Shown in pieces: positions 1-64,000 of a stretch of DNA of 64,000 nucleotides. Below the pieces are notes generated by a model. That model had not been told where the DNA came from and did not search any database. It saw nothing but the letters and a program-made list of their open reading frames with translations. The stretch comes from Mesostigma viride (lineage: Eukaryota > Streptophyta > Mesostigmatophyceae > Mesostigmatales > Mesostigmataceae). The translations under genes were made by a program, and so were the position numbers. How positions within the stretch are numbered: position 1 is the first letter of the stretch; the number at the start of each line of letters is the position of its first letter. Location: positions 3,789,042 through 3,853,041 of the forward strand of contig RPFO01000082.1 of NCBI GenBank assembly GCA_009746045.1. The letters run 5' to 3'.

Positions 1-3000
1 CTACCACGGCTTGGGACCGACCATGCACCCCTACCACGGCTTGGGACCGACCACGCACCCCTACCACGGCTTGGGACCGACCATGCACCCCTACCACGGC
101 TTGGGACCGACCACGCACCCCTACCACGGCTTGGGACCGACCACGCACCCCTACCACGGCTTGGGACCGACCACGCACCCCTACCACGGCTTGGGACCGA
201 CCACGCACCCCTACCACGGCTTGGGACCGACCACGCACCCCTACCACGGCTTGGGACCGACCACGCACCCCTACCACGGCTTGGGACCGACCATGCACCC
301 CTACCACGGCTTGGGACCGACCACGCACCCCTACCACGGCTTGGGACCGACCATGCACCCCTACCACGGCTTGGGACCGACCATGCACCCCTACCACGGC
401 TTGGGACCGACCACGCACCCCTACCACGGCTTGGGACCGACCACGCACCCCTACCACGGCTTGGGACCGACCACGCACCCCTACCACGGCTTGGGACCGA
501 CCACGCACCCCTACCACGGCTTGGGACCGACCACGCACCCCTACCACGGCTTGGGACCGACCACGCACCCCTACCACGGCTTGGGACCGACCATGCACCC
601 CTACCACGGCTTGGGACCGACCATGCACCCCTACCACGGCTTGGGACCGACCACGCACCCCTACCACGGCTTGGGACCGACCATGCACCCCTACCACGGC
701 TTGGGACCGACCATGCACCCCTACCACGGCTTGGGACCGACCACGCACCCCTACCACGGCTTGGGACCGACCACGCACCCCTACCACGGCTTGGGACCGA
801 CCATGCACCCCTACCACGGCTTGGGACCGACCACGCACCCCTACCACGGCTTGGGACCGACCACGCACCCCTACCACGGCTTGGGACCGACCACGCACCC
901 CTACCACGGCTTGGGACCGACCACGCACCCCTACCACGGCTTGGGACCGACCACGCACCCCTACCACGGCTTGGGACCGACCATGCACCCCTACCACGGC
1001 TTGGGACCGACCATGCACCCCTACCACGGCTTGGGACCGACCATGCACCCCTACCACGGCTTGGGACCGACCACGCACCCCTACCACGGCTTGGGACCGA
1101 CCACGCACCCCTACCACGGCTTGGGACCGACCACGCACCCCTACCACGGCTTGGGACCGACCACGCACCCCTACCACGGCTTGGGACCGACCACGCACCC
1201 CTACCACGGCTTGGGACCGACCACGCACCCCTACCACGGCTTGGGACCGACCACGCACCCCTACCACGGCTTGGGACCGACCACGCACCCCTACCACGGC
1301 TTGGGACCGACCATGCACCCCTACCACGGCTTGGGACCGACCATGCACCCCTACCACGGCTTGGGACCGACCACGCACCCCTACCACGGCTTGGGACCGA
1401 CCATGCACCCCTACCACGGCTTGGGACCGACCACGCACCCCTACCACGGCTTGGGACCGACCATGCACCCCTACCACGGCTTGGGACCGACCACGCACCC
1501 CTACCACGGCTTGGGACCGACCACGCACCCCTACCACGGCTTGGACCATGCACCCCTACCACGGCTTGGGACCGACCATGCACCCCTACCACGGCTTGGG
1601 ACCGACCATGCACCCCTACCACGGCTTGGGACCGACCACGCACCCCTACCACGGCTTGGGACCGACCACGCACCCCTACCACGGCTTGGGACCGACCACG
1701 CACCCCTACCACGGCTTGGGACCGACCATGCACCCCTACCACGGCTTGGGACCGACCATGCACCCCTACCACGGCTTGGGACCGACCACGCACCCCTACC
1801 ACGGCTTGGGACCGACCACGCACCCCTACCACGGCTTGGGACCGACCATGCACCCCTACCACGGCTTGGGACCGACCACGCACCCCTACCACGGCTTGGG
1901 ACCGACCATGCACCCCTACCACGGCTTGGGACCGACCACGCACCCCTACCATGGCTTGGGACCGACCACGCACCCCTACCATGGCTTGGGACCGACCACG
2001 CACCCCTACCACGGCTTGGGACCGACCATGCACCCCTACCACGGTTTGGGACCGACCATGCACCCCTACCACGGCTTGGGACCGACCACGCACCCCTACC
2101 ACGGCTTGGGACCGACCATGCACCCCTACCACGGCTTGGGACCGACCATGCACCCCTACCACGGCTTGGGACCGACCACGCACCCCTACCACGGCTTGGG
2201 ACCGACCACGCACCCCTACCACGGCTTGGGACCGACCACGCACCCCTACCATGGCTTGGGACCGACCACGCACCCCTACCACGGCTTGGGACCGACCATG
2301 CACCCCTACCATGGCTTGGGACCGACCATGCACCCCTACCACGGCTTGGGACCGACCATGCACCCCTACCACGGCTTGGGACCGACCACGCACCCCTACC
2401 ACGGCTTGGGACCGACCATGCACCCCTACCACGGCTTGGGACCGACCACGCACCCCTACCATGGCTTGGGACCGACCATGCACCCCTACCACGGCTTGGG
2501 ACCGACCATGCACCCCTACCACGGCTTGGGACCGACCATGCACCCCTACCATGGCTTGGGACCGACCACGCACCCCTACCACGGCTTGGGACCGACCATG
2601 CACCCCTACCACGGCTTGGGACCGACCACGCACCCCTACCACGGCTTGGGACCGACCACGCACCCCTACCACGGCTTGGGACCGACCACGCACCCCTACC
2701 ACGGCTTGGGACCGACCATGCACCCCTACCACGGCTTGGGACCGACCATGCACCCCTACCACGGCTTGGGACCGACCATGCACCCCTACCACGGCTTGGG
2801 ACCGACCATGCACCCCTACCACGGCTTGGGACCGACCACGCACCCCTACCATGGCTTGGGACCGACCATGCACCCCTACCACGGCTTGGGACCGACCATG
2901 CACCCCTACCACGGCTTGGGACCGACCACGCACCCCTACCACGGCTTGGGACCGACCATGCACCCCTACCACGGCTTGGGACCGACCACGCACCCCTACC

Positions 3001-6000
3001 ACGGCTTGGGACCGACCATGCACCCCTACCACGGCTTGGGACCGACCATGCACCCCTACCACGGCTTGGGACCGACCATGCACCCCTACCACGGCTTGGG
3101 ACCGACCATGCACCCCTACCATGGCTTGGGACCGACCATGCACCCCTACCACGGCTTGGGACCGACCACGCACCCCTACCACGGCTTGGGACCGACCATG
3201 CACCCCTACCACGGCTTGGGACCGACCACGCACCCCTACCACGGCTTGGGACCGACCACGCACCCCTACCACGGCTTGGGACCGACCACGCACCCCTACC
3301 ACGGCTTGGGACCGACCACGCACCCCTACCATGGCTTGGGACCGACCATGCACCCCTACCACGGCTTGGGACCGACCACGCACCCCTACCACGGCTTGGG
3401 ACCGACCACGCACCCCTACCACGGCTTGGGACCGACCACGCACCCCTACCACGGCTTGGGACCGACCATGCACCCCTACCACGGCTTGGGACCGACCACG
3501 CACCCCTACCATGGCTTGGGACCGACCATGCACCCCTACCACGGCTTGGGACCGACCACGCACCCCTACCACGGCTTGGGACCGACCATGCACCCCTACC
3601 ACGGCTTGGGACCGACCATGCACCCCTACCACGGCTTGGGACCGACCACGCACCCCTACCACGGCTTGGGACCGACCATGCACCCCTACCACGGCTTGGG
3701 ACCGACCACGCACCCCTACCATGGCTTGGGACCGACCATGCACCCCTACCACGGCTTGGGACCGACCATGCACCCCTACCACGGCTTGGGACCGACCATG
3801 CACCCCTACCACGGCTTGGGACCGACCATGCACCCCTACCACGGCTTGGGACCGACCACGCACCCCTACCACGGCTTGGGACCGACCACGCACCCCTACC
3901 ACGGCTTGGGACCGACCACGCACCCCTACCACGGCTTGGGACCGACCATGCACCCCTACCACGGCTTGGGACCGACCACGCACCCCTACCACGGCTTGGG
4001 ACCGACCACGCACCCCTACCATGGCTTGGGACCGACCACGCACCCCTACCATGGCTTGGGACCGACCACGCACCCCTACCATGGCTTGGGACCGACCACG
4101 CACCCCTACCACGGCTTGGGACCGACCACGCACCCCTACCACGGCTTGGGACCGACCACGCACCCCTACCACGGCTTGGGACCGACCATGCACCCCTACC
4201 ACGGCTTGGGACCGACCATGCACCCCTACCATGGCTTGGGACCGACCATGCACCCCTACCACGGCTTGGGACCGACCACGCACCCCTACCACGGTTTGGG
4301 ACCGACCATGCACCCCTACCACGGCTTGGGACCGACCACGCACCCCTACCACGGCTTGGGACCGACCACGCACCCCTACCACGGTTTGGGACCGACCATG
4401 CACCCCTACCACGGCTTGGGACCGACCACGCACCCCTACCACGGCTTGGGACCGACCATGCACCCCTACCACGGCTTGGGACCGACCATGCACCCCTACC
4501 ACGGCTTGGGACCGACCACGCACCCCTACCACGGCTTGGGACCGACCACGCACCCCTACCACGGCTTGGGACCGACCACGCACCCCTACCACGGCTTGGG
4601 ACCGACCACGCACCCCTACCACGGCTTGGGACCGACCACGCACCCCTACCACGGCTTGGGACCGACCACGCACCCCTACCACGGCTTGGGACCGACCACG
4701 CACCCCTACCACGGCTTGGGACCGACCACGCACCCCTACCACGGCTTGGGACCGACCATGCACCCCTACCACGGCTTGGGACCGACCACGCACCCCTACC
4801 ACGGCTTGGGACCGACCACGCACCCCTACCACGGCTTGGGACCGACCACGCACCCCTACCACGGCTTGGGACCGACCATGCACCCCTACCACGGCTTGGG
4901 ACCGACCACGCACCCCTACCACGGCTTGGGACCGACCACGCACCCCTACCACGGCTTGGGACCGACCACGCACCCCTACCACGGCTTGGGACCGACCACG
5001 CACCCCTACCACGGCTTGGGACCGACCACGCACCCCTACCACGGCTTGGGACCGACCACGCACCCCTACCACGGCTTGGGACCGACCATGCACCCCTACC
5101 ACGGCTTGGGACCGACCATGCACCCCTACCACGGCTTGGGACCGACCACGCACCCCTACCACGGCTTGGGACCGACCATGCACCCCTACCACGGCTTGGG
5201 ACCGACCACGCACCCCTACCATGGCTTGGGACCGACCATGCACCCCTACCACGGCTTGGGACCGACCACGCACCCCTACCACGGCTTGGGACCGACCACG
5301 CACCCCTACCACGGCTTGGACCATGCACCCCTACCACGGCTTGGGACCGACCATGCACCCCTACCACGGCTTGGGACCGACCATGCACCCCTACCACGGC
5401 TTGGGACCGACCACGCACCCCTACCATGGCTTGGGACCGACCACGCACCCCTACCACGGCTTGGGACCGACCACGCACCCCTACCACGGCTTGGGACCGA
5501 CCACGCACCCCTACCACGGCTTGGGACCGACCACGCACCCCTACCATGGCTTGGGACCGACCATGCACCCCTACCACGGCTTGGGACCGACCATGCACCC
5601 CTACCACGGCTTGGGACCGACCACGCACCCCTACCACGGCTTGGGACCGACCATGCACCCCTACCACGGCTTGGGACCGACCATGCACCCCTACCACGGC
5701 TTGGGACCGACCACGCACCCCTACCACGGCTTGGGACCGACCACGCACCCCTACCACGGCTTGGGACCGACCACGCACCCCTACCACGGCTTGGGACCGA
5801 CCACGCACCCCTACCATGGCTTGGGACCGACCACGCACCCCTACCATGGCTTGGGACCGACCACGCACCCCTACCACGGCTTGGGACCGACCATGCACCC
5901 CTACCACGGTTTGGGACCGACCATGCACCCCTACCACGGCTTGGGACCGACCACGCACCCCTACCACGGCTTGGGACCGACCATGCACCCCTACCACGGC

Positions 6001-7258
6001 TTGGGACCGACCATGCACCCCTACCACGGCTTGGGACCGACCACGCACCCCTACCACGGCTTGGGACCGACCACGCACCCCTACCACGGCTTGGGACCGA
6101 CCACGCACCCCTACCATGGCTTGGGACCGACCACGCACCCCTACCACGGCTTGGGACCGACCATGCACCCCTACCACGGCTTGGGACCGACCATGCACCC
6201 CTACCACGGCTTGGGACCGACCACGCACCCCTACCACGGTTTGGGACCGACCATGCACCCCTACCACGGCTTGGGACCGACCACGCACCCCTACCATGGC
6301 TTGGGACCGACCATGCACCCCTACCACGGCTTGGGACCGACCATGCACCCCTACCACGGCTTGGGACCGACCATGCACCCCTACCATGGCTTGGGACCGA
6401 CCACGCACCCCTACCACGGCTTGGGACCGACCATGCACCCCTACCACGGCTTGGGACCGACCACGCACCCCTACCACGGCTTGGGACCGACCATGCACCC
6501 CTACCACGGCTTGGGACCGACCACGCACCCCTACCACGGCTTGGGACCGACCATGCACCCCTACCACGGCTTGGGACCGACCATGCACCCCTACCACGGC
6601 TTGGGACCGACCATGCACCCCTACCACGGCTTGGGACCGACCATGCACCCCTACCATGGCTTGGGACCGACCATGCACCCCTACCACGGCTTGGGACCGA
6701 CCACGCACCCCTACCACGGCTTGGGACCGACCACGCACCCCTACCACGGCTTGGGACCGACCACGCACCCCTACCACGGCTTGGGACCGACCATGCACCC
6801 CTACCACGGCTTGGGACCGACCACGCACCCCTACCACGGCTTGGGACCGACCATGCACCCCTACCACGGCTTGGGACCGACCACGCACCCCTACCACGGT
6901 TTGGGACCGACCATGCACCCCTACCACGGCTTGGGACCGACCACGCACCCCTACCACGGCTTGGGACCGACCACGCACCCCTACCACGGCTTGGGACCGA
7001 CCATGCACCCCTACCACGGCTTGGGACCGACCATGCACCCCTACCACGGCTTGGGACCGACCACGCACCCCTACCACGGCTTGGGACCGACCATGCACCC
7101 CTACCACGGCTTGGGACCGACCACGCACCCCTACCACGGCTTGGGACCGACCACGCACCCCTACCACGGCTTGGGACCGACCACGCACCCCTACCACGGC
7201 TTGGGACCGACCATGCACCCCTACCACGGCTTGGGACCGACCATGCACCCCTACCATG
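1..7258. repeat. Giant 30-bp minisatellite (about 242 units) inside a GWD intron
   Basis: Head-to-tail 30-bp units run from base 1 (array truncated by the window edge) to about 7258. Units differ almost only at three C/T positions: ACG or ATG before CACCC, CACGGC or CATGGC, and CGGC or CGGT. Two units are 25 bp long, at about 1531-1555 and 5306-5330, each lacking the same 5 bases. Because 30 is divisible by 3 and the unit has few stops, several frames stay open for thousands of bases on both strands. They shift at the 25-bp units and encode only decapeptide repeats, so they are not genes. The array ends 65 bases before a GWD acceptor, so it is intronic. Confidence 0.97.
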
Positions 7259-7323
7259 GATTATTCACGTGCGTGATGGACGATGCACGCGCTGTCATTG
7301 ACCACCGTCCTGAATGCTTGCAG

Positions 7324-10099
7324 AATCGCGCCTGATTGTGCGGTCGTCAGCCAACGTGGAGGACCTGGCAGGGATGTCGGGCGCGGGTCTGTACGAGTCC
7401 ATCCCCAACGTGTCGGCGCATGAGCCGGAGGGCTTCTGTGAGGCCGTGGCCAAGGTGGGTGGGCAGGAGCTAGCCTCCTAACGTGGCTAAGGTGGATGGG
7501 CGCGAGCTTGCCTCCTAACGTGGCCAAGGTGGGTGGCCGCGAGCTTGCCTCCCAACGTGGCCAAGGTGGGTGGCCGCGAGCTTGCCTCCCAACGTGGCCA
7601 AGGCGGGTGACCGGCGAATTGCTTAAGGGCAGGCTGCTTTTGTCGTGAAGTAAGATTCCTTGAACCCTGCTGTCTTACTTTATTAAGTGTCATAGATATC
7701 CAGTGCACTGTATATAGTGTCCTAGATATCTAGTGTCCTTTCTATAGTGTCATAGATATCTGGTGTCCTTTATAGTGTCCAAGATATCTAGTGTCCTTTA
7801 TATAGTGTCATAGATATCTAGTGTCCTTAATATAGTGTCATAGATATCTGGTGTCCTGTATATAGTGTCATAGATATCTAGTGTCCTTTATATCGTGTCA
7901 TAGATATCTAGAGTCCTTTCTATAGTGTCCTAGATATCTAGTGTCCTTTATATAGTGTCATAGATGTCTAGTGTCCGTGTCTTGTAATTGTCGTGGCTGT
8001 TGGGGACGTTTCGGAGCGGCCATGGTACAGCGCGCAGACAGGTTGCATGAATGCATGTAATCTGACGTGTATGCTATGTTTTTAGGTGTTCTGTGTTTCA
8101 AGAGCATCGTAGTACTTGGTCTTGCGGTACAAATAATAGGATTACATACCGTCATCCACAGTACCTCGAATGGCACGCATTTGCACATCCAGATAGGATG
8201 TACTGGCATGAGATCTCCTTTTCTTGCCGTTGCCGTTCTAGTCATGATTCTAGACTCCTGACATCCCCCATCCTCTCTCAAGCTCTCAGGTGCCCCTGTC
8301 GGTTTGCTGCCCCTCGTAACGGCCCCTCGACCGTCATGGCCCATGTCCACCCGCCACCCTGGCCAGGTGTGGGCGTCCCTGTACACTCGGAGAGCCATCC
8401 TGAGCCGCCGTGTCGCCGGCGTGAAGCAGAGCTCGGCCGCGATGGCGGTCCTTGTGCAGGAGCTGCTGCGCCCGTCGCTTTCCTTCGTCCTCCACACGGT
8501 CAGGTGAGGCGAGCGACACGGCACGTCCACCTTTTCCCTTTTTTAAATGTATCCATGTATGCCAGGTGCTTAGTCTGGTGGAATTTATATGGCCAAATAT
8601 CACATGGTTGAACATTATGAATTATATGTCACATGTTATAAATATGCGAAATACTTATATCTTATATATACATGTCCATTATGGCAAATATGGAAATGTA
8701 TCCATGTATACCCGTTGTCTTATTTGGCTTCATGTATGTTTCCAGTTTCTTTCCTAGTTAGTTAGTAGCTTATCATTTTCAATGAATCGGTATGCTCCCC
8801 CCCAACCACACACAAAGCCCATCTACCTACCTACCACCGCATTGCCCTGCGACTTGCCCGCGCACCTATGGGCGGGTCAGTGAGTGTCGCATCAGTCGGT
8901 AGGATCTATCGATGTCGATTTGGTGGGCGGTTTCTTTGTTGTCGGAGGTTTCTTCAAGGTCTCTTTGGGCTGTCTTTTTGTGTGCATGCGTAGCACCGGT
9001 GGTAAAGGAGAGATCGGTCGGGAACGTGTATGTAAAAGAATGATTTGGTGACGTGGCGCAGTGGCGCTGTATACGGTTGCAGTAGGCATGTTACCTCATG
9101 TTGCCTCCTTGCGCCTCCTTATGTGACACTGTCTCTAAGGTGGCCATAGGCATTTTGTTGCCCCCACGGTAACTCCTTGCCCCAGATGGATGCGGTCTCA
9201 GATATTAAATCTGTCGTCACTCGGGCACCTGCTTCCGTTCGACCCCGAAGCCCCCACCGCACCACCTTGACGTGCTGCTCGTGTTGCTCCGGACTGGATG
9301 TCCTCACCGCGCCATCTCTTGCCATTTTGTCACAAGCATCTTGCCACCACCAACACCATGTTGACATTTTGGCCCTACAGGATACGTCTGTAGCACCATA
9401 GCGCCTTCTCGCTGGCACCATTTTTGCCACGCTGCATTACCTTGACATGCTGCCCCGACTGGAAGCCTCCACCTGGCCAACTTGTGACTTTGCCAACTCG
9501 TCACTTTGCCAACCGGCCACCTCGTCACCTCATCGCCACAGCCCGCTGGAGCGGGACCCAAATAAGCTCTACGCAGAGGTAGCGGTGGGCCTGGGAGAAA
9601 CGCTGGCATCCGGCACCCGCGGCACCCCGTGGCGGATGGTGGTGGATAAGGAGAGGTGCGTGCGTGGCGGATGGTGGTGGATAAGGAGAGGTGCGTGCGT
9701 GGCGGTGCGTGGATCACGAACTGGGTTTTGTTGTGGTCGTTGACGGATTCGTAGATGGCACCTGCTGTAAAGTTGTAGCCCCGCCCTGCCTTCGTAAGGC
9801 GCAGGCAGGAAGGCTTGCTCTTTGGTTCTTTGCTTCCGGGGCTGGTGTCTGGGGGTCGACACCACGTGAAGTTTGTGTCCAAGCTGGGAAGATGTGGTGC
9901 TTTGCGACCAAGGGCATGCCCATGGCTGCATCGTTTTCAATATTTATATTTTTTTTGGTGAGATGGCAGCCTGGTGGGCAACCACGCACACACGCCCCCC
10001 CCGTTTTTTGTCTCTTGTGAAACGCCTTTTCATTTGGAGGGAGGAAAAGGTGCTGGCGCAGCTTTCGTGATCTATAATTGCGTGGCACAGGATCCCCCG

Positions 10100-10134
<35 letters not shown>

Positions 10135-12285
10135 TTTGAGGGCCTCTGTGTGGTAGAGTGCCTTCCCTGTGAGTTCTGCTGTGTTCCGCTGTGTGGTAGA
10201 CTACCTGTTCCACCATCCTTCCACTTCACTCACGCATGAGCTTGTGTACGTGTGCGTGCGCCAACGGTGCAAATGGACCCTTGCCGCAGTGGGGACGTCA
10301 AGATGCTGTCGTTTGCCAACTTCAGCCAGGCCTACCGCGTCAAGATGGCGCCCAAGGGCGCCGTCAAGGTGCAGCTGGACACGGTGGACTACAGCAAGGA
10401 GGTGAGCATCAAGTACACATCATAGCGTGCATTCGCGACATGTATGTTTATGTTCCGTACACATGAAGGAGGTGAGTTTTTTTTTGTATGTCCGTAACGT
10501 TATCTAGTGTGCAGCTAGGAGGTGAGCTTTACATGGAGTTAGGTCGTATATTTAGTACTCAGCAAAGAGGTGAGCCATGGCTTTTCGACAAAGGGGGGGA
10601 GAGCCCAGGTTGGATGGCAGGTGCCTTGGCTGGGGCCATGGTGTCCGTTGCTTGGTTCCTGGTCAGAATTAATGTCGATGGGCTGAGCGGTGTCTGCGGC
10701 ATGCACAGGGTCGCACGGTGCGTCCTTTACCATTCAACTCCGAAATGTGTGTTGAGTGAGTTAGTGGACAGAATTCGCTGCAAAGTTTTTCGCGCGCATT
10801 CTTTGAGAAAAGGGGATGGGGGAGGACAAGAATAGGCAGGCTCGTGGGGCGGCGGGGGGGACTGGGTGTGCCTGGCTCAAAGGCAATGGAATAGCAGAGT
10901 CAAGAAGGGATCATGGTCACATTGGTTAACATTTAGTGGATCATTTTGTTTGTCCGGTCTTTGATTCCTCTTCTGCCTTCAAGCACAACCGCGCTGACCT
11001 TTTTCAGGTTTTGGTTAGTGTCTGTCACTATGTATATAACCCATGTCACTATATATATAACCCATGTCACTGCCAAGTCACTGGTTGCCCCGGAGCATCA
11101 AGAGGGCATTTGTTACGTTTCTTTCCTCGGGGAGTTGCCGGATTTGTTGCGAGAGACTGCCCCTGATGCCATGTAAGTATATGCTAAATTATGCCATGTA
11201 GGACAACCGTGTCTGCGTCCCATTTCCCTGGCTCACTTTCGCCCACCTTCTTGGCCCACTTCTTTGCATGGATGTCGATTTCACGTTGCCGCTTGTCGCC
11301 ACTTTGTGGCAGGCGCTGTCGTTGACCAAGTCCTACCAGAAGGACGTCGGCAAGCGGCTAGGTGCCATCGGCACGTATCTGGAGCAGGTAAATTCCGCAT
11401 GCCTACTGTATCAATCAAGTGCCAACCTTCTTCAGCTAGTCCACGGTTTTGCGATGCCAGTAAGTGGGTGAGTACTTGTGTGCAACATGCAGAGACTTGT
11501 TAGTACCAGTCTCATTTGTTAAATCATGTCAAACGCAGATAAGTAAGAGCAGGCTCGTACCATGGTCCGGATTCTCCAGATTTCTGGCCTGCGCTGGTTG
11601 TCTCATCGATATGTTGCGTTGATATGTCGCCATGCTCGCTCATGATGGTAGCACACGCCAGCAACATTCACCTTCTCGGCATGTGTAAGCAGGATACCTG
11701 TCTTACACAAAGTCCTGTTTTTATCTTCGCCACTTCAGGTTTCTGCTTGAAGGCCAGTTCTATTAATATGTCTTGCCTTGGTGGAGGTAAGTAGCGTCGG
11801 CATTGGAGCTAGGCCCAGGGCGCATGGTACTTCATACCTAAGCTATTTTGTTTGGCATCGCCACCCTTATGGTTATAGAAACGGAATATCTTATGCTAAT
11901 AACTGCAGCGTCTTGCGCTTAGAGGCAGTATTCTTTAGGTCTGTACAGGATCTCACATTTCAGTCAACTCGATGACAGTATGATTGTTGAATGCAAGGCC
12001 CGCCTTTGAGTTTTCTTGTGGGCCGCATTACCAGGGCCCTGTGGAGCCGATACGGTCGATCTGCCATGCCTGTATGTTGGTCCATGCCCATTGTTGTGCT
12101 GTGTGTACTGGTCAATTTACGTCAAGCCCTTGCGTGCATAGGTTTTTAGCTGTCTAGGTGCTGACTTAGGAACATGAGATCTTCGTTGTGGGACATGTGC
12201 GCAGGCCTTCGGAGCCCCGCAAGATATCGAGGGTGCTATTGTTGGCGAAGAAATCTACATCGTGCAAGCGCGCCCACAGCCGTGA
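7324..12285 (+). CDS. GWD: Alpha-glucan, water dikinase, C-terminal part (six exons; 5' part outside the window)
   Basis: GWD phosphorylates starch glucose units with ATP and water, which opens granules for degradation, normally in plastid or cytosol. Exons: 7324-7454, 8367-8503, 9542-9655, 10290-10401, 11313-11387, 12205-12285 (TGA). All introns are GT-AG and splice phases agree (0, 2, 2, 0, 0). The spliced 650 nt encode about 215 residues of the C-terminal ATP-binding (PPDK_N-like) domain. Family motifs in order: [99 protein letters not shown] at the C-terminus. The catalytic-histidine region and any carbohydrate-binding domains lie upstream of the window. The related PWD and PEP synthase are less likely given the [16 protein letters not shown] and [10 protein letters not shown] blocks. 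Two exon ends are tandemly duplicated into the next intron. Confidence 0.92.
7449..7612. repeat. 37-bp tandem array seeded on a GWD exon end and splice donor
   Basis: The exon ends GTGGCCAAG followed by donor GTGGGT at 7455. The same block recurs with a 37-bp period near 7486, 7523, 7560 and, degraded, 7597, each copy carrying a GCCAAG|GTGGGT-like donor. The first repeat unit therefore overlaps the coding exon. Confidence 0.9.
7686..7976. repeat. AT-rich tandem repeat, about 30 bp x 10, in a GWD intron
   Basis: Units contain the palindrome AGATATCT between AGTGTC and AGTGTCCTT, repeated about ten times at 29-30 bp spacing with scattered substitutions. No coding potential is seen. Confidence 0.93.
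8504..9541 (+). other. GWD intron without a recognisable element
   Basis: This stretch lies between the exon ending in VLHTV and the exon beginning with SPLERDPNK. It is AT-rich in its first half (8540-8760). I see no exon, RNA gene or repeat family in it. Confidence 0.6.
9629..9698. repeat. 35-bp duplication of a GWD exon end plus donor
   Basis: The last coding bases of the exon ending at 9655 and its donor GTGCGTGC lie in a 35-bp unit (9629-9663) repeated directly at 9664-9698. The second copy keeps a complete donor; its use would add 35 nt and shift the reading frame. Confidence 0.92.
10091..10134. repeat. Poly-C tract
   Basis: An almost uninterrupted run of about 40 C lies in the GWD intron just before the exon at 10290. 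Confidence 0.95.
11388..12204 (+). other. Last GWD intron, no element recognised
   Basis: This is an 817-bp GT-AG intron between the GAIGTYLEQ exon and the [10 protein letters not shown] exon. I see no repeat family or additional exon. Confidence 0.6.
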
Positions 12286-12573
12286 GCAATCGTTCAATGG
12301 CATCTTGTGGCCTTGTCCGTCAACTGATGGGACATTGTTTGAATTATTGTGAACAAGCTGTGGCCTACAGAGAAATTCACGGCGTATCCGTAGAAAATTT
12401 GTTATATAAAGTCATGAGAGACCTACTGAGCTGTCCATGGTCATGATGGGATCTGCATAACTGGTTGTATGCAAACTTTGTGATAACATTGTAGGAGATA
12501 ATGTAGGCAAATGCAATAACCTCATTTCTTGTTGGACAGTTGATAATGCTAATGTAATGACTTACATGACCAA
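12286..12573. other. GWD 3' flank
   Basis: This AT-leaning sequence after the GWD stop presumably contains the 3' UTR. No clear polyadenylation signal or other feature can be assigned. Confidence 0.5.
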
Positions 12574-12656
12574 AGTAAGCAAGTACTTGCGTGTCATGCG
12601 CATGGGCATGCCATGGAGTACTCTGCTAATCTCATTAGAAAATAATTACACGAAAG
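12574..12656 (+). repeat. Dispersed short repeat, copy 1 of 2
   Basis: About 80 bp beginning AAGTACTTGCGTGTCATGCG and ending in ATAATTACAC recur with few differences at 33630-33710 in an alpha-actinin intron. The family is unknown; it may be a MITE or SINE tail. Confidence 0.8.
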
Positions 12657-12734
12657 TTACAAATAGCGTCTGCATCATGCCCCAACCACTATTAAGTGAG
12701 ACAACTTTGCCTGGACGCACGGCGATCCAACTCC

Positions 12735-13540
12735 CCTGATTACCGTCATCCGCACGCTGTATGAGGGGTTGACCACTTCGGTGCGCACTCAACACGGCAT
12801 TACCCCGCCATGCCCACTGCAGACCGGCGTCTGGCAGGGTTGCGTCCTGTCGCCGTACCTGTTTATTATTGTAGTGGATGATGTTATGCGCCAGGCATGT
12901 GCTCGCTTTGCTAGCATTGCAGACCGTGCCCCTGGCCTAGCGATCACGAACGAGCTTGGGGAAGGGGGGCCGACTAACAAGCAGAATTTACTAGCTGACC
13001 TCATTTATGCCGACGACATCACGCTCATTGAGAAGCCGGAGTCTGCCCAACTTTGGCTGGACTGCCTGGCGCTCGAGGCTCGGGCGGTTGGTCTAGAAAT
13101 CAGCCCCAAAACGGAGGCCCTGGCCCTCGGCATGGCAGGGCCCCCACCCACACTCCGCCTCTTAGACGATGCCGAGGTCAACTACCCTCCTTCAGGCCGC
13201 TTCAAGCTGCTCGGCAGTTGGCTTCCCGACTGCGAGGACGACATGCGACACGGATCGGCATGGCGTGGGCGCACCTCCATGACCACCGCCGCTGGTGGAG
13301 CAACCCCGCCCTACCCCGGATCGTCAAGCGTGACCTCTTCAAGGTCGTCATTCTGACGATCCTGACCTACGGCGCAGAGACGTGGACACTGACGCAGGAG
13401 CTGGAGCAACGACTCGACGGCGCCGTCACCAAGATGCTGCGCAAGGCCCTTAACATCCCCTTTAATTTGCACATTAGTAATGAGGATTTGTACGCTGATT
13501 TGCCCTATGTTTCCCACATTATTAGGCCCAGGCGCCTGTG
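12735..13540 (+). mobile_element. LINE-A reverse transcriptase fragment, plus arm of an inverted pair
   Basis: This is a non-LTR retrotransposon RT fragment, broken by frameshifts. Motifs in order: QGCVLSPYLFIIVVDDVMRQ, LADLIYADDITLIEKPES with the catalytic YADD near 13005-13020, SPKTEALALGMAGPP, and in a second frame ILTYGAETWTLTQELEQRL and LRKALNIPF. It lacks the 5' part and the 3' UTR of the longer LINE-A copy at 36050-38440. It abuts a reverse-orientation copy at about 13540. Confidence 0.88.
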
Positions 13541-14147
13541 CCTATAAGAATGTGGGAAACAAAAGGCAAAATCAGCGTACAAATCCTCATTACTAATGTG
13601 CAAACCAAAGGGGATGTTAAGGGCCTTGCGCAGCATCTTGGTGACGTTGCGCCGTCGAGTCGTTGCTTCAGCTCCTGCGTCAGTGTCCCGGGTCTCGGGG
13701 CGGTAGGTCGGGATCATCAGATCGAATGACGACCTTGAAGAGGTCACGCTTGACGAGCCGGGGTAGGGCGGGGCTGCTCCACCAGCGGCGGTGGTCATGG
13801 AGTTGCGCACACGCCATGCCTAGCTAGCCGTGTCGTCAGGTCGTCCTCGCAGTCGGAAAGCCAGTGCTCAAGCGGCCTGAAGGAGGGTATAGTTGACCTC
13901 GGTGTCGTCTAAGAGGCGGGGTGGGGGCGGGGGCCCGGCCATGCCGAGAGCCAGGGCCTCCGTTTTGGGGCTGATTGCTAGACCAACAGCCCGAGCCTCG
14001 AGCGCCAGCAGGCACTGAGTCCAGCCAAAGTACGTTGGGCAGACGCCGGCTTCTCGATGAGCGTGGTCGTCGGCATAAATGAGATCAGCTAGTAAATACT
14101 GCCTGTTGGTCACCCCCCCTTCCCCAAGAGCGTTCGTGATCACTAGG
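13541..14147 (-). mobile_element. LINE-A reverse transcriptase fragment, minus arm, interrupted by hAT
   Basis: This is the reverse complement of much of the preceding arm (about 12940-13540), joined to it with almost no spacer. It reads LRKALNIPFGLHISNEDLYADFAF, then the WWSNPALPR-like block, then LALGMAGPPP on the minus strand. The copy continues on the far side of the hAT-like insertion at 15874-15959 and beyond the SINE at 16261-16432, as shown by colinearity with the uninterrupted LINE-A at about 37380-37630. Confidence 0.87.
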
Positions 14148-15873
14148 CAGTGTTTCTGCTAACGGGCCGCGCGCGGCCACATGTGGCCGCCGGCCGCCGG
14201 ATTTTGGAGCCCGCGGTCACACGTGGCCGCCGCATTTCGGTGGCCGCGATCACATGTGGCCGCGGGATTTTGGTGGCCCCGACCACAGGCCTACAAATAG
14301 TCTTGTGACCGTGGTCACTTCTGGCTGCGGGTTGCACTCAATTGTTGGTGTGCCCATTGGCCGGTCAGTTGTAACTTCGAGGGTTGTGCTGAAATTGTCA
14401 GAACCAAAATTCCCAAGTACAGAGAGTTGACTGAACAAAATTCAGCCTTCCTTGGTTTATTGCTGAAATCAGATATTTTCTAGTGACTAGTATCCGCGTT
14501 CCGAGGACTGCCTAATAGATTGGTGCCGACGTTGCCAACCTGGCTCAAGTCTCAGCCATACCTACCTAGAGTCTACTGTAGAGCCTGCACCTCAACGTGC
14601 TGCGATGAATTATTGTAGCTGCTGCACGGTCGACGGTGCGGCAAAGCCAGTATGGCTGACGATTTCGTAGACATGATGCTAGGTTTTGTTGCTGGATAAA
14701 ACGTAGTATTTAATATTATCAGTGGAAACGCATAGCAAATTTAGAGCCGATAGTGGCTAGCCCTGCTTTGGGGGATTTTGCTTGCCTTGGCGTGAAATGC
14801 GAACCTGTCGGCTAACGGAACATTTAACATGCCCGGCCAGCAACAATAGGAAAGAGTCTAGTGCAGGAGCGTCTGCCGCAGGCAGACCTAAAGGTATATA
14901 AGCGTGGCTCATGCCACAACGTCCACTTTCTCGGCCACGGTATTTGTCTGAGCCATGATCACCATCTCGATCCTCTCATTCGTCTGGTAAAGCTGGCCGC
15001 AGCCTCCCTGGCGATGCCATGCCAGAAGCAGTGCCTGATCCGACGCCATCGTCAGGGCATCTACCGCCGCCTGGGAATCTGAGTAATGTCGAAGCTAGCC
15101 GCAATTCTGAATCTCACGAGAAGAATAGCGCGACAAGCTCTGGGTCGTCTCTGACACCCACGTCCGCATTCTGACGATATTGCTCGGAATTCAGGTCATG
15201 GAAAGCATTGCCGTTTTCAACCTAGTAAACTTACATAGCACTTGCCAGTTGCCCGGCCAATGGCCAATTGGCCATGCCCTCGAGTTTTGGCCCATGTGGC
15301 ATGTGTGACTTCACTTCATCACTTGTTACGGCGTAATCTAAATTTACTATTGTCGCTAGCTGTTAATTTAATGGTTTGGCAGTCCTCAATCCTATCGTGA
15401 ACAATTGGATATCGCCACTGTGCCTTCTGAAGGGAGTGAAGGCTGTAACTATAGTAATAAGATCAATTCCGGCCTGGATTCATTTGCAGATCGCGTTTTC
15501 CGCGGACCGGCACTGAACGCAAATGGTTTTCACCTTTGCGGCGTGCCAAATCAGAATAGTAATAAGGGCTGTAAGGCCATAAGCCGGTGAGGCATAATAT
15601 TTGCCTTAACAGTGCCTGCCATTATTAATCCACGTCCCACCTAACAATGCCTATATAATGGTAGAGCAACCCCCCCCCCCCCCCCCATTCCCCAATACGA
15701 AGCCGACCTAGGCTAAGCACTCAATGGAGTGTATAACGCATCTTGCTTGCAACAAAGCTGTGTTGAAACGGTGCGACCGCGGGATTTTGGTGGCTGAGGT
15801 CACATTGACCGCAGGATTTTGGGAGCCGTGGTCACACGCGACCGCAGCCCAAAAACCCTTAGCAGAAACACTG
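14148..15873. mobile_element. hAT-like non-autonomous DNA transposon, 1,726 bp, with 8-bp TSD
   Basis: The ends are perfect 15-bp inverted repeats, CAGTGTTTCTGCTAA at 14148 and its complement ending at 15873. The 8-bp target duplication TCACTAGG is at 14140-14147 and 15874-15881. An 8-bp duplication with CAGTG-type ends is characteristic of the hAT superfamily. Subterminal blocks repeat motifs such as GTCACACGTGGCCGC and CGGGATTTTGGTGGC on both sides, as hAT transposase-binding regions often do. No transposase ORF is visible. The empty site is recoverable from the uninterrupted LINE-A at about 37381. Confidence 0.9.
15462..15555 (+). mobile_element. 5'-truncated SINE copy inside the hAT-like element
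   Basis: This matches the 3' third of the SINE at 15960-16260 (ATTCATTTGCAGATCGCG, GCACTGAACGCAAA, TTTTCACCTTTGCGG). It is flanked by an 11-bp direct repeat ATAGTAATAAG at 15451-15461 and 15556-15566, which fits target-primed insertion. Confidence 0.8.
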
Positions 15874-15959
15874 TCACTAGGCCATGGGCACGGCCAGCAA
15901 TTCTAGCAAAGCGGGCACGTGCCTGGCCGGCGCATATAAACATAATCCACTAAAATAAT

Positions 15960-16260
15960 AGACACGTGTGTAGTACACGTGTGTAGTACTCCTACACACA
16001 GATCTCGAGTGATTTATCTAGTACCAAATCCAAAAGGCTTGCATCACTCCCCGGACAGGAGAACTTTTGCGGATGACTGTAGGTGTAAGTTGGCGATGCC
16101 ATGGTATCCGGAGACGTCCGTCCTATAGTCAGCAAAATTGGTGCGAGAGGTCCCCAGTTCGATTCCGGTCGGATTCATTTGCAGATCGCGTTTTCCGCGT
16201 TTTCCGCGGCCTGGCACTGAACGCAAAGGTTTTCACCTTTGCGGAGTGTCTGATCAGAAT
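15960..16260 (+). mobile_element. SINE-like element, 301 bp, with 16-bp TSD
   Basis: It is bounded by the perfect direct repeat AATCCACTAAAATAAT (15944-15959 and 16261-16276) and interrupts LINE-A. Inside is a Pol III B-box-like sequence, AGTTCGATTCCGG, near 16152-16165, preceded by tRNA-like sequence. I infer a tRNA-derived SINE. The A box is not convincing. Confidence 0.75.
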
Positions 16261-16432
16261 AATCCACTAAAATAATGAACAGGTACGGCAACAGACGCAA
16301 CCCTGCCAGACACCGGTCAACAGTGGACATGGCGGGGTGAAGGGCTCCGTGTTGAGTGCGCACCGAAGTGGTTGACCCCTCATACAGCGTGGGGATGACG
16401 GTAATTAGGGGAGTGGGGATCGAGGCGAGCAC
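16261..16432 (-). mobile_element. LINE-A fragment, continuation after SINE insertion
   Basis: The reverse complement encodes the TLYEGSTTSVRTQHG and GVWQG-type segment just upstream of the RT GCVLSPYLF block. It is colinear with 37460-37630. Its 5' side ends at about 16432, next to an A/G-rich tract. Confidence 0.8.
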
Positions 16433-17468
16433 TTACTATTACAAAGGGAAAAAGAAAAAAGAAAAAGAAAGAAAGATCGAAAAAAGAAAAGAAAATGTAA
16501 ATAATAATAAGAAAAAGAAGAACAATAAACAATACAGACAAAGTAGAGCTAAAGCCCCATTCATAATCATGCCAAACGGCACACTGCCGTATTCTAGTGA
16601 CTTAGAAAGACGAAGCGATAGTGATATTCACAGCCGAATTCGGTGCTCAAACGTGAAAGTTATGAGCTCCGCCGTCAGCCATGGCTACCTCGTGGCTCGT
16701 GGCTCCGGGGAAATGCCAAGATCCTGTTTTTGTCAGTCGTACCATCTTGGCCGTAGAGTCAGGAGTTTTGCGCCAAGATCCATCGTCTTTTCAGAAGAAG
16801 CAAATGGAAATCGTTTAGGTGCGCCTGCACTTCACGCACCTCTCCAATAATTGCCAGCTTCGCCCTTTCTTCGAACTTGGTTGTTCCGAAAATGGGCTCC
16901 GACGACGAAACCGGAAACTTTTAACGTGAAAGTTACAACGCATGTTACTGGATACTCACAACTAGGGACGACAGCAGGCAGCAAGTTGCCACGGCACAAG
17001 GCTGTTGAGAGCCTGCATAGCCACAGATAACCACCTGACTGCAGCACAATGCACTAGTGCACCCATGACCCACCACGCCACCCTATCTCTTTTGGCGGGA
17101 AGCCTGTGGGCTGGTGCCTCTAACACTGCCAACCGTGGCGTACTACCAACTACCGTGCGCTCTCAGCACGGCCAACCCGTGGCGTATTAACAACAAGAGT
17201 GTAGCACCAGCACCGCCCATTGTGGCATCTTGGACGGGCTGAACAACAGTGCCGTCCCGCCACATTTACCCCAAATTAGTGTGTCACCGCCACATTCCGC
17301 GTCAATCCGGGCCACTAATCGAACCACGCCCCCCCCCTCGCGGGCGTTGTCTCCGGGACTGTCGCAAATATGCTATTAATAGTGCGTGGGCAAAAGTGAC
17401 GTTATCATGAAGTGTCAAGATGACCAAGAAAGTGATATCCGGGATCGTAGACGTCGGTAAAATGTTGC
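16433..17468. other. Intergenic sequence with A/G-rich tract; no gene seen
   Basis: 16437-16550 is purine-rich low complexity. The rest up to the tRNA genes has only short open frames without recognisable domains. Confidence 0.55.
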
Positions 17469-17568
17469 GCTCCCGGCGGGGCTCGAACCTGCGACCTCGT
17501 GATGACAGAGTTTCACGATGTGGTAGACCGTAACAGTCACGCGCTCTAGCCGACTGAGCTACGGGAGC
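17469..17568 (-). tRNA. tRNA-Asn (GUU) with 27-nt intron, copy 1
   Basis: On the minus strand the acceptor stem GCTCCCG pairs with CGGGAGC. The D arm GCTC/GAGC and an A box TAGCTCAGTCGG are present. The anticodon stem CGTGA/TCACG encloses a loop whose anticodon is GTT. A 27-nt intron sits after the base 3' of the anticodon, the canonical 37/38 position. The B box reads GGTTCGAGCCC. A TTTT Pol III terminator lies just downstream (AAAA at 17459-17462 on the plus strand). Confidence 0.93.
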
Positions 17569-17640
17569 GGTTCCATGCTGACAAACTCAGCAACGTGTGA
17601 GAAGTTACAAGAACACTGAAAGGTAGCAAAAAGTTAACAC

Positions 17641-17740
17641 GCTCCCGGCGGGGCTCGAACCTGCGACCTCGTGATGACTACGCGTCACGATGTGGTAGAC
17701 TGTAACAGTCACGCGCTCTAGCCGACTGAGCTACGGGAGC
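17641..17740 (-). tRNA. tRNA-Asn (GUU) with 27-nt intron, copy 2
   Basis: The mature sequence matches copy 1; the 27-nt intron differs at a few bases. A TTTTT terminator corresponds to AAAAA at 17628-17632. The genes are spaced about 70 bp apart in a tandem cluster. Confidence 0.93.
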
Positions 17741-17803
17741 TTGTGTCCGTCAATGTGTCCTTGGGCGGCATCCAGAGGCCGCGATGCAAAAATGGTACAA
17801 CGC

Positions 17804-17903
17804 GCTCCCGGCGGGGCTCGAACCTGCGACCTCGTGATGACTACGCGTCACGATGTGATGGACTGTAACAGTCACGCGCTCTAGCCGACTGAGCTACGGG
17901 AGC
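17804..17903 (-). tRNA. tRNA-Asn (GUU) with 27-nt intron, copy 3
   Basis: The same mature tRNA; the intron again has small differences from copy 2, all outside the mature sequence. A TTTTT terminator corresponds to AAAAA at 17788-17792. Confidence 0.93.
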
Positions 17904-18412
17904 TTTGCTTGCGAGATGTGCATTTCCAGTCGAAATAAAAATATATAACCACCAAGATACTAGTAAGATCCTCTGCCTCTATCGCTCCACGTATATCGCC
18001 GTCACAAATGAAGTCACATCAAGGCCGTTCCCGCCACGAGATTCCTGCATGCAGAGAATGTATCACAAGTATCAACCAATCGTGACCTACGTCCCTTTAA
18101 TCCTTTGGCCGGCCGGCCGAGTCAACATGGCCATGATGGGTGATCGAATCTTGTTACGACCGCGACTACTACTGTTGCATTTCCACGCGCTCAACAACCC
18201 GGACTTCAGCTTACACATTTTCTTACACATATCTACGCACATATTTCGTTGCTGGTACGGTGGGGATGATTGATGAATGATGATAACAAATCCGTTCCGC
18301 AAACGAGGTTAGTGTCTCCAGCATTACAAGTCTTGAGGGCTGCATCCATCACTGTACATTTACGACATTTTCACTTAGTTCGAGTCTTTTTGCAATTAAT
18401 TTAGCTGGCAAC
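17904..18412. other. Region between the tRNA cluster and alpha-actinin; probable promoter and 5' UTR
   Basis: This 509-bp stretch separates the divergently placed tRNA genes from the alpha-actinin ATG. It should hold that gene's promoter and leader. No specific motif can be assigned. Confidence 0.4.
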
Positions 18413-21400
18413 ATGGCCTCTGATGTCGTCGGTACCGGCAGCAAGGGAGAGAAAGGCTGGGTTGAGCAGCAAAAGAAGGTAAAGCAGCGTGTATCATTGT
18501 GCTGTATTTGTGGCATTTGACAGCTCATTCGCGCGGTGGTATGCGTGGTAGTATCCTTGTTTTGCTTGTAGCTGCTACATATATTGGCCATGTTTGACAT
18601 GCAATTGTGATTTCCTTTGTCAACCTTGGCCCGTTCTTTCTACGACTATCCTGGCATAACAGACGTTCGTACGATGGATGAATAGCCGGCTGGGACCGAC
18701 AAACCATGCAATGCATGTCAAGGATATTTGCAATGATCTGGGCGATGGACTCCGCATCTTCGCGCTCTTGGAAAGGTAATTGCCTATTCGTCGTGAATAG
18801 AGGCTGTTTGTGCCAGGTTGCCTATTGCATTCCGTTCCTGGTCATCTTACCTAATTATCAATGCGAATTTCCTGCCCTTCGTTGTCGAGCAATCCCAGCT
18901 CAGCCCACCAGCCTAAATTTGTGACCTTGAATGAAAAGGAAACTGTTGCCTTATCAACTGCACATCGGGACGGTATTGCATTACCTTGATATGCGTGCAC
19001 ACGCACTTGCATGCCTCCAGGGTGTCAGGGCAGGACATCGGCAAACCCCCCAACAAGGTCGCCAACTCGCGTTTCCAGAAGCTCGAGAACGGTGAGCCGT
19101 GACGGCACGCCCGCTGGTGTCCCACGATGACATCATGCGAGAGAGATGGGCCACGATGACATCTTGCGAGAGATGGTCCATGACGTCATACCATATATGG
19201 GCCACCATGTCATGCGAGATATGTGGGTGGTTGGGGTGGGGGGAGGACAGCAGTTTCATGAAGCTCCATGAGTCAAAGCAGACAACGGGTCGCCATTGCC
19301 GAGCCTAGCAGGTGTCCACGTCACTTCTGGCACACAGCCCTCACCATGACCCAATCTTGCCACATTCAGCCGTCGCCATGACCCACTCTTGGCCACACTC
19401 AGCCCTCACCATGACCCACTCTCGGCCCCACTCAGCCCTCACCATGACCCAATCTTGGCCAATACATGGCCCCAACGGTGTCATGCCATTCATGATCCCC
19501 ACTGGTCCTAGTATTCGACACGTACGACCTTGCCCTTGAAAGAGGCATGCACGGTTTTGGCTGCAGAGTCTCCGCAGTGCTGCATTCTACCACACATTTC
19601 GACTTGTGCATTCTACCACGTTTCGACTCGTGACCTGAGTATGTTGCAGCTCATTGGTACTCTTGTCCCTGCACCATCCGGCACGAGGGGCTCTGTAATA
19701 CCACAGGTACGGTGTGCTAGGTACGGTGTGGCGCTAAGGACTGTCTTCCATGCGCGCTAGGGAGCTCCCACTATGCAGTGTTCATCGTGCATCCGGCGGA
19801 AGAAGAAGACGACCTGTTTCCACGTTCGCCGGCTCACCAGGCTTGCACCATCGACCGAGCAATGCTGTGTCTACTATGGTGCGCTTACTCAGTGTCCGCG
19901 GAGCTGCAGGTGCTGGACAAGAAGCTCGCTTCCTCTCACCTATGCTTCCTGTTGTACCATGTGCTGTGTGACACTATGTCTACTATGGTGCCCTCATACA
20001 GTGTCCACAGTGCTGCAGGCGCTGGAGAAGAAGCTGGGCGTGAAGATGGTCAACATCGGCGCAGACGACATCGTGGATAGCCAGCTCAAGCTCATCCTGG
20101 GGCTGATTTGGACCATCATCAACAAGTTCCAGGTGGGTGCTACATACAGGGACGTCATCGACAAATGCCAGATGGGTGCTGTGAATAGGACCATCATCAT
20201 CGTTGAACAAAGGGTAGGGACACCTGGAATCGGGTGACCATTGCAAATAGGGCGACCATTGAGGGTCTTCCTGGGACTCGTTTTCCTCGTCGATGCAATA
20301 TTTTCACCACAGACATCCTTGTTTCTCTTTTCACTTGGTTGTTGGTGAGGTACGGAGCGTTCATATACCTAAATAAATGAGACAATATACTATTATCTAT
20401 ACATCAATCAGACAAGCAGCGCAGGCCAGAAATTTGGAGAATCCGGACCATGTATGTGTATGGATATGTGTTCATCTGCGCCCACAAGCGTTAAATCTAA
20501 CCGGTAAAATAGCTTGGCTACTGAGCTTGGTATCTGTAGAAGTCTGACCACCCCCACACCCCAACTCAACCCAACCCAACCCAACCCAACCCAACCCAAC
20601 CCAACCCAACCCAACCCAACCCAACCCAACCCAACCCAACCCAACCCAACCCAACCCAACCCAACCCAACCCAACCCAACCCAACCCAACCCAACCCAAC
20701 CTAACCCAACCCAACCCAACCCAACCCAACCCAACCCCACACGAATGGACTGCCACTCGGCCAATGGATTCACGCATCTCTGGTTTGGCCACCTGCCCTT
20801 GCACCGCTCGCCAGCTGTCCGCCATCAACACGGGCGAGCAAAGCGGCAAGAGCGGGCTACTGCTGTGGGCGCAGCGCGCGACCGCTGGGTACAAGGATGT
20901 CAAGGTCACCAACTTCACCACGTCCCTGCAGGTACGTTCAGAGCCCTATATCTTCCCATACATACCTTCCTGTATGGTTCAGAGCCCTATATCTTCCTAC
21001 TACTATGTATTTTTCCCTGTGCTGCTACACTTGCCACTTGCCAATTTCCCCATAGCCCTGAGTCCAGGCTATTCTTGAATGGGATCCCTCCAGCACAACG
21101 CACATGGTGTGGCCATCACGTCTAAACTATAATGGGACCCTTCAGCACAACCTATACTACAGTAGTGTAGTATGATGTGGCCATCAACTTTATCCGGAGG
21201 ATGCAAAATTGTATGTTATCTAAGATGGCTATTTTAAGAAAATGCGTGATTTCCTACGATGGGTGCCACGATCGTCCGGCAAGAATAGTATCATGGCATT
21301 GTTTCGTCATTGGTACGCGCTGTTGTCTACTGACCAACTCCCCGTACAAACCAATTCAAGCAGGTTACTTGGAACGTTCGTGTTTTCTTAGGACGCGACA

Positions 21401-23628
21401 GCAAGGGGCACCCTTTCCCCTGCGCGCCGTTCTCGACTTTCTATGACCAACATCCAAACATGCGATGTGGTTAAAAATAACCAATGACCACTCACGACAC
21501 AGGACGGTCTCGCCCTGTGTGCCATCCTTCACAAGCACCGGCCCGACGCGATCGACTTTGAGGCCGCGCGGGCGGCGCCCAGCGACCTGCGCCGGCTGCA
21601 GATGGCGTTGGACGGTGCGCGAGCGATCAACATCCCAGTGCATGTCGACGCAGAGGATGTGGTGGAGGAGGCGGACGAGAAGAGCATGCTGACGCAGGTG
21701 TCGGAGCTGTTCCACTTCTTCTCCAGCGCGCAGAACGAGAACGTCGCTGCAAAGCGGCTCACCAAGATGGTGGAGCGCGTGCGGGAGATCGAGGCACAGA
21801 AGGTATGGTTTGGGGGGGGCGGGCGGGGGGGGGGGAGGAGGCATGGGGCCCCAAGATGGTGGAGCCTGTGCGGGAGATCGAGGCGCAGACGGTGTGTAAG
21901 GGGATGGTCAGGGCGCTTTATATTGATTGTATTGATTGTATTGATTGTATTGATTGTATTGATTGTATTGATTGTATTGATTGTATTGATTGTATTGATT
22001 GTATTGATTGTATTGATTGTATTGATTGTATTGATTGTATTGATTGTATTGATTGTATTGATTGCATTGAATGTATTGATTGTATTGATTGTATTGATTG
22101 TATTGATTGTATTGATTGTATTGATTGTATTGATTGTGTTGATTCGTGTTTGATGAAAGAGAGAGGAGGGGAGATCGAGATGGGAAGGTGACGGGAGGCG
22201 GTGCGGCGCGAGAAGGACTGCAGATGGGGGTGAAGGAAAAGGGGGGGAGGGGGGGAGGGGGGGAGGGGGGGAGGGGGGGGAGGGGGGGGGAGGGGGGAGG
22301 GGGGGAGGGGGGGGGGGGGAGGGGGGGGGGGGGGGAAGGGGGGGGGGGGGAAGGGGGGGAAGGGGGGAAGGGGCACTGAAGTTGAGGGGAGGGAGCGTGT
22401 GGGTGAGACAACCTGCCCACCCTGGGGTTATTTGAGTGCGACAATCTGCCCCTTTTCTACTGAGACAACCTGCCCTTTGTTTATTAGAAGTCCTGGCCCT
22501 GTATACATGAGACAATGCCACCTCTTTGAGCTTTCTGACCTGGGCGAGTGGCCTGGTTTCTTACCTGGTTGACTGGCCCGCAGGCTGCGTGCGTCCATCA
22601 GTGCACCACAAGAAATGTAATTATAACAAAAATCATACCCGCTTGTGCGTGCATATATATTGTTAACTTGCAGGCTTCGTGCGTCCAGCAGTGCACCGTC
22701 GTGCGTGATTGGCTGGCCGACAAGAAGGCCCAGTTCGAGCACCCCAAAACGGTACATGGGGTGGCCGCTCGTGCAATATCTGCCTTAAACTCTCTATTAA
22801 TGTAGAAATTTTCTTTGTATAGATTCTGCCATTCGATCCATACTCCTGTTTTTGCTCGCATGTAATAGGTGGAACTAAGCCATGCATGGTTTTTCACTGG
22901 ATGGGAATATCTGGGTAGTCACGATTGGAAATTGCGAGAGTAAAACATGCCTTACCGCGTCCCAGCAATGAGTGTTGCTGTATTGTATATGCAGTAGGAA
23001 TCACTAGCATTTGCATCTCATGGCTATGCAGCGGAATTAGACATTCGTCGCTAGATACTAGAATAGCCACCCATGGTAAGGGTTTGTTCTAGACATTCGT
23101 CGCTAGATACTAGAATAGCCACCCATGGTAAGGGTTTGTTAGCTGCTGGCTAGCTGCCCCATGCTTTGGCCGAGCCTGTTTGTCATGCCATTCTTGCAGT
23201 TTCCTATTCAAACCTTGCGGCTATACAGGGGGGCTGGTATTCTGTAATGGTCTTTTTCCCTCAACCTGGACAGGAATGACGAGTGGCCAGAGATCTTCTG
23301 GCAGTGCCTGTTGGATGCACATGCCATGATTGGTGCTGCTACGAGGTCTCGGTGTGGTTAGTTGAAAGTTTTATAGGTTTTTTGGTTTGCTGGTAGATTA
23401 TGTGTGCAGGAGCATCCAGCTAGCAGACCATTCAACCTCGGCTCCCTCTCCTCCCTCCCTCCCTCCCTCCCTCCCTCCCTCCCTCCCTCCCTCCCTCCCT
23501 CCCTCCCTCCCTCCCTCCCTCCCTCCCTCCCTCCCTCCCTCCCTCCCTCCCTCCCTCCCTCCCTCCCTCCCTCCCTCCCTCCCTCCCTCCCTCCCTCCCT
23601 CCCTCCCTCCCTCCCTCCCTCCCTCCCT

Positions 23629-23697
<69 letters not shown>

Positions 23698-26600
23698 TGA
23701 CACACAGCATTCACGCATATCGACCAACCAATTGTGACTGCCGCATCTCCCCTGCCTTGACCTCTTGGAGCTGAGCAGCCTTGTCAATGTATCGGTCCGT
23801 CTGTCTGCTCACGCATAAACGCATAACTACACACACACACACGCACTGACACACACCATGGCTGCCCATCCCTATCCCTTGACCTCTCCCAGCTGAGCGG
23901 CCTTGTGGGTCGGTGGCCTCACATGCACAGTCGCACACCCACACCGTGGCTGCCCCTACGTCCTTTCTCTTGACCGTGTACAGCTGAGCAGCCTAGTGGA
24001 TGTAGAGAACGCGATGGAGTCGTACAACGCGTACCTCGGCCAGGAGCGCGTGAGCGCTCGCAAGGAGGGGGAGGAGGTGGGTCAAAGTACCATTTTAGAA
24101 CAAGGATGGGAAGGAGGGGGGCTATTTACTATTGAGGATAAGGAGGGGGAGGAGGGGGATTGATGTATTGGTTGATTGAGGGGAGGGGGGGAAAGGTGGT
24201 CAACTCACCTTCTTGAAAAGTAGGACAATACCGGCTTTATTTTCATTGGTACTGTAAACTCCTTTTCGCTCAAAAACAGAGGTGAGGTCTTGAACCAGAG
24301 CACGCGGGGAGGGGGGGGGGGGGGGCAGGGGGGAGGGTCGGCCGTTGTGGGTTTACCTTTGCTGTTTGTGTTGATGTTGAGATATGGTAAGATGTGGTGC
24401 ATTAGTATGTTCTTTGGAGGGGGAAAGGGCGGTGTGCGGCGGGGGGTGGGGTGGGGGTGGGAAGGAGCATATGTGCAGCAGGAGAGGCAGGAGAAAGCAG
24501 TCAGCACCAACCAAGTACTTTCTTTCCAACAGCTGCTAAAAGTTGTAGTATGGTTAATTAAGTTACCTGCTCTTTCAGTCAGCCATGAGGCTCTGGGCGG
24601 CAGCCCTACTGCTTCTCATGCTTTCCTATTTATTGCTTCCGCTGCGTGTGCTGAAGACGTCATCTCTGCCCTACTGCTTTTGATGCTGTCTAATTAATTG
24701 CTTCCACTGCGTGTGCCGAAGACTTCATCTCTGCCCTACTGCTTTCTATGCTGTCCTATTAATTGCTTCTGTCGTGTGGATGCATGCGGCATGTGCGTGC
24801 GCGTGCCAACAGGCCCAGAAGCTGGTGCAGTCCCTGGCCGTGCGCCTGCAGGCCGAGAACGCGCCACCATTCACGTTGCCAAAGGGCTTGAGCATTGCAG
24901 ATCTCGAAGAGGGGTGAGTGACGCCTTGAATTCACAAGAGGGGTGAGTGACTTATAGCCCTTATAGACTTGGAAGAGGGGTGAGTGACGCCGTGAATTTA
25001 GGAGGGGGGTGAGTGACATATAGCCCTTATAGACTTGGAAGAGGGGTGAGTGACGCCGTGAATTTAGGAGGGGGGTGAGTGACATATTGGCTCATATAGA
25101 CTTGGAAGAGGGGTGAGTGACACCGTGAATTTAGGAGGGGGGTGAGTGACATATTGGCTCATATAGACTTGGAAGAGGGGTGAGTGACACCGTGAATTTA
25201 GGAGAGGGGCGGGTGACGTTTGGTACTTGGGAGAGGTGTGAGTGACGCGTTGGGACAGGAGAGGAGTGTTGGATCATCGTGCTTACTGCGACGTTGATGC
25301 TCAAGCGACCGCGATGTTGATGCTCAAGCGACCGCGACGTTGATGCTCAAGATCTGGGGGAGGAGAGGAGTGTGTGGTAAGAGACTCGCACCCCCTGCAG
25401 CCGTGGTGACTGGCAGCCATATCCATCACCTGGGCAATGGATATGCACAACTGCCATTGTACAGTTGATATGCACAACCGTTTAGGAGCATACGTTCCTG
25501 CAAGGACCCTTTTCCACCCCCTTGACTGCCATTTATGCAGCACCCTTGGTGCAAGCCAGAATGCACACATGCAGGCGTGGGCAAAACCAAGGGAGCGGCG
25601 CCGCAACATGAGCTTGTCTTGGTCTCGGAGATTGTCTTGGAGAACAATGCCCAGTTGCCTTCGATTAAGTGCGGCCTCAAGGCCGGGGTAGCCAACCCAA
25701 CAACCAAACGTGCATGCATGGATGGGACTTCCACTTCTGCCAAAACACGTATACCTTATGTAACGTGCGTCTCGTGTATATCATGAATAGACAAATCACG
25801 TATACCTTATTTAACGTGCGTCGAGTGTATATCATGAATAGACAAAACACGTATACCTTATTTAACGTGCGTCGAGTGTATATCATGAATAGACACAACA
25901 CGTATACCTTATTTAACGTGCGTCGAGTGTATATCATGAATAGACAAAACACGTATACCTTATTTAACGTGCGTCGAGTGTATATCATGAATAGACACAA
26001 CATGTATACCTTATTTAACGTGCGTCGAGTGTATATCATGAATAGACAAAACACGTATACCTTATTTAACGTGCGTCGAGTGTATATCATGAATAGACAA
26101 AACACGTATACCTCATTTAACGTGCGTCGAGTGTATATCATGAATAGACAAAACACGTATACCTTATTCAATGTGCGTCGTGTCTATATCATGAATAAGG
26201 TGCATTGCATACTAGCTGCAACATCATTCCAACAATGCCAGGTGGAATGTCAGTGATGCTAGCACGCATCACTCATGCGTGTGCTGCTTTGCCTCCCACT
26301 TTTGCTTCCCGCCAGGTGGCGTGTCCCAGATGCTAGCTCATGTCACTCATACGGGGGCTGCTTTGCCTCCCCCTTTGCTTCCCGCCAGGTGGAAGGCGCT
26401 GGTGGAGACGGAGCAGCGCTACGTGCAGTCGCTGCGCGTGCAGAAGCAGCGTTGGGCGCGGCTCGAGGCGCTGCTGTGGGAGGTGGAGCAGCGGACGATG
26501 CACGCGGGCAACTGGGCCACCCTGGCAGGGGGCTTCCTGGACCAGCCGGCCAAGATCCCTACCGACACGCCGCTCTCGTGAGTCGCGAGCGGCCATTTTC

Positions 26601-29600
26601 TGGAATGCTCTTTGTCCGTGCTGGTGGTGTCATGCTGGCTACTCACCCTGATTGGGTCACGCTGGCTGCTTTTGCTGGCTGTGGGTGCTGGATGTCCATG
26701 ATTTTTTAGTCATGCTGTTCCATGGTGCTGGATGTCCGTGATTTTTGGGTCATGCTGGCAATTCTTGGTTCTTGTCCATCCTGGTTCAACATGCTGGTTG
26801 CACTTGCCAACGCGGTCAAGAATCGGGAGGGTGAGTGGGTTCGCCAGCAGTAATGCCACGCATGCCCTGCCCTGCGCAAAGCAATTCCATGCCACTCGTC
26901 AAGCCCTTGTTTTATACAGCCCCAAATTCTAATGCAAACTTCCCGAATACGCGCCATTTTAGACTGTAAATCCCTTTCTTGTTCCCATATTTTCTGCAGG
27001 CGTCAATTAATGAAAAGCACGTGACTGTGTCACATGCGTACCAATGAACTCCTGCGTGAGTACGTGCCGTTGTCTCAAGTCCCATTCTATCCCATTCTAT
27101 CTCCCCGCACCCTCCACTGCCATTCCTGCACTCACCTTCGACCCCCCACTACCACCACCACACCCAACCTCACCTCAACTCCCACCACTGCCACCCCCCA
27201 AACTACCGGCCAACCCCCCCCCCAATCTACCGTTCCCTCGGCAGGTACTGTGTGCAAGCCACAGACCGCTTCGAGGAGTCCCTGGGCCTGCAGACCGAAT
27301 ACCTCAAGCCGGCGGCTGGGCTGATGAAGCAGGTGGTTGCGGCCGGGCACTCGCGCGCGGCCGCCGTGGAGGCCCAGCTGCAGGGTGTGCTGGGCCGCAT
27401 GCAGGGGCTGGAGTCGGCGCTGGGGCAGCGCAAGGCGGCGCTGAAGGCGGCGTTGGAACGGAGACCGAGGCAAGAGGAGCTCAGCCTTCAATATGCGCAG
27501 GTTGGTGCTTGCGATGCGCACAGGTCGGGGTGGCGTACATGATGCGCAGGTTGGTGTAGTGGCTTGTGATGCATGCAGGTGCGCTGGCTTCCAGGGCATC
27601 GCGTTGCCCGCTACATGAGCAGGCATCCGGGGAGGGCATGGATGCATATTGTTTTCCTAACTAGCTTTGCAAAGGCGTCAATAATCAAGCCATCACGAAG
27701 CAGCGTTTTCCGTTTCAAACTTCCAAATTATTTTACATGAATACAAAAAGCTGCTTGCGGTGCCACTTTGCCTGGTGCCTTCATACTATCATATAAAACA
27801 AAGCTTGAGCAGAAGATGGACTTATTCTGAGTCACCCTATCTATCATGCCCTGCTGGAGCCTGAAGCTCGCTCACCTCCTAATCCCCATGTATACCTGCA
27901 CATTCTACCATCGGTTTATCGGCGCATTGGGATGTCGGTCCAATCGGATGTCGGCCCAATGGGATGCCGCCAGCTGGCGGATGCGGCAGTGAACGCGATG
28001 AACGTGCTGGAGCTGGAGGTGCGGCGGCCGCTAGGCACCGACGAGGCCGAGGCGCTGCCTGGGTCCGTGCAGGAGGCAGGGGAACAGGGGCGGCGGCTCA
28101 AGGAGTCGCTGGAGCTGATGAACGAGTTGAGGGCGCTGCTGGTGGACGTGGACGGCAAGGTGGCGGAGTACGGCGCGCTGCACAAAGAGTGAGTGCAAAA
28201 AGAATGTGTGGGGGTGGACTAGCTGCGTGGTGGTGGTGGTGGTGATGCATGGGGGGGCGGGAGGGGAGGGGGATTAAATGGCAAGGTGGCGGAGTGCGTC
28301 ACGCTGCACAAAGAATGATGGGGGGGTGGGGAGGAATCGGGGAAGGCGGGAGGGGGAGAGAGTAAGGTGATTCAGGGGGGTATTAGGGTGTGTCATTGGG
28401 AAGTAAGGGCACATTGGGGAGGGTGAGAGGCGGGGTAGGGGACAATTGGGCAGGTAGGTTGAAGGGGTAGTTATGGGCTTGGTGATTTAGCAGGGTAAGG
28501 GAGCTCCTGCCTCTCCTCGTTTGAACATGGCACGGTGCCCAATTCTCTGCCACGCCCATCGTGTAAGAGGAGTCGCTTTTCGCCAGCAGTCGCATATGAC
28601 TACGCAACGATTGACGGACTGTCCACCGGGTGGCCCAACCCTTCCCAGCTGTTTCTCCCTCCCAGCTTTTGATCGACATCGGACTGGCCCCCTTTGTTTG
28701 GTTGATGCGTGCTAGATGGTTTGTTCAAATGTGCTCCTCAAACAGAAATTATTCGTGCGCGCGGTTCGCCGCACTGGCTGCCGCTCGTGTCCACCCTGGC
28801 AGTATGCGCTACGTCTATCCACTTGTCCACGCACCCTGGCAATATTCTGCATGCCTGACACCGTGCACGCCCCCTCGCGTGGGTGGGGTGTACCCTTTTC
28901 GTCAAACATGGCCTTGATGGCCCTTGACCCGTTTCTCCTCCGCCGCGGCCAGTCCATCTCTCCCATCTGTCCGCCTCACCCCTCCGTCCATCTCTCCCCT
29001 CTGTCCGCCTCTCACCATGGCCCGCTTCCCCCCGTGACGGTCTCTCCCTTTGCTTGTCCGCCGCTCCCCTTTTCCCATCTCTCCCCCTCTGTCTGTCTCT
29101 CCCCACTGCCACCGGGCCTATGTCCCCCGTACCAGGCTTCAAGGCTACGGCGGCGTCGACCTGCCGTACGGGCTGCCCCGCGAGGACTTGCTGCGCGAGC
29201 GGCTGACCGGCATGAACCGGTCGCTGGACGAGCGGGTGGCCACGCAGCAGGCCAAGGTGAGGGGCCATAATAGGGGTGGCACGAGTAGGGCAGGAACGGA
29301 GCAGGTGGCCGCGCAGCATACGGCCAAGGTGGGTGGCCACGCGCCGATGTGGGTGGCTTTAAGTATATCGTGCGGGGGAGAAAAGGGGGCGATGCCGGTA
29401 TGGCGAGGCAAATCAGGTGGTGATGTGGCGAAACCATCTGAAATCGCGGAAGTTTGAAGTCCAAACTAAGTGGTTGCATAGTGGAATAATTGGCCCACAA
29501 CTAGACTTGTCAATAATACAAGTTTTCTGACAAGTTCCTGTTACACAACTCTCATAGTTGCCCCCGCCTGTTCAGATCCAGTCACACAATCAAGATAATT

Positions 29601-32600
29601 GGTGAGCTGTGCTCCTTTTATCTATGACTAACCTCCACAGCTGAGAGCATGGAAGTTTATGCTGGCACCATACACCAGCCTGCCAGAAATGGAAGGCCAG
29701 ATACTTGGATTTTTCCACGGTGCCTGCATTCAATCATTGTTTGCCCTCCCCCCAACCCACCATTCTCATGACCGGTTATGCTTACATGCATGTTTTCTGT
29801 CCCTCCTGCCAGCTGGCGGATCTGGAGCGCATCGGACTAGGTCATAAACACGGTGTTCTTTGGTCCTTGGATCCCCACCCACGGGCGCCTTGCTGGCCAT
29901 GAAACCCTTTGTGAAACACCTCCCCTCCCCCCTTGTGCCAGCTGGCGGATCTGGAGCGCATCCGCGCACTGGTGGCGGCGTACCGTGGCAAGGCGGAGGC
30001 GATGGTGACCTTCTGCACCGAGCACAGCGCCAAGGTGCTGGCATGCATCCAGCGCTATGGCCAGCAGCAGGCCAAGGGGTGCGACGAGGGCGCGGTGGAG
30101 AAGGGGCTGGAGGAGGTGGCGCAGCTGAAGCAGAGCATCCAGGTCGGTCGCTGCCCCCAGCACGCACCTAGCCTACCAGGAGAGATTGCGGTTGTTTGGT
30201 TTTGGTGGTATGAACCCTAAACAGCGGAAGCAGGGCGTCCAGGCGAGCTATACCCCGTCACAACCGATGGTCCGTTATCGCAATGTAGCAAGTATGGAAA
30301 TTGAAACGACAATCATCCATTATTTTCCTGATTCTGCATGCATGCATAAGACATCAGCTTTACCACATGGTGTGTGTGCCAGCTCCAAGTGGTGGAAGAT
30401 TACTGACCCACACTAGTCAACGTGGCACAACTCATTGGCCCATGGGATAGGGCGAGCACAATAAAGCACAGGCAATTAGAAAGGCATGCAGAATGCCGTT
30501 GTTGGGAAGCCCACCTTTGTTTACTCGCCCAGGTCGACACTGCCCACATGCAGCATGGCCCGGTACCATTCCTATGGCGTCGCAAGGCACCCCTCGTATC
30601 GGTTGGCTTACGATAATGTTTTCCTGATTGGTGCATTTTGCCTGAGGCCATCTTATGCTTGCGCTTGCCTTTTGTTTGCTTGCGATGCGCTTGCTGTTAT
30701 CTGTGGGCGCCTGTGCGTATCTTTTGTGGGTGCCTTTGGGCTCATTTTCTGGCGCCTCGCACTTGCCTCCCATCCTTTTTCTCGGCGGTCCAGAGCCAAG
30801 GGCGTGAGCTGCTCAACAACGTCAAGGAGCGTATGGAGGAGCTGCGCAAGCTCAGCAGCGACGAGGGGGTGGAGGTCAGCCTGCTGCCTGAGGCGCTGGA
30901 CATCCGGTAGGGTTGATGAGCTAACAAGTCAATAATCATTTAGTTGGTTTGTTACAGGAGCTCTAAGGGCAAAGTATTGGGAGATCATGTGTGTCGAGGG
31001 GGCGGGTGGGGAGAGGGCGAGGGGATGCTGGAAGCATTCCCATTGGTCACTGGATATATGTTTGCATGTCTGTCTGTCTGGACGTGAGAAGGTGCATGGG
31101 GTTGGAGAGGAAAGGAACAAGGAGCATGTGGGGCAGCAAGCACCGAGCCGATGTATGTGGTGCTTGTCTTGAAAACGCGTGAGTGCTTGTCTTGGAAACG
31201 CTGGAATTCTTGTCCTGGAAGCACAGGAGTGCTTGCCGTGTTAATGCTACTCGCAAACACATCCTTCACTTTGACGCAGTGGCGTGCTTTAACGTATTGC
31301 CTTTGCGAGGTACAGATGCCAGTTTTAAAAATCCTAGCATCCCTGCTGCTGCCGCGACAGATGGCTGGCGCCAAGATCAAGAAGTGCACTTGGAAGCATG
31401 AGCATGGGACGTTCAACACCATAATCCATTTCTGGCCCTCTCCTGGCCCTCTGCTGGCATAATTGATTTATACCTCTCCCTCCCACACCCCTTGCCCGAG
31501 TGCTATACCCCTGCTCCCCTGCCTACCCCCGTTCTCCGCTGGAACCTTGACCATTACACCCCCCACACACGTTTCCTCCCACACCCCTTGCCCGAGTGTT
31601 ATACTCCTGCTCCCCCGCCTACCCCCGTTCTCCGCTCGAACCTTGACCATTATTTGCTCTTTTACCCCGTCAACCCCTCTGGACCTGTTGACCTCCAATA
31701 CCACACGGCATTCTCGTTTTTAACCACCTTCTCCGCCCCCACCCCCCACCCTTGCACCCATTTTTTCCTCTGCTTCTCCCCTCTTCTCCCCTTTCTCCCT
31801 TCTTCCCCCCTCTTCCCCCCTCTTCCCCCCTCTTCCCCCCTCTTCCCCCTCTTCCCCCTCTTCCCCCTCTTTTTCCCTGCGCCTGCTCCCTCGCTCCCCT
31901 TGTGTGTTCCCATGGTTGATAGCCACCTTCAGCCACCCTGACCTCCCATAAACCCCATCTCCTTCCTCCCCCCCCCCCTCACCACCACCATCCCCCCCCC
32001 CTCTCTCTTATGTCTGCCCAGGTTTGGTAGCATGCTGACGTCGCTCTCGGACGCGAAGAAGCTCCTGGAGCAGCGCCTGCTACAGAAGGCCAGCGACGCG
32101 CTGTCCCCCGAGCTCATGTCAGACATCAAGGCTGTCTTCCTCGAGTTTGACAAGGACAAGGGTGCGTAAGGGCAGATGGGCAGATGGGTGAGTTAGGTTA
32201 AATAGTGCCGGAACCTTTTGCCCACTGAGGCAAATCGGTCCGTCACACTATTTTGCCCGGAATAACTAGGTTCCGGCACTATTTAACCTAACTGGGTGGA
32301 CAAGGGCAAGGGTGCATAAGGGCAGATGGGCGGATGGGTGGACAAGGGCAAGGGTGAGTCGGGGCATGAGGGCGGATGGGTGGACAAGGGCAAGGGTGAG
32401 TCGGGGCATGAGGGCGGATGGGTGGACAAGGGCAAGGGTGCGTAAGGGCATGAGGGCGGATGGGTGGACAAGGGCAAGGGTGAGTCGGGGCATGAGGGCG
32501 GATGGGTGGACAAGGGCAAGGGTGAGTCGGGGCATGAGGGTGGATGGGTGGACAAGGGCAAGGGTGAGTCGGGGCATGAGGGCGGATGGGTGCACAAGGG

Positions 32601-34734
32601 CAAGGATGAGTCGGGGCATGAGGGCGGATGGGTGGACAAGGACAAGGATGAGTCGGGGCATGAGGGCGGATGGGTGGACAAGGGCAAGCGTGAGTCGGGG
32701 CATGAGGGCGGATGGGTGGACAAGGGTAAGGATGAGTCGGGGCATGAGGGCGGATGGGTGGACAAGGGCAAGGGTGAGTCGGGGCATGAGGGCGGATGGG
32801 TGGACAAGGGCAAGGATGAGTCGGGGCATGAGGGTGGATGGGTGGACAAGGGCAAGGGTGAGTCGGGGCATGAGGGCGGATGGGTGGACAAGGGCAAGGG
32901 TGAGTCGGGGCATGAGGGCGGATGGGTGGACAAGGGCAAGGGTGCGTCGGGGCATGAGGGCGGATGGGTGGGCAAGGGCAAGGATGAGTCGGGGCATGAG
33001 GGCGGATGGGTGGACAAGGGTAAGGATGAGTCGGGGCATGAGGGCGGATGGGTGGACAAGGGCAAGGATGAGTCGGGGCATGAGGGCGGATGGGTGGACA
33101 AGGGCAAGGGTGCGTAAGGGCATGAGGGCGGATGGGTGGACAAGGGCAAGGATGAGTCGGGGCATGAGGGCTGATGGGTGGACAAAGGGCAAGGGTGAGG
33201 GGTGGGGAGTAGGGCATGATGTCTTCCTTATGTGTTTATAGGGACACAGGTGAGGGCATGGGAGTAGGGGCATAAAGACAGATGGGCCGTCTCCTTTATG
33301 TCCGATAAAGACGAAGGGGAGGTCATAATTGGCTCATGAATATGGGCAGGTATGGGACGTTTCCGCATCGTATTCATATCTCGCTCTTGGCCGTTCCTTT
33401 GGCCTCTCCTTGTCCTTATTTCCTTCCTTTCTTTTCTTCCTTGGCCTTATTTCCTTGGTCTTTTCTCCTTGGTCTCCCCTTGGCGTCTTCTACCTAATTA
33501 AGGGGCCGTACTTAATACCGGAGCTCCTACCCCGTCCTGGCTAGACCCTTGCTCCCTGTGGCTTTGTGCACCTTGTCAGTTTATTCATGGGCCTGAGTCT
33601 TTTACCACCGCGACCAAGTAAGTAAGTAAGTAAGTACTTGCGTGTCATGCGCAAAGGCATGCCACGGAGTACTATGCTAATCTCATTAGAAAAAATAATT
33701 ACACAACCGCAACCAAATCGTTCCCCTGCTACCTCCGCCACCAACCCATTCCCCTGCCGCCACCGCCACCAACCCATTCCCCTATTACCGCCACCAATCC
33801 ATCCCCCTGTTACCGTCACCAACCCATTCCCCTTCGATCGCCACCACCAAACCTGTTCCACCAGATGGCTACCTCTCCAAGGACGAGCTGGCGGAGTGCC
33901 TGCAGGCACTGGGCCAGAGCGTTGACGCCAGCTCGTTGGACGCGCTCGTGGCGGGTGGCAGCGGCAAGGGCAACAAGTTGGACCAGGCAGCGCTGGTTGA
34001 CTTCATGCGGCGACGCGTGCGGGAGACGGAGAGCAAGGAGGACGTCAAGCTGGCGTTTGAGTCGCTTAGCAAGGTAAAAGAGGGGAGGGGGGGTCTTAAG
34101 TCATAACTTGCCACTACTATTTGTTTTATAAAATGCTACTAGATCTATAAATTGCTACTATGCGGGACCACCCCTAAAACTGTTTGGAATCTACTCTTGC
34201 AGCGTGGGCCCCAGCCCTCGCGAAGCCTGGTGTGTGCGCATGATATGCACATGCACATTAATTAAGTACTAAGCAATTAATGTGCCCATGATATTCATCG
34301 GTGCCCATCAGTCAGGTGGGAGCCGGGGAATCTCTTCACAAGGTGGGGCGCGCAGATTTAGATCGTGAGTCAACCGTACCCTTGAAAAGCAAACAAGTCC
34401 TCAGTAAGGTAGGGTTTGTACCTTGCCAGAGCAGTAGGAGCAGATAGTTGGTCATCATAAATAGATACACGTTCTTGTTGTTAATGTGCTAGTCATGCCA
34501 CACAGTTGCGCGGCATGGGTCATGGAGCACGGATCCTCATGCGCAGGCCACGCTGTTGTCTGTCTATTTGTGTGTGCATGTGTGCAGGGTGCGGCATTCG
34601 TGACGGAAGAGCAGCTGCGCGCGTGTGGGCTCGCGCCCGCCGTCATCGCGTTCCTTCGGGACCACATGCCCGTCACGAGTGGGGGCGCTGGCTACGATTT
34701 CCAGGCGCTCCTTCGAAATGTGTTTGAAGACTGA
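18413..34734 (+). CDS. ACTN: Alpha-actinin, 883 residues, 18 exons
   Basis: Actin filament cross-linker. Exons: 18413-18478, 18663-18775, 19021-19091, 20011-20132, 20815-20931, 21503-21802, 22674-22751, 23984-24076, 24813-24913, 26389-26577, 27245-27500, 27974-28188, 29136-29256, 29942-30142, 30794-30906, 32022-32161, 33865-34073, 34588-34734 (TGA). All junctions are GT-AG, phases agree throughout, and the spliced length is 2,652 nt, close to the usual alpha-actinin length. CH1 is about residues 23-124 (TFVRWMNSRLG, LGLIWTIINKFQ). CH2 is about 125-245 (GLLLWAQRATAGYKDV, DGLALCAILHKHRPDAIDF, DAEDVVEEADEKSMLTQV). The neck and a helical spectrin-type rod are about 246-735. EF-hand 1 has a canonical loop, DKDKDGYLSKDE, at 762-773. 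EF-hand 2 lacks the acidic ligands (GGSGKGNKLDQ). A C-terminal EF-like module ends LLRNVFED. The ATG is chosen because it precedes the CH1 splice in frame. Many exon edges are duplicated into introns. Repeat number in the divergent rod is uncertain. Confidence 0.94.
19334..19468. repeat. 33-bp tandem repeat in alpha-actinin intron 3
   Basis: About four units built on CCCTCACCATGACCCA repeat at roughly 33-bp spacing, with small differences. Noncoding. Confidence 0.85.
19865..19932 (+). repeat. Decoy copy of the alpha-actinin exon 4 acceptor and start
   Basis: The block TGTCTACTATGGTG through CTGCAGG(T/C)GCTGGA(C/G)AAGAAGCT occurs here and again across the true exon 4 acceptor at 20010/20011. 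The decoy keeps an AG and encodes VLDKKLA where the exon has ALEKKLG, then diverges. Confidence 0.88.
20561..20738. repeat. Pentanucleotide (CCAAC)n microsatellite, about 35 units
   Basis: An almost perfect CCAAC/GTTGG repeat lies in alpha-actinin intron 4, ending 76 bases before the exon 5 acceptor. The G-rich strand could form G-quadruplexes. Confidence 0.96.
21853..21892 (+). repeat. Decoy copy of the alpha-actinin exon 6 end and donor
   Basis: The exon 6 end, AAGATGGTGGAGCGCGTGCGG through GAGGCACAGAAG|GTATGG (about 21764-21808), recurs about 90 bp downstream with three changes and a GTGTGT donor-like sequence. Confidence 0.9.
21922..22143. repeat. 9-bp (ATTGATTGT)n tandem repeat, about 25 units
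   Basis: Nearly perfect ATTGATTGT repeats lie in alpha-actinin intron 6. The period divisible by three gives long open frames on both strands that encode only tripeptide repeats. Confidence 0.96.
22236..22376. repeat. G-rich (GGGGGA)n low-complexity tract
   Basis: Long G runs are separated by single A or AA. It is noncoding and likely to form G-quadruplexes. Confidence 0.93.
22577..22611 (+). repeat. Decoy copy of the alpha-actinin exon 7 acceptor and start
   Basis: GCAGGCTGCGTGCGTCCATC followed by AGTGCACCAC is a near copy of the true acceptor and exon 7 start at 22671-22703 (GCAGGCTTCGTGCGTCCAGC then AGTGCACCGT), about 94 bp upstream. Confidence 0.88.
23038..23141. repeat. Essentially perfect 52-bp tandem duplication
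   Basis: Two adjacent copies start TAGACATTCGTCGCTAGATA and continue through ATGGTAAGGGTTTGTT in alpha-actinin intron 7. It looks like a recent single duplication. Confidence 0.95.
23447..23697. repeat. (CCCT)n - (CT)n - (CG)n compound microsatellite
   Basis: About 190 bp of CCCT repeats pass into about 45 bp of CT and then CG repeats. The strong strand asymmetry could form triplex or Z-DNA. Confidence 0.97.
23748..23915 (+). repeat. Two decoy copies of the alpha-actinin exon 8 acceptor and start
   Basis: CTTGACCTC...AGCTGAGCAGCCTTGT at about 23757-23788 and again, with one substitution, at about 23877-23908 match the true boundary CTTGACCGTGTACAG|CTGAGCAGCCTAGTGG at 23970-24000. The spacing is about 100-120 bp. 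Confidence 0.88.
24594..24775. repeat. About 63-bp tandem repeat, three copies
   Basis: Units share GCCCTACTGCTT, ATTGCTTCC and CGTGTGC(T/C)GAAGAC in alpha-actinin intron 8. Noncoding. Confidence 0.85.
24905..25250 (+). repeat. Tandem array seeded on the alpha-actinin exon 9 donor
   Basis: Exon 9 ends GAAGAGG|GTGAGTGAC with the donor at 24914. GAAGAGGGGTGAGTGAC or GAGGGGGGTGAGTGAC then recurs about nine times, organised in roughly 67-bp units that each contain two donor-like sites, fading into (A/G)GAGGGGCGGGTGACG. Confidence 0.92.
25274..25346. repeat. 24-bp tandem repeat, three copies
   Basis: Three adjacent units contain GTTGATGCTCAAG(C)GACCGCGA(C/T). Noncoding, in alpha-actinin intron 9. 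Confidence 0.9.
25737..26200. repeat. 51-bp minisatellite, nine copies
   Basis: Units contain ACACGTATACCTTATTTAAC, GTGCGTCGAGTGTATATC and ATGAATAGAC. The period is a multiple of three, which keeps frames open on both strands, but only the repeat itself is encoded. It lies in alpha-actinin intron 9. Confidence 0.96.
26233..26388 (+). repeat. Three-fold acceptor repeat before alpha-actinin exon 10
   Basis: GCCAG|GTGG acceptors occur at 26241, 26315 and the true site 26388, about 74 bp apart. Each is embedded in a repeat with GATGCTAGC, CACTCAT and TTTGCCTCCC. Confidence 0.9.
27541..27562 (+). repeat. Decoy copy of the alpha-actinin exon 11 end and donor
   Basis: The exon 11 end ATGCGCAG|GTTGGTG (donor at 27501) recurs at 27541 as GATGCGCAGGTTGGTG. 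A partial third copy, GATGCGCACAGGTCGG, lies between them. Confidence 0.82.
28195..28500. repeat. G-rich low-complexity intron sequence
   Basis: Repeated GGGGG, GGTGG and GGGAGGGG tracts fill this part of intron 12 around the decoy exon end. No coding signal. Confidence 0.7.
28278..28319 (+). repeat. Decoy copy of the alpha-actinin exon 12 end
   Basis: GGCAAGGTGGCGGAGT followed by CACGCTGCACAAAGAATGA copies the exon 12 end GGCAAGGTGGCGGAGT..GCGCTGCACAAAGA|GTGAGT (28158-28194). The decoy donor has decayed (AATGATG). Confidence 0.88.
29300..29342 (+). repeat. Decoy copy of the alpha-actinin exon 13 end and donor
   Basis: GAGCAGGTGGCCGCGCAGCA followed by ACGGCCAAGGTGGGTGG resembles the exon 13 end GAGCGGGTGGCCACGCAGCA followed by GGCCAAG|GTGAGG at 29230-29262. 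Confidence 0.87.
29598..29697 (+). mobile_element. Relic sharing both ends with the 56-61 kb YR retrotransposon
   Basis: It starts TTGGTGAGCTGTGCTC and continues TTTTATCTATGACTAACCT, matching the A repeat at 56159 and 61051. It then has TGCTGGCACC(A)TACACCAGCC, also A-like, and closes CCAGAAATGG as the B repeat does. I infer an internally deleted derivative of the same family in alpha-actinin intron 13. Confidence 0.75.
29809..29838 (+). repeat. Decoy copy of the alpha-actinin exon 14 acceptor and start
   Basis: CCAGCTGGCGGATCTGGAGC followed by GCATC is identical to the true acceptor and first exon 14 codons at 29938-29962, 129 bp downstream. The decoy then diverges (GGACTAGG). Confidence 0.93.
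30143..30793 (+). other. Alpha-actinin intron 14
   Basis: 651-bp intron. A weak echo of the exon 14 end (GAAGCAGGGCGTCCAGG) lies at about 30227-30243. Nothing else is recognised. Confidence 0.55.
31481..31656. repeat. 96-bp tandem duplication in alpha-actinin intron 15
   Basis: TCCCACACCCCTTGCCCGAG through CCGTTCTCCGCT(G/C)GAACC and TTGACCATTA occurs twice, 96 bp apart. The rest of the intron up to 32021 is C/T-rich (repeated CTTCCCCCCT). Confidence 0.9.
32149..33200 (+). repeat. 42-bp minisatellite seeded on the EF-hand exon end and donor, about 22 units
   Basis: Exon 16 ends with the first EF-loop codons, GACAAGGACAAGG|GTGCGT. The 42 bp starting with these codons form the first unit. After a 103-bp MITE the unit repeats about 21 times as GACAAGGGCAAGG|GTGAGT followed by CGGGGCATGAGGGCGGATGG. 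Each unit thus mimics the codons plus a donor. The 42-bp period keeps frames open on both strands, but the exon frame meets TAA in the first unit, so the array is not translated by read-through. Confidence 0.95.
32191..32293. mobile_element. 103-bp MITE with perfect 25-bp TIRs and 5-bp TSD
   Basis: Terminal inverted repeats span 32191-32215 (AGTTAGGTTAAATAGTGCCG...) and 32269-32293 and are perfectly complementary. The flanks are GGGTG at 32186-32190 and 32294-32298, a likely 5-bp target duplication. It sits between the first and second units of the 42-bp array. Confidence 0.88.
33617..33710 (+). repeat. Dispersed short repeat, copy 2 of 2
   Basis: Shares about 80 bp (AAGTACTTGCGTGTCATGCG to ATAATTACAC) with 12574-12656. 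Preceded by a short (AAGT)n tract. It lies in alpha-actinin intron 16. Confidence 0.8.
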
Positions 34735-35383
34735 AATGCTTTTTTTTCCCCCCGTGTCATCTTTAAAGCAGTGCCGTGGAGGGCCTGGACGTCCGTGCAA
34801 CAGCTGTCCAATCTTTGTGGGATACGATGTGCCTATGAATACCGTCAATTCGCTAATGTGCCTATTGCCAACTGTGGCTGATGTTGCCTGATTGATTGAA
34901 TCTCAGGGGCCGCAAGGTAGGTGCAGAGGCTTATTAGTGCCAATTCAGTGCTGACATGAAGGCCCGCTGTGGTATGGGACTTGGCAGATCTCCTCTTCAG
35001 TCCCTGTGGTGCTCGCTGGTGCAACGGTGGCTGCGGCTGTTCTACGTTTTGATATTACACCATTGCTTGCATTTGTAGAATGCAAAGCAATAATTGACAT
35101 TATTTTTTTATTGACATGCATGATTGATGATGCAGTCCCTAGCGGTGTTGCTTGCAAGACCAAAATGAGTACGGTGGTGCTAGGCTCGCAAAACCAATCA
35201 AATAGTCATGAGTCGGACCAATTGGCCATGCAGACATCATGGAATATTTGAGGCACTAGCTTGTGACGTATGCATGCAGGTCCTGCCTTTCTAGCATATC
35301 CCTGCATGCAGCAATTGCATGCCGCTCCGAGCCGTGGTCCTCTGTGAGCATTAGGTCACAGAATCAAGTGGTTATGTGCTTGG
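34735..35383. other. Alpha-actinin 3' flank
   Basis: The 3' UTR presumably starts here, with a T run at 34740. No further gene or repeat is recognised. Confidence 0.5.
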
Positions 35384-35850
35384 CAAGCTGGGATTTGTGC
35401 TGCGGCTGGCCGTGAGCTACCGGTGATCGGCAGGCGATTTTCAAAGTGGCGCATTCAAATGCATGCAACCAAGCTGGGATTTATGCTGCGGCTGGCCATG
35501 AGCTACCGGTGGTCGGCAGGCGATTTTAGTGGCAACTCAGTCGAATGCAACAAAGCTGGGATATGTGCTGCGGCTGGCAGGCGATTTTAGTGGCAACTCA
35601 GTCGAATGCAACCAAGCTGGGATTTGTGCTGCGGCTGGCCGTGAGCTACCGGTGGTCGGCAGGCGATTTTAGTGGTGAATCAGTCGAATGCACCCAAGCT
35701 GGGATTTGTGCTGCAGCTGGCCATGAGCTACAGGTGGTCGGCAGGCGATTTTAGTGGTGAATCAGCCGAATGCAACCAAGCTGGGATTTGTGCTGCGGCT
35801 GGCCGCGGCCGTGAGCTACCGGTGGCCAGTCGGTAGGCGATTTCACAACA
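35384..35850. repeat. About 82-bp satellite, six copies
   Basis: Units contain CAAGCTGGGATTTGTGCTGC, GGCTGGCCGTGAGCTACCGG and TCGGCAGGCGATTTTAGTGG. One copy is internally deleted (about 35555-35620). Confidence 0.92.
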
Positions 35851-36015
35851 CTGCGAGCGGGCCGCGCAAGACTTTGTCCGGATTTGGTCCGAGATCCAGA
35901 TTTTTCCTGCGCCCCGAGAGACGCAAACGATGAAAACACCCATGGCAGTCGAGCATCAGCTAGCGTTCTGAAACTTGCGCGCGCCATTGCAACCACTCGA
36001 GGTGTCAAAACGACA

Positions 36016-38440
36016 TTTAATTAATTAATTAATTAATTAATTAATTAATTAATAGACACGTGACTGCGTCACGTGAGCATAAGTCCTCAGTGGGAGGGGA
36101 ACATGGGATGGAATGGATGGTATAAGCTATCTAGGTCCTAGTTACAGGGGTGTGGGCACCGCGGCCCGAATCGCTATGAATGCCATACTTGGTCACACGC
36201 GGAGCCCCCACAGGCTTGGGGGTGGTCTCCTTCATCACTACTTGCCATCTATCCTTGCGCACCATCTGCCTCCATATTGCAGACAAACCAGGAGGCTGCC
36301 CGGGGGTGAGCCCGTCACGTCTATCTGATGTAACGACAATTACATCACGGTACGTTAATCCACGGAATAGTTTTGGAATGATATAGGCTGTGATTGCGGC
36401 GAGGGCATTGAACGGGACAAATATATTTTTTTTCAGCGCACCATTTTTTTTTACTTTTTTTTTCGCGAAAACAGATTTCTCGGTGGTACGTGTCTTGGTC
36501 ACGGGAGGATACGAAAATCCCGGCACGATTAATTAATTCACCACCAAACATATTACAGACAAACCAGGAGGCTGCCCGGGTGTGAGCCCGTCGATCACGT
36601 CTAGTGTAGCACATGTCCATGCCGAGTCTATCACGAAAAGTCCACGGGCGGCGGCCCTGCCACGCGCGGCCTGGGGCACGCCAGGTGAGGACATATCGCC
36701 CAGGCTGGGTGGGCTTGGTGCCAGCTAATCTATCTGATGTGTCGACCTGATCTGTGCGGGCCAGGTGCCCGGCTAGGCCCAGGCGCCTGTGCCTAATAAT
36801 GTGGGAAACATAGGGCAAATCAGCGTACAAATCCTCATTACTAATGTGCAAACAAAAGGGGATGTTAAGGGCCTTGCGCAGCATCTTGGTGACGTTGCCG
36901 TCGAGTCGTTGCTCCAGCCAGCTCCTGCGTCAGTGTCCAGGGCTCGGCGCCGTAGGTCAGGATCGTCAGAATGACGACCTTGAAGAGGTCATGCTTGACG
37001 ATCCGGGGTAGGGCGGGGTTGCTCCACCAGCGGCGGTGGTCATGGAGTTGCGCCCACGCCATGCCGATCCGTGTCCTCAGGTCGTCCTCGCAGTCAGGAA
37101 GCCAACTGCTGAGCAGCTTGAAGCGGCCTGAAGTAGGGTAGTTGACCTCGGTGTCGTCTAACTGAGGCCCGGAGCTAGTGTGGGTGGGGGCCCTGCCATG
37201 CCGAGGGCCAGGGCCTCCGTTTTGGGGCTGATTTCTAGACCAACCGCCCGAGCCTCGAGCGCCAGGCAGTCCAGCCAAAGTTGGGCAGACTCCGGCTTCT
37301 CAATGAGCGTGATGTCGTCGGCATAGATGAGGTCAGCTAGTAAATTCTGCTTGTTAGTCGGCCCCCCTTCTCCAAGCTCGTTCGTGATCGCTAGGCCAGG
37401 GGCACGGCCTGCAATGCTAGCAAAGCGAGCACATGCCTGCTGGCGCATAACATAATCTGGACACTACAATAATAAACAGGCACGGCGACAGGACGCAATT
37501 AACCCTGCCAGACGCCGGTCTGCAGTGGGCATGGCGGGGTAAAGCCGTGTCAGTGAGTGCGCACCAAAGTGGTCGACCCCTCATACAGCGTGCGGATGAC
37601 GGGAATCAGGGGAGTGGGGACGCGAGCGCAAGCAAGTACAGCCCATAGAGCGTCCCTGGCAGAGGACAGAATCAAAAGCCTTGATAAGTCGACGAAGATC
37701 AGGATGGCAGGAAACTCACCAGGTTGCAGGAGAGCAATTTCCTCGAAGAGGCGACGCGCAACGAAGATGGCCATGACGGTGTTGCGCCCAGGACGAACGC
37801 CCATTTGACTTTCCCCTAGGTGACGGTCGAGAGCAGAACGAAGGCGGCTGAGGATCATGCGCATGAACAACTTCGAGTGCGGCGCTCTGGATGCAGACTC
37901 CTCGGTAGTTGGCGGGGTCGTCAGGGGAACCTTTGTTTTTGTACAGCATAATACGGTAGCTGTGCTGCCACTCAGCAATCGGCGGCGCGTCGGCAAGCAG
38001 GATCCGGTTGCAGACGTCAAGCAGGAACCCCGTGAGCGCCGTCAGCTTAGTCACCAGGGCGGGGAGCTGGTCAGGTCCAACGGCGGCGTAGAAGCGGAGT
38101 TGCTTGGCGGCGGTGCTCAGCTTGAGCTCGGTGAACGGCGGTAGCTCGTTCAGTTGGGGTCGGCCAGGGGTTGAATCCGTCAGGGCCGGGTACGTGTAGT
38201 CCTGCTCAGCGGCGGGCGGCGTGGGCGGCGCAGGGACATCCGCAGGCGCCACTGCCAGGCGCGCGGCCGCCAGACCGGGCCAAGCGGCGGAGGCGGCGGG
38301 GGGGCACCGAGCAGCCGGGACTGGGAGGAATACCACTGGTCAATTAAGCTGCTGCTGCGGTGAGCCAGAGAGCGTCCGCGGCGCCGGCTGCGCGCCGCCG
38401 GCGGGCCGTTGGGTGTGACGCAGGCGTGTCCAGATGTACT
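36016..38440 (-). mobile_element. LINE-A retrotransposon, 5'-truncated and frameshifted
   Basis: This is the longest LINE-A copy. Reading on the minus strand: YTYPALTDSTPG, FYAAVGPDQLPALV, YRGVCIQSAALE, SQMGVRPGRNTVMAIFVARR, AILIFVDLS, LADLIYADDITLIEKPES with catalytic YADD, LSSWLPDCEDDLRTRIG, ILTYGAEPWTLTQEL, LRKALNIPF, GLAGHLARTDQVDTSDRLAG, then a 3' UTR and a (TTAA)n tail at 36016-36052. This is RT followed by the C-terminal domain of non-LTR elements. At least three frames are needed, so it is dead. An insertion lies at about 36323-36547. Confidence 0.9.
36323..36547. mobile_element. Unclassified insertion inside LINE-A
   Basis: The LINE-A segment GACAAACCAGGAGGCTGCCC...GAGCCCGTC is present on both sides (36283-36320 and 36556-36592), while the copy near 62840-62890 is uninterrupted. 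The insert is T-rich with long T runs (36427-36470). Confidence 0.6.
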
Positions 38441-38612
38441 TGCCGTGCTGGTCCTTGAGGTGGGCGAAGTACTCGCGGCACGAGAGCTCAGATGATTTGT
38501 TATAATATTCCCGGAAACTTTAGTATTTTCGTTTTTTGAGTTTCGCTTCCGGCATGGCAGCTGAAATATAAGGGGGGTACTAAATCCGTCATTTCTTGCG
38601 TAAAATGCCACC

Positions 38613-39008
38613 ATGCGTGTTTCCACCGACAGATTTTCAGCTTTACAGGCTATGCCTGACTTCCGGTATTGCCCTGCCTGCGGCTGCGAGACGAAAGGGC
38701 TTGCGGCATGCCCCAAATGTCACCGCCAGGTCGCCGGGTGCTGCGTGGTTCCGCTAAAATTCTACCAATCTGCTGTCACGGGCTGCGTGATGATGAAGGC
38801 GATGCACTGGCGACCCATGGCGAATCGCATCATTAAAATCGAGCCCTTCCCTGAAGCCGTGTTTGACAGCCTCTTTGGAACTGCATGCAAGTGTATTCTA
38901 GACGAAACCACCGTCAGACTGTCCAGAAAGATTTTCCTGCACCTGCCACTATATCAATTAGAAAGAGCGTGTCGTCACGAACATCGCAGAAATCGAGGAA
39001 ATGATTAA
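38613..39008 (+). CDS. Hypothetical 131-residue zinc-ribbon-like ORF
   Basis: ATG at 38613. Residues about 20-40 read YCPACGCETKGLAACPKC, a Cys-x2-Cys / Cys-x2-Cys pair typical of a zinc ribbon. No family is recognised for the remaining sequence (KIEPFPEAVFDSLFG, KIFLHLPLYQLERA). Around 38970-39024 another frame reads TNIAEIEEMIKIIGN, which looks more protein-like than the ORF's own basic tail, so a frameshift or intron is possible. A candidate later exon, GNVAFPNDYDFQDMAEQSGE, follows an AG at about 39168. It could be a host gene fragment or a transposon remnant. Confidence 0.35.
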   Translation: MRVSTDRFSALQAMPDFRYCPACGCETKGLAACPKCHRQVAGCCVVPLKFYQSAVTGCVMMKAMHWRPMANRIIKIEPFPEAVFDSLFGTACKCILDETTVRLSRKIFLHLPLYQLERACRHEHRRNRGND

Positions 39009-40109
39009 GATTATCGGCAATTAGACCAGCGTGAGTGGGCGGGGGCGAAGCTTATAAAGACAACGCTTCAGCTGTGATTGTCCCCCCCATGTCTCTGGAA
39101 TACTCATCATAGACTAGGAATGGGGTGGAAAAACTGACTGTGACTTTTAATTTTGCTGTCCTAAACAGCGCTGGCAACGTCGCCTTCCCCAACGACTATG
39201 ACTTTCAGGACATGGCAGAGCAATCGGGAGAAGTAGATGCTGCTGAAATTGATCAAGGCATCCTTCCCTTGAGGATGTAGAAGTGGCTGGAGGTGTAGCC
39301 TCGACCATGCACCGGCCAACACCCTCAACCACGGTGGTATGTGGCTAGTAGGAGGGCTCTTCATAGCTGTGGAGCAGCACCTGAGATCATTGCCTGACAT
39401 CCCCAAAGTGCTTCAGAAAGCCGAGCGCTCGATAAGCAGGTCCTCGACAACAAACTATAGTTTTGCATGGGCGTGTTAATTTATCCCGTGCTCAGTGGCT
39501 GAGCCTGAGGATGGGCTTAGCGATCGCGACGGAGTGACGCTGCACGGGGGGCACTGCATGAGTCAGCGTGGTCATGGGGTGTTGTGCTGTCCGCGATGAG
39601 GGCAGTGCATGCCTAGCTCTATCATGGCAATGATGTGGAGGTGTTCCCCAAGCCGTACATGTACAGCGAGGATGATCGAGAAGGCCGCTGGGCTTGTGTT
39701 TAACATGGAGTCACTTTGCGGTTAATTGCGTCAAGGCCTCGATCCCCCAAGGACACAAACCGGACTGATCCCAACGAGTCACCCTTACTTTGGGTTTAAT
39801 GATGCATGAGGTGACATTCCTCGAGGCGGAGAAGATACGGATGTCTACCATCATTGGGGCATATTGTAAGGCCAATAAGCATGATGCATCACCTCCACCC
39901 TTCACAAGAAGACGCCTGCGCTATAGCAAGCCGCAAGGTACGTATAACGTACCCACATTTTGCTCTTTTTTTGTGACAGTGTGCCATGTGGGCTATTTTT
40001 GGCTTGCAAATACCTTGCGTGCAGGTTGATAAGCACTTGACACAATGAAGTCTTGGCAAGGCCGGATCGAAGGGCTTTCAGAAGATACGTCCTTCTATCA
40101 TCATACCAA
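39009..40109. other. Unassigned stretch with protein-like fragments
   Basis: Short fragments such as GNVAFPNDYDFQDMAEQ (about 39173) and VEQHLRSLPDIPKVLQKAER (about 39371) look coding, but no start, splice chain or family can be supported. Confidence 0.35.
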
Positions 40110-41817
40110 TTAACCCCTAAATGGGCAGAAATACTGCCGATGCATCGGCTGTAACTTCACAATTTTGCAAACCAGATGCCATCCAACCCACCCATATCCA
40201 ATGGCTGTCCTTGGGGGCCAAGCATGTCCATGAGTTGCCCTTCGGGTTGGTATATCACAACCTCACATATATGCAGGTTAGGCCATGTATAACTGCCGTC
40301 AAAGTCAGGGGGGTCAAGACGAGCGTTTTCATTTTTGGTAGAATGTGCATTTTGAATTATGTTGTAAGAGCTAGGCACCTACCACTTCAGGGATGATAAA
40401 AAATTAGTTGCTGACCAGTTTGAGCCATTGGGGTCATCATTTGGGTGGGTATACCAGCAGTTACACCCAGTACAGCCCATAGGGGTACCGTTGGTAAAAA
40501 GCAACCAAGGGGGTAGGAGTGGGCATACTACCTACTAATACCTACTAATATGGCCCCCAACCATGCCACACAATACATTTCCCTTCCACAATGATGGGGA
40601 AACATAACTGCATCATCACACTGCCCTTACATGGCACCTATGTGCAGGTGCCACCTTGTCCATGCACGTAGGTAACGAGGTACGGATACCCTACGCAAGG
40701 CATGCATTCTAGGAGGCAGCCACCAACAAACTAGTGATTTTAAGCCTATTTCAGCTTGCCCTAGCAAGGATAAACTAGGCCTAAGCTGCTATAGCTTGCC
40801 AGGTGATGGCCAGCACACCTGGTGGCACATGCTGACAATGGGAAGCTTCTACTCACCGGTTACATGCTTGATGATGCCACAGAGACCAGCCAACTGCCTC
40901 ACACTCATGCAATATGTGTGTGGGAAATGTATAACAAACATATGTGGAGGTATTCAAACCCATGCAGCCTCTAAAACTTATCACAATCACCCTGTGGCAG
41001 GTCAACTGACTGATGGAAGCATCTAAGAAGGCTGTTTTAGAAAGGGGCCAGGCCAGGGTCAAGAAAGAGCATGAATAATAAAGAAAGAATGTGCTACACA
41101 AGCTAGAACGTATATATAAACGTCAAACATCGATAGGAAAACGATGATTAAGCTTTACCAGGCATGGATGGCATTACCTTGGCCCAGGCGGTGGCCGCAA
41201 AATTGCGCATTTCGGCACACCAAAGTTGTGCAGCATGGTCGCTGGATTCGGCGATTTCTGGCCACCCTTGCACGTTTACGACTACTATGTATCATAAAAA
41301 GTACAAAGAAACCAATATATCCTTTAAAATACGCCGGAAAGGTATTGCTGTCAACGTTTCTATCGTCCGGCCTGATCGCAGTTTTTTCCAGCAAGAACGC
41401 TGCCGACACCTATCAAATGGCATTTCCGCGAACCAAAAATTGGCCTGTATCATCTTTAGGACGTATAAAATCAATTTCCTGAGTTTGGTCAGAAAATTCG
41501 AACGAAAACGTAAATGCCATGCGTGGGCGCAAGCCGCCATGGCCAGGTCGTCGTTTTCCGGAATGCACGTTGTACGCGAAAAAGTACCCTGACCCCTTGT
41601 ACTTTGACCGACCAGAACACCTCTATAACTTTGTCAGAAGTATGCAAAACCCTAGTACCATGCTGTGAGGAAAATTATAAACTTTCGATCTTCTCAGCTA
41701 AACTTTTCCTAATTCTCAATAGTTTTCGCGGCATTTGGTCCCCCGAGAAGGGGCCGACGTGTCGGCTGTAACTCAGTTTTAGGCGGAAAATCGGCAGCCA
41801 GACCATTTAGGGGTTAA
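40110..41817. mobile_element. piggyBac-like non-autonomous element with TTAA ends
   Basis: The left end is TTAA-CCCCTAAATGG at 40110; the right end is its exact complement, CCATTTAGGGG-TTAA, ending at 41817. Matching CTGCCGAT blocks follow internally on both sides. TTAA target duplication with a C-run terminal repeat is the piggyBac pattern. No transposase with the expected DDD domain is recognised. One ORF of 142 codons (41164-41592) has no known family. Confidence 0.75.
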
Positions 41818-41988
41818 GGGCGTTCAAGGTTCTAACACACGCAGCCGTGGCCCAGTGACTTACAGAGCAGTGTCAATGTGCATGAGAGACAAGGATGTCG
41901 CGTTTGCGTGCCATTATATCCTAGCCTATCACTTGGAAGGCATATCCATAGCAATAGAGTACTCTTGTGTGTGATCCACTATATTTCG

Positions 41989-43060
41989 GTTGTTCGCTCG
42001 TTTAAATAAAGTGGAAATGATAGGTGTGGTCCTTGACGGCACCACCACCTTCATGACAGGCAGCGCAGCCAGCCGATATTTATATTATGAAGATTGCAAT
42101 AATGCTTTATGATGAAAGCAATGCCCAAACCATTCATTCCATAACATTTGACAAATTACAATGAATGCCGAGTTGTGCTGCCGCAACTGTAAGAGTAACT
42201 ACATATCCTTGAGACCCATCGAAATCACCACAGACCGACCATGACGCCACTGTGGCGCAACAGTGTTTACTTACGTCATAATCTATATCAACTGTGTGAC
42301 TCTGCGCTCATGTCCCAGTTACTGGCACACTGGCCAACGACGAACCGGCCCTTTCCCGGGACTGTTCCCGGGTCAGCAGAACGTTTCTCGTCCACAATGC
42401 CAACAACATCCCAACCGGATCAAACCATTGTCAATCTTATCAACCATCGTCATGGCAACGACATGCAACCACTCACGGGGGCTGCTCCGGGCTGTTCGCT
42501 CGTTTAAATAAAGTGGAAATGATAGGTGTGGTCCTTGACGGCACCACCACCTTCATGACAGGCAGCGCAGCCAGCCGATATTTATATTATGAAGATTGCA
42601 ATAATGCTTTATGATGAAAGCAATGCCCAAACCATTCATTCCATAACATTTGACAAATTACAATGAATGCCGAGTTGTGCTGCCGCAACTGTAAGAGTAA
42701 CTACATATCCTTGAGACCCATCGAAATCACCACAGACCGACCATGACGCCACTGTGGCGCAACAGTGTTTACTTACGTCATAATCTATATCAACTGTGTG
42801 ACTCTGCGCTCATGTCCCAGTTACTGGCACACTGGCCAACGACGAACCGGCCCTTTCCCGGGACTGTTCCCGGGTCAGCAGAACGTTTCTCGTCCACAAT
42901 GCCAACAACATCCCAACCGGATCAAACCATTGTCAATCTTATCAACCATCGTCATGGCAACGACATGCAACCACTCACGGGGGCTGCTCCGGGCTGTTCG
43001 AGAAGTTTAACCCCATGAAGACAACAAACTAGTTGTGAGGGAGAGAAACGAGCGAACAAC
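41989..43060. mobile_element. TIR-bounded unit containing a 502-bp tandem duplication
   Basis: GTTGTTCGCTCGTTT at 41989-42003 is inverted at 43046-43060. Inside, 41991-42492 is repeated at 42493-42994 with no difference noticed in the blocks compared, and the second copy restarts with the same terminal TGTTCGCTCG. Then 50 bp of other sequence lead to the right end. No transposase is visible. A target-site duplication is not clear. Confidence 0.75.
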
Positions 43061-45069
43061 GACCACCATGGCCGCTGCGCTGCTCCTAAATACCTCCAAA
43101 AATCCCGGCATCCATGCGCTGTCGCATTTGCCAGCAAGCCGCCTGACGTGCAGTTAGACTGCCAGCAAAATGCAGAGCAAGTCTGTTCGACAACCACGTG
43201 CGAGCCAGCACACCGCACACTACGATCTGCGTATCTAGCTTTGTCAGATGGACTGAACATCATTCCGTCTGGACAATACAAAAGATTCATAACTGCCAAA
43301 TGTCACGCACCGGAATATTGCGCAAGCCACCAAGGCTTTGCGCCCCAAAGTCTTGCGCCTGAACCTAAGTCAGGTCACCTAAGACTGTCACTCTAGAAAT
43401 TCAGGCCTTTCCGGCGCGGCGCTCCACACCGGCCCAAGGAACAAAGCCTGCGGCCTACTGAATCGGAACCAACCAAACGTCGGTAACGATTCCGATTACG
43501 GCAACCGCGTAACTTCTTGAGTGCACGGACGTAAATGATCACGGACGTGACAAGGAGATCTACAGGCACTGAAAGGCAGTGAGGATGGCTTGCTGGCAAC
43601 CGTAGACGTCTTGACGGAGGAAGTGTTAACACCCTGCATGCACGACAAGCTTGAGAACCTGAAGAGGCAGAGTATATATGTAGACGCCCACGGTTGCTGC
43701 TGAAAGTGCTGATCATTGATTATGTGCATGGCAGGGGGCGACTGATCAGGGGGAGCGACCACATGGCAAAGAGAATGAGCCGCCTCATGGGCTATTAGTA
43801 AATCTGCCCGCTCTGCACCTGTGTGAGGAATGGCGCATTTTGTGCCATAAACTTCTTCATGGCATCCACCGTTGCACCCCGGCCTCTTGGCGCCTGAGCT
43901 GGCAGGTACTTCAGCTTCACAAGCGCATGCACAACGGAGGCTTCCGAATCAAACACCTTTCTCTTCTCAGCTGGTGCCCTCCTCGCCCGATCAGGACGCC
44001 CTCAAATTTAAGAGGGCGCTTCGGGCGGGTTCATTGAGGATCTTTTTCCATGGACTTGGACTCACCCAGCAATGGCATTGAGCCGATTGGCAGTGTTTGC
44101 CTCCTTCTTCTTCCGACTTGCAGCCGCCATGGTAGGTCGCAGCGCACTTGCTGTCGAGTTCAATGCTGATGAGGGAATAGCAGCAGGTGCTCCACGGCAT
44201 GCAGCCGCGTCATCGTTGAGCAGGAGCCTAACGGTAATATCACGACTCGATCATTGTCTTAAATCCAATACATGCATCTCAGAGCCCACCGCCTCCTCGG
44301 CAGCTTGGGTAATCGACGTAAGGGTTCTTCTCCCCCCACTTCGTCAAATCATCCTCGTCGATGAACAGCTTCGATCCTCCGCGCCGCTGGCTCGACTGAA
44401 GCCCTTCTTCTTCTTCGCAAGCAAGCAAGTCAGCCTTTTCAGCTGCGGGTCCCGTCCGGCCGTCTCAATGGCCACCTTGGCAAACGCCTTGGAAATGCCA
44501 ATTAACCTGACTGCATGCGTCCGGTCGACATACTAGTCTGGGTTGTACGGATGGATGCCGTAGTCTTTGCAGCCATGCAGATGTTCTCCGGGCGCGTGCA
44601 TGTGGCTCCTGAGCATGGCTTTGTTGCGGGCCCGATCCTTGGAACGGGCGCAACAATGAAATAAATTGTGTATTTTGGCTTGTTGTCATAGTCCGCAGGA
44701 CTTTGGGACTCATTTCGGGACTTAATTTGGAATTTGTCCCAGACTGTCGGTCAGGACTTCTGTATTATTAGGGAATTATGATAGCTTGTGTGATTCGGAC
44801 TACAGTAGTTATTTGGGGCCTATTTACTTTCTAAGGCTGATGTATGAGATCTTCTAGGGGCCGGTGCAGTCGCGCCGCGCTGCGTACTATAGCTGGTTGA
44901 GATCTTGTACTCTGATGCGTGGATTCTGTAGGCGAGGGTCGATGTCGACTCGAGGATCTTGTGTGGACTGTTTCGGAATTCTCTGGAAGGTCGGCGCCAT
45001 GTCGGCGCCCCTTGCCAGCTTGGTGGCAGGCCTAGTAGGTGAAATTGGTCCGAGGATGAAGTTGTCAAA
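43061..45069. other. Unassigned region; no gene recognised
   Basis: The longest open frame (44072-44536, plus, 154 codons) and the opposite frames show no recognisable domain, start context or splice pattern. I cannot call a gene here. Confidence 0.5.
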
Positions 45070-45186
45070 CAAGCTACTGCTCATACTTTCTATGCGCAAA
45101 CCTTTTGCTAAGGCTGCGCAGGATGTAAGAATATGCGTTAACCTTAGCAAAAAGGTTTGCGCATAGAAAGTATGAGCAGTAGCTTG
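45070..45186. repeat. Long near-perfect hairpin (44/45-bp arms, 28-nt loop)
   Basis: The arm at 45070-45113 (CAAGCTACTGCTCATACTTT... to GCTAAGG) is complementary to 45142-45186 with a single extra T:A as the only irregularity. The transcript would fold into a precursor-like stem of about 44 bp; it could equally be a small foldback transposon. Confidence 0.92.
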
Positions 45187-45494
45187 TACAACTGATGAGA
45201 GTCTCGTCCTCTTGGTTTGGAATAAAGTGTGTGTCACCTTTCTAAACCTGGGGCACTTTCCAACTGCCCTGCATGGACGCTCTTTCCCAGTGCGTATTGA
45301 GACGATTAATGCAATATCAATCACAGTGAGCCGTAGCAATGCCATATTCGCGGCTGCTTCGTTAATCCCACTCCCAGAGAGTGGCTTGCGGTTAAACCCG
45401 ATTTCCGTAATAGCCTACCCTGACGTAGGATCTTTCGCAGAGTTAAATAGTACGTAGTACGGTATTAAAAATACGGTCCCGGAGTGTACTATGT

Positions 45495-45920
45495 ATATGT
45501 ATGTACTATGTATGGTGTTTGCATGCATGGATACGTGAATGCTTGCATGGGTGGATGGTGTTTGCATGCATGGATGCGTGAATGCTTGCACGTCACTGGA
45601 TGGGTGGTGTTTGCATGCATGGATGCGTGAATGCTTGCATGGGTGGATGGTGTTTGCATGCATGGATACGTGAATGCTTGCACGATGGATGGTATTTGCA
45701 TGCATGGCCATGTGTGAATGCTTGCAGGGCCGGGTGCATGGATGGTGCTTGCATGCATGTGAATGCATGCTTGGGGTGGATGGTGTTTGCATGCATGGAT
45801 TAATGTGAATGCTTGCGTGGATGGATGGTGTTTGCATGCATGGAATCATGCGTGAATGCTTGCAGGGATCGATCGATGGAAGTGTTTGCATGCATGGATA
45901 CGCGAATGCATGCATGAATG
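45495..45920. repeat. Roughly 43-48-bp minisatellite rich in GCATGCATGGAT
   Basis: About nine variable units alternate GTTTGCATGCATGGATGCG with TGAATGCTTGCATGGGTGGA. Noncoding. Confidence 0.92.
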
Positions 45921-48279
45921 CGATCGACCCAGGACAATGTAATCGGGGTTCTCTGAACATAGTTTCTTTATAGTGATACGGAAGGGGAGCCGCTGATGCT
46001 AGGTGAAATAGAGCTGGGTGATGTGATCGTAATAAGGTTGATTAGGCTTCTAGTGTACGAGTATTACGGAAGATATGGCCTAATTGTTGCGGCCCATACC
46101 TTGACGGTGTGCTGAGTACCTTGACGACGGATTTTTGCGTCTAGGTTCTCCTAGCAGATCTGTGATTGCGGACGGGTTTGCAACAGGCAATATCTGAAGT
46201 AAAACTTGACGGCTAAAACTGTTTAGAGGCCGTTGCCGGATCTGGCCGTTGGTAGAGAGCCGTTGGCCTTGAAACACGATTTAGGGATTAATATAGTGGT
46301 GAGTATGGGCAGGCCCCCTGACCCATGTGAGTCATACATGTATTCAAGGAGACAACGATTCCAGTCCATGGCAGGATATATATGAAGGATACCAACCCCA
46401 AGTCGGAGGGGGTATGCATGTGACCCCTTTCAGTACAAGTGTAATAACAGCGATTTGAGCCGTGGCGCCAGCATGGACCCTGTCACTATAAAAGGTTATC
46501 AGATTATAGATACTCATTCCATCTCCGCCTCCACATCATTGAGGATGTAATACACGCGACACTGACTATAAGTCGCATGGCGGTCACGCGACGCCTGATC
46601 AACGCGTAGCGTCTGCATGTCGTAATTTAATTTTTTAATATTAATAATGCACAGTCACCATTTTACCGCGCGCTGGACTGCACTTAATTAACCCTTGGAT
46701 GCATGACCATTGTGTCACTCTACCCCAAATTATGGCTGGTTGCACCTTGCATGATAATGTCCAGAAACCAGCCTAACTAATAACAATCTAGTGTCCATAC
46801 TGGGACCAAAGCACACGCATATAGGGAGTTACCTCGGGGTCATGTAATTATAGTCGTGTTGCAATGTCAGTATGATGGGTGCTAAATACAGCACTAATCT
46901 CAGGGGGGTGCACGGGTGCGATAAAAAAGACACTTACGATGCAATGTTAAGTGATAATGCAATATTGGACGTCTTCACAAACCAAGGCCCAAATGCACAC
47001 GTAGCAAGGGGGTGCAAGGGGCGGTGTTACCCATGCATATCCAGATCATGAGAAATGATCTCCATATGCACGCTTAGGATGAAAATATACAAACACTGCA
47101 TCGAACTTCTTTTCTACGTCATGCAGCAAGGCACTGGGGCCTCCATAAAGAAGATGTTGCATGGACTGCACAACTGCACAGGCGTCCTTTATTAGCAAAG
47201 CCAAAAGGCTGACAAAAAACTGGCCATGATACCATCTTTCCTGAAGAATTTAGGCAAAAGAAACCATCGTGCTACCATTTACAACTTATTTAGATGTTAA
47301 ATCAATTATCATTCTAGAATATTAGGTACAGACGCAGCTAATCATGAACAAAACTGATGAAAATCTTACGACGACGGTTGTACAAAACCACAACCACAAA
47401 CTAGTCCACAGGAGTAGTAAGTTAGCGAACTTAACACCACAAACCTTCAACAACGTGTCCGAAATTACTTACCGAATGATATAACAACTTTACCTTGTTG
47501 ACGGTACCCGCAGGGACACTAAACTGCGCCATACCAAAGTACCGCAAAAAGAAGGCTAGCGGAAAGCTAGCAATCTCATGAGTCATGACAGAAAGGCAAT
47601 CTCATCACTGCGTCGAGACTTTCCTGGCCTTGAACGCTGATGAAATACGCAAAATACATCATACGAAAATTACTGGTTGCAAAAAATTCAATGATACAGA
47701 AGCTAATAACAAGTGGCAGCTACCTTGATCGTCACCTCCGTGATAATAAACGCGCGTAGACGCAGTAAAAACCAGCCCGACATAATGTGCGCCTCATTAG
47801 ATGTTGCGCGACTGCGGCTATAGCATCTTTATAACGTACCAATCATGCCTACAAATTTTGGAACGCCTCCATGCATCCATGCTCCTGCACCATGCAATCA
47901 GTTTAGTACGAGCTATGAATGTCCGTGTCTCAGGCACTTGTGCACGCAAAACATAGCAAAACATGATCATCCGCCTGTGAGGCGGTGAAACACATATAAT
48001 TACGCATATCATTACACGACATTCCATTTTTTGAGTAGGCTATGCTGCTCATGCTCGTAATGAGGACCTGTACCTCGGCATGCCATATATTACCATGGCA
48101 CCATTTAAACCAAGCAGCGGCGCCTACAGCTAGTAGGGCACTTAGCTCGCACCAGCCAGGTAGACACCTCACGTGGCCCCCCCGCGGGGCTGCGCCCAGC
48201 TCAGCCTGGCAGGCACCTCCTTACGTGGGCCGGGCCCAGCAATGCTCGCAGCCGCAACTTCAAAGAATGAGCTAGTCGC
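45921..48279. other. Unassigned AT-leaning region
   Basis: No ORF above about 80 codons, RNA gene or repeat family is recognisable over this 2.3-kb stretch. Confidence 0.55.
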
Positions 48280-48614
48280 AGACATGGGGGGGCTAGGCCT
48301 CTCCGTGATTTGGAACAAGATGATGGACAAGGCCAAGTGGGCCCAGGTCGATCATAGTAGAGGACAACGAACCCCCTCCCGTGGGGAAGCGCCCGCGTGT
48401 GCAAACATACGGGAAGCACGCCAGACAGGTCCCCTAGGGTAAAGAAGAGCTTAGACTAGTTGTTGTAGATAGATGTTGTAGATAGATCTTGTAGATAGCT
48501 TAGACAGGTAGTAGGACTGTTTGCACCCATTCATCCATCCATCGGGGTTAATGCTCCGTGACTCCCCAACGGGAGCACGAGTCTAATTGATTGATTAATT
48601 AATTAATTAATTAC
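48280..48614 (+). mobile_element. LINE-C 3' end (5'-truncated)
   Basis: It ends with coding-like VIWNKMMDKAKWAQV, comparable to the LINE-B terminus WTAMQNKKRWQKIV, then a 3' UTR with the short hairpin CTCCCCAACGGGAG and a TTGA/TTAA tail at 48578-48614. I infer a third LINE family related to LINE-B. Confidence 0.6.
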
Positions 48615-48899
48615 ACAACGTGCCCCTGACAGTCTACTATATACTATACAATTCCCTTGCTGAACTCCACGCAGCTCATTTCAGTAATTCGGTTGATTCT
48701 TCGCGCCGGTCAGCCAAGGAGTGACATATGTACTTCACGTCGGGGTGTATCTTTAGTTGCGATACCATGCGTTTGCCGTTTCGCGACTTTCCCGAAAAAT
48801 CGGTCCCTGCAAGAATCGCAACAAAAGTGTTTTTTGGTCCTCCTGGAAAGTTGCAGAGTTGCGATTAATTCTTGTTGCGATACTGCGGGTGACCCCTGT

Positions 48900-49140
48900 A
48901 CACCCTGTATCTCGATCTCGCCCCGATCCAGTATGTGAAGGGCGCGGACAACATTGTCCCAGACGCCCTCTCCCGTCGTGCTGACTACTGGTTCTACGAG
49001 GACATGGGGGTGCTCCATGCTACCTGCGAGGCCAGCGCCTGGCGCCCCGCCCCATGCAGGACGACCTCCCACGGTCGCCGCGGGCGCGCTACCTGTTTTA
49101 CATGGGCCGTACCACCCCGAGTTAGTAAGCACTGCAGCAC
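48900..49140 (+). pseudogene. Ty3/gypsy RNase H end fragment
   Basis: YVKGADNIVPDALSRRADY matches the G-x-N-x-V-x-DALSR motif that closes the RNase H domain of Ty3/gypsy polyproteins. Stop codons and missing upstream RT show it is a fragment. Confidence 0.8.
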
Positions 49141-49580
49141 GCTGGGAAACTCAGTGAACGCACTGCAGCAAATGCCAAATGGCTTGCGTGTGGACGACGA
49201 GACACCTTGGCATATTAGGATAGAATGGCATTATTATGTACTGCTGGCCAGCCGTCAACGATGGCTGGCCAGACTTTGAGAAAGTTAACTCCAACTTACT
49301 GACCTGGGACGGACTAGCCTATCAGTTACAACCTGATCTGGTCAGTCCTAACATGACAACTACAGTCCCGGTACTGAGGTACCAGCTCATCACATGCTGA
49401 GTATAGCCACGTGTACATGCCGGCCACAGCTACCCTAGTCCAGTACCGTCCCAGCACCCAAATTGCATGGGGTGCGCCCGGCGGTACTGACACGTGTCCA
49501 CTTATGTAGGCTATAGATAGGCGGGAGACTTATTAGACCAACTCCCCGGACGCGCCTTGTCGCCCCCTAGCGATGGCGAC
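49141..49580. other. Unassigned insertion between gypsy fragments
   Basis: This separates the RNase H motif from the next gypsy-like coding blocks. No clear LTR boundary or target duplication is seen. Confidence 0.4.
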
Positions 49581-49589
49581 AGACGATCA

Positions 49590-50720
49590 GCGCACGGATG
49601 CGCTGTCCCCCGCCGGGGAAGGGAAGGGATCCAACACCTGGGTTCCCCTCACTAGCTGCGGTGGCCCAGACCATATACCATCTGGAACCCATCGGCTCCC
49701 CGGTGGTCGTGTCTGAGTACCTACACTCGGCGCTGGACCAACCGGAGGAGGAGGAGGCCGATGCGTACATGGTCACTTCCCCCCTGGAGACACTGATCAG
49801 CCGCTTCACGGTTACTGAGCTAGCCGCCTTGGAGGTGATCAAGTCACACCCCAAGATAGTTTGATGGGCAAGCTCCCGTGCAAGTTCCAAGAGGGACGCC
49901 TGTACGTCATGGTGTGCTCGGACACTTGGCGCCTCTACGTACCCGAGCTCTGTCGAGCAGCCTTGCTCCACGAACTCCACGACGTACTCTCTTGTCGGTG
50001 CCGGTCATCACCAGGGCATTCATCGCGGGCTGCTACCACGGGCGCGCCGCCATTTCTACTGGCCTGGCATGAAGGACTACATCAAGGCATATATACGCGG
50101 GCCATGGCTGACTCGGGCCATGGCTGACATCATGCTCCGCCGTACGCGGGCTGATTTTGCGTTGCAGCAGGGCTCTTAGGTTCATCCCGTTAGGCGTTTC
50201 CATTGGTCTTATCGTAGTACGTATAGAGCTTCGACATGGCTCTGTATATAGGTTTATAGCTGGGCGTTTGCTTTGGTTTGAGTGATTTCACTCTGCTGTA
50301 AGTAATTATATTTTTATAATATATACGCGAGTGCCCGTCGTGCCAGATAGCCATGCAAGTCCCAGAACACGGGTACTAGCTCAGGCTGTTCCCAAAACGC
50401 TGTCTGAGCCCCTGGGTCCCTGGGACTCGATCCAGATGGATTTCATCGGCCCCTTTAAGAAAACCAAGAATGGCAACGTACAGTAAGATCTTGGTGTTCG
50501 CAGACCGACTTACGCGCATGTGCCACCCATGGCCCCCTGTCCGGCGGACCTCACGGCCGAGGGCCTGGTGGTAAACTGCATGTACCTCAACCTCGTCTTC
50601 CGGTTCCACGGGCTCAGCCGCCAGTTCATCTCGGACGGTCCGCGGGACACGCTCTTCACCGCCCAGTTCTGGCAGGAATTCTTCGACTGCCTAGGAACCA
50701 AGGTGTCGCTTTGTAGGGAC
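49590..50720 (+). pseudogene. Ty3/gypsy integrase fragment, frameshifted and interrupted
   Basis: Blocks in order, in several frames: RLYVPELCRAALLHELHD; GHHQGIHRG...RRHFYWPGMKDYIKAYIR (His-His half of the HHCC zinc finger); ECPSCQIAMQ (Cys-Cys half) after a 219-bp insertion; PLGPWDSIQMDFIGPFKKT (first catalytic Asp region); LVFRFHGLSRQFISDGPRDT...AQFWQEFFDCLGTK (second Asp region). The C-terminal catalytic Glu is not seen. The element stops at about 50720, where sequence in opposite orientation begins. Confidence 0.85.
50100..50318. mobile_element. 219-bp insertion in the integrase zinc finger with 11-bp TSD
   Basis: ATATATACGCG occurs at 50089-50099 and 50319-50329, exactly between the HH and CC halves of the zinc finger. 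The insert has no recognised family; its A/T-rich end suggests a SINE-like origin. Confidence 0.75.
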
Positions 50721-50723
50721 AGC

Positions 50724-52160
50724 CTATCCGGGCGTCCACATCTTGTGGTTGATCATCAGGTCCCCGCCCCTCCAGTACACCTTGGGCTTCTGGGGGTCCT
50801 GCTTAATTGTGGCGGAGGTATATTCCAGCCACAGGTCGCGTCGCTGCTGCTGCTGAGCGGGGGTCACGTCGTCGTCCAGCGTCCATGCAGGTGAGGTCGT
50901 GCAACCTCTTACGACGAGAAAGGAGCCGCTGCTTGTCCTCAGAGGAGGGGAATTAGGTGAGCAGGACTGGTGGGGGAGCCGCCTTTCCGGCATGTCCCGT
51001 GAGTGGGAAAGGCGGTGGCACCCATGCAGTTCGATCTACCTCACCTTCCAGGCCCATGAGGGTAAGGAGCTGGTCCTTGCATGAGCTCGTCGGCAAGGGT
51101 GGTTGACGTCTCACCTGGCTTCTGGGGGAAGCGACGCAGCACCAGCGCAGTCGCGGGGAGCGCGGTAATTTTGCCTGGCAAAGGTCCTCAAGCTCCTGGA
51201 GTTTCGTACGATGGCGTCAGTGCATAGTTGAGGCGGTCGCTGTCCGCAGCAGGTCCGCATAGGAGAGCGGCGGGAGGTCGCCAGCATCCTGCCGGGGTGG
51301 CTGGGATGCGATGGTGGCCGTCCATGCTCCGCTATCTACGGGACCTGTGTGGCCAGGGCCTCGTAGTCGGGGCGGTGATGGCTTCAAGCTTCTTCATGAG
51401 CACGCCGCACTTGCCTTCCACCTGGTTTAGGCGAGAGACAACAAGTGTAGCGTGCGTCTCACTGAGATGCCTGCACCGCAGTGTGCAGCGCCGTGAACTG
51501 ACGGGTTGGAGCTTGTGGACGACCTTGGTTTCCACATTGGAGACCCGGGCCTCCACCGTGTTGAGCGTCGATCGCGTGCAGCGAGGTCAGCTTCGTGGCC
51601 AATGGCCAGGTCACGTGCTCCTCGAATTTCAGCACTGCTCGGATGTCATCCTTGCAGAGGGAGGGATCGAGCCGATGTGGCTGCCGGCTGCGCAGGCCGG
51701 GCTGGGGTGCGCGGAGCTGAGCGGTGAGGGCGTCTTCAGTGAGCTGGTAGTAGCTGCATGTGCAGGAGAGCGAGGCGATGGCTGCACTGCTGGCTGGGCG
51801 AGGAACCTCTCCAGGTACTCGTCGGGCATGCATATGGGCCCACCGGGCCCAAGGAGCTCGCGTTCCTGCATGCTAAGAACTTGACTATTTTGGCGCATTC
51901 TTCCTTCGTCACGGGGCCAGCCAGTGAAGGAAATATAAGAAGTCCTGGCTTGGGAGGAAATGGCTCCATTTACGATCATGGCAAGGTTTCTTGGGCTCTG
52001 GTGAGGCGCTTGGCGATGGGTCTGCTGAGAATCATGGGTTTGCGAGCCCAATCGGCTGGAAGAGGACGATGGCGAGTGGGTTGGGCTGGGAGCCGGAAAG
52101 CTCCTTTTATTAATTCCAAACCTCATTTTACTTTCGGAGTCGTCATAGCTGCTTGTCACG
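50724..52160 (-). pseudogene. gag-like fragment of an LTR retrotransposon, opposite orientation
   Basis: On the minus strand, an S/P-rich N-terminal stretch (about 52159-51830), then blocks such as FEEHVTWPLATKLTSLHAID, and a C-terminal block DLWLEYTSATIKQDPQKPK...GGDLMINHKMWTPG. This is consistent with a gag/nucleocapsid-type protein, but no zinc knuckle is seen, so the assignment is inferred. Confidence 0.5.
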
Positions 52161-52344
52161 TGCGTGACTTTTTCGATATACTGCGTTTCAGCCGTAACCG
52201 ATTATACTGGCGAGTGCGCCTCGAATGCAATTAAGTGATCTGACTGAATAATATGGGGCTCAGACGCAAAATATCTGAGCTCCGCCGTCAGCCATACCGC
52301 CGTCAGCCATTTTCGTCTTGCACACCATGTTTGGCCACGGAGCA

Positions 52345-55315
52345 TTAACCCCGATGGATGCATGGATGGATGCTGCATGGCAGTCGCTTTGCGCCTGCCA
52401 GCACGGCCGCTAACGACAACACTCCCCTGTTTTCTGCCTTTTTGCGGGATAGCGGGATGGTTGCTGTCAACTGCCACTTCCAAGGTCCCTCACAGGACTT
52501 GGTCACTTTTCGGGGCCCTAACGACTGTCACGGGCCTGTCTGGACTACGTGGTGGTACGGCAGTCCCGGTGTACTTAGGTTCTGGACACCCGAGTATTCG
52601 ACACGCCCACGGTGTGCTCTGACCACCGGTTGGTGCGTGCGACCATTCGGCTCGACCGGTTCCATGTCCTCGAGCGCCGCGCCCCAGTGCATGGCCCACC
52701 CCGACTGCAGTCGACCATGGTCTGCTCTACGCCCGGTCCGGGGGGATCCTGAGGACTGGACGGACGCCGAGCGCGAGCGGAACCGGTGCCGACAGGAGTA
52801 CCTGGCGGCCCTGGACGCCCGGGCGGACGTCGACGCGCTGGACCAGGGTGCTCCCAACGCCGCCATTTTTGCGGGCTTTGCGGCCCGCGCCCCGTTGCTG
52901 GCGACCCGGCATCTGCCGGTCATGCCCCGCCGCCGCCCCGGCCCGCTCGATCTATATCGCCAGGACCCCAAGGTCCTGGCCGCCCCGCACCGCCTCAAGT
53001 GTAACCGGGACCCGCTGCTGAAACCGATGCTCAAGGCTGCCCTTGTGGAGGCGTAGTGTACGCACTTGCTCAGGACGCAGAGGCGGCCCAGTGCATCGCA
53101 GATGCCAAGGCCTGCCAATTAAGCTCGCAACCAGGGCAAGGACATGTGGTACCACCTTGACCGGCTCGGCGGCCGGCGGCAGCACACCCCGGTGGAGCAC
53201 ACGGGGGACGGCACAGCGCCGGTCAGCCTTGACCGTTGGTTGGCCCACAATGTATCCTTGACAGGTGGGGCTCGCGCCCCCCCCCCGCCGCTTCACCCTG
53301 AGACGGCCGCCCGTCTCGGTGTTGCCGGACCCCCCCGGCCGCCTGCGCCCCCCTCCTTGGCCGCGGACTACAAAGTCCCCGCCTTAATTGCAGGAGGGCT
53401 GCCTTGCCACAAACGGCGTCGTCCACCCCTTGAATCACTTTGAAGGAATTGGACGGCGCCCTTGCTCGCCTGCGGTACGACGCGGCGGTCGGCGCTGACC
53501 ACCTTTCTGCTGAGCTGCTGAAGACCCCTGCCCCGGCGGTGAGGGATCTTCTTCTGGCGTTCTGCAACCGTGTCGTGCTCTCTGATGAGCCTCCGCTCAG
53601 TGCTGAGTGGCAGACGGCCGCCATCCGAGTCATGCTGTATAAGAAGGGCTCTGCTGCTGACCCCGGTAACTATCGGGGTGTCTGCCTCCAGAGCGCCGCG
53701 CTGCATGAAGGTCTTCATGCGTGTATGATGCTGCACAGGCTCCGCGCCGCGCTGGATCTACGCGATTTTTAACCCACACCTGGGTGAGTCTCAGATGGGT
53801 TTCCGTCGTGGTCGTAACACTGTCATGGCTGTATTTGTCGCGCGCCGGTTGATCGGGAGGAGGTGCGCGCGCGTCGCCTTTAAGCCCCGATGGTTTGCCG
53901 CTGGTCTTCATTTTTGTCGACTATAACAAGGCCTTTGACACGGTCCTCTGGGAGGCTCTTTGGGCCATCCTAGCTCTGGATCGGCTACCGCCAGCATTTA
54001 TTGCTGCTGTTCGTCGACTGTACGTATGAGGGCTCATAGGCAGTAGTGCGGACTGCGGAAGGCACCACCCCACCTTTCCGGCCCCCTTCACCGCGGGGTG
54101 TGGCAAGTTTGTGTCCTGTCCCCATATCTGTTCATTACTGTCGTGGATCACGTCATGCGCCGGGCACGTGCGCGCTTCACTGCGGCTTACAAAGGGGTTC
54201 GAGCCCGTCTTGGACATTCGCAAGCATGGCGGGGGTGGCACTGCATGCATGGCTACTGCCTGGCCGGCCGACCTGATTCATGCGGATGACACCACCCTCA
54301 TCGCGCGCCCCGGCCGAGCACATTCAGACCTGGCTGGACTGCTGTCTGGGCTTGGAGGCGAGGGCGGTGCATGGGGTTGGAGATTAGTGTCAAAACTGAT
54401 GAGGCGATGGCCGGTGATTGGGGCCTCCATGCAGTCGCCCGCCGCTGCCGCGCCTGCTCGACGGGGCGGAGGTCCCGTTTCGTGATCGCTTCGGCAAACT
54501 GTTAGGGAGCATGCTCCCCGGCGACACCGCCGACGATGTGGATCGACATCCGGCTCCGTTCGCTCAACACCTACTGGCGCTTGAAGGGCCTGGGCGAGCA
54601 CTGTAAGCGCATGCTCTTCAAGGTCGATCCTTGTCCTCACGGTTCTTACGTATGGCGCCGAGGCATGGACACTCACGGACACACCTAGTCTGGCGGCTAA
54701 GCTCGACGGCACGGTTTACAGGATGCTCCGACAGGTCCTGAATGTAGGGTTCTCTACGCATAGGTCATTAGAGTCTTTGTCTCAGGGTATGCCTCGCATT
54801 TCGGACAAGATTAGGCAGCGTAGGATAGCATTTGTAGGACATCTTGCTCGCACCAGTCAGGTCGACACAGCCCTTGGTCTGGCCGGCCCCCCGCAGCGGC
54901 AATTGGCCAGCCAGGGCGGCACATCCTGACCTGGCCTGGCCCCAAGGACATTCCTAGAAAGCTAGGTAAGCCTGCCATGAACTACACCCAGATGTTGCTG
55001 GCCGACCTAGTGGTCCCAGCTCAGTTTGAACACCGCATCCACTCCCTCTCTCTTCTTTGGACTGCCATGCAGAACAAGAAGCGGTGGCAGAAGATTGTCT
55101 AGGCTCACACGCCAGCCCCTGTGCATGGGCAAGCCCCCTCCCCCCAAGCAGAAAGGGCGTTTTGCTGAATAGTGTAGTTAGGATTTTTCTAGACTAGATA
55201 GCTTAGAGTTAGGTTCGTTCGATTACGCGGCTCCGCCCACCTCCATCCATCCATGGCAAGGAATATGTGCTACATGATCTCCCAACGGAGACATGTTATA
55301 ATTTAATTTATGTTT
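52345..55315 (+). mobile_element. LINE-B retrotransposon with APE endonuclease remnant and RT, multiply frameshifted
   Basis: The C-terminal part of an APE-type endonuclease is visible as VNCHFQGPSQDLVTFRGPN, LDYVVV and SDHRLVRATIRLDR. RT follows: YDAAVGADHLSAELLK, NYRGVCLQSAAL, SQMGFRRGRNTVMAVFVARR, FIFVDYNKAFDTV, then LIHADDTTLIARPG near 54275 (Tyr of YADD replaced by His), LTYGAEAWTLTDT, RQVLNVGFSTHRSLESL and GHLARTSQVDTA. It ends with a hairpin-bearing 3' UTR and TTTAA-type tail at about 55300-55315. Many stops and frame changes; inactive. It shares the architecture of LINE-A but is clearly diverged. Confidence 0.88.
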
Positions 55316-55818
55316 AGTGGATGCTAGTAAGACGCTAACCGTACAGACCGGGGGTAGAATATCCCGAATCTGCACGGCTAGTATTAAATAATGCGTAGGT
55401 TGTTCTTTTCAGGGGCACTGCACCTCACGCCCCGTTCCGCCCGGGTATAATCAACCCAAGCGCGGAACGCACATTTTATTTAATTCATTTTTCAACCATG
55501 CACTATATTGCATCTACTAATCACAAAAGCTCTAGCCAAACAGCTACGAGTAAACACTGCGACCTATAAGCCGCTCATCCAGCGGCCTCTTGTTCCCGCA
55601 TTCACGTATAGAAGAAACTCCGTTCAAAGAACCCCGATTAATTTTTAATGGATGGATGGATGGATGGGTGCACGCAATCCTACCGGTCTAATCTATCTAT
55701 GTAAATGTGGGGCTATGATGAGCCCCACACCCGAGATGATGCTGCCACATGCATAGGAATATTTAGTCATGCTTTGCCCATGCAGAGGGTTGCTCTCTGC
55801 TGAGATGCCATGCCCTAC
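55316..55818. other. Unassigned sequence between LINE-B and the microsatellite
   Basis: No gene recognised. It includes a short (GGAT)n tract at about 55650. Confidence 0.5.
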
Positions 55819-56158
55819 ATTAAATTAAATTAAATTAAATTAAATTAAATTAAATTAAATTAAATTAAATTAAATTAAATTAAATTAAATTAAATTAAAT
55901 TAAATTAAATTAAATTAAATTAAATTAAATTAAATTAAATTAAATTAAATTAAATTAAATTAAATTAAATTAAATTAAATTAAATTAAATTAAATTAAAT
56001 TAAATTAAATTAAATTAAATTAAATTAAATTAAATTAAATTAAATTAAATTAAATTAAATTAAATTAAATTAAATTAAATTAAATTAAATTAAATTAAAT
56101 TAAATTAAATTAAATTAAATTAAATTAAATTAAATTAAATTAAATTAAATTAAATTAA
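55819..56158. repeat. (TAAAT)n pentanucleotide microsatellite, about 68 units
   Basis: Perfect repeats end at the left boundary of the YR retrotransposon and resume at 61479-61530 on its right. The right part is contiguous with the 3' end of a minus-strand LINE-B, so the array is probably that LINE's expanded tail, split by the insertion. Confidence 0.95.
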
Positions 56159-56365
56159 TTGGTGAGCTATGCTCATTTTATCTATGACTAACCTGCTGAG
56201 CGGAGAATGCAACGCCGTATAGCACCAAAGGAAAAAATAATTTTAGAAAAAATATTTTTTGTGCTGGCACCCGTACCCCAGCCACCCAGGTAGGGGTTGG
56301 CTGGAGAGGTGGTTGCTATAAAGGGTGGGCTTCCATTCTAGGGAAGCAGGTTGTTTCTTTTGCCT
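56159..56365 (+). repeat. Split direct repeat A1
   Basis: Matches A2 at 61051-61257 over its full length. Begins TTGGTGAGCTATGCTC, contains an A/T-rich AAATAATTTTAGAAAAAATA block and TATAAAGGGTGG near 56319, a possible promoter TATA motif, and ends TTTCTTTTGCCT. Confidence 0.95.
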
Positions 56366-56433
56366 GAGAACCTCAAGTGACCACATCACAAAAAACAAAA
56401 CGCAATATAACACATCAAGCATTATAACCCACC

Positions 56434-57536
56434 ATGACCTCAGTGACAGCCCCAGAGCGGAATTTCATAGCAAAGCTCAAGCAAGAAGCCAGGGAGGGAT
56501 GCACCCCAAAGGAGGCCGCAACTGCGGTCCAGAAGATCCTAGGGGAGGGGCATTGGCTAGAGCGGATCCAGAAGCTCAATCCGGGGCGTGCCAAGAACGT
56601 CATGGACGTGTTGGAGAAAAGGGGGTTTGTCAGCGACTGGGATGGGGAGGAGGCCCTGGCCGATGTGCTAGCAGCGCAACTGGGGGAGGCTATTGCAGAG
56701 CCGGATCCACCAGTGTCAGCAGGTGGGGTGGGAGCTGGGGGTGTTCCCCCTTCGGCAGGTGGAAGCGGAGGGGCGGGGCATGGTGGACCGGGCGCTGGCG
56801 AGGAGGATGGCGCCCCTGGGGCGATCGACCAGGATGTGGCGGACCTAGACCGGAACATAGGTCGGCTGCTGGGCACCGAGACGGGCTATGCAACGCCAGC
56901 GGGAGGGCTTCCATCCCGCCGGGCAACGCCCGCACTGGCGGAGATATTGGCGACCTGATATCGGCCATGTCGAAGCTGCTGGACCAGGCAAAGACTCCAG
57001 CAACTGCAAGCCCAGCCGCAGCGGCGACTGCTGGCAGGCTGGCGCGCACGAAGGGGGTGGCGCTGAGCGGGCATGCAGTGCCGGTCCTGGTGAGCAACAT
57101 GCTGGAGGCGGTGCTGCCGGGGATGCTGGACTACGCAGAGAGCGTGGGGGGGAAGTCAATCCGTGCATCGTTAATGCTGACGATGCACGGCAGCTCAGCC
57201 AGCGGGGAGAGGAGGATGCTGCTCCTGCAGATGGCAGGAATTCTGGACACGATGGTGACAGAATTTGGCTACTGGGCCACGCCACGCTCCGAAGTAATTC
57301 TGGAGCTGGCAGCAGCCGAGTACCTGGCAAAGCTGATCACGGCATGCCAGCTGGTGGATGTGGGGTCGACGGGTTGGAAGGGGACTCCGTCGGCAATGCT
57401 GCCATTCCAGGAGGGTGGAGCAATGCTGGCGTCTCCGGCGGTGCGGGCGGCGATGAGCATGGGGAAGCTGCAGCACAAGCTGGAGCAGGGTCCCGGCAAG
57501 AAGGGGCAGGGCGGCCCGTCCAACAACAACAAGTGA
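56434..57536 (+). pseudogene. gag-like ORF1 of the YR element, one frameshift
   Basis: ATG at 56434; MTSVTAPERNFIAKLKQEAR opens a 174-codon frame to a stop at 56958. A second frame continues without a break in sense, from about 56930 (GDIGDLISAMSKLLDQAKTP) to a stop at 57536, ending GPGKKGQGGPSNNNK. The middle is Gly/Ala/Pro-rich. The split could be a one-base mutation or a programmed -1 shift near 56930-56955. No zinc knuckle is seen. Function as a structural protein is inferred only from its position. Confidence 0.6.
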
Positions 57537-57732
57537 GGGAGCGGTGCCTTCTTCCACTACCTCTTCCAGCACCCCTGCCACCTCGTGACTGGTGGCAGCA
57601 GGTACGCTCAGGCCGTAGGCGCGATAGGATGAGTCGGGCTTTTAATGCTCGCACACTAGCCTGTCAGACGGTTAGGGCGTTAAACTGGATGGGGGGGGGG
57701 GGCGAGACCCGCCTGCTGTAGATTCAGCCCGT

Positions 57733-58925
57733 GTGCCCGGGCCTCTGCAGCAGGCGGCCCTAGATGGGATCGATGATGCTTGCAGGTCCTTTGTCCGCCG
57801 GAACGGTGGTTCCGTAGCGGCAATGGCAGGATCTGTAGTGGATGGGGGTGAATATGCTGAAGGAGCCCCTTACGAACCGTTAGTGGCCGCACGCTTGGCT
57901 TGCCTGGTCCGGGGGAAGGTGGCCAAGTGGATGTGCTGAACTTACTACCCCCCTCTTGGGGAGCAATTTTGAATGATGAGAGTAGGATGGTACGGACGCT
58001 GAGCCCAGCAGAGCGGATCTTGCAGAAGTCGATGCGGATCTCGCGGGGGTGTAGCATGGAGGAGTTCGCGCGGGTTTGCACGGTGTGTGTGGAGAGGGGG
58101 ATTTTGGGTGGATTTTTTGAGGAGGAGCCGCCTATGGTGAACGGTACTTTTGGGGTCGGAAAGCCCGACGGCCGTATACGGCTGATTGTGGACAACCGGC
58201 GTGGCAACATGCCACTACCAGATCCTATGCCCGCTTTTTTACCACACCTTGGCGTGATTTGCGATTTGCCCACGCGCGCTGGGGAGGATGTTTTTGGGGG
58301 CGTATCAGATTTGGATTCGTACTACAACAGACTCCGCCTGCCAGTTTGGATGCGGCGGTACTGTGCGTGGATGCCGGTGTGGTCGGATCTGGTGGGCCTG
58401 AGTGGGGCTCGTCGGAAGGTGTGGCCGTGGATGTTGTGCTGGCCAATGGGCAACAAGCTGGCCGTCGCCGTGGCCCAGTGTGTGCATCAGTCTGTGTTGT
58501 ACCGCTGTGGCCCCAAGCCGCCGTTGGAGGCTAGTCGTGGGCTGAGCATCAACATGTCCGCGCTGATCCTGGTGGCGGAGGCCAACGAGGCGGGGGAGAC
58601 CGTCCGGCTGAGGCTGGAGGAGGACCCTGCTGCGCCCTTGGCGCCCTCGCCGTGCTTCGAATCTCGGCAGGATCTGGAAGGTATGCATGCTGTGACGATC
58701 GATGACCTCCATTTCACCCACTGTGCGTCGGTGGATGGGGTGAATCAGCAGCTAGATCGTGTTCAGGCTGCCTACGCCGCTGTTGGGCTGGTGCAGAAGT
58801 CTGACAAGGTGGTACGGGCGACAGCAGAGCAGACTGGTGTGCAGGCGGTGGGGTCATTCACCAAAGAGATGGTGACGTGGTGCCTGTTCCTGAGCGTGTG
58901 GTGGCAGTTATCGCGCTACTCATAG
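57733..58925 (+). pseudogene. Reverse transcriptase of the YR element (DIRS type), frameshifted near its start
   Basis: The first segment (57733-57939) reads QQAALDGIDDACRSFVRR in one frame and passes near 57930 into the frame 57900-58925. RT motifs: GKPDGRIRLIVDNRRGN, VSDLDSYYNRLRLP (first catalytic Asp), PMGNKLAVAVAQCVHQ, and VTIDDLHFTH at about 58692, with IDD in place of YxDD, as in DIRS-type RTs. It ends in TAG at 58925. RNase H follows in another frame. Confidence 0.85.
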
Positions 58926-60658
58926 AATCTTAGATCGCGGGTTTACATACTACCGCGAACTTAGTTCTGTGCTTGGGAAGTGGGTGTGGATGCATCTGCT
59001 GTGCCGCCCCATGCTTTCGGTGTGGTCTGAGACGTACCGGCTGCTAGCAGCCATGAATGCCTCCCTGCCTGGGCGCCGCTGGCGCCTCCCTGCGGGGGCC
59101 CGCCAGGAGCTTCAGGCGGCGATCGACCTGGCCCCCTTTTTGAGGGCGGCCAGGGCCCGGCCCCTTTCTGACCGGGTCGTCGCAAGTGATGCGAGCGGCT
59201 CCGGCGGTGGGGTGGTCTACAGGGACCTGCCTGGGGCCGATTGTGCCCGGCTGGCGACCCGGCGCGAAGCGCGGGGGTGGCGGACGACAGCTTTAACGTC
59301 TGGGGAGGACTGGGACCTGGAGCGCATGGAGGAGGGGGACTACAGCCTGCTGGATAGTGGCCACTGGCGTACGGCACTGTCCTACCGGTGGCGGGGGCAG
59401 CCTAACCACATCAACGTCAAGGAGGCGATTGCTGCGACACAGGGGGTCGAGTGGTCGTGCCGGACCAAGGCGTGTCGAGGTAAGCGAGTCGTCCGGCTCG
59501 TAGACTCCAGTGCTGTGGTGGGGGCGTTTGTCAGAGGGCGGTCGTCTTCCTACCGCCTCAACCAGCTGGTTCGGCGCTACTGCGCTCTGTCACTGGCTGG
59601 CGACATGCAGAGCCACTGGGTCTGGGTGGCTACCGACCACAACCCAGCTGACAAGGCCAGTCGGCGTGGCGCTTGGATTCCTGACTTGACCCGGTGTGGT
59701 GACGTGCATCCCAACCCTGGGCCTGAGGGGGCGCGACGCCCTCGGGACTTGGCACTTTTGGAGGGCACAGTCAACCCTGTGTCTACCTTGCCAGCGTACC
59801 GGCGTGCGGCGGCTGTCTACGTGGCGTGGGCGCCACCTGGCCCTGTCGACCCAGCTGACGCGGAAGCCATTTTCTGTGAGTGGATTTCTGCTGTCTACCA
59901 TGCCAGGGCGGGCGGGGGCGTACCTTATGCCAGCATGCCAAGGCCTGTCTGCACCTGTACTACCCCGACATTGTTCGGAATTGGGTACTGGCGGACCGCC
60001 TGCTAGCAGGTTGGCAGCGGCTTGTTCCGGCTGTCAGCCCTCCGCCTATGCCCTGGCGCCTTTGCTATTTCACTGCCCTGTTGCTAGTTTCACGTCGACA
60101 GGTGCATTTGAGTGCGTTGATTATTATTGCTTTCCAGCAGTATTTACGCATTAGCGAGGCGCTAGGGCTGCGGGTTCGGGATGTGGCTCATCCCGGCCAC
60201 CCCCTTCTCGAGCCAGGGCCCATGGTCGGTGCCCTTGTGCTGCGCAACCCCAAAACTGCGCAGGGGGCGGCCCAGCACGTCCTCGTCCGGGATCCACTTT
60301 CTTTGTGGCTCCTGCGACGTCTGACGGCTGGCCAGCCCCCGGATGCACTCCTCTTTCGGGCTTAACGTACAGCCAGGCTAGGCAGCAGTGGGAGGCTGTG
60401 CAGGCCCGCATGGGCATCCCAGGGATGTTTTCTTTTCACAGCCTCCGGCATGGGGGGGCGACGCACGACGCCATCGCTGGCGAGTCGCCGGAGGCCATCC
60501 AGCTGCGCGGCCGGTGGGCTTCGGCCCTCTCGGTCACGCGCTACATTGGCCTCCACCGCAGCCTCCTGGGGCGCGACATCCCACCCGCCCTCTGGGCTCA
60601 GGCCCTGGGTTTTGACCCAGCGGCTTTCCGGCGCCACTTCGGTGGCGTCGAGTTTTGA
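58926..60658 (+). pseudogene. RNase H plus tyrosine recombinase of the YR element, with 2A-like junction
   Basis: RNase H, first frame to a stop at 60006: VVASDASGSGGGVV, HINVKEAIAAT, LVDSSAVVGAF and NPADKASRRGAW supply the four acidic positions. GDVHPNPGP at 59698-59724, a 2A-like peptide, follows. Tyrosine recombinase continues in two more frames (about 59950-60365 and 60360-60658): YLRISEALGLRVRD (catalytic Arg), LRNPKTAQG (Lys), FHSLRHGGATH (His-x-x-Arg), LRGRWAS (Trp at the His/Trp position) and VTRYIGLH (nucleophile Tyr). All catalytic positions survive, but two frameshifts break the ORF. Confidence 0.85.
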
Positions 60659-60853
60659 CGTCCTCCTGTTTTTATCTCTCGTCTTTTAGCTATCAACTGA
60701 CCTCACCCTTGTGTGGGAGGTCAGGGGGGAAATGGTTTAACTAACCCGAGGGTGAACCTGGGTTGGGACAAAGTACCCCCATAGCTAGGTAGTTTAAGTT
60801 TTCTTTTTTGCATGTCCTACGTATTTTCGGCTGTTAGCCATGTAAGGAGATGT

Positions 60854-61478
60854 GGGTAGAGCAGGGGCACAGCTGCTGTGGGCTGGCCCTGCACATTCAC
60901 ATAGTGTGCTCACCCTAGCATACAGATGGCCGTGTTGCCATCTGGTAGACATGTCTGTGTTATTCCACCGTATAGAGCTAGCACACATATTGTAATAAAT
61001 TTGATGTTTTGTGGTGATGCATGCAAAGCAAGGCAAGGCCAGAAATGGATTTGGTGAGCTATGCTCATTTTATCTATGACTAACCTGCTGAGCGGAGAAT
61101 GCAACGCCGTATAGCACCAAAGGAAAAAATAATTTTAGAAAAAATATTTTTTGTGCTGGCACCCGTACCCCAGCCACCCAGGTAGGGGTTGGCTGGAGAG
61201 GTGGTTGCTATAAAGGGTGGGCTTCCATTCTAGGGAAGCAGGTTGTTTCTTTTGCCTCCCACCCACCCACCCTGGCAAAAGGGGTAGAGCAGGGGCACAG
61301 CTGCTGTGGGCTGGCCCTGCACATTCACATAGTGTGCTCACCCTAGCATACAGATGGCCGTGTTGCCATCTGGTAGACATGTCTGTGTTATTCCACCGTA
61401 TAGAGCTAGCACACATATTGTAATAAATTTGATGTTTTGTGGTGATGCATGCAAAGCAAGGCAAGGCCAGAAATGGAT
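60854..61478 (+). repeat. B1-A2-B2 terminal repeat block
   Basis: B1 60854-61050, A2 61051-61257, a 24-bp spacer, B2 61282-61478. B ends CCAGAAATGGAT; joining it to the A start TTGGTGAG reproduces the B1/A2 junction, as expected of a circular intermediate. Confidence 0.95.
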
Positions 61479-61528
61479 ATTAAATTAAATTAAATTAAAT
61501 TAAATTAAATTAAATTAAATTAAATTAA

Positions 61529-62268
61529 ATTATAACATGACTCCGTTGGGAGATCATGTAGCACATATTCCCGTGGATGGATGGAGGGGGGGGCAAAGCC
61601 GCGAAACCGAACTAATCTAACTCTAAGCTAATCTAATCTAGAAAACCCTACTTATACTATACTCAGCAAAGCGCCCCTTCCGCTTGGGGGGAGGGGGCTT
61701 GCCCACAGGGGCGGGCGTATGAGCCTGGACAGTGGTCTTCCACCTCCTCTTGTCCTGCATAGCAGTCCAAGCAAGAGAGAGGGAGTGAATGCGATTTTCA
61801 AACTGCGCTGGGACCACTAGGTCAGCCATCAACTGCTGTGCATGGGTAGGTCATGACATGTTTGCCTACCTTCTTAGGAATGTCCTTAGGGCCAGGCCAG
61901 GTCAGGATATGTCGTCCTGGCTGGCCAAGCCGCCATGTGAGCCGGCCAGACCGATCGAGGGCAGTGTCTACCTGCATGGCTGGTGCGAGCAAGATGTCCT
62001 ACGAATGCTATCCTACGCTGTCTAATCTCGTCCGAAACGCGAGGCATGCCCTGGTACAAAGATTCTAGATGTCTATGCGTGGAAAACCAGACATTCAGGG
62101 CCTGACGGAGCATCCTGGTTACCGTGCCGTTTAGCTTGGCCGCCAGCGTGTCCGTGAGCGTCCATGCCTCGGCGCCATACGTGAGCACCGTGAGGACCAG
62201 GACCTTGAGGAGCATGCGCTTGCGGTGCTCGCCGAGGACCTTCGAGTGCCAGTAGGTTTGCCCTACAT
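61529..62268 (-). mobile_element. LINE-B 3' end, 5'-truncated, tail at the TAAAT microsatellite
   Basis: On the minus strand: LTVLTYGAEAWTLTDTLAAKLNGTVTRMLRQ, HLESLYQGMPRVSDEIRQRR, FVGHLARTS, then DLVVPAQFENRIHSLSL and the 3' UTR ending ATGATCTCCCAACGGAGTCA, matching the plus-strand LINE-B end at about 55280. The tail runs into TAAAT repeats. Confidence 0.88.
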
Positions 62269-62277
62269 AGTAGCCAT

Positions 62278-62510
62278 TAATAAATTAATTAATAGACACA
62301 TGACTGCGTCACGTGAGCATAAGTCCTCAGTGGGAGGGGAACATGGGATGGAATGGATGGTGTAAGCTATCTAGATCCTAGTTACAGGGTACGTGTGGGC
62401 ACCGCGGCCCGAATCGCTATGATGAATGCCATACTTGGTCACACGCGGAGCCCCCACAGGCTTGGGGGTGGTCTCCTTCATCACTACTTGCCATCTATCC
62501 TTGCGTACCT
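62278..62510 (-). mobile_element. LINE-A 3' UTR fragment, minus orientation
   Basis: Closely matches 36040-36262, including ACACGCGGAGCCCCCACAGG and a TTAA-type tail at its left edge. No coding part remains. Confidence 0.85.
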
Positions 62511-62589
62511 AGTAGCCATAGCCTATAGATAGCCATAGCACTCTTCCACCCCATGCCAGGCCTTTTTAGGTATGATACATCGATCATGG

Positions 62590-63137
62590 TTTGCACATTA
62601 GTAGTGAGGATTTGTACGCTGATTTGCCCTATGTTTCCCACATTATTAGGCACAGGCGCCTGGGCCTAGCCGGGCACCTGGCCCGCACAGATCAGGTAGA
62701 TACATCAGATAGACTAGCTGGCACCATGCCCGCCCAGCCTGGGCGATATGTCCTCACCTGGCGTGCCCCAGGCCGCGCGCGGCAGGGCCGCCACCCGTGG
62801 ACTTTTCGTGATAGACTCGGCATGGACATGTGCTACACTAGACGTGACGGGCTCACACCCGGACAGCCTCCTGCATGGTTTGTCTGTAATATGGAGGCAG
62901 ATGGTGCGCAAGGATAGATAGATAACAAGTAGTGATGAAGGAGACCACCCCCAAGCCTGTGGGGGCTCCGCGTGTGACCAAGTATGGCATTCATAGCGAT
63001 TCGGGCCGAGGTGCCCACACCCCTGTAACTAGGACCTAGATAGCTTACGCCATCCATTCCATCCCATGTTCCCCTCCCACTGAGGACTTATGCTCACGTG
63101 ACGCAGTCACGTGTCTATTAATTAATTAATTAATTTA
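62590..63137 (+). mobile_element. LINE-A 3' end, plus orientation, 5'-truncated
   Basis: Open frame from 62591: DLYADLPYVSHIIRHRRLGL, GHLARTDQVDTSDRLAG, RGRHPWTFRDRLGMDMCYTRRD-like C-terminus, then the 3' UTR and a (TTAA)n tail at 63115-63137. Its UTR is the reverse complement of 62278-62510. Confidence 0.88.
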
Positions 63138-64000
63138 ATCATGGTGGTGCATGCAGGTGCACTTTGTGCACCCAGAGCAGGTGTAGTTTACACGTACCCT
63201 GTAGACCCTTGCAGGAAGTATATCCCAGCATGTATTAAGGGGACGGGACATGCCCGAATTTTTTGGCACCAAAAAATTCGCGCCGGAACCGAAGGTCATA
63301 AATTTCACGTGCACGGTGCGCGTACCCCTTGCGGAAGTGGCCATGGCGACTGCGTTCAGGCGAAACTACCACACCAGGGCAGGCGAAATGCAAAAATTTT
63401 ACTCGAATCTAAAAGACGATGCGTTTATGATGTCAGTTTGTGGCGGAAATCAGCTGGTTGACAATATCGCTGTTGTTTTTTTATGCCATCGGCATGGGGG
63501 GTATAGCCAGAGATAGCTGCTGCCATTTTTCCTTCCAAGCCTGCAGCTTCCCAGCTAGCCTTCTCTTCAGGGCTTTCCTCGTCCTTCTCGATCCCCTCCA
63601 CCCCCAAGACCTCATCCTCATCCAACCATCCTCCACCTCTGGCTCCGTCCTAGCTCGATCCCCGCGCCCTCGTCACTCTCCACCACCACGACCTCATGCT
63701 CATCCTCCCCCTCCCTCGTCGTCACCCCCCTCAGGCATCCGCGCCATCCTCCATGATCCGCTGCAGATAGAGCTTCGCCTCCTCCCTTATTTAGCAGACG
63801 GCCGGCCCACGATCCGTTGCCACTCATTCCAGCTGTTTACCGCATTGGGCGCATCGTCACCGAGGAGGGCAATGATGAGCGGAACAGTCTGAGAGGGTTT
63901 TTAATTCCTTAGCACGGCTGATCCGGGCGCCATGCAGCCAGCTTGAGCAGCAGCCTCCAAGCATCGATCATGCTAGTGTGCTCCCTCTTAAACAGTATTT
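63138..64000. other. Unassigned terminal region
   Basis: An 88-codon plus-strand frame (63250-63516, FGTKKFAPEPKVINFTCTVR) and an acidic minus-strand frame (63625-63425, LDEDEVLGVEGIEKDEESPE) look somewhat coding but match no family I recognise. Confidence 0.35.

Follow-up and report, generated by a model that had tools for sequence, protein, structure and literature searches.

Introners form families of similar introns scattered over many genes. The boundary repeats of Mesostigma viride, a single-celled green streptophyte alga, resemble them in that repeated sequence is tied to splice sites but, unlike introners, the M. viride copies stay local. The introner paper PMC9860276 has no occurrence of Mesostigma, streptophyt or tandem. 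When positions 28000-29300 of the stretch studied here (a donor with its copy) were searched against the 440-Mb assembly, skipping simple repeats, they matched only themselves; genome-wide matching covered two places, this interval and one chaperonin locus (L026).

Intron gain by tandem genomic duplication (TGD) is reportedly the subject of Hellsten 2011 and of Gao and Lynch 2009, both referenced in a review, and Zhuo 2007 is said to be related work. According to the available part of that review (PMC3443670), the TGD model has an AGGT-bearing segment duplicated to give a new intron. The M. viride repeats share with this model the tandem duplication of gene segments carrying splice-site sequence. 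However, in TGD a copied exon segment becomes a new intron by means of two AGGT sites, whereas in M. viride existing introns lengthen and AG|GT is not needed. In human segmental duplications, internal tandem repeats across exon-intron boundaries alter splice-site choice, and the accessible portion of that report (PMC2812944) counts 27 modified introns among 2,008 recent-paralog loci and interprets them as novel-intron formation. Tandem duplication at exon-intron boundaries is already described, and duplications lying across such boundaries are common to the human and the algal case. The M. viride case is not intron gain; unlike the human one, it involves genes of the ordinary kind, touches ~45% of their scorable donors and leaves the outer donor in use in the published models of two genes. 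For Drosophila, the part of PMC2891723 at hand describes introns formed by tandem duplication, together with intron sliding, at a handful of novel intron positions; exonic duplication with proto-splice sites recalls the present repeats, but in M. viride the exon edges are unchanged.

For M. viride itself, a genome paper (PMC6947507) reports that intron space is 30.1% repetitive and that the mean intron measures 1141.9 bp. Its intronic minisatellites come from the same species and belong to the same class of local repeats, and the available part of the paper has no mention of splice-site repeats or of a donor focus. The word "intron" is absent from the main text of a second genome paper (PMC7027972). 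No report of a donor-focused duplication process was found in the open-access literature, a scope outside which most subscription papers fall.

Host genes and boundary copies in the window

The window, i.e., the whole stretch of 64,000 nucleotides that was analysed, corresponds to C557:3789042-3853041 of the 439.9-Mb M. viride assembly. Two host genes are considered:

7324..12286, + strand: final six exons of a CBM20-type phosphoglucan water dikinase gene (PWD/GWD3; Mesvir1 28247, Mv04788-RA.1)
18414..34734, + strand: alpha-actinin gene, 18 exons (EukProt/JGI Mesvir1 28249, Mv04789-RA.1)

Both gene models have GT-AG introns and a single open frame each, and the earlier PWD exons lie upstream of the window. 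The alpha-actinin protein is 99% identical to Mesvir1 28249 and equals Mv04789-RA.1 apart from the initiator Met and three residues at the acceptor of exon 20011, where the published model takes an AG 9 nt farther upstream (20002-20011) and thereby gains the three residues. This acceptor is itself a duplicated one. In the assembled PWD protein, 1135 of 1137 residues equal the C-terminal 1135 residues of Mv04788-RA.1 (1247 aa); small predicted exons 3 and 7 had been removed from the predicted gene before counting, and the published model later agreed. The two gene structures are independently supported, because the published models match them. The preliminary description had called the first gene GWD: it does encode a dikinase, more exactly the CBM20-bearing PWD/GWD3, and many of the relatives listed bear the name phosphoglucan water dikinase. 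The assignment of alpha-actinin stands as given.

Several other features were recorded in the window. A 30-bp satellite at 1-7256 (242 units in the window by TRF) extends over ~10.9 kb in total, continuing upstream (L002 from ~6367); it fills most of an 11,659-bp PWD intron and leaves open frames of >1,200 codons. Three tandem 101-bp tRNA genes on the minus strand (17468-17903) were found by Rfam and missed by ARAGORN; by eye, each has an intron and the putative anticodon GTT (Asn). Putative non-LTR reverse transcriptase fragments, partly mutually inverted by eye, lie at 12700-14160 and 36345-37463, with no Pfam match for the 101-aa piece at 37158-37463. The long frames at 56322-60658 read by eye as a putative reverse transcriptase followed by a tyrosine recombinase (DIRS-like), and two pieces searched gave no Pfam match at 1e-3. 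A perfect (ATTAA)68 microsatellite (55819-56158) stands directly before these frames, and a shorter one occupies 61479-61532 (TRF).

Each exon edge was compared with the adjoining 600 nt using dinucleotide-shuffled controls, and arrays were delimited by TRF. Tandem pairs were found by diagonal scanning and local alignment; BLAST self-comparison lost most of them. The boundary copies of the window are as follows:

7445..7613, + strand: array of 37-bp units running from the last 10 nt of PWD exon 7324-7454 into the intron (donor 7454; TRF, alignment, p=1.9e-9)
9628..9705, + strand: PWD donor 9655, spanned by a 35-bp unit x2.2 with identical copies (TRF, p=3e-8)
10388..10575, + strand: PWD donor 10401 with weak, degenerate copies at 10512-10527 and 10557-10575 (p=0.002, alignment)
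19567..20035, + strand: alpha-actinin acceptor 20011 with upstream copies at 19877-19926 and 19767-19808 and a weak one at 19567-19584 (p=1.7e-10, alignments)
20110..20199, + strand: alpha-actinin donor 20132, crossed by a 39-bp unit x2.3 (TRF, p=0.0019)
20936..20997, + strand: adjoining copy at donor 20931, mainly intronic, the exon part matching 7/12 bases (p=8.5e-7)
21762..21915, + strand: donor 21802, whose final 41 exon bases are copied 89 bp downstream (copy 21852-21915; 36/40 exon bases matched in the alignment; shuffle test)
22580..22697, + strand: acceptor 22674 with an upstream copy at 22580-22607 (p=9.3e-9)
23756..24004, + strand: acceptor 23984 with upstream copies at 23871-23908 and 23756-23791 (p=1.5e-6, alignment)
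24062..24167, + strand: donor 24076 with weak, G-rich copies at 24102-24133 and 24140-24167 (p=9e-4, alignment)
24899..25253, + strand: donor 24913, with an array in which 67/133-bp units repeat GAGGG|GTGAGTGAC (TRF, shuffle test, alignment)
26237..26394, + strand: acceptor 26389, 74-bp unit x2.2 ending 4-6 nt into the exon (TRF, p=1.1e-10)
27484..27580, + strand: donor 27500 with a copy at 27533-27580 (p=3e-4, alignment)
28154..28318, + strand: donor 28188, with a copy of 35 exon bases lying 126 bp downstream (28280-28318; 32/35 matched in the alignment), decoy GT changed to AT (p=2.6e-6)
29230..29339, + strand: donor 29256 with a copy at 29299-29339, whose donor scores slightly better (p=9e-7)
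29801..29962, + strand: acceptor 29942 with a copy at 29801-29833, exon bases identical at 21/21 (p=1e-9, alignment)
30122..30256, + strand: donor 30142 with a weak copy at 30222-30256 (p=7e-4)
32149..33199, + strand: donor 32161, whose exon tail and splice site seeded a 42-bp array of 21.6 copies (TRF, p=6e-9, decoy core counts)

Extra boundary copies had been claimed at 16 junctions (11 donors, 5 acceptors), and each of them proved significant in the adjoining 600 nt, with p<=0.002 at all donors (range, 1.9e-9 to 0.002) and p<=1.5e-6 at all acceptors. Acceptor 26389, with four exonic bases only in its copy, falls just short of the spanning criterion of the shuffle test. Donors 20132 and 20931 were absent from the earlier list. 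Altogether, significant copies occur at 13/22 donors and 5/23 acceptors of the window. By the same comparison, 9 of the 22 donors have no significant copy, and 18 of the 23 acceptors stay below that level, with a weak copy at 32022 (p=0.006) and a weaker one at 33865 (p=0.033) among them; the pattern is therefore common, not universal. Units of ~35-130 bp, as previously given, are correct for the window, where the biggest array has 21.6 copies of 42 bp (32293-33199, TRF).

Frequency of boundary copies at donors and acceptors

The question put was whether boundary copies are more than intronic MINISATELLITES. At a score of >=16, copies were found at 11/22 window donors versus 11.8% of complex interior positions (23.0% with low-complexity positions kept), and window acceptors (5/23) exceeded the complex interior (10.7%) without exceeding the interior as a whole (22.9%). 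Because the window is the discovery set, we took a repeat-independent sample, consisting of chaperonin (PF00118) exons from 11 loci picked by protein family and not by repeats. Exon edges rest here on protein-family matches and splice signals. Joining by GT-AG and phase was restricted to neighbouring matches that met, and it yielded 44 introns, two of them (cct2, cct7) with low splice scores; one neighbouring pair gave no splice. The PF00118 places omitted were a single-frame match (C2011), a near copy (C1641) and single-match places (C1106, C1457, C1557). At the same score, copies occurred at 15/44 chaperonin donors versus 5.7% of complex interior positions (14.7% of all interior) and at 7/44 acceptors versus 7.7% (15.7%). 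The chaperonin locus L026 has a second copy at G000:C1641:60707-68625, with pieces 96% and 93% identical and ~3.1 kb between them; the matching pieces differ little in net length, so there is no sign of a copy-number difference in them.

The pool comprised 83 introns (22 from the window, 17 upstream PWD, subsequently borne out by the published model, and 44 chaperonin), the 11.66-kb satellite-filled PWD intron being left out of every pooled set. G-skew in these introns is 0.41 over the first 20 nt and C-skew is -0.32 over the last 50 nt, decaying over ~250 bp. Scoring took 75/83 donors and 77/83 acceptors, the rest being dropped for a low-complexity probe, an N or an intron of <100 nt. At the p<0.003 criterion, a boundary copy within the same intron was detected for 34/75 donors versus 311/2459 interior positions (12.6%), a 3.6-fold excess, and for 17/77 acceptors versus 309/2407 (12.8%). 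Interior positions of one intron are not independent, so we resampled per intron: 35/71 donors were duplicated versus 7.3 ± 2.2 expected (0/20,000 resamples), as were 15/74 acceptors versus 7.9 ± 2.2 expected (P=0.0026). A few more junctions, lacking interior positions, were dropped in resampling and in the age-matching described below, and the donor counts vary slightly (31/75, 34/75, 35/71) with the random shuffled controls and slightly different criteria. At least one boundary is duplicated in 39 of the 69 introns scored at both ends (25 at the donor only, 10 at the acceptor only and 4 at both). Dynein AAA_6, which has few introns, contributed one locus with three introns and no duplication at its two scorable donors and two scorable acceptors. 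The overall scope is thus one species and one assembly, with 13 genes plus the 3 dynein introns.

Old duplications are recognisable for longer at exon edges, because coding constraint holds the exon reference near-constant. Identity is 84-86% in the exonic part of the copies and 74-79% in the intronic part, the difference that a nearly unchanging exonic copy would produce. The simulated gain in visibility was 1.38-fold with the exon conserved and 1.53 with the donor hexamer also frozen, with an upper bound of 1.98 when the original was fully frozen. For age-matching, exon-part divergence t at junctions was set against divergence 2t at interior positions. At t<=0.10, pooled donors retained a roughly threefold excess (12/71 versus 3.9 expected, P=0.0003), also seen in donors outside the window (7/52 versus 2.7, P=0.012) and in chaperonin donors alone (5/38 versus 1.6, P=0.014). 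The excess was biggest in the discovery window (5/19 versus 1.3, P=0.002) and not significant in upstream PWD donors alone (2/14 versus 1.1). Pooled acceptors showed no excess (4/72 versus 4.8 expected). The counts were 7/71 donors versus 2.2 and 3/72 acceptors versus 3.2 at t<=0.05, and 18/71 versus 5.5 and 8/72 versus 6.2 at t<=0.15; window acceptors alone exceeded expectation at the latter threshold (4/21 versus 1.3, P=0.023). Polypyrimidine tracts may lower acceptor detection.

By these counts, the donor excess is real in the sample, and the pooled copies at acceptors have an ordinary look. Splice-site centring is a donor effect, and ordinary intronic duplication would leave copies like those at acceptors. 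The preliminary description had expected ordinary minisatellites to centre on splice sites less often than the copies do. This part of its claim holds for donors, both before and after age-matching, and fails for age-matched acceptors. It had also named its own refutation, namely, repeats overlapping splice sites genome-wide no more often than random intronic positions; in the sample available, donors speak against that outcome and acceptors for it. What is trivial (the preserved old repeats at acceptors) is thereby separated from what is not (the donors).

The copies were further characterised in a detail set of 34/36 donor and 15/15 acceptor copies with at least four exonic bases aligned, from which donor 9655 is missing, apparently for a low-complexity probe. 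Along the donor axis, the copied fraction peaks at the donor (31/75) and is 2/70 at 40 nt inside the exon; in the intron it is ~15-27% up to +160 and 3-10% from +180 to +300. Median exonic overhangs are 21 nt at donors and 25 nt at acceptors, and the best copy lies at a distance of 39-436 from donors and 74-229 from acceptors in this larger sample. Inverted copies were significant at just one donor and one acceptor, and donor probes had 0/81 matches in a randomly picked other intron of the same gene. Near-full tandem units, with an aligned length of at least 0.8 of the period, make up 19/49 copies (14/34 donors, 5/15 acceptors). The copies are thus mostly local tandem duplications of the minisatellite kind, i.e., head to tail, in the same orientation and at the same locus. 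They depart from minisatellites, which have no preference for functional sites, in that donors are hit about three times as often as the age-matched interior, while acceptors remain at background.

Decoy splice sites in lengthened introns

That the process lengthens introns and lays down decoy sites, as had been proposed, was borne out by the sample. Introns with a duplicated donor are longer than the others (median, 822 versus 666 bp; p=0.03), and the GT is intact in 28/34 donor copies. Scored with a matrix trained on these same introns, 17/34 decoy donors and 8/15 decoy acceptors equal or exceed the real site. Published models nevertheless keep the outer donor, at 17/17 alpha-actinin donors and also through the PWD exons compared. 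Splice-site choice thus becomes a testable puzzle, with half of the decoy donors matching the real score and the models using the outer site.

A simple gene finder called three decoy copies small exons (L003:1973-2002, near 21852-21915 and near 29299-29339), two of these calls being seen only in the printed predicted protein. Duplicated donors may therefore have corrupted some automatic annotations, and annotators should be aware that a gene finder can mistake decoy boundary copies for exons.

Explanations for the donor excess

The best explanation is that duplication happens across all M. viride introns sampled, with 5′ splice sites as its focus. It is probable that boundary-straddling segments duplicate head to tail and that donors, at about three times the age-matched intron, are a true focus, acceptors being none. 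A segment across an exon-intron boundary, mostly of ~40-130 bp, would be duplicated head to tail; the new copy would become intronic because the original outer exon edge and splice site remain in use, and the intron would gain one unit of length and one decoy site. Some copies would amplify further into arrays. Coding constraint would then hold the exon copy while the intron copy drifts. The direction of copying is established, because the exon copy encodes the published protein. The events themselves are presumably tandem duplications of a replication or repair type.

Several other readings were weighed against this one. Intronic minisatellites might arise at a uniform rate, those touching exons merely staying recognisable for longer. 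Such a bias accounts for the age-matched acceptors and agrees with the better preservation of exonic parts and with upstream PWD introns that are repeat-rich throughout (interior, 24-25%). As the sole cause, it is nonetheless unlikely: none of the simulated gains reaches the observed 3.6-fold, the threefold donor excess is left after age-matching, and donor exon overhangs fall short of the length predicted from uniform breakpoints (median, 21 versus 33 nt; KS p=9e-4). Selection could instead retain extra donors, e.g., as spare U1 sites protecting long introns or as backup splice sites, in keeping with the high scores of half the decoy donors and with a GT kept in 24/29 copies versus 18.8 expected (one-sided P=0.028). 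This retention is slight and is inflated, because alignments had to span the site to count, and the GT has become AT in 6/20 units of the 42-bp array at donor 32161. Periods divisible by three are not preferred either (12, 10, 12), which also removes reading-frame bias as a cause. We regard selection as quite improbable.

The preliminary description had linked the copies to AGGT-driven intron gain, and the copies could be relics of intron origin, tandem duplication with AGGT being a described route (PMC3443670 and PMC2891723, as far as their available parts go). That link did not survive. An intron start resembling the head of the next exon and an intron end resembling the tail of the previous exon occur in only 2 and 2 of 83 introns, whereas same-side copies number 22 and 14. 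Nor does AG|GT favour duplication: 22/56 such donors are duplicated versus 12/27 of other donors (p=0.81). Intron birth is accordingly the least credible of the readings, a very remote one. It is rather doubtful, too, that a G-rich donor motif or a G-skewed intron start, independently of any splice-site function, promotes duplication through slippage or in connection with R-loops. Intron starts are indeed G-skewed, the share of duplicated donors is greater at high skew (0.56-0.60 above a skew of 0.3, versus 0.25-0.40 in the bins below), and introns lacking a donor duplication show a mild elevation near the donor (0.150 at +30 to +90 versus 0.082 at +300 to +600). However, interior positions at like G-skew reach only 7-10% and are not enriched, and donors exceed the interior in each skew bin that contains donors. 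Donor-like hexamers elsewhere, sense or antisense, gave no clear per-intron excess, in small numbers. Donor strength had no effect on duplication.

Returning to a focus at the donor itself, the excess would reflect the sites at which duplications originate, perhaps through transcription or splicing of intron starts, and not selective retention. We tentatively suggest, as a possibility well short of even chances, that the 5′ splice site provokes local DNA duplication through its transcription or recognition, e.g., when an R-loop forms or a U1-bound nascent transcript stalls at the intron start. The boundary copies make intron lengthening concrete and countable, in a streptophyte lineage that diverged early. 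If the suggested role of the 5′ splice site is true, splicing signals would make introns grow and decoy donors spread, amounting to a splice-site-directed mutational engine.
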